From Gemmatimonadota bacterium (lineage in GTDB: Bacteria > Gemmatimonadota > Gemmatimonadetes > Longimicrobiales > Gaopeijiaceae), in NCBI GenBank assembly GCA_022825135.1, contig JAJDYN010000029.1:1-64000 (forward strand): a stretch of DNA of 64,000 nt, in the 5' to 3' direction. Below the pieces are notes generated by a model. It had not been told where the DNA came from. It worked only from the letters and a program-made list of their open reading frames with translations, and ran no database searches. The translations under genes were made by a program, and so were the position numbers. Below, in pieces: positions 1 through 64,000 of this stretch. Within the stretch, counting starts at the first letter, position 1. Each line of letters opens with the position of its first letter.

Positions 1-324
1 GCACCGCAATGCGATCCCTCTCCCTGAGACTCAACTCCATCCGCTCCTCTCCCGGACCTCGTTCCGCTCCTGGCCGAACATCTTCCGAAAGAGGACATTT
101 CTACTTCGCTAAGGGAGGACATTTCTAAATCGGCACGACACCGGTGCCTTGACCTCCCCTTGCGCGTCGCGCGAGGGGGGTTCATTCTGATCGGATTGCA
201 CCCGGATTCCGGGCAGGGCTGTGTGCGCCTTGTGCGCACACGCGCTAATGTGCCGGTCGTTCCGGGAGGGGGCGGAGGGGACTGTAAACGGTGGCGGGAA
301 GCCACCCCAGAGAAGGAGAGTGTT
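1..324. other. Upstream region without a recognisable gene
   Basis: I see no supportable coding sequence before the first SusC gene. The stretch holds a 13-base direct repeat (listed separately) and then GC-rich sequence leading to the ribosome binding site at 311-320. An open frame runs into the SusC gene from position 160, but its first 55 codons do not look like an export signal, so I treat it as leader. No convincing -35/-10 pair was found. The left edge could hold the tail of an element lying outside the window. Confidence 0.5.
91..127. repeat. 13-bp direct repeat, IS-end-like
   Basis: GAGGACATTTCTA occurs at 91-103 and again at 115-127, a period of 24 bases. Short reiterated blocks like this are known from the multi-repeat termini of IS21-type insertion sequences, and the next bases (ending GACACC) would fit an element end. 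No transposase is visible in the window, so the assignment to an old or neighbouring insertion sequence is inference. The alternative is a tandem operator upstream of the SusC gene. Confidence 0.4.
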
Positions 325-3300
325 ATGCGAGTCATCAGGCTACTAACCCTTATTCTGCTGCTGGGGGCCACATCGTGGTCGTTCGCGGAGGCACAGGTGC
401 CCGCGAACAGCGATGTGAGCGCCGAGGCGGTGGACCGGGCTGCCAGATCTCTCGGCAACGCCCTGGGCATCCGTACCATGGAGGCGACCCCCATTGTGGG
501 CTCCCTCACCGGGCTGGTGACGGACGCCGGTTCCGGCCGTCCGCTTTCCGCTGCCCAGGTGTTCATCGAGGGCACCGGGCTCGGCGGTCTCACCAACGCG
601 TCGGGACGGTACCTCATCATCAACGTTCCGGCGGGAACCCACACCCTGCGTGTCGAGCTGATCGGCTATACCAGCGCGTCACAGGAGGTCACCGTCGCCG
701 ACGACCAGGCGACGACCGCCGACTTCGGTCTGAACGAAGAGGTCATCGACTTCGACGAGATCGTCGTCACCGGAACCGCGGGCCAGGCCAGGCGCCGCGA
801 GGTCGGCAACGCGATCGAGCAGGTCAACATCGCCGAGGTCGCCGAGCCCGTGACCGACGTCGGCCAGCTCCTGCAGGCCCGCGTCTCCGGCGCGCGCATC
901 CAGTTCGGCTCCGGCAACTCCGGTTCGGGCGCCGACATCCGCCTGCGCGGCAACGTGAGCGTCGCGCTCAGCAACCAGCCCCTCATCTACATCGACGGGA
1001 TGCGCGCCAAGAGCGAGCCGAGCTCGAGCCAGAACGGGGCCGAGGATCCCTACAGCCCGCTCAACGACCTGAACCCCGACGACATCGACCGCATCGAGGT
1101 CATCAAGGGACCCGCAGCCACCACCCTCTATGGCACCGAGGCGGCGGCCGGCGTGATCCAGATCTTTACCAAGCAGGGCGGCCAGGGCGCCCCGCAGTGG
1201 ACCGCTGAGGTGCAGCAGGGCTACTCCTATTTCCGTCCCTTCGGGACCGATGAGGTGCCCTACCTGTGGCTGGACCAGGTTTTCCGGAACGGGCACCGGC
1301 AGCGCTACTCCATGCAGGTCCGGGGCGGCACCGGCGACATCGGCTACTTCGTGTCGGCGGCATGGAATGACAACATCGGCGCGGTGGAGACCGATTCCGA
1401 AAGCAGGCTGAACCTGCGTGCCAACACCACCTTCCGGCCGCACGAGGACGTGCTCATCCAGTTCAACAACACGCTGGCGCGCACGAACCTGCAGCAGGCG
1501 CAGATGGGCAACTCGGTGACGTCGATCATGATGTCCGCCATCCGCGGTCCCCGGAACTACATGGCCGGCCGCCGAGACCAGGAGACGCTCCGCCTCCTGC
1601 TCTCGGAGGACTACAACAACCAGATCACGCGTGCGGTCACCGGCCTGACGGTCAACTACACCCCGGGCACCGACTTCACGCACCGCCTGACGCTCGGCTA
1701 CGACTTCTCGCAGGACGACCACTTCAACGATCAGCAGCACTGCTGGCTCTGCCCCATCGGGATCATGAGCGACTTCTCCGACTACATCCAGGGCGGAGAG
1801 CAGCGGCGCGGCATGTCGCAGAACACGGTCGTGAGCTTCGACTACGTCGGCAGCTGGGGCTTCAACCTCGCCGACAACATCCGCAACACCCTCTCGTTCG
1901 GCGCCCAGGGCGTCGAGAACGAGATCGAGAACACCGAGAACGTTGTCCGCCACTACCCCGGTCCGGGCGACTTCACGCTGTCGATCGGAGCCACGCGTCA
2001 GAGCATCAGCCAGAACCGGCTGCGCATCGTCACCGGCGGCTTCTTCGCCCAGAACCAGTTCGGGATCGACGACAAGTACTTCCTGACCGTCGGCGCCCGC
2101 GTCGACGGCAACAGCGCCTTCGGTGAGGAGGTCGGCTTCGCGCTCCTCGGCGACGACTTCCGCTTCGACGTCTACCCGAAGGTCAGCGCTTCCTACGTCG
2201 TCTCCGACGAGGAGTTCTGGCCCGAGTCGTTCGGCCAGGTGAAGCTCCGCGGCGCCTACGGGCTCGCGGGCCGCGCCCCCGGTGCCTTCGACAAGGTGCG
2301 CACCTGGAGCGCGATCGGTTACGGCACTTCCGGCCAGCAGGCTTACTGGCCGTCCCGTCCGGGCAACGACGCGCTCGGCCCCGAGCGCACCACCGAGTAC
2401 GAGTTCGGGATGGACGGCGCCTGGCTCGACGGCCGCTTCAGCGCCGAAGTCACCTACTACAACCAGAGAACCTCGGAGGCCCTGTTCTACGTCACCTCGC
2501 CCGACAGCGAGGGCAACTGGTCCTCCCAGCTCACCAACGTGGGCGAGCTGGAGAACAAGGGCTACGAGCTCATGACCAACACCACGGTGCTGGACATGCG
2601 CTCGTTCCGTTGGGATCTGGGTCTCGGCATCGCCACCAACTTCAGCAAGACGCTCGACCTCGGCGGCGCGGCCTCGTTCGGCGTCGGCGAGTACGGCTGG
2701 GTGATCGAGGGCGAGCCGGTACCCGTGATCAACGCCTACCGGGTCATGAACCACAACGACCAGGCCGATCCGGTCTTCTCCGACGGACGCGCCATCTACG
2801 GTCCCGCCAACCCGCCCTACATGTGGACGGGGAGCACCTCCTTCGACCTGCCCGGCGGGATCAGCCTCTCCGCCCGCGGCGAGTACCTGCACGGCGGCTG
2901 GATCTCCAACTACTTCGAGGCCGGCGCCACCGGGCGCACCATCGCCCACCCCAAGTGCTACGACGCCTACCGCAAGGTGGACCCCAGCTGGGTACAGGGT
3001 GAGCTCGGATCCAACCCGGGACCCCCGTGGCCCGGCAGCCGCCCGGCGGACATGTACGCCTGGGAAGTTGCCCAGTGCTTCGGAATGCGGCGGTATGACT
3101 ACGCCAACTCCGAGTCCGACTACGCGGAACTCCGCGACGTTACGCTATCGATTCCCATCTCGAGCCTGCTTCCGAGCCTGACCACCTGGGCCAGCCGCGC
3201 CGATCTGACCATCTCCGGCCGCAACGTGGCCTTCTGGACCCACAAGAACCTGATTACGGGCCATCCGGAGCAGAACGAGAACAGCATCGGCACCACGTCG

Positions 3301-3390
3301 GGCGAGTTCCGCCACGACCTGGTGAAGGGCATCGACGAAACGCTGCCGCCGGCTTCCTACTTCACCGTTTCGCTGCGGGCGGTCTTCTGA
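325..3390 (+). CDS. SusC/RagA-type TonB-dependent outer-membrane receptor
   Basis: The product is a 1021-residue outer-membrane active-transport channel. The ATG at 325 is chosen because AAGGAGAG lies at 313-320 and translation then opens with a signal peptide (MRVIRLLTLILLLGATSWS, cut near AEAQ). Next come a CarboxypepD_reg-like beta domain at about 58-125 (GLVTDAGSGRPLSAAQVFIE) and a TonB plug at about 140-280 with the SusC signatures LIYIDGMRAK, DDIDRIEVIKGPAATTLYG and AAAGVIQIFTK. A beta-barrel runs to a terminal aromatic residue (TVSLRAVF). Family length is usually 950-1100 residues, so it looks complete. A SusD partner follows 128 bases downstream, and together they would import an oligomeric nutrient using TonB energy. 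The substrate cannot be read from the sequence. Confidence 0.93.
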   Translation: MRVIRLLTLILLLGATSWSFAEAQVPANSDVSAEAVDRAARSLGNALGIRTMEATPIVGSLTGLVTDAGSGRPLSAAQVFIEGTGLGGLTNASGRYLIINVPAGTHTLRVELIGYTSASQEVTVADDQATTADFGLNEEVIDFDEIVVTGTAGQARRREVGNAIEQVNIAEVAEPVTDVGQLLQARVSGARIQFGSGNSGSGADIRLRGNVSVALSNQPLIYIDGMRAKSEPSSSQNGAEDPYSPLNDLNPDDIDRIEVIKGPAATTLYGTEAAAGVIQIFTKQGGQGAPQWTAEVQQGYSYFRPFGTDEVPYLWLDQVFRNGHRQRYSMQVRGGTGDIGYFVSAAWNDNIGAVETDSESRLNLRANTTFRPHEDVLIQFNNTLARTNLQQAQMGNSVTSIMMSAIRGPRNYMAGRRDQETLRLLLSEDYNNQITRAVTGLTVNYTPGTDFTHRLTLGYDFSQDDHFNDQQHCWLCPIGIMSDFSDYIQGGEQRRGMSQNTVVSFDYVGSWGFNLADNIRNTLSFGAQGVENEIENTENVVRHYPGPGDFTLSIGATRQSISQNRLRIVTGGFFAQNQFGIDDKYFLTVGARVDGNSAFGEEVGFALLGDDFRFDVYPKVSASYVVSDEEFWPESFGQVKLRGAYGLAGRAPGAFDKVRTWSAIGYGTSGQQAYWPSRPGNDALGPERTTEYEFGMDGAWLDGRFSAEVTYYNQRTSEALFYVTSPDSEGNWSSQLTNVGELENKGYELMTNTTVLDMRSFRWDLGLGIATNFSKTLDLGGAASFGVGEYGWVIEGEPVPVINAYRVMNHNDQADPVFSDGRAIYGPANPPYMWTGSTSFDLPGGISLSARGEYLHGGWISNYFEAGATGRTIAHPKCYDAYRKVDPSWVQGELGSNPGPPWPGSRPADMYAWEVAQCFGMRRYDYANSESDYAELRDVTLSIPISSLLPSLTTWASRADLTISGRNVAFWTHKNLITGHPEQNENSIGTTSGEFRHDLVKGIDETLPPASYFTVSLRAVF

Positions 3391-3414
3391 TCGCTCCGTC
3401 CTGACGAGAGAGAT

Positions 3415-3450
3415 CCGATCCCCTCCGGCCGCCTGCGCCGGAGGGATCGG
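3415..3450 (+). terminator. Hairpin between susC-like and susD-like genes
   Basis: CCGATCCCCTCCGGC at 3415-3429 pairs with GCCGGAGGGATCGG at 3437-3450 with one bulged base and a 7-base loop. No T tract follows. Because the SusD gene lies just downstream on the same strand, this is more likely a processing or partial-termination hairpin that sets the SusC:SusD ratio than a full stop. That role is inference. Confidence 0.5.
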
Positions 3451-3518
3451 AGCCTCCCTCGGAATGCGGACGAAACGATCGAAAGCCAGGAATGCCAAAA
3501 AGCATAAGGAGAATGAGC

Positions 3519-5216
3519 ATGATTGTTAGACGACTTACGAAGAAGGTCATGACCTCCGGCCTGGTTGCGGCGGTCGCGGTCTTCTCCGCCTGCGACCTGT
3601 CGGTCACCAACCCCGGTCCCGTCCAGGACGCGACCCTCGACCTGGAGGGCGCCTACCAGGGGATCGTGAACGGCGCGATTCGAGGCGTCCAGGAGGGATT
3701 CGGCCAGTACGCGCTGCTCGGCGGCGCCATCGTGCACGAGATCATGGCGAGCGGCCACACCGGTTCCGCGGGCGTGCGTCCCGAGGAGGAAGTCGCGTGG
3801 CTGAACGACAACTACGACGGGCGCGGCAGCTGGGGCTCCCTGCAGCGGGCCCGCTGGGTCGGCGAGGAAGCAGTCCGCCGCTTCACGCGTGAGGACAGCG
3901 GCATCAGCAACCCCGGGTCCTACCCGCCTCTCGCCCAGGCCCACTTCTGGGCCGGGCTCGCCAGCCGCTACCTGGGTGAGAACGCCTGCACCACCATCAT
4001 CGATGGCGGCGCGCCCCAGCCCAAGCTGGCCTACTTCGACCGCGCCATCGAGGCCTTCGGCAGCGCGATCACGGTCGGTCAGAGCGCCGGCACGAACGAC
4101 CTGGTGACTGCGGCTATCGGCGCCCGCGCCGCGGCCAAGCTCTTCAAGGGCGACTACGCCGGAGCCGCAGCCGATGCCGGACAGGTCCCGTTCGAGTTCG
4201 TGTTCGAGACCACTTATTCGGGGTTCGGCGGCGAGTACTTCAATTCCTACGGGCACGTCGCGAGCCTGGGCTTCCAGTCGCTCTCCTACTGGGGCACCCC
4301 GGCGGGCGAACACTTCCTGCTGACGGGTGACTCGCGAGTCGCCTGGGGATACGACAACGGCTCTCGCGAAGTCCCGCAGGGGAAACCGGCGGCGGTGCGC
4401 GGACAGACCCACCCGGCCCGGCCCACGTGGGTCTCACTCGTCCCCATGTTCTACCCGCTCAAGGCCATCGCGCCCCGGGTCCCGGAGAGGGAATTCCTCT
4501 TCTTCGAACCCGACCGCGCCCAGCAGAGGGAGTTGCAGGTCGAGCTCGTGGACGGACGCGAGATGGAACTGATCAAGGCCGAGGTGGAGCTGCGGAACGG
4601 CAACTGGCAGGCCGCCATGGCGCACATCAACAACGTGCGCACCACCGTCCCGGTCTATCCCATCGACATGACCGACCAGAACAAGTTCGACCTGCGGCTG
4701 CATCCCGACGAGCAGGTGGACTGGGATGCGAACCTTGATCTGGCCAATTACTTCGACCAGTTCAGCTACGAGCTTCAGGACTTCACCGAAGGTGCCGACA
4801 TGACCCCGATGGGCAACATGATGCTCGGCGACCGCATGATGGAACCGCTCATCGCGACCAACGCCGAAGAGGCGTGGACGTATCTGAAGTTCGAGAGGCT
4901 TATCGAGTTCGCCATGGAAGGACGCCGCTACGGCGACCGCTGGCGCTGGCGCTCCAACCCCGAGCCCATCGCGCCGTCTTCGGGACCCGGCGGAGAGCTC
5001 ACTCCGGGCAAGTACAATCACCTCGAGTTCATTCCGACATCGCTGGCCCAGCGCTACAACGTGCCGGAAGATCCTCTCATGATGTGCTTCCCGCTGCCGG
5101 TGTCCGAGAACGACACGAACCACAACATCGAAGAGTCCTACATGGACTGGATCGAGTCGCCGGGATACCGGGCGGTAGACCCGTCGCTGATCGACATGCG
5201 CATGGGCGGCATGTAG
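3519..5216 (+). CDS. SusD/RagB-type nutrient-binding lipoprotein
   Basis: The product is a 565-residue surface lipoprotein expected to cap the upstream SusC channel and bind its ligand. I chose the ATG at 3519 because AAGGAGA at 3506-3512 sits 6 bases upstream; ATGs at 3492 and 3513 are badly spaced. The protein opens with a hydrophobic signal ending in the lipobox FSAC (Cys25) followed by DLSVTNPGPVQDA, the N-terminal pattern typical of the SusD family. Tetratricopeptide-like helices follow (for example RAAAKLFKGDYAGAAADA), as does a C-terminal SusD block with ALMEGRRYGDR-like sequence (FAMEGRRYGDRWRW). Length is within the family range of 450-600 residues. Confidence 0.92.
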   Translation: MIVRRLTKKVMTSGLVAAVAVFSACDLSVTNPGPVQDATLDLEGAYQGIVNGAIRGVQEGFGQYALLGGAIVHEIMASGHTGSAGVRPEEEVAWLNDNYDGRGSWGSLQRARWVGEEAVRRFTREDSGISNPGSYPPLAQAHFWAGLASRYLGENACTTIIDGGAPQPKLAYFDRAIEAFGSAITVGQSAGTNDLVTAAIGARAAAKLFKGDYAGAAADAGQVPFEFVFETTYSGFGGEYFNSYGHVASLGFQSLSYWGTPAGEHFLLTGDSRVAWGYDNGSREVPQGKPAAVRGQTHPARPTWVSLVPMFYPLKAIAPRVPEREFLFFEPDRAQQRELQVELVDGREMELIKAEVELRNGNWQAAMAHINNVRTTVPVYPIDMTDQNKFDLRLHPDEQVDWDANLDLANYFDQFSYELQDFTEGADMTPMGNMMLGDRMMEPLIATNAEEAWTYLKFERLIEFAMEGRRYGDRWRWRSNPEPIAPSSGPGGELTPGKYNHLEFIPTSLAQRYNVPEDPLMMCFPLPVSENDTNHNIEESYMDWIESPGYRAVDPSLIDMRMGGM

Positions 5217-5245
5217 CGTTCCCGACCCAAAGCGTAGTTGTTGAC

Positions 5246-5279
5246 TTCGTGGGGGGGCCGGATCCGGCCCCCCCACGAA
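5246..5279. terminator. Perfect 34-bp palindrome, terminator-like
   Basis: Bases 5246-5262 are an exact inverted repeat of 5263-5279, centred on GGATCC and dominated by seven G paired with seven C. It follows the SusD stop by 29 bases. The downstream bases AATTGTTTGG are only weakly T-rich. It would form a very stable RNA hairpin and probably ends the SusC/SusD transcript on the plus strand. Confidence 0.7.
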
Positions 5280-5308
5280 TTGTTTGGGGAACAGGAAAGC
5301 GGGTTCGG

Positions 5309-5767
5309 ATGAAGAGCTCACTCCCGGCGTCTGGCGACGGATGGCACGGCAGGGTGACGCGCGTGCTGCTGGCCGGCTTGCTCGCAACGCTCGCCTGCGG
5401 CGACGACACCATCCGCTCGGTCGAGCTGCCCGACATTCCCGGCGTCCTTCGCGAGGTCATACCACCCGAGGGCTTCGAAGGCCCTCTGGAGCACTCGATC
5501 GTCATCGGGTTCGGGGGGCAGCTCACGCGCTCCGGTTTCGCGCTCGGCCACCTGCCCCCCGAGGCGGGAGACCTCAGTCGGGCCGCTCTGCTCTGGATCG
5601 GGTGCTACATCCGCGAGACCAGCGAAGACAGCTACGTGACGATCGAGCGAGTGGAGGATTCCCCGTATCCTTGCGGAGTGGTTCCCCACGACGACCACCT
5701 GGACGTGGTCATCGAGTCCCAGAGGACCCCCTCGTGGTTGGCGCTGGTGGTGGTAAACGTGCCCTGA
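5309..5767 (+). CDS. Small predicted lipoprotein of unknown function
   Basis: The 152-residue product has an N-terminal hydrophobic stretch (VLLAGLLATLAC) ending in a lipobox-like LACG, so it is probably a lipoprotein. The start at 5309 keeps this signal near the N-terminus, with only a weak AGGAAAG upstream. The mature part is short and beta-rich in character (HSIVIGFGGQL, LLWIGCYIRE). It contains two cysteines, in IGCYIRE and PYPCGVV, that could pair. I do not recognise a family. It sits between the SusC/SusD pair and a plug-domain protein, separated from SusD by a strong hairpin, so it may be expressed independently. Confidence 0.65.
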   Translation: MKSSLPASGDGWHGRVTRVLLAGLLATLACGDDTIRSVELPDIPGVLREVIPPEGFEGPLEHSIVIGFGGQLTRSGFALGHLPPEAGDLSRAALLWIGCYIRETSEDSYVTIERVEDSPYPCGVVPHDDHLDVVIESQRTPSWLALVVVNVP

Positions 5768-5843
5768 CCGCGCCCGGACCCGAAACGACTTGCCGCCGCC
5801 GAGGGTATAAGGGTCATTCGAGGCAGGACCCAGGAGGTGCCCG

Positions 5844-6566
5844 ATGAAACGTCTACCGATTCAGTTGCTCGCGATCGTCGCAGTGCTGGTCACCACTCCG
5901 GCGTCCGCACAGGCTCAGGACGGCGGCTCCATCGTGGGCGAGGTGGTGGATAACGTCACGCTGCAACCTGTCGTGGGCGCCACCGTCACGGTGGTAAGCC
6001 ATGAGCTTTCGAGCGCCACCAACGAGGACGGCCATTTCTCGCTGCGCGACGTGCCGCCCGGAAACATCTCCGTGAGAGTCGAACAGCTCGGCTACATCGC
6101 CATCGTGGGCGAGGTGGAGGTGCATTCCAACGACGTGACCTTCGTGCAGTTCCCGCTTTCTCCCATGGCCTTCCTGCTGGACGAGTTGCGCGTCGTCGCC
6201 GAGCGTACCGAGGAGACGGTGGAGGACGGCGGAAGCTACACCGAGATCATCCCCGACGAATCCGACTCTGCGCGCAACGCTCTCGAGCTTCTGACCACTC
6301 GGGTGCCGTCCCTGATGGTGCGCACGGATGCCATCGGCGGCACCACGCGAAGCGAGATCCGCATTCGCGGAAACGCCTCCGTTTCACAGAGCAACATGCC
6401 TTCGATATACATCGACGGCGCGAGAGCGGATATCGTGTACCTGGAGGACCTCTCCGCGACCGAAGTGCGCAGGATCCGCGTGATGCGCGGCCCTTCCGCC
6501 GCGTCGCTCTACCCCGACGCGGCCAACGGCGTCATCATCGTCGACACGTGGCGAACCCGCGGCTGA
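5844..6566 (+). CDS. Secreted CarboxypepD_reg plus plug protein lacking a barrel
   Basis: The 240-residue product starts after GGAGG at 5832-5836. It has a signal peptide (MKRLPIQLLAIVAVLVTTPA, cut after AQA) and a carboxypeptidase-regulatory-like beta domain at about 27-100 (GEVVDNVTLQPVVGATVTVV). A TonB-plug-like domain follows at about 120-238 with SIYIDGARAD, VRRIRVMRGPSAASLYPDAA and NGVIIVDT. These are the plug signatures of SusC proteins, yet the frame stops right where the beta-barrel should begin and the downstream DNA does not continue it. I see no frameshift remnant of a barrel, so this may be a genuine stand-alone plug protein and not a broken receptor. Its role is unknown; it could occupy or regulate a receptor in trans. 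Confidence 0.8.
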   Translation: MKRLPIQLLAIVAVLVTTPASAQAQDGGSIVGEVVDNVTLQPVVGATVTVVSHELSSATNEDGHFSLRDVPPGNISVRVEQLGYIAIVGEVEVHSNDVTFVQFPLSPMAFLLDELRVVAERTEETVEDGGSYTEIIPDESDSARNALELLTTRVPSLMVRTDAIGGTTRSEIRIRGNASVSQSNMPSIYIDGARADIVYLEDLSATEVRRIRVMRGPSAASLYPDAANGVIIVDTWRTRG

Positions 6567-6661
6567 CCGTCCCAAATCGCCATGGACGCGCTCGCGCGCC
6601 TCTGCCAACTTACTTGTGTTGTAGCAGCGCTCCTCAATCCCGCCTGCGGAGGGCGACCAGG

Positions 6662-7027
6662 TTGAACCAGTTGGCTTGGAACATCGCGTTGGCGGCCTCC
6701 TCCGTCGTCGTGGGGATCGCCTCCCTATGGGCCCTGTTCCGTCCAATGGCGGCCGGGATCGCCCGCAAAGCCGCAGACCAACTCAAGCAGGAATTGCGGA
6801 GCAACGAGTTTCGCGATGTGAACGTCCGATTCGAGCGACTCGAGGCGGGCGTCAACGGTCGGATGGACCGCTTGGAGGCCCGCTTTGACAAGCGAGTCGA
6901 TCAACTCAACGTACGTCTCACCGCCGCAATCGGCGAGGTTCGGGCGGACCTGGGCACGCTCCACGAGACCCAGGGCCGGATTCTTGAGGCGATCCGAGCT
7001 CTATCACCCGTCGGAAATCAGCGGTGA
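6662..7027 (+). CDS. Small membrane-anchored coiled-coil protein
   Basis: The predicted 121-residue product starts at TTG 6662, 8 bases after GGAGG at 6649-6653. An ATG at 6548 would also work but adds a stretch with no family character. A single membrane helix (ALAASSVVVGIASLWALF) is followed by a long charged heptad-like helix rich in Arg, Glu and Leu, with the repeated pattern RFERLEAGVNGRMDRLEARF. This resembles the small bacterial proteins annotated as hypothetical with a DUF-type coiled coil, often of the YhaN/apolipoprotein-like helix kind. Its 3-prime end overlaps the opposite-strand Asp-box gene by 24 bases. Function unknown. Confidence 0.6.
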   Translation: MNQLAWNIALAASSVVVGIASLWALFRPMAAGIARKAADQLKQELRSNEFRDVNVRFERLEAGVNGRMDRLEARFDKRVDQLNVRLTAAIGEVRADLGTLHETQGRILEAIRALSPVGNQR

Positions 7028-10000
7028 CAGGTTGCTCGCCAGCAGGCGCCGGTTGAAGTCCGCGATCTCCCCCTCGAACAGTTCCTCCACCTGGGTCCGA
7101 TACTCCACGACCTCCTGGTTCAGCAGCCGCTGGACCTCGCCGGCCTGATCGGTGGGTGGGAAGTCCCCGTTCATGATGTTCCCGGCCAGGTAGCGCAGTT
7201 CCTCCGCCAGCTTGGGCGCCCAGCGCACGCCGTCCTGCCCGGTCCCCGTGGTGATCAGGCGCACCAGGTTGTCTTCGACCGCGATGAGGTTCTCATCCAG
7301 CTCGGTCGCCGCCGCGAGGATCTCGTCGGCCCCGCCGCGGTCCTCCAGCACGGCCTGGAGGTCGTAAAGCTGGCGCCGCACCCATTCGATGCGGTTCACC
7401 ATCGACGTCACCTCCGCGTAGTCCGCCCGGATGTCCGAGAACATCGCCAGCTGCGCCCGGATGTCGGCTTCGGTCCCGCTCGAGTTGGGGTCCTTCAGCA
7501 CGCGCAGTTCCTGTGATCCGCCGGGCTCGCCGTCCACCTCCAGGGTGACGGTGTAGGTGCCCGGCGGCATCAGCATCGACGGCCCCTGCCCGCCCGAGCG
7601 CATGCGGTCGTCGCCCAGGTCCACCCAGTCCGCGTAGAGGGGCTTGGTGCGGAAGACGATCTCCGGTGACGGCTCGTCCCGCAGATCCCACCATACGCGG
7701 TTGATCCCGGCTTCCCCCGGACCCTCGAGCGAGCGCACCGGGTTCCCGGCCGCATCGGCGATGTGGATCGTGGCTCCGCCCGCGCTGCCGTCGCCCAGCC
7801 AGTAGCTGATGGACGCACCGTAGGGTGGGTTGTCCCCGTCGGACTGGTCGTTGGGCATGGAGCGCGCGGCCGTGATGGCGCGGAAGCGGTAGGCGTCGCG
7901 CGGCGCGAACAGGTGCGCCTCGGACTCCGCGACCTCGACGCTCAGCTGTTGCAGCGGCGTGATGTCGTCCAGGATCCAGAAGCCGCGCCCGTACGTCCCC
8001 ACCACCAGGTCATTGAAGTGCTTCTGCACCTCGATCCCGTACATCGGCGAAACGGGCATGTTGTTCATCAGCGGCTGCCAGTTGTCCCCGTCGTCGAACG
8101 AGACGTAGAGGATGTTCTCGGTGCCGAGATAGAGAAGCCCCGGTCGCACCGGGTCCTCGTGGATGTCGCGCGTGTAGCTGAGCGGGCTGTCCGCGATCCC
8201 CTCGACGATCTTGTCAAAACTCTCGCCGTAGTCGTCGGTGCGGTACACGTGGGGCTCGAAGTTGCCCTGCTGGTGATGCTCGATCGCGAAATAGGCCTTC
8301 CCCGTCTCGTAAGCCGAGGCGTGGATGCCGCGCACGACGCCGTCCGGCGGCAGGTCGGGGATGTTGCCGGTCACGTCGCTCCAGGTCCCGCCCCCGTCGC
8401 GCGTGACGTGCACGAGCCCGTCGTTCGACCCGGCCCACATCACGTTCGCGTCAAGCGGCGACTCGGCGAAAGCGTAGATCACGCAGCAGAACTCGACCCC
8501 GATGTTGTCCGGCGTGAGCCCGCCGGAGATCCCCATTCGAGACTCGTCGTTGGTGGTCAGGTCGGGGCTGATGATCTCCCAGCTCTGGCCGCCGTTGGTG
8601 GTCCGGTGCACGTGCTGGCTGGTGACGAAGACGGTGTTCCGGTCATGCGACGAGACGTGCAGCGGGAAGGTCCACTGGAAACGGAAGCGCACCCCGCTCG
8701 CCGGGTGGCCACTGGCCAGCTCGGGCCACACCTCGACGTCCCGGAACTGGCGGTTGCGGGCGTCCCAGCGCACCACAACGCCACCCCGCGCGCCGGAGCC
8801 CGACGCGCTCGACCAGACGATGTTCGGATCCTCGGGATCGGGAGTCGCGAATCCGCTCTCGCCCCCGCCCACGGTCACCCATTCGGACCGCGAAATGGGC
8901 CCGCCGATGCCCCCGAAACCCCCGGTACGGCTGTTGCTGGGGCCACGGAAGGAGGGCCCGTCCTGCCGGTTGCCGAGCACGTTGTAGGGAATCGCGTTGT
9001 CCACGGTCACGTGGTACATCTGCCCGATGGGCAACTCGGTGGCGTGCCACGACATGCCTCGGTTCATCGAGACCGAAACGTTCTGGTCGTTCGCGACGAT
9101 CATGCGGTTGCCGTCCAGCGGATCGATCCACATGTCGTGGAAGTCGCCGCCGGGCCGCTGCCGGCCCTGGTGGTTGACGTAGGTCGCGCCCCCGTCCAGC
9201 GACCGGGACAGCCCCGAGGTCTGGAAGTAGACCTCATCGGGGTCGTCCGGGCTGACGAAACAGTTGTTGTAGTAGGCGGTGCGGCCACCCAGGTCGCGGG
9301 AGTGGTTCATCAGCTCCCAGGTCGAGCCCCCGTCCAGCGACCGCCAGAACTCCCCGCTCTCGGTCTCGCGCCCGTGCCAGGGCACCCCGTCGCCGGTCTC
9401 GATCAGCGCGTAGACCCGGTTGGGATCGGCGGGCGTCAGGCAGAGGTCGGTCTTCCCCACCGGCAGCAGGGGAAGGCCGTTGCCTTCCAGCTTCGCCCAG
9501 GTGTCGCCACCGTCCTCCGAGAGGTAGATGCCGCTGCCCTCTCCCCCGCTTTCCCGCCCCCAGGTGTGCACCTCCACGGTCCACATCCCGGCGAAGAGCC
9601 GGCGTGGGTTGGAGGGATCCATCTCGATGCTCGACGCGCCCGTGTTCTCGTCCACGAAGAGCACATGCTCCCAGCTCTCGCCGCCGTCCGTGGTGCGGAA
9701 GACGCCGCGCGCCTGCTGCGGCCCGTGGGCGTGGCCCAGCGCTCCGACGTACACGATGTCCGGATCGTGCGGATGAACGACGATGCGCGACATGCGCGTC
9801 GGTCCTCCCTCGCCGAGCCCCATGTGGCGCCAGGTCCTTCCGGCATCCGTGGACTTGTAGACGCCGGTACCGAGCGAGACGTTCGAGCGAATGTGTGGTT
9901 CGCCGGTTCCCGCCCACACGATCGCGGGGTCGGACGGCGCCACCGCGAGCGCCCCGACCGAGTGATCCGTCTGGTCGTCGAAGACGGGCTCCCAGTGCTC

Positions 10001-10237
10001 CCCGGCGTCGTTGGTCTTCCAGATACCGCCCGAAGCGGCGCCGGCGTAGTAGGTCAGCGGATCTCCGGGAATCCCGGCCACCGCCGCGAGGCGGTTGCCC
10101 ACCGGCCCGATATGCCGGTATCGGAGCTGCTGGTAGGCTTCGGGCGCGATCTGTTGCGCGGCGGTCGCGCTCGCGAGACCGAGCATGGCCGCCACGAGGA
10201 ATAGTGAGTTCCGCGTCATGCCGGGAAACGTGTTCAT
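7004..10237 (-). CDS. Secreted Asp-box (VPS10/sortilin-like) beta-propeller protein
   Basis: The product is 1077 residues. The ATG at 10237 is preceded by GAGGAG 6 bases upstream; an in-frame ATG two codons earlier abuts it. A signal peptide (NSLFLVAAMLGLASATAAQQ) leads into about ten Asp-box repeats of the form S/T-x-D-x-G-x-T/S-W, for example TNDAGEHW, STDAGRTW, TTDGGESW, SEDGGDTW, SLDGGSTW, TTNGGQSW and TRDGGGTW. Such repeats form the propellers of sialidases, GH74 xyloglucanases and VPS10 domains. The last 250 residues are a non-propeller C-terminal region ending in helical sequence. The sialidase catalytic arginine triad is not obvious, so binding or peptide processing is as likely as glycoside hydrolysis. 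It is probably exported to the periplasm or surface. Confidence 0.88.
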   Translation of the reverse strand: MNTFPGMTRNSLFLVAAMLGLASATAAQQIAPEAYQQLRYRHIGPVGNRLAAVAGIPGDPLTYYAGAASGGIWKTNDAGEHWEPVFDDQTDHSVGALAVAPSDPAIVWAGTGEPHIRSNVSLGTGVYKSTDAGRTWRHMGLGEGGPTRMSRIVVHPHDPDIVYVGALGHAHGPQQARGVFRTTDGGESWEHVLFVDENTGASSIEMDPSNPRRLFAGMWTVEVHTWGRESGGEGSGIYLSEDGGDTWAKLEGNGLPLLPVGKTDLCLTPADPNRVYALIETGDGVPWHGRETESGEFWRSLDGGSTWELMNHSRDLGGRTAYYNNCFVSPDDPDEVYFQTSGLSRSLDGGATYVNHQGRQRPGGDFHDMWIDPLDGNRMIVANDQNVSVSMNRGMSWHATELPIGQMYHVTVDNAIPYNVLGNRQDGPSFRGPSNSRTGGFGGIGGPISRSEWVTVGGGESGFATPDPEDPNIVWSSASGSGARGGVVVRWDARNRQFRDVEVWPELASGHPASGVRFRFQWTFPLHVSSHDRNTVFVTSQHVHRTTNGGQSWEIISPDLTTNDESRMGISGGLTPDNIGVEFCCVIYAFAESPLDANVMWAGSNDGLVHVTRDGGGTWSDVTGNIPDLPPDGVVRGIHASAYETGKAYFAIEHHQQGNFEPHVYRTDDYGESFDKIVEGIADSPLSYTRDIHEDPVRPGLLYLGTENILYVSFDDGDNWQPLMNNMPVSPMYGIEVQKHFNDLVVGTYGRGFWILDDITPLQQLSVEVAESEAHLFAPRDAYRFRAITAARSMPNDQSDGDNPPYGASISYWLGDGSAGGATIHIADAAGNPVRSLEGPGEAGINRVWWDLRDEPSPEIVFRTKPLYADWVDLGDDRMRSGGQGPSMLMPPGTYTVTLEVDGEPGGSQELRVLKDPNSSGTEADIRAQLAMFSDIRADYAEVTSMVNRIEWVRRQLYDLQAVLEDRGGADEILAAATELDENLIAVEDNLVRLITTGTGQDGVRWAPKLAEELRYLAGNIMNGDFPPTDQAGEVQRLLNQEVVEYRTQVEELFEGEIADFNRRLLASNLSPLISDG

Positions 10238-10659
10238 CGTCATCTCCTCGATTCGGAGGGAGCGGATTCCCGCGGACCGGGGAACCATTGCGGGAGGCCC
10301 ACCTCGCCTGTGCCGGGAATCCTCGCCAGGTTGCCCCGCATGAGGCTCCGATCCGTATCATGGAACCCGCGCCTTTCGCCTCGCAAGCGAGCCTGTCCGC
10401 AGCCCGCCACGTACCGCGAACCGCGCTTGCGACGACCACCCGTCCGGGTTAATCTGATGGACTGGTGGAAGTGTCTCCCGGGCTCACGGAAACCGAGGCT
10501 CAGATCAACGTTTTCCGGGGGCTGGGAGTCATGTAATGACGCGGGCGGGGTTCGGTGCGTCACGCCGAGGCGCTCGGCGGCGCCCCGGATGCCTGACTCG
10601 CCAAGGCTGTCTCAGGTGTTCACAGTTTCGTTCGCAGGACAAGGACGGGAGCAAGGGAT
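10238..10659. other. Divergent intergenic region
   Basis: These 422 bases separate the minus-strand Asp-box gene from the plus-strand cassette 1. Promoters for both should lie here, but I could not identify a convincing -35/-10 pair, hairpin or repeat. The open frames crossing it show only biased codon-shadow composition. Confidence 0.5.
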
Positions 10660-13101
10660 ATGAAGATCCTCAACCCTGGCGCTGTTTTGATCGGTGGCCT
10701 CCTTCTGACGGGAGCCGGGATCGGCACGAATACCGGCCCCACGGCACCCGATGGGAAAGCGGTTGCACCGCCGGACGCGGCGCACGCTTCCTCCGTGCCC
10801 ACGGAGGAGCTGACCACGGTCGTGCGCACCTACTGCCAGGTCTGCCACAACGACGCGCTGCTGACAGGCAACGTTTCGTTCGCCGAATTCACCGTCGAGG
10901 GCGCTTCCGACAACGCCCAGCTCGCGGAACGCATGATCCGCAAGCTGCGTGCAGGCATGATGCCGCCTCCGGGCATGCCGAGGCCGGAACCCGAGGTCCT
11001 GCTTTCACTTGTCGAGACACTTGAGAAGAACGTGGACGACGCCTATCGGCGGCATCCCAATCCTGGCGTCCGGACCTTCCAGAGGCTGAATCGGGCCGAG
11101 TACTCCGCGGCCATCCGCGAGCTGTTGGGAATCGAGGTCGACGCCGGGGTGTGGCTTCCGCTCGACCAGATGAGCGAGAACTTCGACAACATAGCCGACG
11201 TCCAGGCGCTCACCCCGACTCATCTCGACGCCTATCTGAACGCCGCCAGCGAAGTGAGCCGCCTGGCGGTCGGGAGCCCGAACGTCGATCCCACCGACGC
11301 CACCTACAACACCTCGCCGTACGGTTCCCAGCACGCCTGGGAGTACGTCGAGGGAGCGCCCTACGGAACCCGCGGCGGCATCGTGGTGACCCACGACTTC
11401 CCGGCCGACGGCGAGTACATCGTCACCCCGGTGATCGAGGGCGGGCGTAGCGCCCGGTACGAGGACGTGGACATCTCCATCGACGGAGAGCCCATCGCCC
11501 TGCTGGCGGCCGGCCCCTTCCCTCGCGGAGGCGCCGACTTCCGCGGCGGTTCGCCCATCAAGACAAACCCGACCTTCATCCGCGCCGGACAGCGCACGGT
11601 GTCGGCCGCCTTTGTGCGGCGAATCGACGGGCCCTACGACGACCTGATCAAGCCGCCCGAGTGGTCCCTGGCGGGCGGCGCCGGCGGGAGCCCCGGCCAG
11701 ACCACCCTTCCGCACCTGAAGAGCCTCATCATCAGCGGTCCCTACAACGTCACCAGCGTGTCGGAGACCGAGGCTCGCCGCCGCATCTTCAGTTGCCGGC
11801 CCACTACGCCCGAGGGAGAGCGTCCGTGTGCCGAGCAGATCATCGACCAGATCGGAAGCGCGGCCTACAGGCGTCCCCTGGACGAACGCGACATGGCCGG
11901 GCTGATGGCGTTCTACGACGATGGCGCCACTGAATCCGGTTTCGAGACCGGGGTCCGCCGCGCGCTCCAGGCCATCCTTGCGAGCCCGCACTTCATCTTC
12001 CGCATCGAGAGACAGCCCGAGGGCATCAAGGCGGGCGAGCGCTACGAAATCAGCGACCTGGCTCTGGCGACCCGCATGGCCGCGTTCCTCTGGGGTACCC
12101 AGCCCGACGCCGAGCTGATCGACCTCGCCGAGCGCGGAAGGCTCCAGAACGACAGGGAACTGGAGAGGCAGACCCGGCGGATGCTGGCCGATCCCAAGGC
12201 CGAGGCGCTCGGACCGCGCTTTGCCGCCCAGTGGTTCCGACTGCAGGACCTCGACAAGGTGCACCCGGACTCCTACTGGTTCCCGAACTACAGCCAGCAG
12301 CTGGCCGACGCCATGCGCACCGAGACCGAGATGTTCTTCAACAGCCTCGTGCGCGACGACCGCAGCGTTCTGGACCTCTATACCGCCGATTACACCTACG
12401 TGAACGAACGTCTGGCCAGGCACTACGGCATTCCGGGCGTGCTCGGCGACGAGTTCCGACGTGTGGAGTACCCCGACAGCCGGCGCGGTGGCGTCATGGG
12501 GCAGGGGTCCATCCTGGTCCTCACCTCGATGGGCACGCGCACCTCTCCGGTACTGCGCGGGAAGTGGGTGATGGAGGTGCTGCTGGGTACGCCACCGCCA
12601 CCGCCACCGCCCGACGTCCCGGCGCTCGAGGAGACCGAGGGCGCCACGGACGGACGCTTCCTGACCACGCGGGAGCGCATGGAGATCCACCGGGCTAATC
12701 CCACCTGCCACGCCTGCCATCAGTTCATGGATCCGATCGGGCTCGCGCTCGACAACTTCGACGTGACCGGAAAGTGGCGCATCCGTGAGAACAACATGGC
12801 GCTCGACACTCGCGGCAACCTTTACGACGGCACGCCGTTGACGGCCCCGGAAGACCTCAGGGAAGCGCTCATGCAGCGGCCCATCCCGCTGGTGCGCACG
12901 TTCACTACGAACCTGCTGGCGTATGCGCTGGGTCGGCGCGTAGAATATCACGATCAACCGACCGTGCGCGCGATCGCGCGGGAGGGCGAAGAGGATGACT
13001 ACCGCATCTCGTCCTTCATCATCAACGTGGTCAAGAGCGACCCGTTCCGGATGAGGATGGCGGACGTGGTCGCCGAAGAAGAGATGGAGACCGAACGATA
13101 A
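10660..13101 (+). CDS. Cassette 1: DUF1592-family (planctomycete-type) dihaem cytochrome-like protein
   Basis: The 813-residue product is exported (hydrophobic N-terminus, LIGGLLLTGAGIGT). A first c-haem motif CQVCH at 59-63 is followed by a DUF1587 block (RTFQRLNRAEYSAAIRELLG, about 148-167). A beta-rich central region (GTRGGIVVTHDFPADGEY) then leads to DUF1595-like (AAYRRPLDERDMAGLMAFYD), DUF1592 (LATRMAAFLWGTQPDAELI) and DUF1588 (GSILVLTSMGTRTSPVLRGK) blocks. The DUF1588 block contains a heptaproline, and the second haem motif CHACH is at 683-687. A C-terminal DUF1585 block follows (FTTNLLAYALGRRVEYHDQP). This is the full PSD/PSCyt architecture first named in planctomycetes, whose biochemical function is unknown. 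It begins a three-gene unit with the DUF1552 and ankyrin genes, 71 and 17 bases apart, and has two paralogues in the window. Confidence 0.93.
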   Translation: MKILNPGAVLIGGLLLTGAGIGTNTGPTAPDGKAVAPPDAAHASSVPTEELTTVVRTYCQVCHNDALLTGNVSFAEFTVEGASDNAQLAERMIRKLRAGMMPPPGMPRPEPEVLLSLVETLEKNVDDAYRRHPNPGVRTFQRLNRAEYSAAIRELLGIEVDAGVWLPLDQMSENFDNIADVQALTPTHLDAYLNAASEVSRLAVGSPNVDPTDATYNTSPYGSQHAWEYVEGAPYGTRGGIVVTHDFPADGEYIVTPVIEGGRSARYEDVDISIDGEPIALLAAGPFPRGGADFRGGSPIKTNPTFIRAGQRTVSAAFVRRIDGPYDDLIKPPEWSLAGGAGGSPGQTTLPHLKSLIISGPYNVTSVSETEARRRIFSCRPTTPEGERPCAEQIIDQIGSAAYRRPLDERDMAGLMAFYDDGATESGFETGVRRALQAILASPHFIFRIERQPEGIKAGERYEISDLALATRMAAFLWGTQPDAELIDLAERGRLQNDRELERQTRRMLADPKAEALGPRFAAQWFRLQDLDKVHPDSYWFPNYSQQLADAMRTETEMFFNSLVRDDRSVLDLYTADYTYVNERLARHYGIPGVLGDEFRRVEYPDSRRGGVMGQGSILVLTSMGTRTSPVLRGKWVMEVLLGTPPPPPPPDVPALEETEGATDGRFLTTRERMEIHRANPTCHACHQFMDPIGLALDNFDVTGKWRIRENNMALDTRGNLYDGTPLTAPEDLREALMQRPIPLVRTFTTNLLAYALGRRVEYHDQPTVRAIAREGEEDDYRISSFIINVVKSDPFRMRMADVVAEEEMETER

Positions 13102-13172
13102 CCAAAGCGCTTTCCCGATGGCTAAGCGCATGATGGAAACCGGGTTGTACAACTTGCTTCAGGAGAGCTGAC

Positions 13173-14603
13173 ATGCAATTCATCACCGGCAAGCACATCC
13201 CCCGCCGCACCTTCCTGCGCGGGATGGGCGCAACAGTGGCACTCCCGCTGCTCGACTCCATGCTTCCCGCGGCGAACCCGTGGGCGGCCAGGAAGCTGGC
13301 GGAGGGCAAGACGCGTCTTCTCGCGATCGAGGTCGTGCACGGAGCTGCCGGCAGCGTCGAATGGGGCGCCAAGCAGTTCCTCTGGGAGCCCGAGAAGACC
13401 GGGCGCGACTTCCAGCTCGCGGCGCAGAGCGCGCTGACGCCGCTCGAGGACTGGCGCCGGTATCTGACGATTGTCAGCAACACGGACGTTCGCATGGCCG
13501 AAGCCTTCACCGGCCCCGAGATCGGCGGCGATCACTTCCGCTCCAGCGCCACCTTCCTGACCCAGGCGCACCCGAAGCAGACCCAGAGTTCCGACCTGTA
13601 CGTCGGCACGTCGCTCGACCAGATGTTCGCCAAGCGCTTCGGACAGGACACGCCGCTCCCCTCCATGCAGCTCTGCATCGAGGATCTCGACCAGGCCGGC
13701 GGCTGCACGTACAACTACTCGTGCGCCTACACGGACTCGATCAGCTGGGCCTCGCCGAGCGAGCCGCTGCCGATGATCCGCGATCCGCGCACCGCCTTCG
13801 ATCTGCTCTTCGGTGCCGGCGGCACCCCGGAGGAGCGTCAGGCGCGCCGCCGCGAAAACGCGAGCATCCTCGACTGGATCGTCGGTGAAGTCGCCTACCT
13901 GAGGCGCGAGCTGGGCGCGACCGACCGCCGGCGCATGGACCAGTACCTGGACAACGTGCGCGAGATCGAGCGCCGCATCCAGATGGTCGAGGCTCAGAAC
14001 TCGAGCGGAGAGCAGCGTGAGCTTCCCGAGGCTCCCGCCGGCGTGCCGGACTCCTTCACCGAGCACATGCAGATGATGTTCGACCTGCAGGTGCTGGCGC
14101 TGCAGTCCGACATGACGCGCGTCTTCTCCTTCAAGACCGGCCGCGACGCGTCCAACCGCATCTATCCGGAGAGCGGCACCGACAGCCCGTTCCACCCGAC
14201 GTCGCACCACGGCAACAACGAGGAGACCATCCTCGACTTCAACACCATCAACCGGTTCTACGTGGGCCTGCTCCCCTACCTCCTGGAGAAGCTGCACGAC
14301 AGCCAGGACGGCGACTCGAGCCTGCTCGACCAGACCATGATCATCTACGGGTCCCCCATGGGAGACCCCAACATCCATAACCATCGCCGGTGCCCGCTGT
14401 TGCTCATGGGCGGTGCGAACGGCCAGCTCGCAGGCAACATGCACCTGAAGGCGCCGGATGGAACCCCGATGGCCAACGTCTTCCTGAACGTGATGCACAA
14501 GCTCGGCTTCGACGAAATGTCCAGCTTCGGCGACAGCACGGGCGAGTTCAACGTGCCGAGTTCGGTGTTGACCGCGGTCGAAGAGGCAAGTCAGTCACGC
14601 TAA
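13173..14603 (+). CDS. Cassette 1: DUF1552 (HXXSHH) Tat-exported protein
   Basis: The 476-residue product begins after CAGGAGAG. It carries a twin-arginine-type signal, HIPRRTFLRGMGATVALP, which would send a folded protein to the periplasm. The body is a DUF1552 domain with the conserved HPTSHHGNN motif (His341, Ser344, His345, His346), the DHFRSSATFLTQAHPKQ block and a C-terminal YGSPMGDPNIHNHRR segment. DUF1552 proteins resemble the alkaline-phosphatase/DUF1501-like fold, and in other genomes they also lie directly after DUF1592 genes. The His-rich motifs suggest a metal site, which is inference. Together with the preceding dihaem-type protein and the following ankyrin protein it forms a repeated unit. 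Confidence 0.92.
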   Translation: MQFITGKHIPRRTFLRGMGATVALPLLDSMLPAANPWAARKLAEGKTRLLAIEVVHGAAGSVEWGAKQFLWEPEKTGRDFQLAAQSALTPLEDWRRYLTIVSNTDVRMAEAFTGPEIGGDHFRSSATFLTQAHPKQTQSSDLYVGTSLDQMFAKRFGQDTPLPSMQLCIEDLDQAGGCTYNYSCAYTDSISWASPSEPLPMIRDPRTAFDLLFGAGGTPEERQARRRENASILDWIVGEVAYLRRELGATDRRRMDQYLDNVREIERRIQMVEAQNSSGEQRELPEAPAGVPDSFTEHMQMMFDLQVLALQSDMTRVFSFKTGRDASNRIYPESGTDSPFHPTSHHGNNEETILDFNTINRFYVGLLPYLLEKLHDSQDGDSSLLDQTMIIYGSPMGDPNIHNHRRCPLLLMGGANGQLAGNMHLKAPDGTPMANVFLNVMHKLGFDEMSSFGDSTGEFNVPSSVLTAVEEASQSR

Positions 14604-14620
14604 GCCGGGGGACGGTCAGC

Positions 14621-16414
14621 ATGAAGAAGAGATTGCACGTACACGCGCTGGCGGCGGTCGCCGTCAGCATGCTGCTCACGTCGGCGCCCGCGCTCGACTC
14701 GCCCCTGGCGGACGCCGCCATGAAGGGCGATGCCACGGGCGTGCGAACCCTGCTGGCGAGCGGGGCGGACGTGAACGCCGCTCGCGGGGACGGCATGACC
14801 GCCCTGCACTGGGCGGCCGAAACCGGCAACGCGGAGATCGCCGAGATCCTGGTGAGCGCAGGGGCGATCCTCGAGGTCACGACCCGCTTGGGGGCCTACA
14901 CGCCTCTGCACGTCGCCGGCAGAAAGGGTGCCGCGGAGGTCGTCCGGGTGCTCCTGGACGCCGGGGCGGACCCGCGCTCGGTCGCTTCCACCGGGTCTAC
15001 CCCGCTGCACCTCGCGGCGGGCGCGGGCAGCGCGCAAGGGGCAAAGTACCTGCTCGACGCAGGTGCCGAGATCGACGCGCGCGCCGGCGACGCCCAGCAA
15101 ACGCCCCTGATGTTCGCGGCGGCTGCCGACCGTGCCGATGTCGTCCGGCTCCTCGTGGAGCATGGGGCGGATCCGAACATCACGACCACCCTCATGGAAG
15201 CCGCCACCCGGTCGGCGGTGGACAACTATGCGGGCGAGCGCATGCAGGAGGTGCTCGACGCCTTCAAGGGGGACGGTAACGAACTGCCGACTCCCGCCCA
15301 GATCCAGGCCGCTCTGGAGGTTGCCCGGGCCGTGCAGCGCGCCGGCGTGGTGCCGGAGCCAGAGGAAGATGAGGATGAGGATGACCCCAGGGCCTTCTTC
15401 CGCCAGCCTCCCGACGACAAGTGGGGGAGCCTGACCGCGCTGCACCACGCGGCGCGCGAAGGGGCCGTCAATGCGGCGATGGCGTTGCTGGACGGCGGCG
15501 CCGATATCGACTTCGTCACCGAGGCCGACGCCACGAGCCCCCTCACGATGGCGGTCATCAACGGCCGCTTCGACTTGGCGATGAAGCTGCTCGAGCGCGG
15601 GGCCGATCCCAATCTGGCGACAGTTGACGGCGTTGCGCCGCTTTACGCCACCTTCAACGTCCAGTGGTCGCCGCGGTCACGCTACCCGCAGCCGCGCGCG
15701 CACGAGCAGCAGGAGACGGAGTATCTGGAGCTGGCCATGGCGCTGCTCGAGGCCGGAGCGGATGTGAACTTCCAGGTGACGAATAACTTCTGGTACTTCA
15801 CCTACAGCGGGTGTGGCAACGGCAACTGCGGGCTTGAGAACCAGGACGGCGTGACACCCTTCTGGCGCGCCTCCCGCGCTCTCGACATCGATGGCATGAA
15901 GCTGCTGCGCTCGTGGGGCGCGGACTGGAACATCGCCACCGTCAAGCAGCCCGAGCGCCGCCGGGGCCGCAACCCGCGCACGGGCGACACCGAAGACGAG
16001 GAACAGGTCGATCCTTCAGGGTTGCCGCCGGTCCCGGTTGGCGGACCCGCCGTGTACCCGATTCACGCCGCCTCGGGCGTCGGCTACGGCGAGGGCTTCG
16101 CCGGCAACGCCCACACCCACATCCCCGGCAACTGGATCGCCGCGGTCGAGTACCTGCTCGAGTTGGGGGCCGACGTCAACCAGCGGGACGCCAATGGATA
16201 CACGCCGCTGCACCACGCGGCCGCTCGCGGAGACACCGAGATGATCCAGTGGCTGGTGGACCGCGGCGCCGACGTGATGGTGGTGAGCCGCAGGGGACAG
16301 ACCACGGTCGACATGGCCAATGGTCCGGTCTCGCGCGTGACTCCCTATCCGGACGCGATCGCCCTGCTGGAGAGCATGGGCGCGATCAACAACAACAACT
16401 GCGTGTCCTGCTAG
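14621..16414 (+). CDS. Cassette 1: secreted ankyrin-repeat protein with C-terminal CxSC
   Basis: The 597-residue product starts with a signal peptide (MKKRLHVHALAAVAVSMLL) and then the conserved DSPLADAAMKGD at the mature N-terminus. About five ankyrin repeats follow (GMTALHWAAETGNAEIAEIL, TPLHVAGRKGAAEVVRVLL). An acidic, low-complexity linker (EPEEDEDEDDP) comes next, then more repeats with long insertions. The C-terminal block carries YPIHAASGVGYGEGFAG and NAHTHIPGNW, two last repeats, and the exact C-terminus NNNNCVSC. Ankyrin repeats bind proteins, so a scaffold role for the two upstream products is plausible. All three paralogues share the start, the His block and the Cys-x-Ser-Cys end. 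Only a weak ribosome binding site is visible, so translation may be coupled to the DUF1552 gene 17 bases upstream. Confidence 0.92.
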   Translation: MKKRLHVHALAAVAVSMLLTSAPALDSPLADAAMKGDATGVRTLLASGADVNAARGDGMTALHWAAETGNAEIAEILVSAGAILEVTTRLGAYTPLHVAGRKGAAEVVRVLLDAGADPRSVASTGSTPLHLAAGAGSAQGAKYLLDAGAEIDARAGDAQQTPLMFAAAADRADVVRLLVEHGADPNITTTLMEAATRSAVDNYAGERMQEVLDAFKGDGNELPTPAQIQAALEVARAVQRAGVVPEPEEDEDEDDPRAFFRQPPDDKWGSLTALHHAAREGAVNAAMALLDGGADIDFVTEADATSPLTMAVINGRFDLAMKLLERGADPNLATVDGVAPLYATFNVQWSPRSRYPQPRAHEQQETEYLELAMALLEAGADVNFQVTNNFWYFTYSGCGNGNCGLENQDGVTPFWRASRALDIDGMKLLRSWGADWNIATVKQPERRRGRNPRTGDTEDEEQVDPSGLPPVPVGGPAVYPIHAASGVGYGEGFAGNAHTHIPGNWIAAVEYLLELGADVNQRDANGYTPLHHAAARGDTEMIQWLVDRGADVMVVSRRGQTTVDMANGPVSRVTPYPDAIALLESMGAINNNNCVSC

Positions 16415-16440
16415 GAGACGCGTAGACGCGATCTGCGCAG

Positions 16441-16479
16441 CGAAAACGCCCGCGGCCATTTTGGTCGCGGGCGTTTTCG
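16441..16479. terminator. Strong bidirectional intrinsic terminator
   Basis: CGAAAACGCCCGCG at 16441-16454 pairs exactly with CGCGGGCGTTTTCG at 16466-16479, and the flanking A and T runs make it work on either strand. It lies between the end of cassette 1 and the convergent lipoprotein gene that ends at 16565. Confidence 0.85.
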
Positions 16480-16564
16480 CGTCTCGTGAGGGCGGTCCCG
16501 TTCTACTTCTCGCCTCTCCGTCTCGTCCCGATGGGATGACGGCCCAGGGGCAACCGCCCCGCTC

Positions 16565-17116
16565 CTAGCTTCCGCCTCCCCTCATGGTCGAAACCTCGAT
16601 CAGGCCGTTGGGAAACCCGGTCCCCCAGCGCATGGTGGCGTCGGCGGCGCTGTGAAAGCGAACCGACTGGACCTGGTCGGGGCGTAGCGAATCCAGGATC
16701 CCCCAGTCCTGCGGAGCTCCGCCATCCAGAACGACGGGTACCCTGCGGTCACCCCCGAACTCGACGCTGGGCGCGCCGCGGACGTTCATCCAGCGGGGCC
16801 GCAACTGACGGATGGCGTCGGCGAGCATCATGGTGGAGTAGTTCGCGAGTTCCTCGGCCACGATCAGGTTCGGGTCGCGTCGGACATTGCGGTCGCACAA
16901 GTGGTCGAGTTCCTCCGCCGACAGGACGCCGGCTTCCGCCCCGCCCGGCGCGTCGGCCACCGGACCGCCCTCCGCGCACACCTGGGCCAGTTGCTCGCCG
17001 GTGAGGGTTGCCCGCAGCTCCCGGACGGCAGGAGTGTCGCCTGGGCTGCTAACACACGCTGAAGCGAGGAGGATGAGGGGGAGCGCCGCTACGAGTTTCG
17101 GGGAGGTGAGTCGCAT
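16565..17116 (-). CDS. Lipoprotein with a plug-like C-terminal domain
   Basis: The 183-residue product has a clear lipoprotein signal (LVAALPLILLASAC, Cys21). After a helical middle (EELDHLCDRN), the C-terminal 80 residues look like a reduced TonB plug: RVPVVLDGGAPQD, LDSLRPDQVQSVRFHSAADA, TRWGTGFPNGLIEVST-like order (MRWGTGFPNGLIEVST). In SusC plugs the matching elements are the IDG strand, the IERIEV strand and the NGVI strand. Two cysteines flank the middle part. It sits head to tail with the cytochrome c-prime-like gene, 170 bases downstream of that gene's stop on the minus strand. The function is unknown. It belongs to the group of barrel-less plug proteins in this window. Confidence 0.72.
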   Translation of the reverse strand: MRLTSPKLVAALPLILLASACVSSPGDTPAVRELRATLTGEQLAQVCAEGGPVADAPGGAEAGVLSAEELDHLCDRNVRRDPNLIVAEELANYSTMMLADAIRQLRPRWMNVRGAPSVEFGGDRRVPVVLDGGAPQDWGILDSLRPDQVQSVRFHSAADATMRWGTGFPNGLIEVSTMRGGGS

Positions 17117-17286
17117 GGTCCTGCCTCCGTCAAGGGGTTCGGGTACGCGGGCCCATCATCCGCTAGATGCGCTTTGAGAAACAAGCCCCGTGGCCTCCAG
17201 GGCGGCGCGATGGTTTCCCATACTACCGTTGCGCCGCGGTCAGAGGTCCGCGCGCACCCGACTCTCAGGCCGATGGCCAGAAGAGG

Positions 17287-17757
17287 CTACCCTGTCGGGC
17301 GCGCTCGGTAAGGCCGGTGGCAGCCGCCGCAGGTCCTCCCCAGGCCCGCTGCCGCGTCGCCCACGGCAGTCATGTCTCCCGCACGAGCCGCGTCCGCGAG
17401 CGCGTCGGCGGCGCTCTGGAAGGCCGAGAGAGCTTCGCCGAAGCCGGCGGCATCGTCCCAGATGTCCGGAAGGGCGCGCGAGCCCTCGCCCAGCGATCCT
17501 TCGGGGAAGATGTCCGAGGCCATCACCGACAGCTGCTGCAGCGAGAGCGCGTGCCCGAGCACATGAGCCTCATGGGGCACGTCCTCGTTCAGGATGGCGG
17601 TGAGGGCGCCACGGTGCGTGTTCAAGCTGCCCATGATGGCCTGGCGGTATTCCATTGCCGGGGTTGGATCCTGGGCGACCGCTGTGGCGGGCGCGAGACC
17701 GGCGATGATGCAGGCGGCGAGAGCGGTGCGGGTTACGACTGCGAGCGAGCGGGCCAC
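17287..17757 (-). CDS. Cytochrome c-prime-like periplasmic haem protein
   Basis: The 156-residue product starts at GTG 17757, with AAGGAGGAAAC ending a few bases upstream. Upstream frame extension to 17838 lacks a signal. The signal peptide (LAVVTRTALAACIIAGLAPA, cut at AQD) is followed by a four-helix-like sequence (AMEYRQAIMGSLNTHRGAL, QQLSVMASDIFPEGS). A single C-terminal haem motif, CGGCH, lies 8 residues from the end. Haem at the C-terminus and the spacing of helices are typical of the cytochrome c-prime family (PF01322), which are monohaem proteins that bind NO or carry electrons. The stop is followed by 170 bases without a gene. Confidence 0.82.
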   Translation of the reverse strand: MARSLAVVTRTALAACIIAGLAPATAVAQDPTPAMEYRQAIMGSLNTHRGALTAILNEDVPHEAHVLGHALSLQQLSVMASDIFPEGSLGEGSRALPDIWDDAAGFGEALSAFQSAADALADAARAGDMTAVGDAAAGLGRTCGGCHRPYRARPTG

Positions 17758-17967
17758 GGCGTTTCCTCCTTCCCCGAAGAATGAGACCCGGAGGCACCCG
17801 TGAAGCGACCACCCGGGCGGGTTCGAGCACGTTGTCACGAAACCCTAGATAGATCGCCGGGGGCGTCGGCGCAAGGGAAGATGGCGCGTGCGGGCACAGC
17901 AAGGTCGGCGACGTCGCAGCCGCCGCTCCAGAGGTCCTGCGGTGTTGGCCGGGTTCGGGCGTACGAA

Positions 17968-18669
17968 CTACCGGTCCATGCCGGACGCTTCGTCCGTCGC
18001 TGCGACGCTCCCCAGATATCCACCGAAGGTCTCGTCGAACGCGCCCGGGAAGAACTCGCCGGTTACGATGGAAGCCCGGGTGGGGTCGCCGTCCACCACC
18101 ACGATGTTGAGGGGCGTGCCCCACTTGCGCGGGTCCAGGAGCGCCTTGCGCATGCGGAAGTGGGAGGTGGTCACGCGCACCAGGTCCTCGTTGTCGGGAT
18201 CCGGGTTGGGGCTTCCCAGAATGACCGGATACTCGATGCCGAACTCGTCGACATACTCGTCCACCACGTCCGGGTGCGAGTATTCGCTGCGCCCGATGAT
18301 CATCAGCCCGTCGTCCTGGTGGGCGTTGTATTTCGTGACCAGGTCCGGCGCCTCATACCGGCAGTTCGCGCACCACTCGGCGAAGTAGGTCAGGAGGGTT
18401 ACGCGATTGCCGCGCACCACATCCTCGAGGTCGATCTGCTCTCCCTCGCGCGAGGTGCCGGAGAAATCGCGGCGCAGGACTTCCCAGGGCACCAGGTGGT
18501 CACCCCCCGCCCCGGCCACCTCCGCGGTCAGGTCGATCGCAACCACCGGGGAGTATTCGTGCGGGTGGGGTGCCGCCGCTTCTTCCGCGGGAGCCACCGG
18601 GTTCATCACCAGCCAGCCGCCGCCGGCCAGTACCAGCAGCGCCACTGCTGAAACGATCCATCTCGTCAT
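17968..18669 (-). CDS. Thioredoxin-fold (TlpA/redoxin-like) periplasmic protein
   Basis: The 233-residue product has an N-terminal membrane or signal segment (MTRWIVSAVALLVLAGGGWLV) and then a redoxin domain. Its active site is FAEWCANCRYEAP, a CxxC in the thioredoxin position, preceded by the typical LEDVVRGNRVTLLTYF strand. The cis-proline region is KWGTPLNIVVV. TlpA/ResA-like proteins keep cysteines of c-type apocytochromes reduced for haem attachment, which suits this cytochrome-rich neighbourhood, but other periplasmic thiol roles are possible. The C-terminal 50 residues (FFPGAFDETFGGYLG) are not diagnostic. A terminator-like hairpin lies in its leader. Confidence 0.83.
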   Translation of the reverse strand: MTRWIVSAVALLVLAGGGWLVMNPVAPAEEAAAPHPHEYSPVVAIDLTAEVAGAGGDHLVPWEVLRRDFSGTSREGEQIDLEDVVRGNRVTLLTYFAEWCANCRYEAPDLVTKYNAHQDDGLMIIGRSEYSHPDVVDEYVDEFGIEYPVILGSPNPDPDNEDLVRVTTSHFRMRKALLDPRKWGTPLNIVVVDGDPTRASIVTGEFFPGAFDETFGGYLGSVAATDEASGMDR

Positions 18670-19133
18670 CGGAATCTTCCTCCATCGTGGATTGCCTGAG
18701 TCCGAGCCTCGGCGAGGGAAAACAAAAACGCCCGCCAGCCGGGTCGCTGGTCGGGCCTCCGAGCATCCTCTTCTGAAGCGCGAGGAGCTACATGGGTCGG
18801 CCCGCCCGACCCCGCATCGGGGTGCAACATGGACACGAGCATACCTCGACGACGGACTGCCGTCCGCCGTGGCGTCGGGTATCTTCGTTGTGGCTCCGGA
18901 TTGCGTACATTGCGAGCCGGGGGTTGGTCAGCGGGAATAATCGGCGAGCCTCGCAACCCAAAATGAACCTGAACCCGGGATCGCGCAACGGCGGCCCCGG
19001 GAGCGCCGGGCTCCCGAACACGGGAATACCTTTCTTGAAGCGACAGACTCCGACGGACGCCCGGGGCTCGGCAGCGAATGCCCGCCTCAGAACCGCGATG
19101 GCACCAACAGCCCGCGGACCGACTCCCCCAGGT
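18670..19133. other. Divergent intergenic region
   Basis: These 464 bases lie between the thioredoxin-fold gene (minus) and the TonB receptor (plus). They contain the leader hairpin listed at 18719-18756. A frame continues upstream of the chosen receptor start to 18792, but it lacks a signal peptide, so I regard it as noncoding. No other structure was recognised. Confidence 0.45.
18719..18756 (-). promoter_or_regulatory. Attenuator-like hairpin in the leader of the thioredoxin-fold gene
   Basis: On the minus strand, GCCCG and CCAGC (complement of 18746-18756) pair with GCTGG and CGGGC (complement of 18730-18739) around a 6-base loop with one bulge. GTTTTTGTTTT follows at once. This has the form of an intrinsic terminator, yet it lies about 50 bases upstream of the start codon at 18669 and not after a recognised minus-strand gene. 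It could be a premature terminator used for attenuation, or the end of an unrecognised short RNA. Confidence 0.5.
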
Positions 19134-21473
19134 ATGCGAGCGGGCACATCCATCCACGGACTGCTGGCGGTCGTCAGCCTGCTGCCCGGCGTGCTCGCGG
19201 CGCAGACCGGCGGCGTGGAAGGAAGGATTCTCGATGCGGACGGGCCCCCCGTCTTCGCCGCCAACCTCATGCTCGCCCTCCCGACGACACCGGACCAGAT
19301 CGAGCGCATCGCTGAATCGGATCGCTTCGGTTATTTCCGGATCGAGAGTCTGTTTCCGGGGCAGTATCTGCTGCGTGTCGAGCGAATCGGATACGGAGAA
19401 GTCGTCCAGCCCATCGAAATCGTCGCCGGTCGCCGCATCGAGATCGACGTCACGCTGACCGCCGCCCCGGTTGCGCTTGAAGGCATCGCCGTCAGCACGG
19501 CGGAAACCCGCGAACGCAGCCGCTTCCTGGAAACCGCGGGCGTCACGGTGCGCGAGATATCCCAGGCGGAACTCCGCCTCGTGCCCGGACTCGCCGAAGC
19601 GGATCCCATCCGGGCGGTCGAGGTTCTGCCGGGGGTGGTGTCCACCTCGGACTTCACGGCATCCTTCAACGTGCGCGGCGGCTCCGCGGATCAGAACCTG
19701 ATCCTGCTGGACGGCGTGCCCATCTTCAACCCGTTCCACCTGGGCGGCATCTTCTCGGTCTTCAACGCCGACATGGTGGGACGGGTCGAGCTGAGCTCGG
19801 GTGGCTTCCCCGCCGAGCACGGCGGACGGGTGTCGTCCCTGCTGCTCGTCGAAAGCGACCCCGGGACCGACGACTTCAGCGTCCGAGGCGGCGTGTCGCT
19901 GCTCGCGGCGCGAGCTGCTCTCGGAAGCAGGGCGCCCGCAGTCCTGGAGCGGACGCTCGGGCTCCAACGTCTCAAGTGGCGCGCCTCCGGCCGGCGCTCC
20001 TGGTTCGACCAGCTGCCTGGCTCGGTCCCCTATCACCTCGCGGACTTCCAGGGCGTGGTCGAGGGATGGACGGCGGGCGGAAGCCGCATCCTGATCACGG
20101 CGTACACGGGCGACGACGTCTTCAACCTGACCGAAGTCGATGAGGACGACGAGGACGGCTTTCCCCTGCGCGCGGCCTGGGAATGGGGGAACGACCTCCT
20201 CGGGGTGCGCTGGACGATGCCTCGCCGCGACGGCGGAGCCTTCGACGTTCGGGCAGGCTACACCCGTTTCAACTCCGCCCTGGCCTTCCCCGATTTTTCG
20301 GATACGGAGTTCAGCAGCGGCATCTCGCAGCTGTCGCTGGGCGCCGAACTGGAGCATGCCCTGGGTCGGCGGTGGACGCTCAAGAGCGGGGTCTCGGCAG
20401 ACCGGATGACGCACCTCAACCTGGTCCGGGCGGGGGGCACCCAATTCACCGACAACTCGGGCAGGGGATGGCTGGGCGGTGCCTTCGCCCATGCCGAGTG
20501 GAGGGGTGGACTGACCTGGCTGGTCGAAGCCGGACTGCGGGCGGACCGCTGGGCACCCACCGCAGGCGATCCCATCAACCAGCTTGCCCCCAGACTGGCG
20601 GTGAAGCGGTTCCTCCGCGGCGGCGACATCGCGGTGAAGGCCGCGGCGGGGCGCTTCACCCAGTTTCTGCACTCGGCACGGGACGACGAGGTGCCCATCG
20701 GCATCGACGTATGGGTGCTCACCGGCCACCTGGCGCCGCACATCGCTTCCGACCAGGCCCAGTTGGGGGTCGACGCATATTTCCCGGGAGGGTGGTTTGC
20801 ATCGCTGGAGGTCTACGAGCGGTTCTTCGACGGCGTCACCACCTTCAATCCGGTTGACGATCCGAACCGCGGCGACGACGATCTGTTGCCCGGAAGCGGC
20901 CGGTCGCGCGGGATCGATTTCTTCGTGCGCAAGACCGGGGAGGGCGTGACCGGCTGGGTGTCCGCCTCGTGGCTGCGCGCCACCCGCACCTTCCCGAACT
21001 TCCTGAGCGGGCGGACTCCCCCGCCCGACCATACCTATCCACCCATCTTCGACCGCCGGCTGGATCTGGACGTGGTCCTGCGGATTCCGATGCCCGCGGG
21101 CCTGCGCGGCGGGATTCGGTGGAACCTGGGGACCGGGTTGCCCTACACCCGACCGCTGGCCTCGTTCGTGTACTTCTCCCCGCAGAACGTGTCGGGCGGG
21201 CGCCTCACCATGCAGGACGACGAAGACAACGCCATGCTGCTCGGCTCGCGCAACGGGGCCCGCTATCCGGCGTATCACCGCCTCGACCTGAGCATGCGCC
21301 GGACCTTCACCTTCGACTGGGGTTCGCTCACGCCCCACCTGGACGTGCTCAACGTCTACAACCGCAAGAACGTCCTCTTCTATTTCTTCGACTATTCCGC
21401 GGACACGGCGACCCGTTCCGGCCTGTCGATGTTCCCGATACTGCCCACGGTGGGGGTGGAGGTGACGTTCTGA
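19134..21473 (+). CDS. TonB-dependent receptor with CarboxypepD_reg domain
   Basis: The product is 779 residues from the ATG at 19134, chosen because a signal peptide follows directly (GLLAVVSLLPGVLAAQ). No good ribosome binding site is visible, and ATG 19098 is an alternative. A carboxypeptidase-regulatory-like domain spans about 26-115 (GGVEGRILDADGPPVFAANL). The plug at about 135-240 carries FNVRGGSADQNLILLDGVPI and GGFPAEHGGRVSSLL. This is the plug style of FecA/CirA-like receptors that pair with DUF4249 lipoproteins in Bacteroidota, not the SusC style. A beta-barrel runs to the C-terminal MFPILPTVGVEVTF. The next gene overlaps its stop by one base (TGATG), so the two are translationally coupled. 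Confidence 0.88.
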   Translation: MRAGTSIHGLLAVVSLLPGVLAAQTGGVEGRILDADGPPVFAANLMLALPTTPDQIERIAESDRFGYFRIESLFPGQYLLRVERIGYGEVVQPIEIVAGRRIEIDVTLTAAPVALEGIAVSTAETRERSRFLETAGVTVREISQAELRLVPGLAEADPIRAVEVLPGVVSTSDFTASFNVRGGSADQNLILLDGVPIFNPFHLGGIFSVFNADMVGRVELSSGGFPAEHGGRVSSLLLVESDPGTDDFSVRGGVSLLAARAALGSRAPAVLERTLGLQRLKWRASGRRSWFDQLPGSVPYHLADFQGVVEGWTAGGSRILITAYTGDDVFNLTEVDEDDEDGFPLRAAWEWGNDLLGVRWTMPRRDGGAFDVRAGYTRFNSALAFPDFSDTEFSSGISQLSLGAELEHALGRRWTLKSGVSADRMTHLNLVRAGGTQFTDNSGRGWLGGAFAHAEWRGGLTWLVEAGLRADRWAPTAGDPINQLAPRLAVKRFLRGGDIAVKAAAGRFTQFLHSARDDEVPIGIDVWVLTGHLAPHIASDQAQLGVDAYFPGGWFASLEVYERFFDGVTTFNPVDDPNRGDDDLLPGSGRSRGIDFFVRKTGEGVTGWVSASWLRATRTFPNFLSGRTPPPDHTYPPIFDRRLDLDVVLRIPMPAGLRGGIRWNLGTGLPYTRPLASFVYFSPQNVSGGRLTMQDDEDNAMLLGSRNGARYPAYHRLDLSMRRTFTFDWGSLTPHLDVLNVYNRKNVLFYFFDYSADTATRSGLSMFPILPTVGVEVTF

Positions 21474-22426
21474 TGAGTCCCCGCGGCCTCGGCACCACCT
21501 GCGCGCTGACGGCCCTGCTGGTGTCCGTCCCGGCGTGCGAACTCCAGGAAATCACCGTGGCGCAGTCCGAGGACGTGGTCGTCGCGGAGATCTACCTCTC
21601 CTCCGATGTCGACGGTGTCTCCGGCAGTGCCTGGATCCATCGGACATTGGGAAGTGCCGGCTCGACGCGGGAGCTGTCGTCGGCGGATGTGTTTCTGCGC
21701 GCGGAGTCCCGCGTCTCCACCGTTCGTCTCCGTCTTGCCGACCCTTCCTTCTGTGCAGGCGACGAGCTTCCGGCGGACTTCCCGGGGTCGTGCTATTTCG
21801 CGCAGCCGCTCGATCCCCGCCACTTCGGGCCGGGTTCGCTGGTGGAAGCGATCGTTCGTCTGCCCGACGGAGGTCGCATCACGGGACAGACGCGCGTCCC
21901 GGGCCCCTACGAACTCCGCACCCCGCGCACCAATCGCCGGCGGATGTGCTCCCTGGAACCGGCCCGGCGCTTCACTGTGGAGTGGACTCGCGCCGAAGGC
22001 GCGTGGGCCTACATTTCCGAGACGCAGATCATCAACCTCACCGCGGCGCTCGAGGACTCGAACATCGAGGTGGAGGAAGATCCGCTGCTCCTGGTGGGGC
22101 TGTCGGTATCGGAAGCGGACACCACCATCGTATTCCCCTCCGAATTCGGCCTCTTTGATCGTCCCAACCTGGGGCGTGATCTGGCATTGGTCCTGCAGGA
22201 GGGACTACCTTTCGGAACGCAGGCGGAAGTAGTGATCGCGGCCGCCGACCGAAACTACGTAAACTGGGTACGGCGCGGTGCCTTCAACCCGTCGGGCATC
22301 GTGCGCGTTCCCAGCCTCCACGGCGACGGCACGGGTGTCTTCGGGTCGGTCGTGCGCCAGCGCTTCACGGTGGACGCCGGCTTGCAGATTCCAACACCGG
22401 GACCCTGCGAGCCCGCGGAACCGTAG
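21473..22426 (+). CDS. DUF4249-like outer-membrane-associated lipoprotein
   Basis: The 317-residue product starts at ATG 21473, sharing a base with the receptor stop. The signal ends in a lipobox-like VPAC at residue 22. The mature protein is beta-rich with immunoglobulin-like strands (DVVVAEIYLSSD, SADVFLRAESRVSTVRL, RRFTVEWTRAEGAWAY). This matches the DUF4249 pattern of a small lipoprotein encoded right after a TonB receptor and thought to act as its surface partner, as SusD does for SusC. Family membership is by this layout and overall character, so it is moderately secure. Internal cysteines in FCAGDELP and GSCYFAQ may form a disulfide. Confidence 0.7.
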   Translation: MSPRGLGTTCALTALLVSVPACELQEITVAQSEDVVVAEIYLSSDVDGVSGSAWIHRTLGSAGSTRELSSADVFLRAESRVSTVRLRLADPSFCAGDELPADFPGSCYFAQPLDPRHFGPGSLVEAIVRLPDGGRITGQTRVPGPYELRTPRTNRRRMCSLEPARRFTVEWTRAEGAWAYISETQIINLTAALEDSNIEVEEDPLLLVGLSVSEADTTIVFPSEFGLFDRPNLGRDLALVLQEGLPFGTQAEVVIAAADRNYVNWVRRGAFNPSGIVRVPSLHGDGTGVFGSVVRQRFTVDAGLQIPTPGPCEPAEP

Positions 22427-22497
22427 AATGGTGACCGGGCCGGGACATCCCCTTGCGTCCCTTGCCCTGTCCGCAACACGAGGTGCGAGAGAAGAAG

Positions 22498-23595
22498 ATG
22501 GCGAACATCATCATCCCGCCCGGGTGGCGAATCCCGGAATCCGAGGCGACACCCCACGGGGTGTATCTGCGGCGTCGGGAATTCGTGCGCACGCTGGGTC
22601 TCGGGGTGGCCGCGCTGGGGTCGGCGGCGTGCGGCTCCAAGTTCATCGCGAACGAAGAAGATCCAGTCGAGCCGGATCCGCCGCCGGATCCCACGGATCC
22701 CACCCAGCCCGTAACCCCGCCGGATACCAACCCGCCCACGTGCGACGACGATCCACCGAGAGACCCGCTGCATACCATCTGCGTTTCTCCCAACGCCGAC
22801 CTGTATCCGGCGGAGCGGAACGTCACCTATACCCTGGGCTCGCGCGCGGTCACCGACCGGGGCGTCGCGTCCACGTACAACAACTACTACGAGTTCCTGC
22901 AAAGAGCCGGAAACATGTGGAGGCTGACCGGCCCGTTCCGGGTCCGTCCCTGGACGGTGACCTTCTCCGGACTGTGCAACGCTCCCGCCACCTGGGACAT
23001 CGACGCGCTCGAGCGCACGTTGGGCATTGAGGAGCGCCTCTACCGCCTGCGCTGCGTCGAGACCTGGTCGATCGCCGTCCCCTGGAGCGGTTACCCGCTG
23101 AGCAAGCTGATCGAACTCGCCGAGCCCAGCTCATCCGCCACCCATGTCGCCTTCCGGAGCTTCCACCGGCCCGAGGAGGCGGTCGGACAGGAAAGCGGTT
23201 CGCAGTGGCCGTGGCCCTACTACGAGGCGCTGCGGCTCGACGAGGCCATGAACGACCTCGCCTTCGTGGTGACGGGCGCCTACGGCGAGCCGCTGCCGAA
23301 GCAGAACGGGGCCCCGCTGCGGCTCGCGCTTCCCTGGAAGTACGGCTACAAGAGCGCGAAAGCCTTCCTGGAGGTGGAGTTCACGGACACGCAGCCCGGG
23401 ACATTCTGGTCGGACTACTCGCCCAACCAGTACGGCTTCTACTCGAACGTCAATCCGGACGTCGGCACCCCATGGTCACAGGCGACTGAGCGGCATCTGC
23501 CCAGCAACACACCCCAGCCGACGCAGCTCTTCAACGGGTACGGGGAGTACGTGGCGGACCTGTACGATCCGTCGCTGCTGACGCGCGTGAGCTGA
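22498..23595 (+). CDS. msrP: Periplasmic methionine-sulfoxide reductase catalytic subunit (molybdoenzyme)
   Basis: The 365-residue product is a YedY/MsrP-type molybdopterin enzyme that reduces methionine sulfoxide in periplasmic proteins. The start at 22498 follows GAGAGAAG. A twin-arginine signal (LRRREFVRTLGLGVAALGSA) ends in the lipobox-like SAACG. A proline-rich linker (PDPPPDPTDPTQP) then leads to the catalytic domain. Family hallmarks are STYNNYYEFL, FRVRPWTVTFSG, the Mo-ligand cysteine in LRCVETWSIAVPWSGYPLSK, and the substrate-domain block LPWKYGYKSAKAF. Most MsrP proteins are soluble, so a tethered form with a long linker is unusual. No MsrQ haem partner is adjacent. The gene follows the receptor/DUF4249 pair after a 71-base gap. 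Confidence 0.9.
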   Translation: MANIIIPPGWRIPESEATPHGVYLRRREFVRTLGLGVAALGSAACGSKFIANEEDPVEPDPPPDPTDPTQPVTPPDTNPPTCDDDPPRDPLHTICVSPNADLYPAERNVTYTLGSRAVTDRGVASTYNNYYEFLQRAGNMWRLTGPFRVRPWTVTFSGLCNAPATWDIDALERTLGIEERLYRLRCVETWSIAVPWSGYPLSKLIELAEPSSSATHVAFRSFHRPEEAVGQESGSQWPWPYYEALRLDEAMNDLAFVVTGAYGEPLPKQNGAPLRLALPWKYGYKSAKAFLEVEFTDTQPGTFWSDYSPNQYGFYSNVNPDVGTPWSQATERHLPSNTPQPTQLFNGYGEYVADLYDPSLLTRVS

Positions 23596-23671
23596 CTCGG
23601 CTCAGCCCCTGGACCCCAGGTCAGGTTCGTCGGATTGGAGCGAACGGCCTCTCCGCCGAGGAACAGGGGTC

Positions 23672-24529
23672 CTACAGAGAGAGGCGGGTGAAGTAGCCCA
23701 CCACGATCTCCGGGCCGGTGGCGAGGTTCTGGCCCGAAAGGGGCAGCCTGGAACCCAGTTCTACCTGCCCGGGACCCGCGGTAACCAACACCGACGGATA
23801 GAGCCGCACCATTTCGCGCTCCTGTCCCTCTCCCGTGAGTCCTCCGAAGTTGGGCGTGCCGCCGTACCACCCCTCGAACTGGACCTTGAAGCCGAGCACA
23901 TCACCACCACCCCCGAAACTGACGTTGAAGAAGCGCTCGTTTCCGAAGTCGCCGCCGTCGTCTTTCGCTTCGCGCCATCGGTAACCGGCCCACGACTGAA
24001 GGTAAAAGGGCCGCGGCCAGAAGGAGTGTCCCACCTCCGCCAGCACTTCCCAGTCCCGCTGGCCGTCGCCCAGCGGGATGAGCTCGGTACCGGACTCGAA
24101 GTCGGTGGGAAGCTTGGTGCCCGCGCGGATCGCGAACGGGAAGTCGCTGCCCAGAAGCCGGAGCGGGGCCGTGCGCACGTACACGCGGGTATCGCCGAAT
24201 CCCCACGAAATGCGGGTGCCTTCAAGATCGGCGAACTCGAGGCGGTGGTAGGACGGCTGAACCCAGATGTCGACGCCGGGGGCGATTCCCATCGCGACCG
24301 TCAGGAAGGAGGAAGCGGTCTGCGCGTGACCGTCCAGGAGGAAGTTGCGGACTTCGCCCGTGGGGCTGAACTGCTCGCGGGTGTCGAGATAGTACATGGC
24401 GAACGAGGCCCACCCCTGGCGCTCGGGCTCGATCCACTGTCCGTATCCCGGCGAGGCAAGGAGCGCGAGCGTGAGGGCGGTCAGGGCGGGTCCTCGATGG
24501 ATGATCCGGGCGTGTTTCAAATGGGTCAT
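23672..24529 (-). CDS. Predicted outer-membrane barrel protein B (Phenol_MetA_deg-like)
   Basis: The 285-residue product has a signal peptide (ALTALTLALLASPGYGQ) and alternating beta-strand character to a C-terminal VVGYFTRLSL, as in outer-membrane barrels. ISWGFGDTRVYVRTAPLRL and LIPLGDGQRDWEVLAEVGHS resemble proteins annotated under the MetA-pathway of phenol degradation family (PF13557), whose real function is largely unknown. It is a paralogue of the product of 24657-25562, sharing IPLGDGQRDWE and the GYRWRE/GHRWRE segment. No strong ribosome binding site is seen. Probably part of the same minus-strand unit, 127 bases downstream of the paralogue's stop. Confidence 0.7.
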   Translation of the reverse strand: MTHLKHARIIHRGPALTALTLALLASPGYGQWIEPERQGWASFAMYYLDTREQFSPTGEVRNFLLDGHAQTASSFLTVAMGIAPGVDIWVQPSYHRLEFADLEGTRISWGFGDTRVYVRTAPLRLLGSDFPFAIRAGTKLPTDFESGTELIPLGDGQRDWEVLAEVGHSFWPRPFYLQSWAGYRWREAKDDGGDFGNERFFNVSFGGGGDVLGFKVQFEGWYGGTPNFGGLTGEGQEREMVRLYPSVLVTAGPGQVELGSRLPLSGQNLATGPEIVVGYFTRLSL

Positions 24530-24656
24530 GGCGTATCGTGCGACGCGGTATCAGGAGTGGAAGGGTCGACCAGGTCGTGCCTGACCGGGTGAAAAGGTCG
24601 CCGTCACCCGGTCTGCCGCCAAACGGGGCACAATCCGTGCCACCGTCCTTATCGGG

Positions 24657-25562
24657 TCACGCTTCCGACCCCAACCTTACAAAATAGCCGATCACCAGCG
24701 TGTTGCCAGCCGGCAGGTTGGTGCCGCGCACCGGAATCTGCACTCCGGCCTTCGCCGAGCCCGCTCCCAGCCTGTAGCTGAGGGAGGGCGTGAGGCGCAG
24801 CATGGAGCGGGACGCCGTCGCGATCGAGAGGCCTTCGATGACCGGAACTCCGCCATCCCAGCCCTCGGCGATGAGGCTCGTTCCCAGGCGTCCGAACTCG
24901 ATTCCTCCGGAGAGCAGGAAGAACACTTCGTCGCCGAAGTCCCTCCGGGACTCCAGGTTCTGTTCCCGCCAGCGGTGGCCGATCCAGGCGCTTACATACG
25001 CGGGCACGGGGTAGAAGGAGTGGCCCAGCTCGAGGACCAGCTCCCAATCTCTCTGTCCGTCCCCAAGCGGAATGATCTCGGCGTCGACGGCGAAATCACC
25101 CACGGGCACCTTCGCCCCGCCCCGGATCGCCAGCGGGAACCCGCTGCCCAGGTAGCGGCCGGGCTGAACGCGCAGGTAGAAGCGCGTGTCGCCGATGCCC
25201 GATCGCAGCCGGTCGCCGCCCAGGTCGTCGAAGCGGAGGCGCTGGAACGGCACCTGCACCCATGCGTCGACTCCGGGAATCAGCCCCATCGCGACCGTGG
25301 CGAACGCGGACGTGCTCACGGCGTGGCCCTGAGTGAACGGGTCGAAGGCCCGAATGTCCCCGTCGGAGTGGAAGGCGTCTCGCGTGTCCAGGTGAAACAC
25401 CGAGAGGTCCATCCAGCCGCGGCCGGGCGGCTCGACCCACTGGGCGCTCGCCGCCCCGGCGCCTCCTGACAGGACCATGGCCGTCACGACGGCCGCGACG
25501 GGCAGACCCCCCAAGGCCCGGGAGCGAGGGCCGGGCGATGTGGAAGGCCGGCTCCGCGTCAC
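24657..25562 (-). CDS. Predicted outer-membrane barrel protein A, paralogue of the neighbour
   Basis: The 301-residue product starts at GTG 25562, overlapping the TGA of the preceding lipoprotein gene as GTGA, so translation is probably coupled. An arginine-rich N-terminus leads into a signal peptide (GLPVAAVVTAMVLSGGAGAA, cut at SAQ). The mature protein has the same opening as its paralogue (QWVEPPGRGWMDLSVFHLDT) and the shared DTRFYLRVQPGRYLGSGFPL and IPLGDGQRDWELVLELGHSF blocks. It ends in a strand with IGYFVRLGSEA. Beta-barrel composition and the signal suggest an outer-membrane channel. An open frame continues upstream to 25988 but overlaps the lipoprotein gene and lacks a signal. Confidence 0.72.
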   Translation of the reverse strand: MTRSRPSTSPGPRSRALGGLPVAAVVTAMVLSGGAGAASAQWVEPPGRGWMDLSVFHLDTRDAFHSDGDIRAFDPFTQGHAVSTSAFATVAMGLIPGVDAWVQVPFQRLRFDDLGGDRLRSGIGDTRFYLRVQPGRYLGSGFPLAIRGGAKVPVGDFAVDAEIIPLGDGQRDWELVLELGHSFYPVPAYVSAWIGHRWREQNLESRRDFGDEVFFLLSGGIEFGRLGTSLIAEGWDGGVPVIEGLSIATASRSMLRLTPSLSYRLGAGSAKAGVQIPVRGTNLPAGNTLVIGYFVRLGSEA

Positions 25563-25939
25563 CGGCCGCTGATCTGGACCGTGACAGTGGCGGATTGCGA
25601 ATCTCCCGCCACGGTGGACACCGTCGCGCGCGCTACGTAGGTGCCCGCTTCCTCGTAGGCGTAGTCGAAGTGCCCGGCCTGCGAGTTGATGTTGACGGGC
25701 GCGCCGCCTGTGTAGATGAACGGGATCGTCTCCAGGTCGCCCGTGCCGTATTCCACCACGGTCTGGGACAGGTTGGTGCCCCGCGACTCGTAGCGGAACC
25801 GGATTTCCTGGCCCACGGCCGCGCTCTCCTGGCTCGCGGTCAGGGTGACCGTGAGCGGCTGTGGCTCCAGGGGCGGGTTGAGGCACGAGGCGAGAAGAAG
25901 CGCACACGCGCACGACCTCAGAAAGAATTGGCTGAACAT
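25559..25939 (-). CDS. Small PKD-like lipoprotein
   Basis: The 126-residue product has a short signal with lipobox LASC (CALLLASC, Cys19). The single immunoglobulin-like domain resembles the PKD fold: QPLTVTLTASQESAAVGQEI, then FDYAYEEAGTYVARATVST. The YEEAGTY turn is the classical PKD signature, normally YxxPGxY. It is the first gene of a three-gene minus-strand unit with two predicted barrels and overlaps the first of them by 4 bases, so it may be an accessory lipoprotein for them. No ligand can be inferred. Confidence 0.75.
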   Translation of the reverse strand: MFSQFFLRSCACALLLASCLNPPLEPQPLTVTLTASQESAAVGQEIRFRYESRGTNLSQTVVEYGTGDLETIPFIYTGGAPVNINSQAGHFDYAYEEAGTYVARATVSTVAGDSQSATVTVQISGR

Positions 25940-26122
25940 CCTGGACCCGCCTTTGTGTTTTCCGGCCCGCGCGTGGTGGCGGACACATCTGTGGAAACCT
26001 ATGTTAGTCGTAGGTAATTGTCTGCATCTCAGACTGCGAGATCAGGCCGGTCCGACCGGGTGGATTGCGTCGTCCGGGCGGGCCGGGGTGGTGGCGCATG
26101 TCCGCGATCCGGAGGCCACGGA

Positions 26123-28549
26123 ATGAATGCACTCTCTGGCGCCACGGCCGTCCTGGGCGTCGCCCTGTTGGTCGGCGCAAACGGAAGCGGCTTGTTCACG
26201 GACGCCCCTCCCGCTCCGCCACCTCCCGCGGACTACGCGGCCGCCGTCCCCGACCTCCCCGCCGCCACCCTCACCGAGGTTGTGGCCCGGTACTGCCAGG
26301 TCTGCCACAACGACGCCCTCCTGACCGGCAACATGACCCTGTCGGGCTTCCAGGTGGAAGCGGCCGCGCAGAACGCCGAGACCGCGGAGCGCATGATCCG
26401 CAAGCTGCGTGCCGGCATGATGCCCCCGCCCGGCATGCCCCGTCCCGCCGGCGACACCCTGCTGGCCCTGGTCGAGACGCTTGAGAATACCATAGACGAT
26501 GCCGCTCGCCGCGATCCCAACCCCGGGGGACGCACCTTCCAGCGCCTCAACCGGGCGGAATACGCGCAGTCGGTGAAGGACCTGCTCGGCCTCGACGTCG
26601 ACGCCGGCGAGTACCTTCCCCTGGACACCAAGAGCGCCAACTTCGACAACATCGCCGACGTGCAGATGCTCTCGCCGACGCTGCTGGAGGCGTACCTCAA
26701 CGCGGCCAGCGAGATCAGCCGGCTGGCGATCGGGGACCGCGAGGCCTCGCCGCGCGAGGTGGCCTACAAGGTCGAGAAGCGCGCGTCGCAGCTCGTCCAT
26801 GTGGAAGGCACGCCCTACGGCTCGCGCGGCGGCATCGCCATCAACCATACCTTCCCGGCCGACGGGGAGTACGTGTTCTGGATGCAGTTCCACGGCGTGG
26901 GCGGCAGGGCGGCCGGCGAGAAGATCGAGATCTCCTTCGACGGGGAGCGGGTGGCCCTCCTGGACGTGAACCTGCGCGGCGGGACGGAGAACGAGCAGCA
27001 GGGCCGGGAGATGGTCACCGACCCGATCTTCGTGCGCGCCGGTCCCCGCCAGGTGTCCGCCTCGTTCGTGAGGACCTTCGAGGGGCCGGTGGAGGAAGTG
27101 CGCGCACCGCTCGGACGCGCCGTCAACAGCGGATGGCCCGACCTGGCGCTCACCACGGTGCCGCACCTGCGCGAGTTCGCGGTGCGCGGCCCCAACAACG
27201 TTACGGGCGTATCGGAGACGCCGAGCCGGGAGAAGATCTTCAGCTGCCGCCCGACCTCGCCTGAAGAGGCGCCAGGATGCGCCCGCAGCATTTTCTCGCG
27301 CCTGGCCTCCGAGGCCTACCGGCGGCCCGCCACCGACAGCGACATCGCGGACCTGATGGCTTTCTACGAGATCGGAGCCGAGGAGGGAGGTTTCGAACGC
27401 GGCATTCGCTTCGCGCTTCAGGCGCTCCTGGCCAGCCCCCACTTCGTATTCCGCTTCGAGGAACCGCCCTCGGGCACGCGCGCCGGGGAGCAATACGAGC
27501 TCGATGGCGCCGCGGTCGCCTCGCGGCTGTCCTTCTTCCTCTGGGGCTCTCCCCCGGATGAAGAGCTGATGGAGGCGGCCCGTCGCGGGAGGCTTGACGA
27601 CGAAGATGAACTCGAGCGTCAGGTCCGCCGGATGCTGGCGGATCCCCGCTCCGAAGCACTCTCGACCCGCTTCGCATCGCAGTGGCTGCGCCTGCAGGAC
27701 CTGGACAAGGTGGCGCCGGACATCTACACCTTCCCGTACTTCGATCTGACGCTGTCGGACGCGATGAGGCGCGAGACCGAACTCTTCTTCCAGAATCTGG
27801 TGCAAGAGGACCGCAGCCTGCTCGAAATTCTCACCGCGGACTACACCTTCGCGAACGAGCGGCTCGCCGCCCACTACGGCATTCCCGGCGTCGCCGGCAA
27901 CAGCTTCCGGCGCGTCGCGTATCCGGACGGCCGCCGCAGCGGGCTCCTCGGACAGGGCAGCATCCTGATGCTCACCTCGATGGCGAACCGCACGTCGCCC
28001 GTGTTGCGGGGCAAGTGGGTCATGGAGGTGCTTCTGGACTCTCCGCCTCCGCCGCCTCCGCCCGACGTCCCCGCCCTTGAGGCCACCGAAGGCACGGAGG
28101 AAGGCAAGGTCCTGACCACGCGCGAGCGCATGGAGAAGCACCGCGCCAGCCCGGTGTGCCAGGCCTGTCACCAGTTCATGGATCCCATCGGCCTGGCGCT
28201 GGACAACTTCGACGTGACCGGGGAGTGGCGGGTGCGCGAGTACGGCATGCCGCTCGACACCCGGGGCACCTTCTACGACGGAACAACCGTGGCGAGCCCG
28301 GGCGACCTGCGCGACGTGCTGCTCAAGCGCCCCATCCCGATCGTGCGCGCCTTTGCCAAGAACCTGATGGCGTACGCGCTCGGGCGCCGCGTGATGCATT
28401 ACGACCAGCCTGCGATCCGCGAAATCACGCGCGAGGCGGAGGCCAACGACTACCGGATGTCGTCGTTCATACTGGGCGTGGTCCAGAGCGACGCGTTCTC
28501 CATGAAGCGTACGGATGCGCTCCTCACGGAGGAGACGTCATCCAACTGA
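26123..28549 (+). CDS. Cassette 2: DUF1592-family dihaem cytochrome-like protein
   Basis: The 808-residue product starts at ATG 26123, 7 bases after GGAGG at 26111-26115. It repeats the order of its cassette 1 paralogue: signal anchor (ATAVLGVALLVGANGSGL), proline-rich stretch, haem motif CQVCH at 58-62, and DUF1587 (FQRLNRAEYAQSVKDLLGL). The central beta region follows (YGSRGGIAINHTFPADGEYV), here with a cluster of charged residues, then DUF1595/1592 (ASRLSFFLWGSPPDEELME) and DUF1588 with a hexaproline. The second motif is CQACH and the DUF1585 end carries VMHYDQPAIREITREAE. DUF1552 follows after 31 bases. It heads the tandem six-gene run to 37670. Confidence 0.93.
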   Translation: MNALSGATAVLGVALLVGANGSGLFTDAPPAPPPPADYAAAVPDLPAATLTEVVARYCQVCHNDALLTGNMTLSGFQVEAAAQNAETAERMIRKLRAGMMPPPGMPRPAGDTLLALVETLENTIDDAARRDPNPGGRTFQRLNRAEYAQSVKDLLGLDVDAGEYLPLDTKSANFDNIADVQMLSPTLLEAYLNAASEISRLAIGDREASPREVAYKVEKRASQLVHVEGTPYGSRGGIAINHTFPADGEYVFWMQFHGVGGRAAGEKIEISFDGERVALLDVNLRGGTENEQQGREMVTDPIFVRAGPRQVSASFVRTFEGPVEEVRAPLGRAVNSGWPDLALTTVPHLREFAVRGPNNVTGVSETPSREKIFSCRPTSPEEAPGCARSIFSRLASEAYRRPATDSDIADLMAFYEIGAEEGGFERGIRFALQALLASPHFVFRFEEPPSGTRAGEQYELDGAAVASRLSFFLWGSPPDEELMEAARRGRLDDEDELERQVRRMLADPRSEALSTRFASQWLRLQDLDKVAPDIYTFPYFDLTLSDAMRRETELFFQNLVQEDRSLLEILTADYTFANERLAAHYGIPGVAGNSFRRVAYPDGRRSGLLGQGSILMLTSMANRTSPVLRGKWVMEVLLDSPPPPPPPDVPALEATEGTEEGKVLTTRERMEKHRASPVCQACHQFMDPIGLALDNFDVTGEWRVREYGMPLDTRGTFYDGTTVASPGDLRDVLLKRPIPIVRAFAKNLMAYALGRRVMHYDQPAIREITREAEANDYRMSSFILGVVQSDAFSMKRTDALLTEETSSN

Positions 28550-28580
28550 AGAAGGGCTGAACGTCCTGGGAGGCAAACTG

Positions 28581-30008
28581 ATGAACTTCCTCACCGGCAA
28601 ACACATCCACCGGCGTACTTTCCTGCGCGGGATGGGCGGATCCCTCGCGCTCCCGCTCCTGGACGCCATGGTGCCCGCGGGCGCGGGATGGGCCCGGGCT
28701 TCGGCCAACCTGGAGAAGACCCGCTTCGTGGCCGTCGAGATCGTGCACGGCGCCTCCGGATGCACGGAATGGGGCGCGACCCAGAACCTGTGGTCGCCCG
28801 CGAAGACCGGGCGCGACTTCGACCTGAGCCCCACGGCCATGAAGTCGCTCGCGCCCTTCCAGGACTACCTTACGATCGTCAGCAACACGGACGTGCGCAT
28901 GGCGGACGCCTACACCTCGCCCGAGATCGGCGGCGATCACTTCCGCTCGAGCGCGACCTTCCTCACCCAGGCGCACGCGAAGCAGACCGAGGGATCGGAC
29001 GTCTTCGTGGGAACCTCGATGGACCAGTTGTTCGCGCAACGCTTCGGCCAGGAGACGCCGATTCCGTCGATGCAGCTCTGCATCGAGAACGTGGATCAGG
29101 CGGGCGGATGCGCCTACGGCTACGCCTGTGTGTACACCGACACCCTGAGCTGGGCCTCCCCCACCGAGCCGCTGCCGATGATCCGCGACCCGCGGGTGGC
29201 CTTCGACATGCTCTTCGGAGCGGGCGGAACCCCCGAGGCGCGCGCCGAGCGCCGGCAGGCCAACCGCAGCATCCTGGACTGGATCGCGGGCGAGGTGGCC
29301 GAGCTGAGGATGGTGCTGGCCGGGGAGGACCGGGTGCGGCTGGAGCAGTACCTGGACAACGTGCGGGAGCTCGAGCGCCGCATCCAGATGATCGAGGAGC
29401 AGAACGCGAGCGGCGAAGAACGGGCTCTGCCGGAAGCCCCGGCGGGCGTCCCCGACTCCTTCACCGAGCACTTGCAGCTCATGTTCGATCTGCAGGTGCT
29501 GGCCTTCCAGACCGACATGACCCGGGTCTTCACCCTCAAGCTCTCGCGCGACGCCACCAACCGGGTGTATCCCGAGAGCGGGCTGGATCTGCCGTTCCAC
29601 CCGACCTCGCACCACGGCAACAACCGTGAGGAGATCCTCAAGTTCCAGCAGTTCAACGAGTTCTTCACGGGACAGATGCTGTACCTGCTGGAGAAGATGG
29701 ACGAATCGATGGACGGGGACGCGAGCCTGCTCGACCGCAGCATGGTGCTGTACGGATCGCCCATGGGCGATCCCAACGTCCACAACCACCGGCGGGTGCC
29801 CATGTTCCTCGCCGGCAAGGCCAACGGCCAGCTCGAGGGCAACCTGCACCTGCACGCACCCGACGACACGCCCATGGCCAACGTGATGCTCACCATGCTG
29901 CACAAGCTGGGGCTGGACGATCTGGAGGACTTCGGGGACAGCACCGGCGAATTCGCGCTGACGCTGCCCGCGGTGGCGGCCGCCGACGCAAGCAGCTCGA
30001 GCCGATGA
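28581..30008 (+). CDS. Cassette 2: DUF1552 (HXXSHH) Tat-exported protein
   Basis: The 475-residue product starts at ATG 28581 with GGGAGG at 28568-28573. The Tat signal HIHRRTFLRGMGGSLALP is followed by the family blocks GGDHFRSSATFLTQAHAKQ, EAPAGVPDSFTEH, the signature HPTSHHGNN, and YGSPMGDPNVHNHRRVP. The sequence tracks the cassette 1 copy along its whole length with conservative changes. The NASGEERALPEAPAG loop also occurs in all three copies with small differences. Probably a folded, possibly metal-containing periplasmic protein. Its chemistry is unknown. Confidence 0.92.
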   Translation: MNFLTGKHIHRRTFLRGMGGSLALPLLDAMVPAGAGWARASANLEKTRFVAVEIVHGASGCTEWGATQNLWSPAKTGRDFDLSPTAMKSLAPFQDYLTIVSNTDVRMADAYTSPEIGGDHFRSSATFLTQAHAKQTEGSDVFVGTSMDQLFAQRFGQETPIPSMQLCIENVDQAGGCAYGYACVYTDTLSWASPTEPLPMIRDPRVAFDMLFGAGGTPEARAERRQANRSILDWIAGEVAELRMVLAGEDRVRLEQYLDNVRELERRIQMIEEQNASGEERALPEAPAGVPDSFTEHLQLMFDLQVLAFQTDMTRVFTLKLSRDATNRVYPESGLDLPFHPTSHHGNNREEILKFQQFNEFFTGQMLYLLEKMDESMDGDASLLDRSMVLYGSPMGDPNVHNHRRVPMFLAGKANGQLEGNLHLHAPDDTPMANVMLTMLHKLGLDDLEDFGDSTGEFALTLPAVAAADASSSSR

Positions 30009-30075
30009 GGCGGACGGCAGGGCGATTTGCCGATACTCACGTATTCGAGGACATGACGCGCACACTGGAGAGACG

Positions 30076-31836
30076 ATGAGAGGGATGATGCGCGAAAAGG
30101 GAATGAAGGCGGGAGCAGGGAGAATGGATACCGGAAGGCCGGGGGCGCTTGTGGCCGCCCTGGCTTTGACGCTCCTGGTTTCGGCGGCGACGCCGCCGGA
30201 CTCGCCGGTCGCGGACGCGGCCATGCGCGGCGATCAAGGGTCGGTGCGCGCGCTGCTGCAGCAGGGCGCGGATGTAAACGCCGCCCAGGGCGACGGCATG
30301 ACCGCCCTCCACTGGGCGGCCGACCGCGGCGACCTCGAGATGGCGCGGATGCTCGTCTACGCGGGCGCCGGCCTGGAGGCGGTGACCCGCATGGCGGAGT
30401 ACACGCCCCTGCACCTGGCCAGCCGTGCGGGCCACGGGGCGGTGGTGCGCGCGCTGCTCGAGGCGGGAAGCGACCCGGCGGCACCTACCGGCAGCGGCGG
30501 CGCCACTCCCCTGCACCTGGCGGCCGCCGCGGGTGATGCGGAAGCGGTTGCCGCGCTCATCGAGCACGGCGCCAACGTGGACGCGCGCGAGGAGCGGGCC
30601 GGGCAGACGCCGCTCATCTTCGCCGCGGCGCAAAACCGGGTCGAGGCGATCCGGGCGCTGCTCGCGGGCGGGGCCGACCCGTCGCTCACCACCACGGTGG
30701 TGGACATGGTCGAGCTGGAGGAATCCCTCCGGGGCGGCGAACAGGACCGGGTGCGCCAGCAGATCAACGCGCAACTCGCGGCCAGGGCGGCGCAGGAACA
30801 GAAGGAGAGCGAAGAGGAAGAGAAGCCGGCCGAGGCCCCCAAACCCCTCTCCATGGGGCAGCAGGTGGGGCACATGGGCGGCATGACCGCGCTGTTGCAC
30901 GCGGCGCGTCAGGGTCACGCCGGGGCCGTCGAGGCGCTCCTCGACGCAGGGAGCGACATCGACCAGGTCAGCGCGGACGGGACCACGCCCATCTTCATCG
31001 CCGCCCTGAACGGCCACTACGACCTGGTCCTCGCGCTGCTGGAGCGCGGCGCCGACCCGAACCTGGCCAACCACGCCAACGGGACGCCCCTCTTCGCCAC
31101 CATCAACCAGCAGTGGATCCCGAAGACCGGGTACGCCCAGCCCAACGTTCACCTCCAGCAGAACGCCACCCATATGGAGGTCATGGAGGCGCTCCTGCGG
31201 GCGGGAGCCGACCCGAACGCGCGCCTCTCCAAGCGCCTTTGGTTCACCCAGTACGGCGGGAGCATCCTGAGCGTCAACATGATCGGGGCCACGCCCTTCT
31301 GGCGCGCCTCCTACGCGGCCGATGTCGCCGCGATGCGGCTGCTGGTGGCGTACGGGGCCGACCACCGCGTTCCGACGCAGAGGCCGCCGGCGCGCCGCCG
31401 CATCGCCTGGGACGAGGATCCGGGGGCGGACAAGTCGGGGATTCCCGCAGTACCGGTCGGCGGCCCGGGGATTTATCCCATTCACGCGGCTTCCGGTGTC
31501 GGCTACGGGCAGGGGTTCGCGGCCAACGCCCACCGCCACGCGCCCGACGGCTGGATGCCCGCGATGCGCTACCTGGTGGATGAGTTGGGGGCGGACGTTA
31601 ACGTGCGTGATCACGACGCCTACAACGCGCTGCATCACGCGGCCTCGCGCGGAGACACCGAGATGATCCGCTTCCTGGTGGAGCGCGGCGCGGACGTGAT
31701 GGCGATCAGCCGCATCGGCCAGACGACCGCCGACATGGCCAACGGGCCCTACCAGCGCACCACGCCCTATCCGGATGCGATCGCGCTGCTGGAGTCGTTC
31801 GGTTCCCTGAACAACAACAACTGCCAGTCCTGCTGA
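30076..31836 (+). CDS. Cassette 2: secreted ankyrin-repeat protein with C-terminal CxSC
   Basis: The 586-residue product starts after CTGGAGAG. The N-terminus has an extra 25-residue basic leader before the signal hydrophobic core (ALVAALALTLLVSAATP). The mature start DSPVADAAMRGD is the same as in the paralogues. Ankyrin repeats include GMTALHWAADRGDLEMARML and TPLHLASRAGHGAVVRALL. A Lys/Glu-rich linker (KESEEEEKPAEAPKP) replaces the acidic linker of copy 1. The C-terminal part has YPIHAASGVGYGQGFAA, NAHRHAPDGW, two repeats and the exact end NNNNCQSC. The next gene starts 31 bases on, so this ankyrin gene is likely co-transcribed with cassette 3. Confidence 0.92.
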   Translation: MRGMMREKGMKAGAGRMDTGRPGALVAALALTLLVSAATPPDSPVADAAMRGDQGSVRALLQQGADVNAAQGDGMTALHWAADRGDLEMARMLVYAGAGLEAVTRMAEYTPLHLASRAGHGAVVRALLEAGSDPAAPTGSGGATPLHLAAAAGDAEAVAALIEHGANVDAREERAGQTPLIFAAAQNRVEAIRALLAGGADPSLTTTVVDMVELEESLRGGEQDRVRQQINAQLAARAAQEQKESEEEEKPAEAPKPLSMGQQVGHMGGMTALLHAARQGHAGAVEALLDAGSDIDQVSADGTTPIFIAALNGHYDLVLALLERGADPNLANHANGTPLFATINQQWIPKTGYAQPNVHLQQNATHMEVMEALLRAGADPNARLSKRLWFTQYGGSILSVNMIGATPFWRASYAADVAAMRLLVAYGADHRVPTQRPPARRRIAWDEDPGADKSGIPAVPVGGPGIYPIHAASGVGYGQGFAANAHRHAPDGWMPAMRYLVDELGADVNVRDHDAYNALHHAASRGDTEMIRFLVERGADVMAISRIGQTTADMANGPYQRTTPYPDAIALLESFGSLNNNNCQSC

Positions 31837-31867
31837 AGACGCGGCGGCATCCAACGGGCGAAGCACG

Positions 31868-34357
31868 GTGAAAAACGTCACGACTGTCGGACTGCTGGGC
31901 CTGATATCGGTTGTACTGGGAACCTTCGGGGACCTTGACACGGTCACCGACGCCGGTCCGGGGTCGGGCCGGGCCGTGGTGGACAGAGCCGGCTACGCGC
32001 CGACTTCGGGCTTTTCCCACGCCCCCATCGCGCCGGCCACCCTTACCGCCGTGGTGCAGCGCTACTGCCAGGTATGCCACAACGACGCGCTCCTGACCGG
32101 CAACCTCTCGCTCGCCGGATTCGACGTGGAGCAGGCGCCGTCGCGGCCCGAGACCGCGGAGAAGATGATCCTCAAGCTGCGTGCGGGGATGATGCCGCCC
32201 CCCGGCATGCCCCGGCCCGTGGGCGACACCCTCGTGGCGCTGGTGGAGGAGCTGGAGGCGAGGATGGACGCGGCCGCGCGCGAGGCGCCCAACCCCGGCG
32301 GACGCACCTTCCAGCGGCTCAACCAGGCCGAGTACGCGAGGTCGATCGAGGATCTTCTGAACCTGCGCATCGACGCCGGCGACTATCTGCCGCCCGATAC
32401 CAAGAGCGCGAACTTCGACAACATCTCCGAGGCGCAGCTGCTCTCGCCCACGCTCCTCGACGCATACATGAACGCGGCCAACCAGATCAGCCGCCTGGCC
32501 ATCGGCAACCCCGGCGCCCAGCCTGCCGAGCGGACCTACACGGTCTCCGGCTACGTCTCCCAGAACGAGCGGGTGCCGGGGGCGCCCTACGGCACCCGCG
32601 GCGGCGTGAGCGTCGTCCACCACTTCCCCGCGGACGGCACCTACCAGTTCCGCATCGTCTTCGAGCATACCACCACGGGGGAGGGCTTCTTCGGCCAGAT
32701 CGCCCGCTTCGAGCAGCTCGAGGTCTCGATCAACGGCGAGCGGGTGGCGCTGCTGGACGTGGACCAGTGGATGCACATCTCCGATCCGGAAGGCATCTCC
32801 ATGCGCACCGATCCGGTCTTCGTGCGCGCCGGGCCGCAGCGGGTGACCGCGGCTTTCGTCAAGCGCACCGAGGGACCGGTGGAAGACCTCATGTCACCCC
32901 ACGAATGGTCGCTGGCGGACCGGCACACGGGCATCAGCGGCTACGGGCTGACGCTGCTTCCACACCTTCGGGACCTGGTGATCGGCGGACCCATCGACGC
33001 GTCAGGGGTCTCGGAGACCCCGAGCCGTCAACGGATCTTCACCTGCCGCCCCGAGTCGGCGGAGGAGAGCGAGAGCTGCGCGCGCAGCATCCTGACGGAG
33101 CTTGCCGGCAAGGCATATCGCCGTCCCCTGCTCGAGCGCGACATCGCGCCGCTCATGGCCTTCTACCGCACCGGAGAGGCGGAGGGGGGCTTCGAGGCGG
33201 GCATCGGGACCGCCCTGACGGCCATCCTGGCGAGCCCGCACTTCGTGTTCCGCATGGAGGAGGCGCCGGCCGACATCCAGCCGGGCGAGACGTTCCGGAT
33301 CGGCGACGTGGATCTGGCTTCGCGGCTGTCCTTCTTCCTCTGGGGCACGCCCCCGGACGACGAGCTCATGGCGCTGGCGCGGGAAGGCGCGCTTTCACGG
33401 GACCAGGTCCTGGAAGCGCAAGTGCGGCGCATGCTGGCCGATCCGCGCGCGGCTTCCCTGGGACCCCGGTTCGCGGGCCAGTGGCTGCGGCTGCAGGATC
33501 TGGAGTTGGTGCGTCCGGACCAGTTCTGGTTCCCCGATTACGACCAGCAGCTCGCCGACGCCATGCTGCGTGAAACCGAGCTGTTCTTCAACCATCTGGT
33601 CGAAGCAGACAGAAGCGTCCTCGATCTGTACGACGCCGACTACACCTTCGCGAACGAGCGCCTGGCGCGGCACTACGGCATCCCCGGAGTGCTGGGCAGC
33701 CAGTTCCGGCAGGTGGCGTATCCCGGCTCCGAGCGGCGGGGCGTGCTGGGTCACGGGAGCATCCTCACCCTCACTTCGGTGGCGAACCGGACCTCGCCCG
33801 TGTTGCGCGGCAAGTGGGTCATGGAAGTCCTTCTGGGGACGCCTCCGCCCCCTCCGCCCCCGGGCATCCCGGACCTCGAGGAAACCGAGGACTCGGAGGG
33901 CGGACGCATGCTCACCACCCGGGAGCGCATGGAGAAGCACCGCGCCAACCCGGTCTGCAACGCCTGCCACCAGTTCATGGATCCCATCGGGCTGGCGCTG
34001 GACAACTTCGACGTGACCGGCAGGTGGCGCATCCGCGAGCACGGCATGCCGCTCGACACGAGAGGCACCTTCTACGACGGCAGCACGGTCGAGAGCCCGG
34101 GCGACCTGCGCGAGGCGCTCCTGCGGCGGCCGGAACCGCTCATCCGCACGTTCACCGCGAACCTGATGACCTACGCGCTGGGCCGCAGAACCGAGTACTA
34201 CGATCAGCCCGCCATCCGCGCCATCGTGGCGGAGGCGGCGGAAGATGAATACAGAATGTCGTCCTTCATCGCGGGCGTGGTGAAGAGCGACGCCTTCAGA
34301 TCCAAGAGGGTACCCGAGGCGCTGGCGGAGAGCGCCCCGCAGCCGCCCGAACGGTAG
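31868..34357 (+). CDS. Cassette 3: DUF1592-family dihaem cytochrome-like protein
   Basis: The 829-residue product uses a GTG start at 31868, with only weak ribosome-binding sequence upstream. A hydrophobic N-terminus (VGLLGLISVVLGTFGDL) precedes haem motif CQVCH at 67-71. DUF1587 (FQRLNQAEYARSIEDLLNL) follows, and the central beta region is extended by about 20 residues relative to the other copies (FEHTTTGEGFFGQIARFEQ). DUF1595/1592/1588 blocks end in a hexaproline segment, then the second haem motif CNACH and the DUF1585 end (ALGRRTEYYDQPAIRAI). The three copies differ mainly in this central insert, which might set the partner or substrate. Confidence 0.93.
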   Translation: MKNVTTVGLLGLISVVLGTFGDLDTVTDAGPGSGRAVVDRAGYAPTSGFSHAPIAPATLTAVVQRYCQVCHNDALLTGNLSLAGFDVEQAPSRPETAEKMILKLRAGMMPPPGMPRPVGDTLVALVEELEARMDAAAREAPNPGGRTFQRLNQAEYARSIEDLLNLRIDAGDYLPPDTKSANFDNISEAQLLSPTLLDAYMNAANQISRLAIGNPGAQPAERTYTVSGYVSQNERVPGAPYGTRGGVSVVHHFPADGTYQFRIVFEHTTTGEGFFGQIARFEQLEVSINGERVALLDVDQWMHISDPEGISMRTDPVFVRAGPQRVTAAFVKRTEGPVEDLMSPHEWSLADRHTGISGYGLTLLPHLRDLVIGGPIDASGVSETPSRQRIFTCRPESAEESESCARSILTELAGKAYRRPLLERDIAPLMAFYRTGEAEGGFEAGIGTALTAILASPHFVFRMEEAPADIQPGETFRIGDVDLASRLSFFLWGTPPDDELMALAREGALSRDQVLEAQVRRMLADPRAASLGPRFAGQWLRLQDLELVRPDQFWFPDYDQQLADAMLRETELFFNHLVEADRSVLDLYDADYTFANERLARHYGIPGVLGSQFRQVAYPGSERRGVLGHGSILTLTSVANRTSPVLRGKWVMEVLLGTPPPPPPPGIPDLEETEDSEGGRMLTTRERMEKHRANPVCNACHQFMDPIGLALDNFDVTGRWRIREHGMPLDTRGTFYDGSTVESPGDLREALLRRPEPLIRTFTANLMTYALGRRTEYYDQPAIRAIVAEAAEDEYRMSSFIAGVVKSDAFRSKRVPEALAESAPQPPER

Positions 34358-34443
34358 GCGCGCGGGCGGCCGGAGGGCGGAAGACGCGCCCGGCCGCCCC
34401 GCCCATCCCCGAGCGGCGACGAAACCATCCGAGGAGAGTGGAG

Positions 34444-35877
34444 ATGCACTTCATCACCGGGACACACATTCCCCGCCGTACCTTCCTGCGCGGGGCCGGC
34501 GCGACCGTCGCCCTGCCCTTCCTGGACGCCATGATCCCTGCGGGGAGCGTCTGGTCGCGGCGCGCGGCCGCCGAGCCCGCCACCCGCCTGGTGGCCATCG
34601 AGATGGTGCACGGAGCGGCGGGATGCAACGAGTGGGGCGCCACCCAGTACCTGTGGTCTCCCGAGGCGACCGGCCGCAACTTCGACCTCTCCCCCGGTTC
34701 GCTGCTTCCGCTGGAGCCCTACCGCGACCGTCTCACCATCATCAGCAATACCGACGTGCGGATGGCCGAGGCCAGGATGCCGCACGAGATCGGCGGCGAC
34801 CACTTCCGCTCGAGCGCCGTCTTCCTGACGCAGGCTCATCCCAGGCAGACACGGGGTTCGGACGTGTTCGCCGGCACCTCCATGGACCAGGTGCACGCGC
34901 AGCGCTTCGGGCAGGACACGCCCATCCCGTCGATGCAGCTCTGCATCGAGAACGTGGATCAGTCGGGAGGTTGCGCGTACGGCTACTCGTGCGTCTACAC
35001 CGACACCATCAGCTGGGCCTCGTCCACCGAGCCGCTTCCCATGATCCGCGACCCGCGGGTGGCGTTCGAGATGCTCTTCGGGGCCGGAGGAACGCCGGAG
35101 GAACGCGCGGCGCGCAGGCGCACCGACGGGAGCATTCTGGACTGGATCGCCGGCGAAGTCGCGTATCTCAGACGGGCGCTGGCACAGGACGACCAGCAGC
35201 GCCTCGACCGCTACCTGGAGAACGTCCGCGAGCTGGAGCGCCGGATCGAGGGCATCGAGACTCGCAACACCAGCGGGGAGCCGCGCGAGCTGCCCGAGGC
35301 GCCGGCGGGGGTCCCGGACTCCTTCACCGAACACATGCAGCTCATGTTCGACATCCAGGTGCTCGCCTTCGCGTCCGACGTCACGCGCGTGTTCTCCTTC
35401 AAAACCGGGCGCGATGCGTCTTCGCGGGTCTACACCGAGAGCGGCATCGACAAGGCTTTTCACCCGGCCTCGCACCACGGAGGGAACGAGGAGGCGATTC
35501 TCGACTTCGCCCGCATCAACACCTTCCAGGCGGGGCAGCTTCCGTATCTCCTGCAGAAGCTGGAAGAGACGACGGAGGGCGACGCCACGCTGCTCGACAA
35601 GACCATGGTCATCTACGGTTCGCCGATGGCGGACGGGAACCTGCACAATCACCGCCGCTGCCCGCTCATCGTGCTGGGCGGCGCGAACGGACGCCATGAG
35701 GGCGGGCTGCACCTGAAGGCTCCCGACGGCACCCCCATGGCCAACGTGATGTTGAGCATGCTGCATGCCCTGGGGCACGACGACAGGGACAGCTTCGGAG
35801 ACAGCACGGGCGAGTTCCGGTTGAGCTACCCGGCAATGGCCGCCGAGGCTGCCGGCCGCTCCAACCAGGGCCGCTGA
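34444..35877 (+). CDS. Cassette 3: DUF1552 (HXXSHH) Tat-exported protein
   Basis: The 477-residue product starts at ATG 34444 with GAGGAG at 34431-34436, 7 bases away. A GTG two codons earlier is less well placed. Tat signal HIPRRTFLRGAGATVALP and the signature here read HPASHHGGN, with Thr replaced by Ala and Asn by Gly relative to copies 1 and 2. DHFRSSAVFLTQAHPRQ and YGSPMADGNLHNHRR are also diverged. The same Cys-rich stretch QSGGCAYGYSCVYTD is kept in all three copies. Its stop overlaps the ankyrin start by one base (TGATG), so the last two genes are translationally coupled. Confidence 0.92.
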   Translation: MHFITGTHIPRRTFLRGAGATVALPFLDAMIPAGSVWSRRAAAEPATRLVAIEMVHGAAGCNEWGATQYLWSPEATGRNFDLSPGSLLPLEPYRDRLTIISNTDVRMAEARMPHEIGGDHFRSSAVFLTQAHPRQTRGSDVFAGTSMDQVHAQRFGQDTPIPSMQLCIENVDQSGGCAYGYSCVYTDTISWASSTEPLPMIRDPRVAFEMLFGAGGTPEERAARRRTDGSILDWIAGEVAYLRRALAQDDQQRLDRYLENVRELERRIEGIETRNTSGEPRELPEAPAGVPDSFTEHMQLMFDIQVLAFASDVTRVFSFKTGRDASSRVYTESGIDKAFHPASHHGGNEEAILDFARINTFQAGQLPYLLQKLEETTEGDATLLDKTMVIYGSPMADGNLHNHRRCPLIVLGGANGRHEGGLHLKAPDGTPMANVMLSMLHALGHDDRDSFGDSTGEFRLSYPAMAAEAAGRSNQGR

Positions 35878-37670
35878 TGCGGTCGGGACGGACGGTGTCC
35901 CGGCGGAGACACGGGTTCCGGCTGAGCGCCGGAGCTGTTGCGCTTCTGCTGTGGGCCGCACCCGCCGCCGACTCGCCGGTGGCGGACGCGGCCATGCGGG
36001 GAGACGCAGAGGCCGTGGAAGCCCTGATCGCCCGGGGCGCCGACGTGAACGTCCCTCAGGGTGACGGCATGACCGCGCTGCACTGGGCCTCGGAGCGGGC
36101 CGACGCCGCCCTGGTGCGCGTCCTGCTGGGCGCCGGGGCCACCGTCGACGCCGTCACCCGCATCGGTGACTACACCCCGCTGCACCTGGCCGCCAAGGCG
36201 GGGAGCGCCGACGCCGTGGAGGCGCTGCTGGAGGCGGGAAGCGACCCCGTCGCGGCGACCGCAACAGGAGCGGTCACAGCCATGCACTTCGCGGCCGGAG
36301 CCGGCAGCGCGGATGCCGTCGCTTCCCTCGCCCGCCACGGCGCGGAAGTCGACGCCCGCGAGTCCGAGCGGGGACAGACGCCGCTCATGTTCGCCGCGGC
36401 CAACGATCGGATAGAGGCGGTGCGGGCGTTGTTGGCGCTGGGAGCCGACGTTGAACTCCGCACCCGGGTCGTGGACATCGTGGACCTCGCGGCCGTCGAC
36501 CGGGAGGCGGGGGAGGCGCGGGACGCAGTGCTGGAGGAGTTCCGCGCACAGGCGGAGGACCCGCGCTCCTGGCGGCCCTCGCCCAAGCAGGTGCAGGCCG
36601 CGGTACGAGCCGGCCACGAGGTACAGGCCTCCCGGTCGCGGGCCGCATCCGAACAGGAAGAGGTGGAGGTAGCCCCGGACGCCTTCCCCGGATACACGGG
36701 CCTGGTGGGCGCCCAGGGCGGGATGACGGCGCTCCTGCACGCGGTGCGCGAGGGGCATGTGGAGACGGTGCAGGTGCTGCTGGACGCAGGCGCGAATATC
36801 AACGGGGCGAGCGGCGGCGACCACACCAGCCCGCTGCTCATGGCCACCATCAACGGTCACTTCGACCTGGCCATGACTCTCCTCGGCCGGGGAGCCGATC
36901 CACGCACGGCGAGCGACGCGGGTGCGACTCCGCTCTACGCCACCATCAACGCCTACTGGGTCCCGAAGTCGCGCTATCCCCAGCAACAAGCCTACCAGCA
37001 ACAGCAGATCACCTACCTGGAGCTGATGGAAGCGCTGCTCGAAGCCGGCGCCGATCCCAACGCGCGCCTGACCCGGCACCTCTGGTACATGTCGTACACC
37101 TTCGATCTGTTGCGGGTGGACACTCAGGGCGCCACCCCCTTCTGGCGGGCCGCCTACGGGACCGACGTGGAAGCCATGAAGCTCCTCGTGGCGTACGGCG
37201 CGGATCCGTCGATCGCGACAATGAAGCCCCCCGAGCGGCGCAGGCGCGGTGCGGACGCCGAGGATCCGTCCGGACTGCCGCCGGTTCCGGTGGGAGGCCC
37301 CGGGGTGTACCCGATTCACGCCGCCTCGGGCGTGGGCTACGGGGAGGGCTACGCCGGCAACTCGCACAGGCACGCCCCGAACGGCTGGCTGCCCTCCGTC
37401 AGATACCTGGTCGAGGAGCTGGGGGTCGACGTGAACGCGCGCGACCACAACGGCTACAACGCCCTCCATCACGCCGCTGCGAGAGGGGACGTGGAGTTGA
37501 TCCGCTACCTCGCGGACAGGGGAGGCGACGTGATGGCGGTCAGCCGCCGGGGTCAGACGACCGCGGACATGGCGAACGGCCCGGTGCAGCGCATCCAGCC
37601 CTTCCCCGAGGCGCTGGCCCTGCTGGAAAGCCTGGGCGCGCACAACAACGACAACTGCCTGTCCTGCTGA
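35877..37670 (+). CDS. Cassette 3: secreted ankyrin-repeat protein with C-terminal CxSC
   Basis: The 597-residue product starts at ATG 35877, sharing a base with the DUF1552 stop. A basic N-terminus (RRRHGFRLSAGAVALLLW) forms the signal, and mature DSPVADAAMRGD follows. Repeats include GMTALHWASERADAALVRVL and TPLHLAAKAGSADAVEALL. The linker EQEEVEVAPDAFPG replaces the acidic linkers of the other copies. The conserved C-terminal part has YPIHAASGVGYGEGYAG, NSHRHAPNGW, two repeats and the exact end NNDNCLSC, so Asn-to-Asp is the only change in the Asn run. It ends the six-gene tandem unit; convergent genes begin 66 bases later. Confidence 0.92.
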   Translation: MRSGRTVSRRRHGFRLSAGAVALLLWAAPAADSPVADAAMRGDAEAVEALIARGADVNVPQGDGMTALHWASERADAALVRVLLGAGATVDAVTRIGDYTPLHLAAKAGSADAVEALLEAGSDPVAATATGAVTAMHFAAGAGSADAVASLARHGAEVDARESERGQTPLMFAAANDRIEAVRALLALGADVELRTRVVDIVDLAAVDREAGEARDAVLEEFRAQAEDPRSWRPSPKQVQAAVRAGHEVQASRSRAASEQEEVEVAPDAFPGYTGLVGAQGGMTALLHAVREGHVETVQVLLDAGANINGASGGDHTSPLLMATINGHFDLAMTLLGRGADPRTASDAGATPLYATINAYWVPKSRYPQQQAYQQQQITYLELMEALLEAGADPNARLTRHLWYMSYTFDLLRVDTQGATPFWRAAYGTDVEAMKLLVAYGADPSIATMKPPERRRRGADAEDPSGLPPVPVGGPGVYPIHAASGVGYGEGYAGNSHRHAPNGWLPSVRYLVEELGVDVNARDHNGYNALHHAAARGDVELIRYLADRGGDVMAVSRRGQTTADMANGPVQRIQPFPEALALLESLGAHNNDNCLSC

Positions 37671-37736
37671 GGGCGGCGAAGCCCCCGTCGACGGCCTGCG
37701 AAGTCCAGCCCGGCAGCGATCCGGACCCGGTCCCGG

Positions 37737-39161
37737 CTACCTCCCGGGCACCAGCAGGCGAATGACGCCGTCCCGCTTGTTCAGCAGCAGCACCTGATCG
37801 TCGGGTCCCGAACCGAAGCGCAGGTCTGCCCGGGTCGCGGCTTCGCGGCCCTGTGAGGCGTTGGTCTCCCGGATGACCTGAAGCAGCGTCTTCGCCTGGC
37901 CGCCGTCGTTGAGCAGGATTCTCCGGATCGGGTCCTGGCCCCCGTCCGGAAGCTCGTCGGCGCTGACGTAGAAGATCTCTCCGCTCGGGTTGTCGCCGAA
38001 CAGGACAAGATCAGCGAGTTGGGGGATCGCCTCGGACCGATACACGTGGACGCCGGTTGCGGCCGATTGCCGCTGGAGCAGCGGATCCAGTTGGCCGTAC
38101 TCCGCGACCGGGTACCGGAACGCCGGGTCGCCGCGCGGATTCTCGAGGCGGACTTCGGATCGGCTGACGAACCTGAAACTGCCCTCCCAGACGTTCCAGC
38201 CCAGGTTGTCGTCCGCCTCCACCAGGCTCAGTTCCTCCACGATGTTCTGGCCGATGTCGGCCATGAACATGCTGCCGGTCTCGGGATCCCACGCGAAGCG
38301 CTGGGGATTGCGCGCGCCGTACGCGTAGATCTCGCCGAGGGTGTCGTCGGATCCGTCGCCGGCGAAGGGGTTGTCGCCGGGGATGCCATATTGGCCGTTC
38401 GCGCTGTTCGACCCCAGGGGATCGATCCTGAGAATCTTCCCGAACGCCGAACTCAGGTCCTGCGAGAGGTTCAGCGGGTCGCCGCCGCTTCCCCCGTCCG
38501 CCGACCCGATGTACAGCATCCCGAAGTCAGGGTCACCGGGTGACGCGGTCGGGTTGAAGGCGAGCTGGCCGCCGTTGTGGTTGCCGAAGGGCTGCTGCTG
38601 CCGGAGGAGTTCGCGGGGCGCGCCGCCGTCGTAGGTCATCGCGCCGGGATCGCGCGCGATCCACTCGTGCAGCACCGTGTCGTGGGCGTCGTCGCCGCCC
38701 GCGGGCTTGAAGTCGGGCGGTGGATCCGTATTGTCGGTGTCGGTCCAAGTGTAGAACCGGCCGAATCCCGGGCTTCCCGGCACTCCGAACCGAGGATGGA
38801 ACGCGAAGCTCTGGAACCCTCGTTCGCTGCCCGTCGAGCGGACACCAATCCCCCACCGGGGATCGTTGATGTCCAGGTATTCCCTCACCGTCCGGCCGCT
38901 GTAGCCGACGGTGTAGAGCGGGCCGCGCATGTCGTTCACGAACATGCGGCCGGTGCCCGGTTCATCGACGAGGAGCATCATCCTTGCGGGCGCCCCGGCG
39001 ACATCGGGCAGCCGCGCGAACTCCACGAAGTCCACGACGATGACCCCGTCGGATGCTTCGATCGGGCGCGGGAACGGGTCGTTGGTGCCCTGGGCTGCCG
39101 CCGGCGCGGCCGCGAGCGCCGCCGCGACTACTGTCCAGAGCCCACTCATCCCCTTGAACAT
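37737..39161 (-). CDS. Secreted glucose/sorbosone dehydrogenase-like beta-propeller protein
   Basis: The 474-residue product starts at ATG 39161 beside GGAGG (spacing only 2 bases; ATG 39149 is an alternative). Signal peptide (LWTVVAAALAAAPAAAQ) precedes a PQQ-dependent sugar-dehydrogenase-like propeller of the GSDH family (PF07995). Typical blocks are RGFQSFAFHPRF, GNHNGGQLAFNP, GKILRIDPLGSN, ARNPQRFAWDPETG and DIGQNIVEELS. The histidine in NHNGG lies where soluble glucose dehydrogenases carry a catalytic His, so PQQ-linked oxidation of an aldose or alcohol in the periplasm is plausible. Many members lack demonstrated activity. Upstream frame continuation to 39545 is out of phase with a separate gene and is not part of it. 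Confidence 0.86.
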   Translation of the reverse strand: MFKGMSGLWTVVAAALAAAPAAAQGTNDPFPRPIEASDGVIVVDFVEFARLPDVAGAPARMMLLVDEPGTGRMFVNDMRGPLYTVGYSGRTVREYLDINDPRWGIGVRSTGSERGFQSFAFHPRFGVPGSPGFGRFYTWTDTDNTDPPPDFKPAGGDDAHDTVLHEWIARDPGAMTYDGGAPRELLRQQQPFGNHNGGQLAFNPTASPGDPDFGMLYIGSADGGSGGDPLNLSQDLSSAFGKILRIDPLGSNSANGQYGIPGDNPFAGDGSDDTLGEIYAYGARNPQRFAWDPETGSMFMADIGQNIVEELSLVEADDNLGWNVWEGSFRFVSRSEVRLENPRGDPAFRYPVAEYGQLDPLLQRQSAATGVHVYRSEAIPQLADLVLFGDNPSGEIFYVSADELPDGGQDPIRRILLNDGGQAKTLLQVIRETNASQGREAATRADLRFGSGPDDQVLLLNKRDGVIRLLVPGR

Positions 39162-39210
39162 TCCTCCGGGAGACCCGGCGATTCCCTTGTGATCGGACCC
39201 CTCCCGCCGA

Positions 39211-39591
39211 TCAGGCCCCGCCCATCTCCTCCAACAGCCGCTCGAACTCTTCGCGGCGCTCCTGGTCCAGGCTGACCTCGAGGGTGAAGAGCTGGTACTC
39301 CTCCTGCGACATCCCGTGGGTCTCGTAGATCTCGGTGAGCCTCTGGTCCATCTCGGAGCGCAGTTCGTCCTTGCCGGGATCGTCGTGGACCACGGCGATG
39401 GCCTGGTTGAACTCCTCGCGCGCCTCAACCACCTCGATGTGAACCTGAACGAAGAGCATGAACCGCTCGTCGCTCGCGCCGGCCGCCGGTGCCTCCTCCT
39501 GCTGGCCGTGGAGGGCCGTGGGTCCGATGGTGAACAGAGAGGCAAGCGCCAGCAGACCGCCCGGAACCGTGAGTCTCGGGGCCTTTCTCAT
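39211..39591 (-). CDS. Small exported helical protein (DUF4168-like)
   Basis: The 126-residue product starts at ATG 39591, with AGGAAGGAGAG about 10 bases upstream. A signal peptide (LLALASLFTIGPTALHGQ) is followed by an entirely helical, acidic domain (EVVEAREEFNQAIAVVHDDP, SMDQ-like EMDQRLTEIYETHGMS). The pattern of a short helical domain with conserved YxxxxGMSxEEY resembles DUF4168 proteins of unknown role. It is followed 49 bases later by the GSDH-like gene on the same strand, so the two may be co-transcribed. Confidence 0.66.
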   Translation of the reverse strand: MRKAPRLTVPGGLLALASLFTIGPTALHGQQEEAPAAGASDERFMLFVQVHIEVVEAREEFNQAIAVVHDDPGKDELRSEMDQRLTEIYETHGMSQEEYQLFTLEVSLDQERREEFERLLEEMGGA

Positions 39592-39828
39592 CGCAGATAC
39601 TCTCCTTCCTGCTACGCCTTGTCCAGGCACGGATACATGTCGACCGGGGTACGACGGGCCAAGGCTCAGGACGCCCTGCCGACGCTACCGACGTTCTATA
39701 TTATCTCCTCCGGACTCGTCCGCAAACAAGCCCCGGTTGCGTGGACTGCGGCGGATGATGATCTTGGGCCGGACCGTTCCTTGCAGGGAGGGCGGTATTG
39801 GCGATGGCGCCGGCATGGGAGTGAGGCG

Positions 39829-40080
39829 ATGCCCGTCTACGAATACGTCTGCAACGATTGCGCTAAGGAGTTCGAGGTGTTGCTGCTGAGGCAGGAGACC
39901 GCATCCTGCCCCTCATGCGGGAGTGAGGATCTGAAGCGCCTCCTTTCGGTACCCAGGGTCAAGTCCTCGTCGACCCATGAGTTGGCGATGCGCGCGGCGA
40001 AGAAGCGTGATCAGGCCCAGGCCTGGGAGCGCGTGAACGAACAGCGCAAATACGAGGAGAGTCACGACCGGCACGGCTGA
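39829..40080 (+). CDS. FmdB-family zinc-ribbon regulatory protein
   Basis: The 83-residue product starts at ATG 39829 after GTGAGG. A zinc ribbon is formed by CNDC (Cys8, Cys11) and CPSC (Cys27, Cys30) and begins with MPVYEYVCNDC, the exact opening of FmdB-type putative regulators. A basic helical C-terminus (LAMRAAKKRDQAQAW) follows. FmdB was named for control of formamidase/formate genes, but most members have no proven target. The gene is 66 bases ahead of a cytochrome c gene. An A/T-rich patch TATATTAT at 39697-39704 could be part of its promoter, though I see no matching -35. Confidence 0.88.
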   Translation: MPVYEYVCNDCAKEFEVLLLRQETASCPSCGSEDLKRLLSVPRVKSSSTHELAMRAAKKRDQAQAWERVNEQRKYEESHDRHG

Positions 40081-40146
40081 ACCTGCCCGGTCCGGGGCTC
40101 GGCCGAGGGCCCCATGCACGTTACCGTGAACCGAAGAGGAGTAGAG

Positions 40147-40548
40147 ATGAGCGCGAATGGAAAATGGGGCCTGATGGCCTTGGGCATCCTGGTGATGGCG
40201 GCTGCGGTCCCGGCCACCGAGTCCGGCACCCCGCAGGCTCTGCCGGACGGAGTGACCGCGGAGATGGTGGAGGAGGGCAGGGCGCTTTTCGCGAGCGACG
40301 CCCTGTGCTTCACCTGCCACGCTACCGGGGAGGGAGTCCCGAACCTGGGACCCAACCTGACCGACGACACCTGGCTCAACATCGAGGATCCCACTTCCTA
40401 CGATCAGTTCGTGGAGCTGATCAATACGGGGGTTCCCATGCCCAAGGAGCACATGATCCCGATGGTGCCGCGGGCGGGCAGCCCCATCAACGACGAGCAG
40501 GTCCGCGCCGTCGCCGCATTCGTCTGGACGCTCGCGAACGGCAGCTAG
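40147..40548 (+). CDS. Small exported monohaem cytochrome c
   Basis: The 133-residue product starts at ATG 40147, with GAGGAGTAGAG just upstream; an earlier ATG at 40114 lacks a site. Signal sequence (GLMALGILVMAAAVPAT) leads to a class-I-like cytochrome c domain. The haem motif CFTCH is at 54-58, followed by GEGVPNLGPNLTDDTW and a probable axial-Met region (PMPKEHMIPMVP). The layout GRALF..CFTCH..GPNLTD..INTG matches short electron-shuttle cytochromes of terminal-oxidase or dehydrogenase chains. A strong terminator follows. Confidence 0.9.
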   Translation: MSANGKWGLMALGILVMAAAVPATESGTPQALPDGVTAEMVEEGRALFASDALCFTCHATGEGVPNLGPNLTDDTWLNIEDPTSYDQFVELINTGVPMPKEHMIPMVPRAGSPINDEQVRAVAAFVWTLANGS

Positions 40549-40603
40549 CCGGGTCTCGAGCCTGAGGGCGAATCAGCCGCAGGAAAAAAAACGGCAGGAA
40601 AGG

Positions 40604-40642
40604 AACCGCCGCCCCTTCGCTTGGACGGGGGCGGCGGTTTTG
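40604..40642. terminator. Intrinsic terminator, bidirectional
   Basis: AACCGCCGCCCC at 40604-40615 pairs exactly with GGGGCGGCGGTT at 40628-40639, followed by TT. The upstream poly-A run at 40584-40591 would serve termination on the minus strand. It closes both the cytochrome c gene and the convergent EF-hand gene. Confidence 0.85.
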
Positions 40643-40686
40643 TTCTGGCGTGTGGCCAGCCGGCACCAGGCGGTGGTCGGTCGGGG

Positions 40687-41340
40687 TCAGCCCCCCATGC
40701 CCTCGCCGCGCTTCATGAAGCCCATGTGGGCGCTGGCCTGCTCAAGGCCGCCCTCGCCTTCCTGCCAGCCCACGCGCCCGTCGCCGTTGGCGTCGAGCCC
40801 GGAGACGAGCTGCCCGGCCACTTCCGCCATTTCCTCGACCAGAGGCGCGGCGGCGTCAGCGGACTCGGCTTCCTGGATCTGGGCAGCGAGCTCGAGGATG
40901 CGGTCCGCCCTCGCGACCGTGTTGTTCGCCGAGGTGGAGACATGGTTGGAGTGCGTCCGGATGTTGTCCGTGGCGCCCTCGGAGTCGGCAGCCATGGAGA
41001 TGTGGCGGGCGGCTCCCGTTGCCGCCTGCTTTACGCCGTAGCCGGCGCCCGGGCCGTTCTCCACCACGCTGGGATCCACCGCGTGCTGCACGTGGCCGGT
41101 ATGCCGCTTCATGGCGTCGAGGCTGGTGAGATCACGTGCCGCCAGGCCCGCGTGCATGGCCGCAACCTCGGCCTCGGCCATCGCGGTGGGAAGCAGTCCC
41201 ATCCCGTCGGGCGTGCCGCGGAACCCGTCCGCGACGTGTCCCATGTGAGCGTGTGCGGGGCTGTCCTGGGCGGCCGCGTCCGTGGCAAAGCCAACGAGAG
41301 CGAGCGCCATCAGGGCGATGGTGAATGGATGTGCGCGCAT
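40687..41340 (-). CDS. Exported EF-hand protein of unknown function
   Basis: The 217-residue product starts at ATG 41340 with GGAGG six bases upstream. A longer frame to 41553 has no signal at its front. Signal peptide (FTIALMALALVGFATDAAAQ) is followed by a His- and Met-rich segment (HAHMGHVADGF, MKRHTGHVQHAVDP) and helical sequence. At the end is a full 12-residue EF-hand loop, DANGDGRVGWQE, that should bind calcium. The His/Met-rich front could bind copper or another soft metal, which is inference. The leader at 41374-41417 holds operator-like repeats and a hairpin. Confidence 0.78.
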   Translation of the reverse strand: MRAHPFTIALMALALVGFATDAAAQDSPAHAHMGHVADGFRGTPDGMGLLPTAMAEAEVAAMHAGLAARDLTSLDAMKRHTGHVQHAVDPSVVENGPGAGYGVKQAATGAARHISMAADSEGATDNIRTHSNHVSTSANNTVARADRILELAAQIQEAESADAAAPLVEEMAEVAGQLVSGLDANGDGRVGWQEGEGGLEQASAHMGFMKRGEGMGG

Positions 41341-41373
41341 GGAGTACCTCCGTGAAGAATGAAGGGGATGAAT

Positions 41374-41417
41374 CTTCCTGAGAACCTGTGGAGACTTCCT
41401 GAAAACCGGCGGTTTTC
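41374..41417. promoter_or_regulatory. Operator-like direct repeat and hairpin upstream of the EF-hand gene
   Basis: CTTCCTGAGAACC at 41374-41386 recurs as CTTCCTGAAAACC at 41395-41407, a 21-base period equal to two helical turns and typical of dimer- or tandem-bound regulators. The second copy runs into a perfect inverted repeat, GAAAACC-GGC-GGTTTTC, at 41401-41417. It is placed 34-77 bases before the minus-strand start at 41340, a fitting place for an activator or response-regulator site. The regulator is unknown. Confidence 0.5.
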
Positions 41418-41554
41418 CCCGACGATTCCGTCGCCGGAGACACCTGCAGGGAAATTGCATGTCCGGGCGGTGACAGGCAAGCAACGGGGTGATGACATCA
41501 GGCAAGAGGGCTGTCGAGGTGCCCGGGAACCTTCGCGATCCCGACATCGACAAC

Positions 41555-41614
41555 GTGGTGAAAATGGTGTCTCGGAGGTGGTGAAAGTGTCACTGGCGGA
41601 CCGGTGAAAACTGC
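41555..41614. repeat. Three-fold short repeat, IS-terminus-like
   Basis: GTGGTGAAAATGGTGTC (41555-41571), GTGGTGAAAGTGTCAC (41578-41593) and CCGGTGAAAACTGC (41601-41614) share the core GGTGAAA at 23-24-base intervals. Multiple GGTGAAA-type repeats are known from IS21-like element ends. The last two overlap the 3-prime end of the minus-strand c-haem gene, whose final residues MQFSPVRQ are encoded within them, so that end may have been replaced by an inserted element end. No transposase is present here. Confidence 0.45.
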
Positions 41615-42930
41615 ATCAGGGCGTCGGCGAGGATCTCTGGCTTGGTGTCGCGCAGGATGGAGAGGACGGCCTCGCGGTCGTCGGCGGACAGATGTGCGAA
41701 GTCACTTCCGCCCTCTTCGCCCCGGAGGATGCTCAGGATGCGTGCGTTGACGTAGTCGCGGGCCTGAGCCGGGAGGGCATCGTACTCCGGCGAGTGGATC
41801 AGGTAGCTCAGCGGGTGGCGGAAGAGCCGCGTCTGGAGGTCCAGGTCGCGGAGGGCGCGGCCCTGAGCGTCCTTGCGGCCGCCGGCCGTGAAGTCGGCGG
41901 TGAAGGTCGAGGTGCCCTCGATGGGTTCCTCGAAGCGGGGGGTGCCCACGAAGAACAGCGCGCGCACGAGTAACTCGCCGAGGCCCTCGACCAGCCGGGC
42001 GGTGCGCGGCGACATCTCGCCGGGGGGCAGGCCGCCTTCCTGCTCATCGATGTGAAGGCGCGTGTGAACACGGTATCCCAGCAGCGTGATGAGGTTCTGC
42101 ACGGTAGTCTGGTGCTCGGCGACCAGCAGGGCCACGATGTCGCTGTGGGCGCCGAGGTAGGGGGTGAGGTCGATGAGCTCGCTGAGGTCGGTGAGATTGC
42201 CGCCCGCGGTCAGGGAGTCCCCCCTGCGGCCGAGGGCGACGTTCCCCATGTGGAGCTGGTCGCCGTGCGTGCCTGTGACGTACCAGCCACCCCAGCGGTC
42301 CCGGATGGGGGTGGTGTCGGTGGTGACCTGCCACAGCTCGTGGGAGGCCAGCTGGCCGTTCTCGTCGGTCGGCCCGGATCCCATGATGTGGCGGGGCACC
42401 CCGCCTCCGGTGAGCGAGTAGGAGTCGTGGCACTGGAGGCAGAGGCCGGTCTGGCGGCGGATGCGGGGCCCCTCCTCCCCGTCCGGCTCAAGGTTGTAGA
42501 AGACCGGTCCCAGCTCGGGGTCCTGGGCGGAGATTTCGAGGCCGTCCGCTCCCGGCGTCCACGCGACGTAGACGCGGTCGTTGAAGTAGATGGCGCGCGG
42601 GGTTTCGGGCCATATGAGGCGGGCCAGCAGGCTGGTCTTGGAGAAGACCAGCATCTGGGAGGAGACGGGGATCCCGAGCTCGCGCAGGACGGCAGCCAGG
42701 TAGGCGCTCGAGCCTTCGCGGGCGAGGGTGGCCTCCCCGCTCTCCAGGCGGCGGGCGAGGTCGGCCACCGGGTCGCTGGTCTCGCCGGTGGCGTAGGGGA
42801 TGGTCGGGTATTCGGTGTCGTAGGGGAGTTGCGGGGCGGGGGCGGTCGGCGCGGCGGCGGCGGCGCTGTCCGCAGGGGTCAGGGCTGCGAGCAGGGCCGC
42901 AGCAACCGCCAGGAGACGGACGGACCTCAT
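41590..42930 (-). CDS. Exported c-haem protein of unknown function
   Basis: The 446-residue product starts at ATG 42930, overlapping the stop of the amidohydrolase gene by ATGA, so translation is coupled. Signal peptide (MRSVRLLAVAAALLAALTPA, cut near SAAAA) precedes one c-haem motif CLQCH, in the segment GLCLQCHDSYSLTGGGVPRH. The context TTDTTPIRDRWGGWYVTGTHG is also seen in large exported cytochrome-like proteins of uncertain family. The C-terminal third is helical. Its last eight residues fall in an IS-end-like repeat. It ends an apparent operon with SusC, SusD and an amidohydrolase, so it may accept electrons or bind a product there, but this is inference. Confidence 0.78.
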   Translation of the reverse strand: MRSVRLLAVAAALLAALTPADSAAAAAPTAPAPQLPYDTEYPTIPYATGETSDPVADLARRLESGEATLAREGSSAYLAAVLRELGIPVSSQMLVFSKTSLLARLIWPETPRAIYFNDRVYVAWTPGADGLEISAQDPELGPVFYNLEPDGEEGPRIRRQTGLCLQCHDSYSLTGGGVPRHIMGSGPTDENGQLASHELWQVTTDTTPIRDRWGGWYVTGTHGDQLHMGNVALGRRGDSLTAGGNLTDLSELIDLTPYLGAHSDIVALLVAEHQTTVQNLITLLGYRVHTRLHIDEQEGGLPPGEMSPRTARLVEGLGELLVRALFFVGTPRFEEPIEGTSTFTADFTAGGRKDAQGRALRDLDLQTRLFRHPLSYLIHSPEYDALPAQARDYVNARILSILRGEEGGSDFAHLSADDREAVLSILRDTKPEILADALMQFSPVRQ

Positions 42931-44177
42931 CGGGTGATCGCTCCGTAGGGCCGCCCGGCACGCATGGCGGCGTACGGCACCAGGCGCCGCGCAGCCGTCC
43001 TGCGTTTGCCCCCGGAGTCCACCAGCTCGTAGTCGCCCTCCACCATCTGGAAGACGGAGAGGTCGGCCACCGCGCCCTCGCGCAGGGTGCCCAGCTCCTC
43101 CCCGAAGTCGAAGATGCCGGCGGGGGTGGAGGTGGCGCAGCGGATCACCTCCTCCAGCGACATGCCCATGTGCAGGAACTTCGTCAGCGTGGTGGGAAGG
43201 CCGAACACCGGGCCGAGCGCGTTGCCGCGATGCACGTCGCTGGAGATCGCGGCGAGCCGGATGCCCTGGCCAAGGGCGCGCTCGGCGACGTCGAAGTCCA
43301 GGTTGCCGCGGCCGTGGCCGATGTCGAGGTGGATGCCCCGCTCGACCGCCTCGAGCACCTCCGGGTAGACGGTGCCGGCATTGTCGAGGATACTCCCGTT
43401 GCGGCGCAGGGCATGGGTGACCACGTCGCCGGGACGAAGCATCTCCAGGATGCGCGCGAGGGGGGAGGTCTGGCCGCCGATGTGCACCATGATGGGCACG
43501 CCGGCGCCCTCCGCGGCCAGCCGGGTGAGGCGCATGACCTCGAGGTCGTTGCCGCCCGGAATGCCGGCCAGCATGCGCACCTTGAGGCCCACGATCACGT
43601 CCCGGTTGGCCTCCACGGTCGCTACGATGGCGTCCGGGTCGATGTACGCGAGGTCGGCCAGTTCGTTGGAAATTGTCATGCCCGGGCTGGACACGTTTAG
43701 GAGGGCGTACACGCGGGTTCGCGCGGGCGCCGCCACGTAGGTCTGGAAGCCCGGGAAGGTGGTGGCGCCCGACGAGCCGGCGTCGACTACGGTGGTGACC
43801 CCCTTGGCGATCCCGACCACGTCGGGCTCGATGGAAACGCCCGAAACGCCGTCGTAGACGTGCGTGTGAATATCGATCAGGCCCGGCGTGACGATCATTC
43901 CGTGCGCGCGCACGACCTGGCGACCCTCGCTCTCGGGGATGCGCTCGGCCACGCGCGCCACCCGCCCGCCGGTGATGCCGATGTCGCGGGGCGCGTCGAT
44001 CCCCTCGGCGGGGTCGATCAGCCGGCCACCGACGACCACCGTGTCGAACTGGCGTTCCTGCCACGGCCGCACCGGGAACGGAAGCGCCATCGCGATTCCC
44101 GCGCTCGCGGCGCCGGCAACGAACCGGCGCCGCGTGATCCCCGAACCGGGTGGAGATGGCGGCGGCGCTTTGATCAC
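42927..44177 (-). CDS. Tat-exported amidohydrolase/deacetylase-type metallohydrolase
   Basis: The 416-residue product has a twin-arginine signal (GITRRRFVAGAASAGIAMA) and an amidohydrolase TIM-barrel. Metal motif HTHVYDG is at 104-110. Later ligand-region motifs are VGLKVRMLAG (the lysine position that is carbamylated in binuclear members), VPIMVHIGGQ, VVTHALRRNG and AISSDVHRG. The C-terminal LREGAVADLSVFQM returns to the small beta sandwich. It resembles the amidohydrolase/deacetylase family that removes N-acyl groups or opens cyclic amides. Located behind a SusD gene after a hairpin and overlapping the downstream haem gene, it probably processes the imported compound in the periplasm. The exact substrate is not readable. 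Confidence 0.85.
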   Translation of the reverse strand: MIKAPPPSPPGSGITRRRFVAGAASAGIAMALPFPVRPWQERQFDTVVVGGRLIDPAEGIDAPRDIGITGGRVARVAERIPESEGRQVVRAHGMIVTPGLIDIHTHVYDGVSGVSIEPDVVGIAKGVTTVVDAGSSGATTFPGFQTYVAAPARTRVYALLNVSSPGMTISNELADLAYIDPDAIVATVEANRDVIVGLKVRMLAGIPGGNDLEVMRLTRLAAEGAGVPIMVHIGGQTSPLARILEMLRPGDVVTHALRRNGSILDNAGTVYPEVLEAVERGIHLDIGHGRGNLDFDVAERALGQGIRLAAISSDVHRGNALGPVFGLPTTLTKFLHMGMSLEEVIRCATSTPAGIFDFGEELGTLREGAVADLSVFQMVEGDYELVDSGGKRRTAARRLVPYAAMRAGRPYGAITR

Positions 44178-44227
44178 TGCAGGGCCTCCCTGCTCAGTCG
44201 TCGGGACACAACCGCAATATACGCGAA

Positions 44228-44263
44228 GCGGCTGCCGAAAGCCCGAAGGCTCCCGGCAGCCGC
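44228..44263 (-). terminator. Hairpin between SusD-like and amidohydrolase genes
   Basis: GCGGCTGCCG at 44228-44237 and CGGCAGCCGC at 44254-44263 form a 10-bp stem, with a nested AGCC/GGCT pair in the loop. On the minus strand it follows the SusD stop by 28 bases and precedes the amidohydrolase start by about 50. Only TTCG follows, not a T tract, so it is more likely a processing or partial-termination structure that lowers downstream expression. Confidence 0.55.
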
Positions 44264-44291
44264 CGGTCCAGCTCGTCCCGTCAGCGACCGA

Positions 44292-45662
44292 TCAGCCGCC
44301 GATGGTGGGAATGTTGTCGTTACGCTCGCGCTCCGAGTTGGGAACGTCGAAGCAGAGGCGCACCTGACCGTTGATGATGGTCCCGCGCGGGGTCTCGGGA
44401 TCGGTAAACATCTTGGGTTCCACGGCCTCGAAGTCGGGGAGCCCGAGGTCACCCGGCGTGTTGTTCTCCTCCCAGCGGCGCTGGTCGCCCAGCGTGCGTG
44501 CTTCCAGGAAGAGCTCGATGGCCCGCTCGCGCTTCAGGTACGTCCAGGCCCCTTCCAGGCTCATCGCGTCCCGCGGCGCCAGCGGCGTGCCGCCCGCGTG
44601 CAGCATGGTCTCGTTGGCGGTGTAGGTGGCCCGCAGGTTGTTGATGATGGTCATCGCGGCCTGCCAGTTGCCATTCGTCAACTGGGCTTCGGCCTCGATG
44701 AGCCGCATTTCCCGGCCGCTGGCGACGTTGTACGAGTCGCTGGGATCGTCGTACTTGGTCTGGTTGAACCACGGCGTCTGCCCATAGTCGCCCAGGGCGG
44801 CGTTCGACCACGGGAAGGTCGGGTCCTCGAACCATTCCGTGCGCGGGTCCCCGGTCTCCTGGTAGTAGCCCGACGCGCGATTGGCGCCGTCTGCGGCCGA
44901 CGGGTCGAACTGCGGTCCGTAGTAGGTGTTCCACATGGTGAAGGCCAGGTACGGTTCCCTGGCGTTGGCCCACTGCGGAGTATTGCGCGTGGCTGCAACG
45001 TTGGCGTCCGACAGTACCACGTATTCGAAGCTGTTGGGGACGCCGCCCGCGTCCGCCGCCGCGCCGCCCCAGTCACCCAGGAAGGCGCGCACCGAGGCGC
45101 GGCCCGCCGTGGCCGCCATCCTCAGGGTCTCGTTGGGATTCAGGGCCAGGGCGGCGCTGAACTGCTCCTCGGCCCGCCGCAGGTAGTCCGACCCGGGGAG
45201 CAGCCCCGAGCCGTTGATGACCGCCTCGCACCAGTTCTCGCCCAGGAGCCGGTTCGAGAACCCGGCCCAGACATTGGCCTGCGCGACGACATCGGCATCG
45301 ACGTCCTGGTCCGCGAACAGCTCGAGGGCTGTTTCGGCGATGAAGCGGGCCTGCTGGGCGTCGTTGAAATATCCGCCATACTGGCCCGGCTCGATGTGCC
45401 CTGACTGGGCGACCACGCTGTGCCCGTAGGAGCCGGTCTGGCCTCCGGGCATGATCTGACGGGTGACCAGCGCACCCGTGTACCCGATCCAGCCGATGGC
45501 CTCGTTGAGCCTGCGCTGGGATCCGTTGACCAGCCCCTCGCGGGATTCCTCCTCCACCAGGAACTCGTCCTGGATGGGGCCGGGGTTGATGACTTCGCAC
45601 GCGGCGATCCCGAACACGGTCGCCACGAGGGTCGCACTTCTGATTGTGTTCTTCGCGTTCAT
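44292..45662 (-). CDS. SusD/RagB-type nutrient-binding lipoprotein
   Basis: The 456-residue product has a lipoprotein signal (LVATVFGIAAC, Cys22) followed by EVINPGPIQDEFL, matching the NPGPV-type start of the other SusD in this window. The helical core has VWAGFSNRLLGENWCEAVIN and LSDWGGAAADA-like segments (FLGDWGGAAADAGGVP), and the C-terminal SusD block is WTYLKRERAIELFLEARTLG. It starts 15 bases after the upstream SusC gene. At 456 residues it is shorter than the first copy (565), mainly in the C-terminal third. A partner for that SusC channel on the cell surface. Confidence 0.9.
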   Translation of the reverse strand: MNAKNTIRSATLVATVFGIAACEVINPGPIQDEFLVEEESREGLVNGSQRRLNEAIGWIGYTGALVTRQIMPGGQTGSYGHSVVAQSGHIEPGQYGGYFNDAQQARFIAETALELFADQDVDADVVAQANVWAGFSNRLLGENWCEAVINGSGLLPGSDYLRRAEEQFSAALALNPNETLRMAATAGRASVRAFLGDWGGAAADAGGVPNSFEYVVLSDANVAATRNTPQWANAREPYLAFTMWNTYYGPQFDPSAADGANRASGYYQETGDPRTEWFEDPTFPWSNAALGDYGQTPWFNQTKYDDPSDSYNVASGREMRLIEAEAQLTNGNWQAAMTIINNLRATYTANETMLHAGGTPLAPRDAMSLEGAWTYLKRERAIELFLEARTLGDQRRWEENNTPGDLGLPDFEAVEPKMFTDPETPRGTIINGQVRLCFDVPNSERERNDNIPTIGG

Positions 45663-45677
45663 CTTTGTCCCCTCCCC

Positions 45678-48668
45678 TTAGAACGTGATCCGAAGGGACG
45701 CATGCAGCGTGATCGGCGCCGGCACGGACTCTTCGAATCCGTAGCCCCCCTGGGTCTGGTTTTCCGGGGGATCGGCGGTCAGCTCGGGATCCATGAACGG
45801 CATCTCCGCCATCCAGAGGTACGAGTTGCGCAACGCGAGGGTGAAGGTGGCGTTGCTAACCCGCTCCGGCATGATCGCGTCCACGGGAATGGTGGCGGCG
45901 ACGGAGCGCAGCTTGAAGAAGTCGCCCTTCCACATGTAGCCCTCCGCTTCCCCTCGTACGCAACGGGCACGGAAGATGGCGGGTGTGTCGTCGCGGAGTT
46001 GAATGCCGCCGGCCCAGTCCGTGTACCAGGGGTAGCAAAGATGCGAGCGAACACTCCGGGAGATGGACCAGACGGCCTCGTTCATGTAGAAGCCGCCCTT
46101 GAACTCGCCGGCGGCGGAGAGGGTGATGTTGCCCGGCGTCCGCACCGCCAGGTTCCCGTTGATGAAGGTGGTGGGGAGGTTGGGGCCGTAGTTGTGCCCG
46201 TGCTCATCCAAGCCACCCGACGCGTTCGCCTGCACCTCGGAGCATACCTCCGGTCCCGGACAGTAGTCGGGGGCCGCGATCTCGTCCGGATTCTGCACCA
46301 GGTAGTCGCGCATGTTGCGCACCGGACAGCCTTCGTCGCCGTTCGGTCCGCAGTCCATGCGCAGCTGGCTGGTCCAGGGAATCCCGAGCTCCAGCACCTT
46401 GGAGTTGTTGGTGGTCAGCGAGCCACCGACGTCAACGCCCCAGGTCCGCGTGTCGAGCAGCGTGGCGCCCAACTCGAGCTCGATCCCCTGGTTCTGGATC
46501 CTGCCGACGTTGGTGAGCTGACTGATGGTGAAGCCGTTGGAGGGAATCTGGGGAACGTCCAGGAGCGCGTCCCTGGTGACCTGCCGATAGAACGTGAAGG
46601 CGGTCGTGAGGCGGTCGCCCAGCCAAGACGCGTCGAACCCGGCCTCGATCTCCTCCGTTACCTCGGGCCCGACCTGGTCGTTGCCGACGTTCTGGGGCAC
46701 AAACGCAGGCACGCCCGCCAAGCCCTCCGGGCTCCATGTGCGCACGGCGTCGAAGGCGCCGGGGGCGCGCCCGGACTGGCCGAAGGCGGCACGCAGCTTG
46801 AACTCGCCCAGATCCGGCCAGAAAGCCTCATCCGAGAGGATCCAGGAGCCGCTGACTTTCGGGTACACCTGCAGACCGAAGCCCTTGCCGAAGGCGCTGT
46901 TGCCGTCCACCCGCGTCCCCAGGGTGATGAAGTAGCGGTCGGAGATGTCGAAGACGTTCTGGAAGAAGAAGCCGGCGTTCCAGATCTTGGCACGGGTCTC
47001 GAAGGCCTGGGTGACGGCGGCGGAGTTGAGGGTCGGGTCCGCGGCGCCGGGGAAGTTCTCCCCGAACCCCTCGACGTTGCGGTCGTCGTCTCCGATGGCC
47101 TGCCCGCCCCAGGAGAAGCTCGAACCGATCGACGAGGTCAGGTCGAACGTGTACGTGCCGACGTAGTCGAAAGAGAGTACGCGGTTCTGGAAGGTGTTGT
47201 TGAGGAGCGATCCCAGGGGGACCTGTCGCCACGCGTAGGGGCGCAGGTTGCGGTGCTCCCGGCTGGACCAGTCGTAGCCCACCGTGAAGCGGTTGGTCAT
47301 CCGCTCAAGAGGCTCGTAGGTGATGGTCGCGCCCGTGGTCAGCCGCTCTATGTCTTCGTTCAGTTGCTGGTCCATCAAGACGTTAAGCACCGCGGGGTCC
47401 CCGGTGCCGAAGTAGTTGCGCTCCGCCCGGAAGGCGTTGAGCGTGATGCCTTGGGCGTTGTTTTGCCCGGCGGTCATCGTGAGGGCGTTCCTGGCGTACG
47501 ACGTGTTCCACTGGACCGTGAGGTTGTTCGCGGGCGTGAACGTGAAGTTCGCGCGCGTGTTGTACTTCCTCTGGCTGTCGTTGGTCATGTAGCCCTGCTC
47601 GTCCAGGAACCCCGCGGACACGAAATACTGCAGGTCCTGCCGGCCGCCGCGCACGGAAAGCGAGTAGTCCGTGGTGAACGGCGAGCCCGGGTGGTATTCG
47701 CCGCAGGAGAACGGCCCCGTGCAGAGCCAGGGCCCCATGTTGATGTAGGGATCGGCGTTGGGCACATCCACGCCGAACTGGCGGCTCCAGGCGCTTCCGG
47801 CCTTCACCTCAGCCGTCCACACGGGCGCCCCCGCGGCCCCTCTCTTGGTGAAGATCTGGATGACCCCCGCGGAGGCCTCGGTGCCATACAGGGTGGTGGC
47901 CGCGGATCCCTTGATGACCTCGATGCGCTCGATGTCGGCCGGGTTGATGTTGTCGAGCGGGCTGACCGCGATGTTGCCGCTGCGGCCGCCCCGGCGGTCC
48001 GGCGGGTTCGCGTCGGGAAGCGGATCGCTGCGCATGCGCACGCCGTCGATGTAGACCAGGGGGTGGTTGGAGAGCTCAATGCTGCTCTGGCCGCGCAGGC
48101 GGATGATCTTCGCCTGGCCGATGCCGCCACCGCCGTACACCTCCAGCCCGGGCGCCTGCGACTGCAGGATGTCGGAGACCAGCACCGGACGGTCGGGAAC
48201 CTCGGCGACGTTGATCTGGGCGATGGTGTTGCCGATCTCGCGCTGGCGCGCGGCGCCGGCGGTGCCGGTCACGACGATCTCGTCGAGGCCGAGCGCCTCC
48301 TCGGTCAGGGTGAAGTCCTGAACCAGGGTCTCGCCGGCGGCCACGGTGATCTGGGCGGTGGACGAACCGAGGCCGATGCGCTCGGCGCGGATCTCGTAGG
48401 TGCCCGGCGGCACGTTGAGCAGGACGTAGCGCCCGTTACCGCGGGTCAGGGTTCCGATGCCGGCGTCGGTCAGGAACACCTGGACCTCGCCGAGGGCCGC
48501 GCCGGAGCCCTCCTCGGTGACCTGGCCGGTCACGCGCCCCGGCTCCTGCGCCGCGGCGGGAAGCGCAGAGATCATCCCACCGGCGACCAGCAGCATGGCC
48601 GGAAGTGCGATCCGACGCCGACCTGGCGACCGGTTGGTGGTTGGGTTTGCGAACCTTCGATTCTTCAT
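45678..48668 (-). CDS. SusC/RagA-type TonB-dependent outer-membrane receptor
   Basis: The 996-residue product starts at ATG 48668, six bases after GGAGG; a further upstream ATG at 48698 lacks this spacing. Signal peptide (ALPAMLLVAGGMISALPAAA) is followed by a CarboxypepD_reg domain (GQVTEEGSGAALGEVQVFLT). The plug has LVYIDGVRMR, DIERIEVIKGSAATTLYGTE and ASAGVIQIFTK, and a barrel ends in LHASLRITF. It is complete by family length. It leads an apparent operon with SusD, amidohydrolase and c-haem genes. A possible promoter is listed at 48800-48829. With 125 bases of leader, some post-transcriptional control is possible. Confidence 0.93.
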   Translation of the reverse strand: MKNRRFANPTTNRSPGRRRIALPAMLLVAGGMISALPAAAQEPGRVTGQVTEEGSGAALGEVQVFLTDAGIGTLTRGNGRYVLLNVPPGTYEIRAERIGLGSSTAQITVAAGETLVQDFTLTEEALGLDEIVVTGTAGAARQREIGNTIAQINVAEVPDRPVLVSDILQSQAPGLEVYGGGGIGQAKIIRLRGQSSIELSNHPLVYIDGVRMRSDPLPDANPPDRRGGRSGNIAVSPLDNINPADIERIEVIKGSAATTLYGTEASAGVIQIFTKRGAAGAPVWTAEVKAGSAWSRQFGVDVPNADPYINMGPWLCTGPFSCGEYHPGSPFTTDYSLSVRGGRQDLQYFVSAGFLDEQGYMTNDSQRKYNTRANFTFTPANNLTVQWNTSYARNALTMTAGQNNAQGITLNAFRAERNYFGTGDPAVLNVLMDQQLNEDIERLTTGATITYEPLERMTNRFTVGYDWSSREHRNLRPYAWRQVPLGSLLNNTFQNRVLSFDYVGTYTFDLTSSIGSSFSWGGQAIGDDDRNVEGFGENFPGAADPTLNSAAVTQAFETRAKIWNAGFFFQNVFDISDRYFITLGTRVDGNSAFGKGFGLQVYPKVSGSWILSDEAFWPDLGEFKLRAAFGQSGRAPGAFDAVRTWSPEGLAGVPAFVPQNVGNDQVGPEVTEEIEAGFDASWLGDRLTTAFTFYRQVTRDALLDVPQIPSNGFTISQLTNVGRIQNQGIELELGATLLDTRTWGVDVGGSLTTNNSKVLELGIPWTSQLRMDCGPNGDEGCPVRNMRDYLVQNPDEIAAPDYCPGPEVCSEVQANASGGLDEHGHNYGPNLPTTFINGNLAVRTPGNITLSAAGEFKGGFYMNEAVWSISRSVRSHLCYPWYTDWAGGIQLRDDTPAIFRARCVRGEAEGYMWKGDFFKLRSVAATIPVDAIMPERVSNATFTLALRNSYLWMAEMPFMDPELTADPPENQTQGGYGFEESVPAPITLHASLRITF

Positions 48669-48799
48669 AACAGCCTCCGATGAAGGGAACAGTCGCATTG
48701 GCGGTGCCTGCCTCCCGGCGTACGCTCACGCGCCGCGACGGCGCGCGTGCGCAGCACCAAAGGTGGACGTGGCCGACGGACGGTTGGCTACAACCTAGC

Positions 48800-48829
48800 A
48801 GAGTAGACGCGAGCAACCCCTACCGTCAA
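48800..48829 (-). promoter_or_regulatory. Possible promoter of the second SusC operon
   Basis: On the minus strand, TTGACG (complement of 48824-48829) precedes TACTCT (complement of 48800-48805) by an 18-base spacer. The -35 element is a good sigma-70-type match, while the -10 element is poor (three of six). The predicted transcript would have a leader of about 125 bases before the SusC start. Included as a lead because position and -35 fit. Confidence 0.3.
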
Positions 48830-48884
48830 GCCGCCAGGCCGCCTCGGTGCCTCCCCGGAACCGGCCGCCGGGACGCGGCCCTCG

Positions 48885-49397
48885 TCAGTGCCCGAAGCGG
48901 AGGATGATTACGCGGCGGCGGTCCTCCACAGGGTCGAAGGGCGGGACGATCGGGTCCGGTTGGCGCGCGTCGTTCAGGATGAAGACGATAAGCCCGGTGA
49001 TGGCGGCAGCGGTCCCGCCCACCAGCAGACCCGTTTTCGCCCGGCTGAGCTCCTGGCGCTCGATCTGGACGATCTCGCCGGCGGGAACGCGGATGTCCTG
49101 TCCCAGCTGGTCGGTGTGGAAGCCCACCTGACGCCGGACGGTGGGGATGCGCACATAGAGGTCGGCGTCGGTGCGGCGCACGAACTCGCCGGAGAGCACG
49201 GGCTCGAACACGGTGCTCAGCGCCTCCTCGTTGCCGGCCTCGTTGATCGCGTCCACGCCCGCGCGGGTCAGAAACAGCCGAACGGACTCCCCGGGGGGGA
49301 CGGCACCGATCTCGGTGGGCACGTAGTTGAAGCAGCCGGTGGCCGTGGAGAGCACAAGGGCGGCGGCGAGTGGCGGAATCAGAGACCTGGGCTTCAT
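48885..49397 (-). CDS. Lipoprotein with single C-proximal membrane helix
   Basis: The 170-residue product from ATG 49397 (a TTG three codons earlier is possible) has lipobox TATGC (LVLSTATGC, Cys22). The mature front half is beta-like (GESVRLFLTRAGVDAINE, RTDADLYVRIPTVRRQ). A hydrophobic, glycine- and alanine-rich segment follows (GLLVGGTAAAITGLIVFIL), then a basic end (EDRRRVIILRFGH). It lies alone upstream of the SusC operon on the same strand, 216 bases away. No family was recognised. The helix could anchor it in the inner membrane in addition to a lipid. Confidence 0.7.
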   Translation of the reverse strand: MKPRSLIPPLAAALVLSTATGCFNYVPTEIGAVPPGESVRLFLTRAGVDAINEAGNEEALSTVFEPVLSGEFVRRTDADLYVRIPTVRRQVGFHTDQLGQDIRVPAGEIVQIERQELSRAKTGLLVGGTAAAITGLIVFILNDARQPDPIVPPFDPVEDRRRVIILRFGH

Positions 49398-49522
49398 AGG
49401 CACCAACGGATGAGGTTTACCAACGTTAATCCGGCCACTGCAGGGTCGGCAACGAGCGAGCGCCGCGACCGGACGGCCGCGGGCGGCGTTGACGGCCCGG
49501 ACCGGGGCGCCGACAATCCACC

Positions 49523-50494
49523 ATGGCCTCGCTTCAGGAACTCCTTGTCGCCTCCAGCCGCACCTTCGCGGTAGGGATCCGGATCCTCCCCGAGCCCCTG
49601 AGGACGGAAATCACCGTCGCCTACCTCCTGCTGCGGGTGTCCGACTACCTGGAAGATAACCGGGAGCTCGGCACGGACGAGAAGGTCGCCTTGCTGGACA
49701 ACTGGCGGCGCATACTCGCCGGGGATGGGGCACGAAGGACACTGATCGAACGCCTCGGGAAGGCTCGCGAGGACACGCCCGATGCGCTCGTGGCCCGCCA
49801 CTCCACGACCGTGCTTGAGGGACTCGACGGGCTCGCGCCGGAAGCGAAGGAAATCCTGATCCGGCGGGTGGGCGAATCGAGCGGCGGGATGGCGCGCTGG
49901 ACGGAGCGCGGATCCCGCTTCGAGACCGAGGCCGACCTCGACGACTACATGCACGAGGTGGCCGGGCGCGTGGGTCATCTCCTCACCGAGCTGTTCACCC
50001 TGCGGCTTCCGGGGACCCGGCACGCACGCAAGCGAATGATGTCGCTCGGGCGCGAGTTCGGGCTGGCGCTGCAAACGGTGAACGTCATCCGCGGGCTGCA
50101 CGAAGACCGGGATCGCGGGTGGGTCTATGTGCCTGCGGCATTCGTGGCCGATCCGCGCATTCACCCGAGCCAGCTCTTCGACCCCGCCAACCTGGACGCG
50201 GCCATGGCCGTGCTCGCGCGGCTGGTCACAAAGGCCGACGGGCATCTGGCCGCGGCCCGCGCCTACATCCGGCTCATCCCGAGACGCTACCACCGGGTGC
50301 GGCTGTTCTGCCTGCTGCCGCTGCTCTTTGCGGTGCGCACGCTGGCGATCAGCCGGGCCAACCCGGACGTTCTCAAGCGAGAGACCAAGATGACGCGGCG
50401 GGAGGTGAAGGCCATCACACGCCGGGCCGTGGTGCTGGGTTTCTCGAATGGGTGGATCGAACGCTACTGCACGCACCTGGCATCGAAACCATGA
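49523..50494 (+). CDS. Squalene/phytoene synthase-like enzyme with a changed second Asp motif
   Basis: The 323-residue product belongs to the trans-isoprenyl diphosphate synthase head-to-head family. The opening SSRTFAVGIRILPEPLR matches the substrate-binding start of squalene and phytoene synthases. The first metal motif is RVSDYLEDN (Asp41, Glu44, Asp45). The second is normally RDxxED, but here reads IRGLHEDRDRGWVYVP, so the first Asp is Gly while the ED and RGxxYxP are kept. The product could be a C30 or C40 hydrocarbon precursor of carotenoids or hopanoids, or a diverged synthase with altered metal use. The next gene overlaps its stop by 4 bases, and no desaturase is adjacent. Confidence 0.85.
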   Translation: MASLQELLVASSRTFAVGIRILPEPLRTEITVAYLLLRVSDYLEDNRELGTDEKVALLDNWRRILAGDGARRTLIERLGKAREDTPDALVARHSTTVLEGLDGLAPEAKEILIRRVGESSGGMARWTERGSRFETEADLDDYMHEVAGRVGHLLTELFTLRLPGTRHARKRMMSLGREFGLALQTVNVIRGLHEDRDRGWVYVPAAFVADPRIHPSQLFDPANLDAAMAVLARLVTKADGHLAAARAYIRLIPRRYHRVRLFCLLPLLFAVRTLAISRANPDVLKRETKMTRREVKAITRRAVVLGFSNGWIERYCTHLASKP

Positions 50495-51642
50495 AGCCTC
50501 TCGCCTCCTTCCGCGACGAGTTCCCGGTCTCCCGCACCCACATCTTCCTGAACCATGCGGGCGTGGCGCCCACCTCGACGCGCGTGGTGCGGGCGGTTCA
50601 CCGCTTCATGGATTCGATCGCGCGCGAGGGCCGGCCCGACTTCGACGACTGGGAGTCGGTGGCGCAGGACTGCCGGGAACGGTTCGCGCGCCTGATCGGG
50701 TGCGAAGGGGACGAGGTCGCCTTCGTGCGCAACACCTCGCACGGGCTGTCGCTGCTCGCGTCGGGGCTGGACTGGCGGCCCGGAGACCGGGTCGCGGCGG
50801 CGGCCTCGGTGGAGTACCCCTCCAATGTCTACCCATGGATGGACCTCCACCGCCGGGGGATCGCAGCGCTCGACGTGATTCCGGTGGACGAGGACGGGAC
50901 CGTGACGGTTGAGGAGGCGGAGCGGGTGCTCGGGCCCGACACCCGCGTGCTGGCGGTCAGTTCGGCCCAGTACGCCACCGGCGCGGTTACGGACCTGGAC
51001 GGGCTGGGTCGGCTGTGCCGGGAGCGTGGGGTGCTCCTGTGCGTGGATGGGATCCAGACGGTGGGCGCCCTGCCCGTCGACGTGAAGGAGGCGGGGGTCC
51101 ACTTCCTGTCCGCGGACAGCCACAAGTGGATGCTCGGGATGATGGGCATCGGTGCGGTGTTCGTGGACCGTTCGGTGGTCGGGCGCATTCATCCACCGCT
51201 GCTCGGCTGGCGCAGCACGACCGACGCCTTCAACTTCGACAGGGTCCACTTCGAGTTGCTGGATCACGCGGGGCGCTACGAGGAGGGAAGCCTCGCATAT
51301 CCGCTCATCGCCGGCTTCGGCGCCGCCCTCGAGCTGCTCGAGGAAGCCGATATCTCCGCCGTCGGCGAGCACGTTTGCGCGCTGGTGGCCGACTTGGCGG
51401 AGCGCCTGGAGTACCTCGGCTGCGTCACTACGCCCGAGACCGCAAGCCGGCGCCACATTCTGACTTTTCGCCACCCCGATATCGACAATGAGACGTTGCT
51501 CGCGGGCCTCGAACGAGCCGGCGTGGTCGCGTCGCTCCGGCGGGCGCGCATCCGGGTGGCGCCCCACCTTTACAACACTCATGAAGAGATGAGACGGGTG
51601 GCGGAAGCGGTGGGCGCGCTGCTCACCGCGAACGTCGGTTAG
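50491..51642 (+). CDS. Class-V aminotransferase (NifS/isopenicillin-epimerase-like)
   Basis: The 383-residue PLP enzyme starts at ATG 50491, overlapping the synthase stop as ATGA. The PLP lysine is Lys212 in SADSHKWMLGMMG, with the usual preceding AYDGIQ-like strand (LLCVDGIQTVGALPVDV). The N-terminal block is FLNHAGVAPTST, and the small domain has HILTFRHPDID near the C-terminus. In this fold, members act as cysteine desulfurases, selenocysteine lyases or epimerases. No catalytic cysteine loop of NifS is obvious, so a desulfurase role is unlikely, and the pathway link to the squalene/phytoene-like enzyme is unclear. The strict overlap suggests a functional or at least expression link. Confidence 0.82.
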   Translation: MKPLASFRDEFPVSRTHIFLNHAGVAPTSTRVVRAVHRFMDSIAREGRPDFDDWESVAQDCRERFARLIGCEGDEVAFVRNTSHGLSLLASGLDWRPGDRVAAAASVEYPSNVYPWMDLHRRGIAALDVIPVDEDGTVTVEEAERVLGPDTRVLAVSSAQYATGAVTDLDGLGRLCRERGVLLCVDGIQTVGALPVDVKEAGVHFLSADSHKWMLGMMGIGAVFVDRSVVGRIHPPLLGWRSTTDAFNFDRVHFELLDHAGRYEEGSLAYPLIAGFGAALELLEEADISAVGEHVCALVADLAERLEYLGCVTTPETASRRHILTFRHPDIDNETLLAGLERAGVVASLRRARIRVAPHLYNTHEEMRRVAEAVGALLTANVG

Positions 51643-51721
51643 CCCTGCAACGAATAACGTCAGTCATTCCTCTGACGAAAACGAGTATCGCAGCAAGAAC
51701 GAACCTCCGGAGGACCGAACC

Positions 51722-54358
51722 ATGAGGAGATTGGGGATGAGACACGCGACGACCACGCCGACCGCGGCGATGACGAGGAAGGGCGCGGTTGCGCTGACCC
51801 TGCTCACGACCGCGCTGGCCGCGAGCACGGCGGCAGCGCAGAACCGTCAGGACGATGGCGACGCCCTGCCCACCATCGAAGACAGAACCGCATCGATGGA
51901 GCTGATGGACGGCTTCCTGCCCATGTATTGGGATGATGCGGGTGGGCGGATCTGGCTGGAGATCGCGCAGTGGGACACCGACGTGCTGCACGCGTCCGGG
52001 ATCGGCGCCGGCCTCGGGTCCAACGACATCGGCATCGACCGGGGTCAGCTGGCCGGCTCTCGCGTGGTGCGCTTTCACCGCGTGGGCCCGAAGGTCCTGA
52101 TGATCCAGCCCAACTATCGCTTCCGCGCATCCAGCGACAATGCGGCGGAGCGGAAGGCGGTGGAGGACGCCTTCGCGCCCTCTACGCTGTGGGGTTTTGA
52201 AGCCGCCGCGCAGACGGGTGATCGCGTGCTCATCGACTTCACGCCCTTCCTGATGCAGGACATCGCCGGCTTCGCAGGCCGCCTGCGCCCGGGCACCTAC
52301 CGCCTCGACCAGAGCCGGAGCTCCGTCTACCTGCCCATGGTCATGAACTTCCCCGAGAACACCGAGATGGAGGCGTCGCTGACCTTCGTGCGCCAGGACG
52401 GAGGGATGGCCGTCGGCCGCTTTGGAGGCGGCGGCGGTGCCGCCTTCGAGGGGGTCGGAAACGTCGCCGCCAACGCCGGCGCGGCCACGGTGCGCATGCA
52501 CCATTCCTTCATCCAGTTGCCCGAGCTGGGCGAGTACACGCCGCGCGCGCACGACTCGCGCTCGGGCTACGGCGGCATGTCCTTCCAGGACTACTCGGTC
52601 GCGCTGGACGAGCCCATGACGCAGCGCTTCATCCGACGGCATCGCCTGGAGAAGCGGGATCCGGGCGCGGCCATGAGCGAGGCGGTGGAGCCCATCGTCT
52701 ACTATCTGGATCCGGGGACGCCGGAGCCGGTCCGCTCGGCGCTGCTGGACGGAGCGCGGTGGTGGAACCAGGCCTTCGAGGCGGCCGGCTTCATCGACGC
52801 CTTCAGGGTCGAGATCCGGCCCGAGGACGTGAGCAGCCACGACGTGCGCTACAACGTCATCAACTGGGTGCACCGCTCGACGCGGGGCTGGAGCACGGGC
52901 GGTTCGATCACCGATCCGCGCACCGGAGAGATCCTCAAGGGCAACGTGACCCTGGGGTCGCTGCGGGTGCGCCAGGACTACATGATCGCCGAGGGGCTGC
53001 TGGCGCCCTACGAGAACGGTGACGAGGACGCGAGCGACATCTCGGAGTGGGCGCTGGCGCGCATCCGCCAGCTGTCGGCACACGAGGTGGGGCACACGCT
53101 TGGGCTGGGACACAACTACTACGACAGCGATGCCGGACGCATCTCGGTGCTCGACTACCCCCATCCGCTGATTACCTGGGACGGCAGCGAGTTCGACTAC
53201 TCGGAGGTCTACGACACCGACATAGGCGAATGGGACAAGGTCGCGATTCAATACGGGTACTCCGTCTTCCCTCCGGGGGCCGACGAGGCGGCAGAGCTGG
53301 GCCGGATCCTGGACGAGGCGTGGGAAGAGGACATCCGCTACTTCACCGGCCAGGACGTCTCGGCGCACGCGCGTGTGGACCAGTGGTCCAACGGAACCGA
53401 TGCCGGGGCCGAGCTTGACCGAATGCTCGACGTGCGGCGCGCGGCCATGGACCGCTTCGGGGAGCGCGTGATCCGCAAGGGGACACCGTTGGCGCAGATG
53501 GAGGAGGTGCTGGTGCCGCTCTACATGCACCATCGCTACCAGGTGACCGCCGCCGCGTCGGTGCTGGGCGGGCTGCACTACACCTACGCCACCCGGGGCG
53601 ACGGGCTGGAGCCGGTGCGGCCGGCTTCGGCCAGCGAGCAGGAGCGGGCGCTGGACGCGCTGGTGCGGTCGGTGCAGCCGGCCGAACTGACCATCCCGGC
53701 GAAGGTACTGGACCAGCTGCCGCCGCGGCCCGCCGGGTACGGACGCACCCGCGAGCTCTTCCCCCGCTACACGGGATCGATGTTCGACGCGGTCTCGCCG
53801 GCGGTAGTGGCGACCGCCCACGTGGTCGGCGAAGTGCTGGAGCCCAGCCGGGCGGCGCGCCTGCTGGAGCAGAACGCGCTCGACGGGTCGCTGCCGGGTG
53901 TTGGCGATGTCATCGGAGCGCTCACGGCGGTGGGCGATCCGAACGAGGGCGACTCGCCCTACGAGGCAGAGGTGCGGCGCGCCGTCGGCCGGGTAGTCGC
54001 CGACGGGCTCATGAACCTGGCGGCCGGGGCCGCCATGCCGCAGGTGAGAGCGGTTGCGGCCCAGCACCTGGGATGGCTCGGCGACGCGGCCGAGGGCCGG
54101 TCGATGGGCGACGACCACAACGCCGCCCACTTCGCCCTGCTCGCCCGGGACATCCAGCGCTTCGAGGAGCGGCCCCACGAGCCCTGGGCGCCGGCTGTGA
54201 CGCCGAGCGCGCCCCCGGGAGCACCCATCGGCACCGCGCCCATGGACTGGATGGGTTTCGGGACCGGACTGGGCGGCCAGCTCACGGCTCAGGCGGGCCT
54301 TGCGGACCTCACCTGGCTGGACAAGCTGGTGCCGTTCTGCGCCTATGAGCAGTGGTGA
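51722..54358 (+). CDS. Exported zinc-dependent metalloprotease of the DUF5117/DUF4953 type
   Basis: The 878-residue product starts 10 bases after GGAGG at 51707-51711. A basic front and signal peptide (KGAVALTLLTTALAASTAAA) precede a DUF5118/DUF5117-like N-terminal half (YWDDAGGRIWLEIAQ). The catalytic motif HEVGHTLGLGH is at 454-464 (His454, Glu455, His458, His464), an extended HExxHxxGxxH metzincin-like motif. Residues after it (NYYDSDAGRISVLDYP) are typical of this group. Sequences of this type (PF16313-like) are large, secreted, of uncertain substrate and common in Bacteroidota and Gemmatimonadota. The last 300 residues are helical with no recognised motif. Confidence 0.88.
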   Translation: MRRLGMRHATTTPTAAMTRKGAVALTLLTTALAASTAAAQNRQDDGDALPTIEDRTASMELMDGFLPMYWDDAGGRIWLEIAQWDTDVLHASGIGAGLGSNDIGIDRGQLAGSRVVRFHRVGPKVLMIQPNYRFRASSDNAAERKAVEDAFAPSTLWGFEAAAQTGDRVLIDFTPFLMQDIAGFAGRLRPGTYRLDQSRSSVYLPMVMNFPENTEMEASLTFVRQDGGMAVGRFGGGGGAAFEGVGNVAANAGAATVRMHHSFIQLPELGEYTPRAHDSRSGYGGMSFQDYSVALDEPMTQRFIRRHRLEKRDPGAAMSEAVEPIVYYLDPGTPEPVRSALLDGARWWNQAFEAAGFIDAFRVEIRPEDVSSHDVRYNVINWVHRSTRGWSTGGSITDPRTGEILKGNVTLGSLRVRQDYMIAEGLLAPYENGDEDASDISEWALARIRQLSAHEVGHTLGLGHNYYDSDAGRISVLDYPHPLITWDGSEFDYSEVYDTDIGEWDKVAIQYGYSVFPPGADEAAELGRILDEAWEEDIRYFTGQDVSAHARVDQWSNGTDAGAELDRMLDVRRAAMDRFGERVIRKGTPLAQMEEVLVPLYMHHRYQVTAAASVLGGLHYTYATRGDGLEPVRPASASEQERALDALVRSVQPAELTIPAKVLDQLPPRPAGYGRTRELFPRYTGSMFDAVSPAVVATAHVVGEVLEPSRAARLLEQNALDGSLPGVGDVIGALTAVGDPNEGDSPYEAEVRRAVGRVVADGLMNLAAGAAMPQVRAVAAQHLGWLGDAAEGRSMGDDHNAAHFALLARDIQRFEERPHEPWAPAVTPSAPPGAPIGTAPMDWMGFGTGLGGQLTAQAGLADLTWLDKLVPFCAYEQW

Positions 54359-54373
54359 GGGCCGAGGGTCGGC

Positions 54374-55666
54374 TCAGCGCAGTACGCGGAAGATGCGGTC
54401 GGCAACCGTCGTCATGAGGGGCGTGCCGACTGCCAGCAGGACGATCCCCGCGGTCTCTGCGGTGCGGGCCTCGTTGCTCCTCCCCTCGATGAGCAGGAGG
54501 TAGCCGGCGGTAGCCGCCATCGCGCTTCCGAGCGCGGCGGGGAGAAAGCGTCCCCTGGAGCGGTCGGTTTGGCCAGCCCACCCGGCTGAGTAGCCTCCGG
54601 CCGCGCTGGGCAGCGCCAGCGCCAGGATGCCCGTGCCCGTCGTCAGGATACCGGTGCAGCGCGGGCGGAGACCTCCGAGACCGGTATCGATCTCGAGGCA
54701 TCGGCTGGCCAGACCGAGCCCGACCGCCAGGCCGACCGCGTTCCCCACCAGGGAGCTGGCGAAGACCCGCTCCCATCCGTAGCGCTCCTCCTCGAGAGAC
54801 CAGTCGAAGCCGGTCGCGAGACGATCGGTGGCGGCTTCGCGCTGGCGCTGCGGACCCGTCTTGGTCTCCACCAGCAGAGCACCCCCTCCCGCAGCCATGC
54901 CGAACCGGGTCGACGCCTGCAGGGGCGACAGCAACTCCACGCGCGCTATGTCCTCGAGGGGCATCGAGAAGTAAAGCAGCGACGGCACCGCCGCCCTGAC
55001 TCCGTCCACGTAGATGGATACGTCGTTGCATCCACCCTGTGCCGAGGTGGAGCGGTATTCGACACAGGACCCGGTTCTGCTCGATCGCACCCGGAGACCC
55101 GGCAGGTGCTGCGCGAGCACGTCGGACAGGGCGAGCCCGCGTCGGGCGGCCTCGCTGAGCTGCGCCGGCCCCACTTCGTTGATGGAGTGGCCGGTGGAGA
55201 TCCTCCTCTGTTCCAACTCGGTGACTGCCTCCACGACGAGGGGCTCGAGTTCGATGGTTCGCGGTGCCAGGCGCACGTCGAGGCGAAGATCCTCGCCCGA
55301 ATTCACGGCGATTTCGCGCGACTGGTCGCCAAAGGCGAGATGCTCCACCACCAGGATGTGCGCCCCCTCGGGCACATCCGTGAAACGGAACATTCCGTCA
55401 GCGTCGGTCACGGTGGAAACGCCGAGGTCGTGCAGGCGCACGACGACATCGGCGATGGGCTGGGAATTGTCCTGTTCGAGGACCCGTCCCGTCAGGGTCC
55501 CGGTTTGCTGAGCCGCAGCTGCGGTCGCGGACACCAGCGTCAGGACGCACAGCAGGCCTGCGCGCGGAAGGAGGGAAGCGTATCTCCCGCGCGCGCGCCG
55601 CGCCCCAACCGAGAGTCCGGGATGTGCGGCGTTGGATGCCGGTCGGGCCGGCCGGAGGGAAGTCAT
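54374..55666 (-). CDS. CarboxypepD_reg and plug domain protein with a membrane-type tail
   Basis: The 430-residue product starts at ATG 55666. A longer frame covering the upstream MATE and sdhB region is a shadow of those genes. An N-terminal signal (RAGLLCVLTLVSATAAAAQ) is followed by a carboxypeptidase-regulatory-like domain at about 54-140 (GRVLEQDNSQPIADVVVRLH). A plug-like domain follows at about 160-260 (VSIYVDGVRAAVPSLLYFSM, EDIARVELLSPLQAST, GGGALLVETKTG). Instead of a long beta-barrel the last 160 residues carry three or four hydrophobic Gly/Ala-rich stretches (GNAVGLAVGLGLAS, GILALALPSAAGGYSAGWAG, AGIVLLAVGTPLM). This is not a SusC architecture. Function unknown. Confidence 0.75.
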   Translation of the reverse strand: MTSLRPARPASNAAHPGLSVGARRARGRYASLLPRAGLLCVLTLVSATAAAAQQTGTLTGRVLEQDNSQPIADVVVRLHDLGVSTVTDADGMFRFTDVPEGAHILVVEHLAFGDQSREIAVNSGEDLRLDVRLAPRTIELEPLVVEAVTELEQRRISTGHSINEVGPAQLSEAARRGLALSDVLAQHLPGLRVRSSRTGSCVEYRSTSAQGGCNDVSIYVDGVRAAVPSLLYFSMPLEDIARVELLSPLQASTRFGMAAGGGALLVETKTGPQRQREAATDRLATGFDWSLEEERYGWERVFASSLVGNAVGLAVGLGLASRCLEIDTGLGGLRPRCTGILTTGTGILALALPSAAGGYSAGWAGQTDRSRGRFLPAALGSAMAATAGYLLLIEGRSNEARTAETAGIVLLAVGTPLMTTVADRIFRVLR

Positions 55667-55821
55667 GCGCGAGCCTGTCGGGGGAAAGCGTACCAATGGA
55701 ATCGTACCCTGCGGTGTTTCGGCACGTTCCGAACCGTGGCGGATTCCGGGGACCCCTGCACGCCCGGCGCGCGGAGGGTGCCCAAGCTGCCGCGGAGCTG
55801 CCGGCGAGGCCCCGATGTACG

Positions 55822-57246
55822 CTAGCGCCGCCGGCCCACCGGCGAGGCCCCGATGTCCACTCGAATGTCGCGCCACTTTCCCTGGCGATAGCGCGCCACG
55901 CTCAGGATGCAGCGGGCGGCGTGCCCCAGCAGAATCGCGATCCACACGTCCGTGGGTTCGAGCCCGCGCATCTGCTGCAGGATCGCGAGCAGACCGAGGG
56001 GAATCACCACCTGCGAGACGATGGAGATGAAGAGCGGGCTGCGCGTATCGCCGCTCCCCTGCAGTCCCCCAGTGTATGTGAGCGCGACGGTGACGAAGAG
56101 CCCCGAGACGCTCAGGAAGGCCAGCAGCTGGACTCCAAGGCCGGCCACGCGGGGATCCTCCATGCCGAAGATGGAGAGCAGGGCCTCGGGAACGAGCAGG
56201 AACATCGCTCCCACGGCGATGGCGACCCCCAGCCCGATGCGCGAAGCGACCCGCACCCCCTGGACGGCCCGTTCCGGGTGTCCGGCTCCCAGATTCTGTC
56301 CCACGACAGCGCCTGTGGCGCCCATCAGCCCCAGCGAGGTCCAGGTGATGAGCGAGAACAGCTGAACGTAGCCGACGGCGTACGCGGCCTGCGCCTCCGC
56401 GCTCAGGGCGAGCGAGCCGATGAAGCGCAGCAGCAGCACGCCACCGAGGTTCATGACCACGCCCTGGATGCCGGCGGGGAGTCCGAACCTGAAAAGCTGG
56501 CGGATGATGCCCCAGTCCGGGGCCAGCGACATGCCGCGTTCGAAGGAGACCACGGTTCTGTGCGAGAGGAGCAGCCACAGCACGTACCCGCTCACGATGA
56601 CCCCTGAGATCACGCTGCCCATCGCCGCGCCCGCGGTGCCGAAGGAGGGGATGGGCCCCAGGCCGCGGATCAGGATCACGCTGAAGGCGATGTTCAGAAG
56701 GGTGAGGGCCACGCCGAGACGGAGTGGCGTTCGCGCGTCCCCGGCTGCGCGAAACGCTCCTCCGGCCATGAAGAACATCATGGTGCCGAAGCTGAAGACG
56801 AAGAGGATGCGCAGGTACGGGAGCGCCTCCTGCTGGACCTCGGCGGTCGCGCGCACGAGCCCCAGCAGGGAGGGAGCGAGGAAATACCCGAGGGGCGCGA
56901 CGATGCCTATGGACAGAGCCGCGGCCGTAAGGAAGGCCTGGTAGACGGTCCGATTGACCTTGTCCCGGTCTCCCGCGCCGGCGAAACGGGCCACCAGAAT
57001 GCCCATCCCCGTGAACAGCGAGGAGACGAAGGTGATCACGACGAGGTAGATCTGCGAGGACACGCCGATGGCGGCGTTGCCCGCGTAGCCCACGTAGTTG
57101 CCGACCATGGCATGGCCGACCAGGCCCTGCATGCCGGCGATCACGTTCTGCAGCATGGTCGGCCACGCGAGCATCCAGACCGCGAGCGGGACCGGCCCCT
57201 CTACGATGCTGCGGTCGAAGGGGCGTCCGCCGGTCCGCCGGGACAT
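55822..57246 (-). CDS. MATE-family efflux transporter
   Basis: The 474-residue product is a 12-helix multidrug and toxic-compound extrusion transporter of the NorM type. The first helix region is WMLAWPTMLQNVIAGMQGLV and the second carries GNAAIGVSSQIYLVV. Two six-helix halves are recognisable, the second opening at LRFIGSLALSAEAQAAYAVG and including GAVVGQNLGAG. The gene starts 21 bases after sdhB on the same strand, so it may be read through from the sdh operon. Na+ or H+ driven export is the family role, and the substrate is unknown. Confidence 0.9.
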   Translation of the reverse strand: MSRRTGGRPFDRSIVEGPVPLAVWMLAWPTMLQNVIAGMQGLVGHAMVGNYVGYAGNAAIGVSSQIYLVVITFVSSLFTGMGILVARFAGAGDRDKVNRTVYQAFLTAAALSIGIVAPLGYFLAPSLLGLVRATAEVQQEALPYLRILFVFSFGTMMFFMAGGAFRAAGDARTPLRLGVALTLLNIAFSVILIRGLGPIPSFGTAGAAMGSVISGVIVSGYVLWLLLSHRTVVSFERGMSLAPDWGIIRQLFRFGLPAGIQGVVMNLGGVLLLRFIGSLALSAEAQAAYAVGYVQLFSLITWTSLGLMGATGAVVGQNLGAGHPERAVQGVRVASRIGLGVAIAVGAMFLLVPEALLSIFGMEDPRVAGLGVQLLAFLSVSGLFVTVALTYTGGLQGSGDTRSPLFISIVSQVVIPLGLLAILQQMRGLEPTDVWIAILLGHAARCILSVARYRQGKWRDIRVDIGASPVGRRR

Positions 57247-57267
57247 GTCGCGAACGACCCGCGCGGG

Positions 57268-58023
57268 TCAGGCCGGCGTGCCCTTTCTCCGGACGACCCG
57301 AAGGAGCTTCGCCAGGGGATCGTACGCCCTGTCCACGACGCGCTCCTTGAGGGGGATGATGGCGTTGTCGGTGATGGTGATGCTCTCCGGACACACCTTG
57401 GTACAGCACTTGGTGATGTTGCAGTAGCCCACGCCCTGGTCCTTGCGCAGGGTCTCGAGCCGGTCCCCGGTGTCGAGGGGATGCATCTCCAGCGCCGCCA
57501 CGTGCACCATGAAGCGCGGCCCGATGAACTCCTCGTGCAGGTGGTGGTCCCTCAGCACGTGACATACGTCCTGGCAAAGGAAGCACTCGATGCACTTGCG
57601 GAACTCCATCACGCGGTCGACGTCCTCCTGGAAGATCTCCCAGGTGCCGTCCTCATGGTCGGGTTCGCGGGGCTGGAAGGCGGCGATGTTCTCCTTCACG
57701 CGGTAGTTCCAGGAGACGTCGGTGACCAGGTCGCGCACGAGCGGGAAGGCCTTCATGGGCTCGATGGTGACCGGCTCGTCCATGGGAAGGTCGCTCAGCC
57801 GGGTCATGCACATGAGCTTCGGCATCCCGTTCACCTCGGCGGAACACGACCCGCAGCGGCCCGCCTTGCAGTTCCAGCGCACGGCCAGGTCGTTCGCCTG
57901 CTCGGCCTGGATCCTGTGGACGGCGTCGAGCACCACCATCCCCGTGGTGGTCTCGATGGTATAGTCCTGGAATCCCCCGGTCTCCCCGTCCCCTCTCCAG
58001 ACCCTGAACGTGCTCTCGGCCAT
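57268..58023 (-). CDS. sdhB: Succinate dehydrogenase/fumarate reductase iron-sulfur subunit
   Basis: The 251-residue subunit passes electrons from FAD to the membrane anchor. A plant-type [2Fe-2S] region, CKAGRCGSC with a further Cys in PKLMCMTRL, is followed by two cubane motifs. These are CIECFLCQDVCH and CNITKCCTKVCPE. Its ATG at 58023 overlaps the sdhA stop by one base (TAATG), so translation is coupled in the order sdhC-sdhA-sdhB. The N-terminal WRGDGETGGFQDYTI and the HxxE-like ends fit the SdhB family. The spacing of cysteines is that of the mycobacterial Sdh1 group as far as can be judged by eye. Confidence 0.95.
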   Translation of the reverse strand: MAESTFRVWRGDGETGGFQDYTIETTTGMVVLDAVHRIQAEQANDLAVRWNCKAGRCGSCSAEVNGMPKLMCMTRLSDLPMDEPVTIEPMKAFPLVRDLVTDVSWNYRVKENIAAFQPREPDHEDGTWEIFQEDVDRVMEFRKCIECFLCQDVCHVLRDHHLHEEFIGPRFMVHVAALEMHPLDTGDRLETLRKDQGVGYCNITKCCTKVCPESITITDNAIIPLKERVVDRAYDPLAKLLRVVRRKGTPA

Positions 58024-59834
58024 TATCCCTGTTCCTCGATGATTCGGGTCAGCCGCCCGGGCAGCTTGCGGACCGGTTCCCTGCGACTCTTCATGTTGCC
58101 GTCCGCGTCCTTCCACAACACGAGGTTGTAGCGTCCCCAGTCCGGATCCTTGGCAGGGTAGTCGACCCGTGAGTGAGCGCCGCGGCTCTCCCTGCGTCCG
58201 ATGGCGGCTCGGGTTGCGGCTTCGGAGACCGTGAGCAGACAGTCGAGGTCGAGGGCCGTGTGCCAGCCCGGGTTGTACTCCCGGTTGCCGGTCACCGCGA
58301 CGTTCGCGGCCCGCTCCTTGAGCGCCTCGATGTCCTCGAGCGCCGACGCCAGGTCGTCCTCGGTGCGCACGATCCCGACCTGGTTCTGCATGAGTTTCTG
58401 GAGGTCTTCCTGCACCTGGTAGGGACCCTCCACGCCGTCGTTGGCGAACGGGGCCAGGGAGTGGCGCTCGGCCGCCGCGACCTGCTCGGGGTCGAGCGGG
58501 GGGGCGGCGTTCTCGCTCGCGAAACGGGCCGCGTACTCGCCGGCGCGCTTGCCGAAGACCAGCAGGTCGGAGAGGGAGTTGCCGCCCAGGCGGTTGGCGC
58601 CGTGCAGCCCCGCGGCGCACTCCCCGGCGGCGAACAGGCCGGGCACGTTGGACATCTGGGTGTCCGCGTCCACGCGCACGCCGCCCATCACGTAGTGCGT
58701 GGTGGGTCCCACCTCCATGGGCTCCTTCGTGATGTCGATGTCCGCCAGCGCCTTGAACTGGTGGTACATCCCCGGGAGCTTCCGGCGGATGTGGGCCGGG
58801 GCGTCGGACATCTTCTCCGCGATCCAGGCGATGTCGAGGAACGCACCGCCGTGCGGGCTGCCCCGTCCCTCCTTGACCTCGCGCACGATGCAGCGGGCGA
58901 CGTGGTCGCGGGTGAGCAGCTCCGGGGGCCGGCGCGCGTCGCGGTCGCCGATCACGTAGCGCCACCCCTCCTCCGGGGAGTCGGCGGTCTGGTCCTTGTA
59001 GAGGTCCGGGATGTCGTCGAACATGAACCGGCGCCCCTCGGAGTTGCGCAGCACCCCTCCTTCCCCGCGCACCCCCTCGGTGACCAGGATGCCGCGCACG
59101 CTGGGGGGCCACACCATGCCCGTGGGGTGGAACTGGATGAACTCCATGTCCATCAGCTCCGCCCCCGCGTGGTAGGCGAGGGCGTGCCCGTCCCCGGTGT
59201 ATTCCCAGCTGTTGGAGGTGATCTGGTAGGCCTTGCCGATCCCTCCGGTGGCCAGCACCACGGCCTTGGCGCCAAAGACCTGGAAGCGGCCGCGCTCGCG
59301 GTCGTAGGCGAAGGCCCCCGCCACCCGGTCGCCGTCCAGGAGCAGCCGCGTCACGGTGCACTCCATGAAGACGTCCATGCCCTGGTGGATGCCGTGGTCC
59401 TGCAGCGTCCGGATCATCTCCAGCCCGGTGCGGTCGCCCACGTGCGCGAGGCGCGGGTAGGCGTGGCCCCCGAAGTTGCGCTGCAGGATGCGCCCGTCGG
59501 GCGTCCGGTCCATGAGCGCGCCCCACGCCTCGAGCTCCCTGACGCGATCGGGAGACTCCTGCGCGTGCAGCTCGGCCATGCGCCAGTCGTTGAGGTACTG
59601 GCCGCCCCGCATGGTGTCGGCGAAGTGCACCTCCCAGCTGTCGCGCTCGTCCACGTTGGAGAGGGCTGCCGCCACTCCGCCCTCGGCCATGACGGTGTGG
59701 GCCTTGCCCAGCAGCGATTTGCACACCAGCCCCACCGAGGCGCCCGCCGCGGCGGCCTCGATGGCGGCCCGCAGCCCCGCCCCGCCGGCGCCGACGACCA
59801 GCACGTCGTGTTCGTGCCGCTCGAATTCGGCCAT
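58023..59834 (-). CDS. sdhA: Succinate dehydrogenase flavoprotein subunit
   Basis: The 603-residue catalytic subunit oxidises succinate to fumarate. The FAD-binding Rossmann motif GAGGAGLRAAIEAA is near the N-terminus. The covalent-FAD histidine lies in KAHTVMAEGGVAA. The active-site segment FIQFHPTGM and the HGANRLGGNSLSDLLVFGK block are typical. The C-terminal domain is helical with REYNPGWHTALDL. It overlaps sdhC at TGATG and sdhB at TAATG, and AGGAG upstream (GGAGGATCC) gives a ribosome binding site of its own. Length is as expected for the family (580-640). Confidence 0.96.
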   Translation of the reverse strand: MAEFERHEHDVLVVGAGGAGLRAAIEAAAAGASVGLVCKSLLGKAHTVMAEGGVAAALSNVDERDSWEVHFADTMRGGQYLNDWRMAELHAQESPDRVRELEAWGALMDRTPDGRILQRNFGGHAYPRLAHVGDRTGLEMIRTLQDHGIHQGMDVFMECTVTRLLLDGDRVAGAFAYDRERGRFQVFGAKAVVLATGGIGKAYQITSNSWEYTGDGHALAYHAGAELMDMEFIQFHPTGMVWPPSVRGILVTEGVRGEGGVLRNSEGRRFMFDDIPDLYKDQTADSPEEGWRYVIGDRDARRPPELLTRDHVARCIVREVKEGRGSPHGGAFLDIAWIAEKMSDAPAHIRRKLPGMYHQFKALADIDITKEPMEVGPTTHYVMGGVRVDADTQMSNVPGLFAAGECAAGLHGANRLGGNSLSDLLVFGKRAGEYAARFASENAAPPLDPEQVAAAERHSLAPFANDGVEGPYQVQEDLQKLMQNQVGIVRTEDDLASALEDIEALKERAANVAVTGNREYNPGWHTALDLDCLLTVSEAATRAAIGRRESRGAHSRVDYPAKDPDWGRYNLVLWKDADGNMKSRREPVRKLPGRLTRIIEEQG

Positions 59835-60673
59835 CAGAGGATCCTCCAGTCGGTCCAGACGCCCATGGAGCAGAGGCGCACGTAGACATCGCTGAACCCG
59901 ACCCACACCAGGCTCATCCAGGCCCAGAGCATGTGCCTCCGGTTGAGGCAGCTCACGCCCCTGTGGGCTTCGCGGCGCAGCCGACGCCCGGAGAGCCTGT
60001 TCAACCCGCCGCCCACCAGGTGGCGCAGGGAGTGGCATCCGAAGGTGTAGCCGCCCAGGAGCACGACGTTGGTGAGCAGCACCAGCGACCCCAGGCCGAT
60101 GCCGAAGGTCTCGGCCCCGCCCGGGCCCTCGAACCAGAACCCCTTCCAGGCGTCATAGGAGAGGATGCCGATGAAGATGACCGCGACGTAGAGGAAGTAG
60201 CGGTGGATGTTCTGCATGATGAGCGGGAACGAGTGCTCGCCCCGATAGCCCTTGCGCGGCTCACCGACCGTGCACGAGGGCGGGTCGGCCCAGAAGGCCT
60301 TGTAGTACGCGCCGCGGTAGTAGTAGCAGGTGAAGCGGAAGCCCAGCGGCGCCCACAGGATCATGAACGCGGGCGACCAGCGCAGCCATCCCAGCCATGA
60401 ATCCGCCCACCAGGCCGGCGACGGCCCCAGCCAGGCATGGTGGGAGTCGCCCAGCAGTTCGGGTGAGTAGAAGGGGGAGAGGTAGTTGCCGAAGGTGTAG
60501 AACTCTCCCTGGAAGGCGGCCCAGGTGGAATAGACGCCGAAGGCGGTGAGTCCCGTGAAGACCGCCAGCGGCTGCAGCCACCACCGGTCCCGCCGCATCG
60601 TCCCCCCGAAGAGGCTGCGCGCGGGCAGGGAAGCTGGTGTTCGGACCGGAAGCGAGGTCGTGCCTGACGCCAT
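59834..60673 (-). CDS. sdhC: Succinate dehydrogenase membrane anchor, Sdh1 (type F)-like
   Basis: The 279-residue integral membrane subunit starts at ATG 60673, preceded by AGGAGG 6-7 bases upstream. An extended frame to 60796 has no family support. About five membrane helices are seen, near 33-52, 93-113, 157-173, 193-212 and 246-260. It is a single anchor gene about 270-280 residues long, as in mycobacterial Sdh1 (Rv0249c type), not the usual SdhC plus SdhD pair. Cys116, Cys134, Cys213, Cys242 and His157, His214, His218, His247 are candidate ligands for a membrane-embedded cluster of that type. Which residues bind is inference. Substrate-side FYTFGNYLSPFYSPELLG is also strongly conserved-looking. 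Confidence 0.88.
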   Translation of the reverse strand: MASGTTSLPVRTPASLPARSLFGGTMRRDRWWLQPLAVFTGLTAFGVYSTWAAFQGEFYTFGNYLSPFYSPELLGDSHHAWLGPSPAWWADSWLGWLRWSPAFMILWAPLGFRFTCYYYRGAYYKAFWADPPSCTVGEPRKGYRGEHSFPLIMQNIHRYFLYVAVIFIGILSYDAWKGFWFEGPGGAETFGIGLGSLVLLTNVVLLGGYTFGCHSLRHLVGGGLNRLSGRRLRREAHRGVSCLNRRHMLWAWMSLVWVGFSDVYVRLCSMGVWTDWRIL

Positions 60674-60875
60674 TCCTATCCTCCTGCGAGCGCTCGTGAG
60701 GCGCTTCTGTGAGATCGTGGGCGGACCTGCCGGTCGTGGCTGCCGGGCGCGCCCTTCCGCCTTGCCGCGGCGGCCCCGCCGGAGCTCGGGGCGCACGGCT
60801 GCACAAGAATATCCCCGGGGCGGTCATACGCCAATACGCGATGCGGGATCGGAGCCGCGATCAGCGCGGCCGATT

Positions 60876-61574
60876 TCAACCGCCGGGGCGCCGGAGCACG
60901 CAGGCCCGGCTCCAGACGGCGTCGAACATCTGCTCGGTGAGCTTGCCCGTGAAGGTGTTCTGCTGGGAGGGATGGTAGGAGGCCAGCACCGTCAGGCCGG
61001 GACGGATGGGCACCTCGACGGCGTGGCCGAAGCGGGGGAGGGGTCTGGGGACCGGCTCACCCCGGTCGCGGAGCAGGCGCAGCACCACCGAGAAGGCGAA
61101 GGCGCCGAGCGCGACCACCACGCGCAGGTCGGGCAGCAGATCCCATTCGCGTTCGAGGAACGGGCGGCAGGCGTCACGCTCGGTGATCGTGGGCCGGTTT
61201 TTCGGCGGAGCGCAGCGGACCGCGGCGGTGATCCAGGCGCCGTTCAGGGTGAGCCCGTCCGCGCGCGACGTCGAGTCCGGCTGCGAGGCGAGGCCGGCCC
61301 GGTGGAGCGCCCCGTAGAGCAGGTTGCCCGAGGCATCGCCCGTGAACATGCGCCCGGTGCGGTTGGAGCCGTGCGCACCCGGCGCCAGCCCCACCACCAC
61401 CAGCCAGGCAGCGGGGTCGCCGAATCCGGGCACCGGGCGGCCCCAGTACTTCTCGGTGGCGTAGGCCGCCCGCTTCTTGCGCGCGACCTGCTCCCGCCAT
61501 TCGACCAGGCGCGGACAGCGGCGGCAGGCGCTCACTTCGGTGGCCAGGGCGGTGAGGGGGTGAGTGGGGGTCAC
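60876..61574 (-). CDS. Family-5 (UDGb-type) uracil-DNA glycosylase
   Basis: The 232-residue product removes uracil, and possibly other damaged bases, from DNA at high temperature-type or GC-rich genomes. Family-5 motif GLAPGAHGSNRTGRMFTGD is at 62-80, and the second motif YHPSQQNTFTGKL is near the C-terminus. Four cysteines (Cys17, Cys20, Cys121, Cys136) are placed to bind the [4Fe-4S] cluster of this family. The gene lies between sdhC and the SelD fusion on the same strand but is separated from sdhC by 202 bases. The GAHGSN sequence and missing Asn/Asp catalytic residue of family 1 support family 5. Confidence 0.9.
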   Translation of the reverse strand: MTPTHPLTALATEVSACRRCPRLVEWREQVARKKRAAYATEKYWGRPVPGFGDPAAWLVVVGLAPGAHGSNRTGRMFTGDASGNLLYGALHRAGLASQPDSTSRADGLTLNGAWITAAVRCAPPKNRPTITERDACRPFLEREWDLLPDLRVVVALGAFAFSVVLRLLRDRGEPVPRPLPRFGHAVEVPIRPGLTVLASYHPSQQNTFTGKLTEQMFDAVWSRACVLRRPGG

Positions 61575-61602
61575 GATCGGCGGAGGGGGCGGTGATTCGG
61601 GC

Positions 61603-63918
61603 TCATCGCTCGCGACCGGTGTAGAGGTGTAGGACTCCCGGCTCTCCGGAGGCCGCGTCCTCCTCCAGCACGGTGCCGATCACGACCGCGCGCGCGCAAC
61701 CGGCGGCGCGCAGGGCCTGTACGCACGCATCGGCCCGGTCGGCGGGGACGCTGGCGAGCAGCCCGCCCGCCGTCTGCGGGTCGAAGAGGAGCTGAACTTC
61801 GGAGTCGCCGAGCATCTCGGGGGCGGCGCGCACCGAATCGAGAGCGCGCAGGTTCTGCTCCTGGAGCGAAGAGAAGATGCCGAGCCGGGCCAGTTCGAGC
61901 GCGCCGTCCAGGAAGGGCACGCCGGCGAGGCCGACCGAGACCTCCACCCCCGAGGCGCGCGCCATCTCGAGCAGGTGGCCGCCGAGCCCGAAACCGGTCA
62001 CGTCGGTGGCGGCTGTGGCTCCGTGTTCGCCGAGGATCAGCGCCGCCGCCCGGTGGGACTCCTGCATGCCGGCGAGCGCGGCGTCGATCCACAGGCTCTG
62101 CGCCCTGCCCCGCATCTCCGCGGCGAGGATCACGCCGGTGCCGACCGGGCGGGTGAGCACCAGCCGGTCGCCCGGACGCATGCCTGCTTTGCGCAGCAGA
62201 TCCTCCGGCGACGCCGTCCCCGTCACGGAGAACCCCATGGCCAGCTCACCCCCTTCGCTCGTGTGTCCGCCCACAAGCGCCACCCCGTCGCGCTCCAGAA
62301 CCTCGAGCGCCCCGGCCATGAGCTGGGTGAGATCCTCCTCCATCTTCTCTTCCGCGGCGAGCGGGAGCGTCACCATCGCCATCGCCGCCACCGGCTCGGC
62401 CCCCATCGCAAAGACATCGCCAAGCGCGTGATTGGCGGTGATGCCGCCGAAGAGGAAGGGATCCTCGACGAAGGAGCGGAAGAAGTCGACGCTCTGCACG
62501 GCGACCTGCCCCGCGGGAACCTCGACCACCGCCGCGTCGTCGGGGGCGTCCAGTCCGACCAGCACCTGGGAATGGCCGCGGGCGCCCAGCCGGGCGAGCG
62601 ACCGGAAGAGCAGTTCGCTGCCGACCTTGGAGCCGCATCCCCCGCAGCGCATCGCGGGACCGGGCCCTGATGACGCAACGTACCGGCTGTCGCCCCCGGC
62701 TTCAGCCTTCGACGCGCCTGCGGCGGCCGGGCCATCGTCGACTCCTTCGCCGTCCATCGATGGCAACTCGGTGTAGTCGCGGATGAAGCGCCGGTCGATG
62801 CGGTCCTTCCAGGTCCAGACCCAGCGACCCGCGACCGTCAGCCCGTTGCGGGCGGCGACGGCATGGCGCCGGCCGGTCGAGATCAGGCTCAGGTATTCGC
62901 GCTGGGGCCGGAAGCCGGCCAGCGGCGCTCCGCGCAGGCGCCTCTCGAGATTGCGGGCGAGCGGCGGGCCCTGGCGAACCGCGAAGACGCCCGCCTTCGG
63001 ACGCGGATACCCTTCGACCGCGGCGATATCCCCGGCGGCGAAGACATCGGGATGGGACAGGGTCTGCAGGGTGTCGCGCACCCGGATGAAGCCCCGCTCG
63101 TCCACCTGCAGGCCGGATTCCCGGGGCCAGTCCGGGGCTCCCGCGGTCGTGACCCATAGCAATTCGTCGAAGCTGGCGCCGGAGCCGTTTGCGAAATGCA
63201 GGCGATGGCCGTCGACCCGCACCACCCGGTGATCGGTGTGAACCACGATGCCGTCCTCCTCGAGGATCCGCGCGAACAGCGCGCGCATGCGCCGGGGGTA
63301 TGCGGGGAGGATTTCGGCGGAATCGGTGAAGAGTTCGATGCGCACGTTGTCGTGGGGCCGCCCGGCGGCTTCTGCGGCGCGCGCGAGCCCGTAGCGGATC
63401 GAGAGCGCGACCTCCACGCCTCCGGCACCGCCGCCCACAATCCCGATGGAGACCGAGCCGGAGGTGCCGGCGACACGCTCCCGGAGCTGCGTCCAGCGCG
63501 CGAAAAAACCGTCGATGGGCTTGACCGGGACGACCGAGCCCTCCGCTCCCTCGACCCGGCGCACCCCAGGTGCCGAACCCGTATTCAGCGAGAGCACGTC
63601 GAAGGCCAGGGGCGGACGCCCTGCGCACAGCACGTGCTTGTCTTCGAGATCGATCCCAACCACCTGATCGCGCAGAAACCGGGCTCGAGCGAAGCGCGCC
63701 AGCGGGGCCAGATCGATGTGGGCGTCCGAGAAGGCGTAGTGGCCGGCGATCAGCCCCGGAAGCATCCCGGAGTAGGGAGCGTTCGATTCCCGCGAGATGA
63801 GGGTGAGTCGGACGCCCGGCATCGGCTTCATGCCGAAGTGCTTGAGCACGGCGACATGGGTGTGCCCGCCGCCGACCAGCACGAGATCCTCGGTCACCGG
63901 TCGAGGCGGCGACCCCAT
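61603..63918 (-). CDS. selD: NADH-dehydrogenase-like flavoprotein fused to selenide, water dikinase
   Basis: The 771-residue product starts at ATG 63918, chosen because AGGGG is upstream and the short N-terminus resembles relatives. ATG 63933 or TTG 63969 are also possible, and only 31 bases of window remain. Residues about 10-380 form a FAD pyridine-nucleotide oxidoreductase (LVLVGGGHTHVAVLKHF, GIVGGGAGGVEVALS, VFAAGDIAAVEGYPRP). After a low-complexity linker, residues about 425-771 are SelD. Its N-terminal loop MRCGGCGSKVGSELL has Cys in the catalytic Cys/Sec position and Lys nearby, and GGITANHALGDVFAMGAEP and the GFGLGGHLLEMARASG block follow. SelD makes selenophosphate for selenocysteine or selenouridine. 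The role of the redox domain in this fusion is not known. Confidence 0.88.
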   Translation of the reverse strand: MGSPPRPVTEDLVLVGGGHTHVAVLKHFGMKPMPGVRLTLISRESNAPYSGMLPGLIAGHYAFSDAHIDLAPLARFARARFLRDQVVGIDLEDKHVLCAGRPPLAFDVLSLNTGSAPGVRRVEGAEGSVVPVKPIDGFFARWTQLRERVAGTSGSVSIGIVGGGAGGVEVALSIRYGLARAAEAAGRPHDNVRIELFTDSAEILPAYPRRMRALFARILEEDGIVVHTDHRVVRVDGHRLHFANGSGASFDELLWVTTAGAPDWPRESGLQVDERGFIRVRDTLQTLSHPDVFAAGDIAAVEGYPRPKAGVFAVRQGPPLARNLERRLRGAPLAGFRPQREYLSLISTGRRHAVAARNGLTVAGRWVWTWKDRIDRRFIRDYTELPSMDGEGVDDGPAAAGASKAEAGGDSRYVASSGPGPAMRCGGCGSKVGSELLFRSLARLGARGHSQVLVGLDAPDDAAVVEVPAGQVAVQSVDFFRSFVEDPFLFGGITANHALGDVFAMGAEPVAAMAMVTLPLAAEEKMEEDLTQLMAGALEVLERDGVALVGGHTSEGGELAMGFSVTGTASPEDLLRKAGMRPGDRLVLTRPVGTGVILAAEMRGRAQSLWIDAALAGMQESHRAAALILGEHGATAATDVTGFGLGGHLLEMARASGVEVSVGLAGVPFLDGALELARLGIFSSLQEQNLRALDSVRAAPEMLGDSEVQLLFDPQTAGGLLASVPADRADACVQALRAAGCARAVVIGTVLEEDAASGEPGVLHLYTGRER

Positions 63919-64000
63919 GGCACCCCTGCGCATGGCCTGAAGATGCCGCTTTGGCGAGGAGTCGTTCAAGGTTCGGGCTCCCCGGAAGATGACGCGGGCC

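What the first reader, a model, noticed from the sequence alone, without database searches (positions are those of the whole stretch)
10660..37670. A three-gene DUF1592 - DUF1552 - secreted ankyrin cassette present three times in one window
Seen directly: the same three architectures occur in the same order and strand at 10660-16414, 26123-31836 and 31868-37670. Each has a two-CxxCH DUF1587/1592/1588/1585 protein, a Tat-type DUF1552 protein and an exported ankyrin protein, with short spacing or overlap inside each unit. DUF1592 and DUF1552 neighbours are known from planctomycetes and myxobacteria without assigned function. I am not aware of a described system that adds a periplasmic ankyrin protein as a fixed third member. 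Inference: an exported haem-enzyme or assembly complex with the ankyrin protein as scaffold. Paralogue amplification suggests partner or substrate variation.
Basis: partly seen in the sequence, partly recalled or inferred. Interest (0 to 1): 0.82.

Follow-up and report, generated by a model that had tools for sequence, protein, structure and literature searches.

The report
Amplified exported haem-ankyrin gene trio
Some little-known bacteria carry many copies of a gene trio for an exported haem protein, a sulfatase-shaped protein and an ankyrin partner; the trio is conserved, may oxidise sugar-like compounds outside the inner membrane, and its function is unknown.

Summary
Three DUF1592-DUF1552-ankyrin units lie at 10660-16414, 26123-31836 and 31868-37670, and the genome holds ten. 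In 150 genomes of the phylum the same 56 carry DUF1552 and this ankyrin family. One complete Vicinamibacterales chromosome has 40 DUF1552 matches, 30 with their own ankyrin gene nearby; one MAG titled Gammaproteobacteria has 17 of 17, and 18 of its 19 ankyrin genes sit beside these units. Gene order and strand vary while the partnership persists. On the DUF1552 tree the ankyrin marks one clade (168 of 174 rows); the 10 labelled rows outside lack it. Most members look exported. The DUF1552 model has an alkaline-phosphatase-superfamily fold; the DUF1592 model carries a CBM6/35-like domain between a His/Met-type haem c and a second conserved haem motif. Best reading: an exported oxidoreductase complex acting on carbohydrate-like substrates, in which the ankyrin binds the DUF1552 subunit; copies probably differ in substrate. 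Substrate, chemistry and physical contact are not shown. The domain families are known without function; no paper found describes the ankyrin as third member.

The parts
10660..13101 (+). Unit 1: exported two-CxxCH DUF1587/1595/1592/1588/1585 protein, 813 aa
13173..14603 (+). Unit 1: DUF1552 (HXXSHH) protein with RR (Tat-like) N-terminus, 476 aa
14621..16414 (+). Unit 1: exported ankyrin-repeat protein, 597 aa, ends NNNNCVSC
26123..28549 (+). Unit 2: two-CxxCH DUF1592 protein, 808 aa; modelled, with a CBM6/35-like domain at residues 208-359
28581..30008 (+). Unit 2: DUF1552 protein, 475 aa; modelled, with an alkaline-phosphatase-superfamily fold
30103..31836 (+). Unit 2: exported ankyrin-repeat protein, 577 aa, ends NNNNCQSC
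31868..34357 (+). Unit 3: two-CxxCH DUF1592 protein, 829 aa
34444..35877 (+). Unit 3: DUF1552 protein, 477 aa
35877..37670 (+). Unit 3: exported ankyrin-repeat protein, 597 aa, ends NNDNCLSC; start overlaps the DUF1552 stop

Best explanation
The trio encodes an exported oxidoreductase complex that acts on carbohydrates or glycoconjugates. DUF1592 holds the substrate with a CBM6/35-like domain. A conserved C-terminal c-type haem does or assists the redox step, and an N-terminal His/Met-type haem c passes electrons to the respiratory chain. DUF1552, an alkaline-phosphatase/sulfatase-fold protein with an invariant His-rich set, is the standing partner and may be the subunit that handles the substrate's ester or polar group. 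The exported ankyrin is a clade-specific third subunit that binds DUF1552, probably near its two-cysteine element and its active-site face, and stabilises or matures the complex, as ankyrins are proposed to do for catalases. Copies are amplified because each unit serves a different substrate. Shown: conserved linkage, co-inheritance, export-like N-termini, haem motifs, fold matches of the models. Inferred: physical contact, substrate class, direction of electron flow, role of the ankyrin.
Confidence: 0.45

Rival explanations
1. The ankyrin is a maturation or protection factor for the haem protein rather than a standing subunit: it assists haem loading or shields the complex from peroxide, as AnkB is reported to do for KatB and Cj1386 for KatA.
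For: Passages in a review and a paper describe ankyrin proteins beside catalases that interact with the catalase or deliver haem. The partner here is an exported c-type haem protein.
Against: c-type haem is attached by the cytochrome c maturation system, not by a dedicated ankyrin (established knowledge, recalled). The ankyrin tracks a DUF1552 clade and DUF1552 features, not haem features; DUF1592-DUF1552 pairs outside the clade manage without it. The ten ankyrins here diverge with their own units, where a general haem factor could be shared.
Confidence: 0.22
2. The module oxidises non-carbohydrate substrates (aromatics, steroids, terpenoids, lipids); DUF1552 is a redesigned alkaline-phosphatase-fold enzyme and the CBM-like domain only a structural or protein-binding domain.
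For: On a Sphingobium herbicidovorans plasmid the pair plus cytochromes c and b lies among Rieske oxygenase, flavin monooxygenase, SDR and TonB receptor genes. MBL-fold, PQQ-dehydrogenase and creatininase genes recur near the units.
Against: That Sphingobium pair is far from the ankyrin-associated ones by HMM score, appears to lack the N-terminal haem, and has gaps at the three compared sites of the CBM-like region. The CBM-like domain is present in the modelled window protein.
Confidence: 0.25
3. The units are mobile or amplifying genes that spread without a joint function; adjacency is hitch-hiking.
For: High copy number (10 to 40), tandem copies, a plasmid-borne trio in Novosphingobium.
Against: The link survives changes of order and strand, including divergent ones, across three phyla by record titles; co-inherited distances; matched subtype features.
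Confidence: 0.03

Closest known systems
Planctomycete-type PSCyt3/PSD proteins (DUF1587/1592/1588/1585) with a second unknown gene beside them
   Same: Same domain families, high copy number, suspected carbohydrate link; PSCyt3 genes usually next to a family of unknown genes in Verrucomicrobia (PMC5615132, passages). The search listing counts three DUF1552 mentions in that paper, but none was in the main text I searched, so that the neighbour is DUF1552 is my inference. A Planctomyces plasmid has DUF1592 and DUF1552 adjacent.
   Different: No ankyrin member in the text seen; here it marks one DUF1552 clade, which carries an extra two-Cys element.
AnkB-KatB, Cj1386-KatA and LIMLP_10150-KatE: ankyrin proteins beside catalases
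   Same: Ankyrin encoded beside, or acting on, a haem enzyme; AnkB is called periplasmic in the title cited (passages and reference lists of PMC10294975 and PMC3349705).
   Different: Partner here is a protein with two c-type haem motifs plus an alkaline-phosphatase-fold protein; three genes, many copies.
[quoted passage not shown] its X183 domain reduces LPMOs)
   Same: Multi-domain c-type cytochrome with a carbohydrate-binding module and a DUF1587 domain (PMC8981238, abstract and section 5).
   Different: No DUF1552 or ankyrin partner mentioned in the text seen; the CBM-like domain here lies between haem 1 and the later PSD domains.
Alkaline phosphatase superfamily (NPP, sulfatases)
   Different: Conserved His/Met/Cys set looks unlike the canonical sites by eye; no activity known.
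SusC/SusD polysaccharide utilisation loci
   Same: Two of ten own units have a SusC/SusD-type pair upstream of DUF1552.
   Different: The other eight have none in that place; no glycoside hydrolase among the ten neighbour clusters annotated.

Membership tests
Planctomycete-type PSCyt3/PSD cytochromes | PSD3, PSD5, PSD4, PSCyt3, PSD2 domains above Pfam cut-offs | tested here: met
   all three window proteins
Planctomycete-type PSCyt3/PSD cytochromes | c-type haem motifs CxxCH | tested here: met
   two in each window protein and in 151 of 151 filtered relatives
Planctomycete-type PSCyt3/PSD cytochromes | haem actually bound, redox activity | not testable with these tools
   needs purified protein
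DUF1552 (HXXSHH) family | Pfam PF07586 above cut-off and HxxSHH motif | tested here: met
Alkaline phosphatase superfamily | common core fold | tested here: met
Alkaline phosphatase superfamily | canonical two-metal site and nucleophile | tested here: inconclusive
   by eye the positions look replaced by His and Met; no residue-level structural alignment was available, and a profile comparison with one presumed sulfatase gave no hit
CBM6/35/36-like carbohydrate-binding module (DUF1592 residues 208-359) | beta-sandwich fold | tested here: met
CBM6/35/36-like carbohydrate-binding module (DUF1592 residues 208-359) | sugar binding | not testable with these tools
   needs binding assay
Catalase-partner ankyrins (AnkB/Cj1386) | exported or periplasmic ankyrin repeats | tested here: met
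   hydrophobic export-like N-terminus in 166 of 171 by a simple rule
Catalase-partner ankyrins (AnkB/Cj1386) | gene beside a catalase | tested here: not met
   partner genes are DUF1592/DUF1552; so it is compared with this family, not filed in it
SusC/SusD utilisation locus | SusC/SusD pair beside the enzymes | tested here: not met
   pair adjacent to DUF1552 in 2 of 10 own units only

The most novel reading that the evidence does not exclude
A new kind of oxidative machine for glycans outside the inner membrane: a carbohydrate-docking dihaem protein, an alkaline-phosphatase-fold subunit with a rebuilt His/Met/Cys site, and an ankyrin clamp, deployed as up to some 30-40 substrate-tuned versions in one cell, an oxidative counterpart to polysaccharide utilisation loci.
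Probability: 0.25. Interest if true: 0.88.

Novelty: new variant of a known kind. Interest (0 to 1): 0.72.

Why it matters
DUF1592 and DUF1552 are families of unknown function. A conserved third partner, two fold assignments (sulfatase-like and CBM-like) and a clade rule make their function directly testable. If the complex oxidises glycans, many uncultured bacteria own an unrecognised route of carbon turnover; 40 units of about 5.5 kb would fill some 3-4% of the 6.1-Mb chromosome examined (my estimate). It would also give a clear role to exported ankyrin proteins, which in symbionts are often discussed as tools for handling a host (recalled; only listings seen).

Tried and rejected
Host-directed effectors: the unit 2 ankyrin matches type IV effector models only through repeats, far below cut-offs, and the genes sit beside exported redox genes. 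Ankyrin fixed to all pairs: rejected, pairs outside the clade lack it. No solved relative by sequence of DUF1592 or DUF1552 (only weak matches). I did not search for gene fusions as such; none was noticed. Profile comparison of DUF1552 with a neighbouring protein that I took for a sulfatase by its SPTR stretch (recalled signature, no Pfam check) found nothing. NCBIfam gave no family for DUF1592 or DUF1552 of unit 2. Searches for DUF1592/DUF1552/ankyrin (two of three terms) found 0 papers; single-name searches found 5 and 2 papers, none describing the trio in what I saw, seen as listings, added none. The DUF1592 structure list covers only residues 208-359; nothing can be said on the fold of the rest.

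Weak points of my counts: the 20 loci and the 20 were picked by hand, not drawn at random; one search took 20 of the 22 other genomes with a match. Distinct ankyrin ORFs were merged by eye, and one search was truncated (30 of 36 listed clusters lay beside a unit). In the complete chromosome 31 of 40 stretches showed an ankyrin, but L166 shares that of L152, so 30; L158 has one just outside its stretch; one of the 40 matches is a short fragment; L149, L155 and L160 have gaps of 1.6-3.3 kb. L166's shared ankyrin also entered the correlation, from which two of 16 stretches of the Gammaproteobacteria-titled genome were dropped (one cut, one without DUF1592). In the tree labels an ankyrin counted if within 2.5 kb; two labels (L174 second unit, L106 second unit) took the neighbour's ankyrin. 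Loci were about 2.7-3.9 kb, so absence there covers about 1.2 kb. The tree is FastTree only, with long branches among the rows without ankyrin, and most rows came in through an ankyrin search. In one search, 17 of 85 class A units did not fit my motif pattern and only the 12 commonest motifs were printed. In one search the missing haem 1 of L204 is an artefact of trimming (two CxxCH). The export test is a simple rule of mine.

Full report
Observation. Pfam confirms the domain strings. The genome holds ten DUF1592 and ten DUF1552 places and ten long relatives of the ankyrin, forming ten units. The ankyrin directly follows DUF1552 in 10 of 10, and DUF1592 directly precedes it in 8 of 10. In one unit (contig 23) a SusC/SusD-type pair lies between DUF1592 and DUF1552; in another (contig 37) the same kind of pair precedes DUF1552 and DUF1592 lies downstream (the Pfam assignment was made on the related locus L065). 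Units 2 and 3 of the window are tandem, and in unit 3 stop and start overlap.

Who the host is. Records with ankyrins 96-98% identical to unit 2 are titled Gemmatimonadetes or Gammaproteobacteria bacterium. Gemmatimonadota is therefore the likely phylum; this is inference.

How general the trio is. In 150 genomes of the phylum, own genome included, 56 have DUF1552 and 56 have the ankyrin at E<=1e-40, and they are the same 56 handles. Of 91 strong ankyrin matches in 80 loci of other genomes, 85 have DUF1552 within 1.5 kb upstream on the same strand. Three of the other six are cut by contig ends, and three lie beside a DUF1592 gene in another arrangement. Twenty DUF1552 loci picked by hand all have an ankyrin gene beside the pair, three of them in divergent orientation. 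A complete Vicinamibacterales chromosome (OY282382) has 40 DUF1552 matches, 30 with their own ankyrin within the 12-kb stretch. A MAG titled Gammaproteobacteria (JAQWPL) has 17 DUF1552, all with an ankyrin beside or within about 1.2 kb of the pair, and 18 of its 19 distinct ankyrin ORFs are there. A Novosphingobium plasmid carries the trio too.

Where it stops. In a sample of the Vicinamibacterales genome's phylum, 23 of 149 genomes have DUF1552. Of 20 loci picked by hand, 12 have the ankyrin; seven of the eight without it have low-scoring, distant DUF1552. In the class of the JAQWPL genome 6 of 274 genomes have DUF1552; of the five others one, the only high-scoring relative, has the ankyrin. 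Planctomyces, Sphingobium and a second Novosphingobium plasmid have the pair without it in the stretches seen. A tree of 185 DUF1552 rows puts the ankyrin in 168 of 174 rows of one clade (support 99, FastTree). Of the 11 rows outside, 10 are labelled as lacking it and one could not be labelled; seven changes are needed in all. By the script's labels the ankyrin stands downstream on the same strand in 146 rows, upstream opposite in 12, upstream same in 8, downstream opposite in 2; one label of each of the last two kinds took a neighbour's ankyrin. The persistence through such changes argues for function rather than operon inertia.

Co-inheritance. Within single genomes, paralogue distances of the three families correlate: own genome 0.83-0.88, JAQWPL 0.73-0.79 (14 units), OY282382 0.41-0.89 (31 units), each p 0.0005. 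After removing DUF1592, the ankyrin-DUF1552 correlation is 0.61, 0.39 and 0.13, so in the largest genome the link is mostly shared descent. Of 103 units with long ankyrins, 85 have an NNxNCxxC-like tail (class A), 16 a CxHTHFxDTGDxC-like tail (class B), 2 neither. All 16 class B units have SMG where the printed class A motifs read VHG (17 of 85 class A units did not fit the pattern). Nine fixed differences separate the classes in DUF1552 (461 columns) against four in DUF1592 (772 columns). A two-cysteine element of DUF1552 (C177, C183 of unit 2) is present in 155 of 159 rows with ankyrin and in 6 of 20 without, those six lying inside the ankyrin clade. Over all 158 complete ankyrins examined, short ones included, 65 end in CxxC.

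Export and haem. Of 171 ankyrins, 166 have an export-like hydrophobic N-terminus; so have 141 of 151 DUF1592; 154 of 169 DUF1552 have an RR motif. All 151 DUF1592 that passed the score, length and N-terminus filter have two CxxCH. In DUF1592 the first haem is followed by an invariant Met (M100) in a GMMPPPG setting, typical of His/Met electron-transfer haem (established knowledge, recalled). The second motif (C679-C682-H683, D687) is kept in all 21 proteins compared, including those without haem 1. In Sphingobium herbicidovorans, whose DUF1592 appears to lack haem 1, separate cytochrome c and cytochrome b genes follow DUF1552. This suggests that haem 1 delivers electrons to the respiratory chain.

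Neighbours. Gene clusters recurring near the units include SusC-like receptors (20 loci), a family without Pfam match (20), S9-type peptidases (14), DUF5916/CBM9-like proteins (14), PQQ dehydrogenases (13), SusD-like proteins (11) and creatininase-like proteins (11) among 188 gene-called sources. None is as regular as the trio.

Mechanism. I propose an exported oxidoreductase acting on carbohydrates or glycoconjugates, with DUF1592 as docking and electron-transfer subunit, DUF1552 as partner with an alkaline-phosphatase fold, and the ankyrin as a clade-specific subunit bound to DUF1552. Precedents for an ankyrin beside a haem enzyme are AnkB-KatB and Cj1386-KatA, seen as passages and reference titles in PMC10294975 and PMC3349705. 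A CBM-bearing cytochrome protein with DUF1587 is Cbp2D (PMC8981238, abstract and section 5). Against it: no binding or activity evidence, and the sphingomonad context points to other substrates.

Novelty. The domain families and the fact that PSCyt3 genes usually have a particular unknown neighbour are in print (PMC5615132, passages); a DUF1552 gene appears in a table of a Rhodopirellula stress study too (PMC2754498, passages). Searches for the trio found nothing, in an open-access library only. I file it as a new variant of a known, functionally unknown kind.

Noticed in passing
window 22483-23592 (+), with 19134-21470 and 21473-22423: Molybdopterin oxidoreductase (Oxidored_molyb) with an RR-type N-terminus behind a TonB-plug protein and a protein without Pfam match, between units 1 and 2.
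   Followed up: partly
window 325-5213 (+) and 44295-48596 (-): Two SusC/SusD-type pairs flank the region of the cassettes; 37740-39161 (-) is a glucose/sorbosone dehydrogenase and 40147-40545 (+) a c-type cytochrome after unit 3.
   Followed up: partly
L032:11854-12444 and nine further loci, one of them own contig 11 (L007:2645-3235): A family of about 195 aa without Pfam match lies directly downstream of the ankyrin in ten loci (cluster 8).
   Followed up: partly
L066:2557-3543 and 19 further loci: A family of about 320 aa without Pfam match near units in 20 loci (cluster 1).
   Followed up: partly
L036:14479-16785 and 13 further loci: DUF5916 proteins with a CBM9-like region recur near the units (cluster 3).
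   Followed up: no
L034:1299-4120: DUF1552 duplicated in tandem inside one unit.
   Followed up: no
L210:10406-14552: Sphingobium herbicidovorans plasmid: DUF1592 apparently without N-terminal haem, DUF1552, cytochrome c, cytochrome b, amid Rieske, flavin monooxygenase and SDR genes; a culturable relative for function tests.
   Followed up: partly
L027:6169-8511 and L029:8526-9947: A single stop splits DUF1592 (L027) or DUF1552 (L029) in otherwise normal units; sequencing error or decay, not examined.
   Followed up: no
L011 and L074 (record titles): Contigs titled Gammaproteobacteria bacterium hold an ankyrin 96% identical to unit 2 and the same tandem of two units; the titles probably misplace these MAGs.
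   Followed up: no
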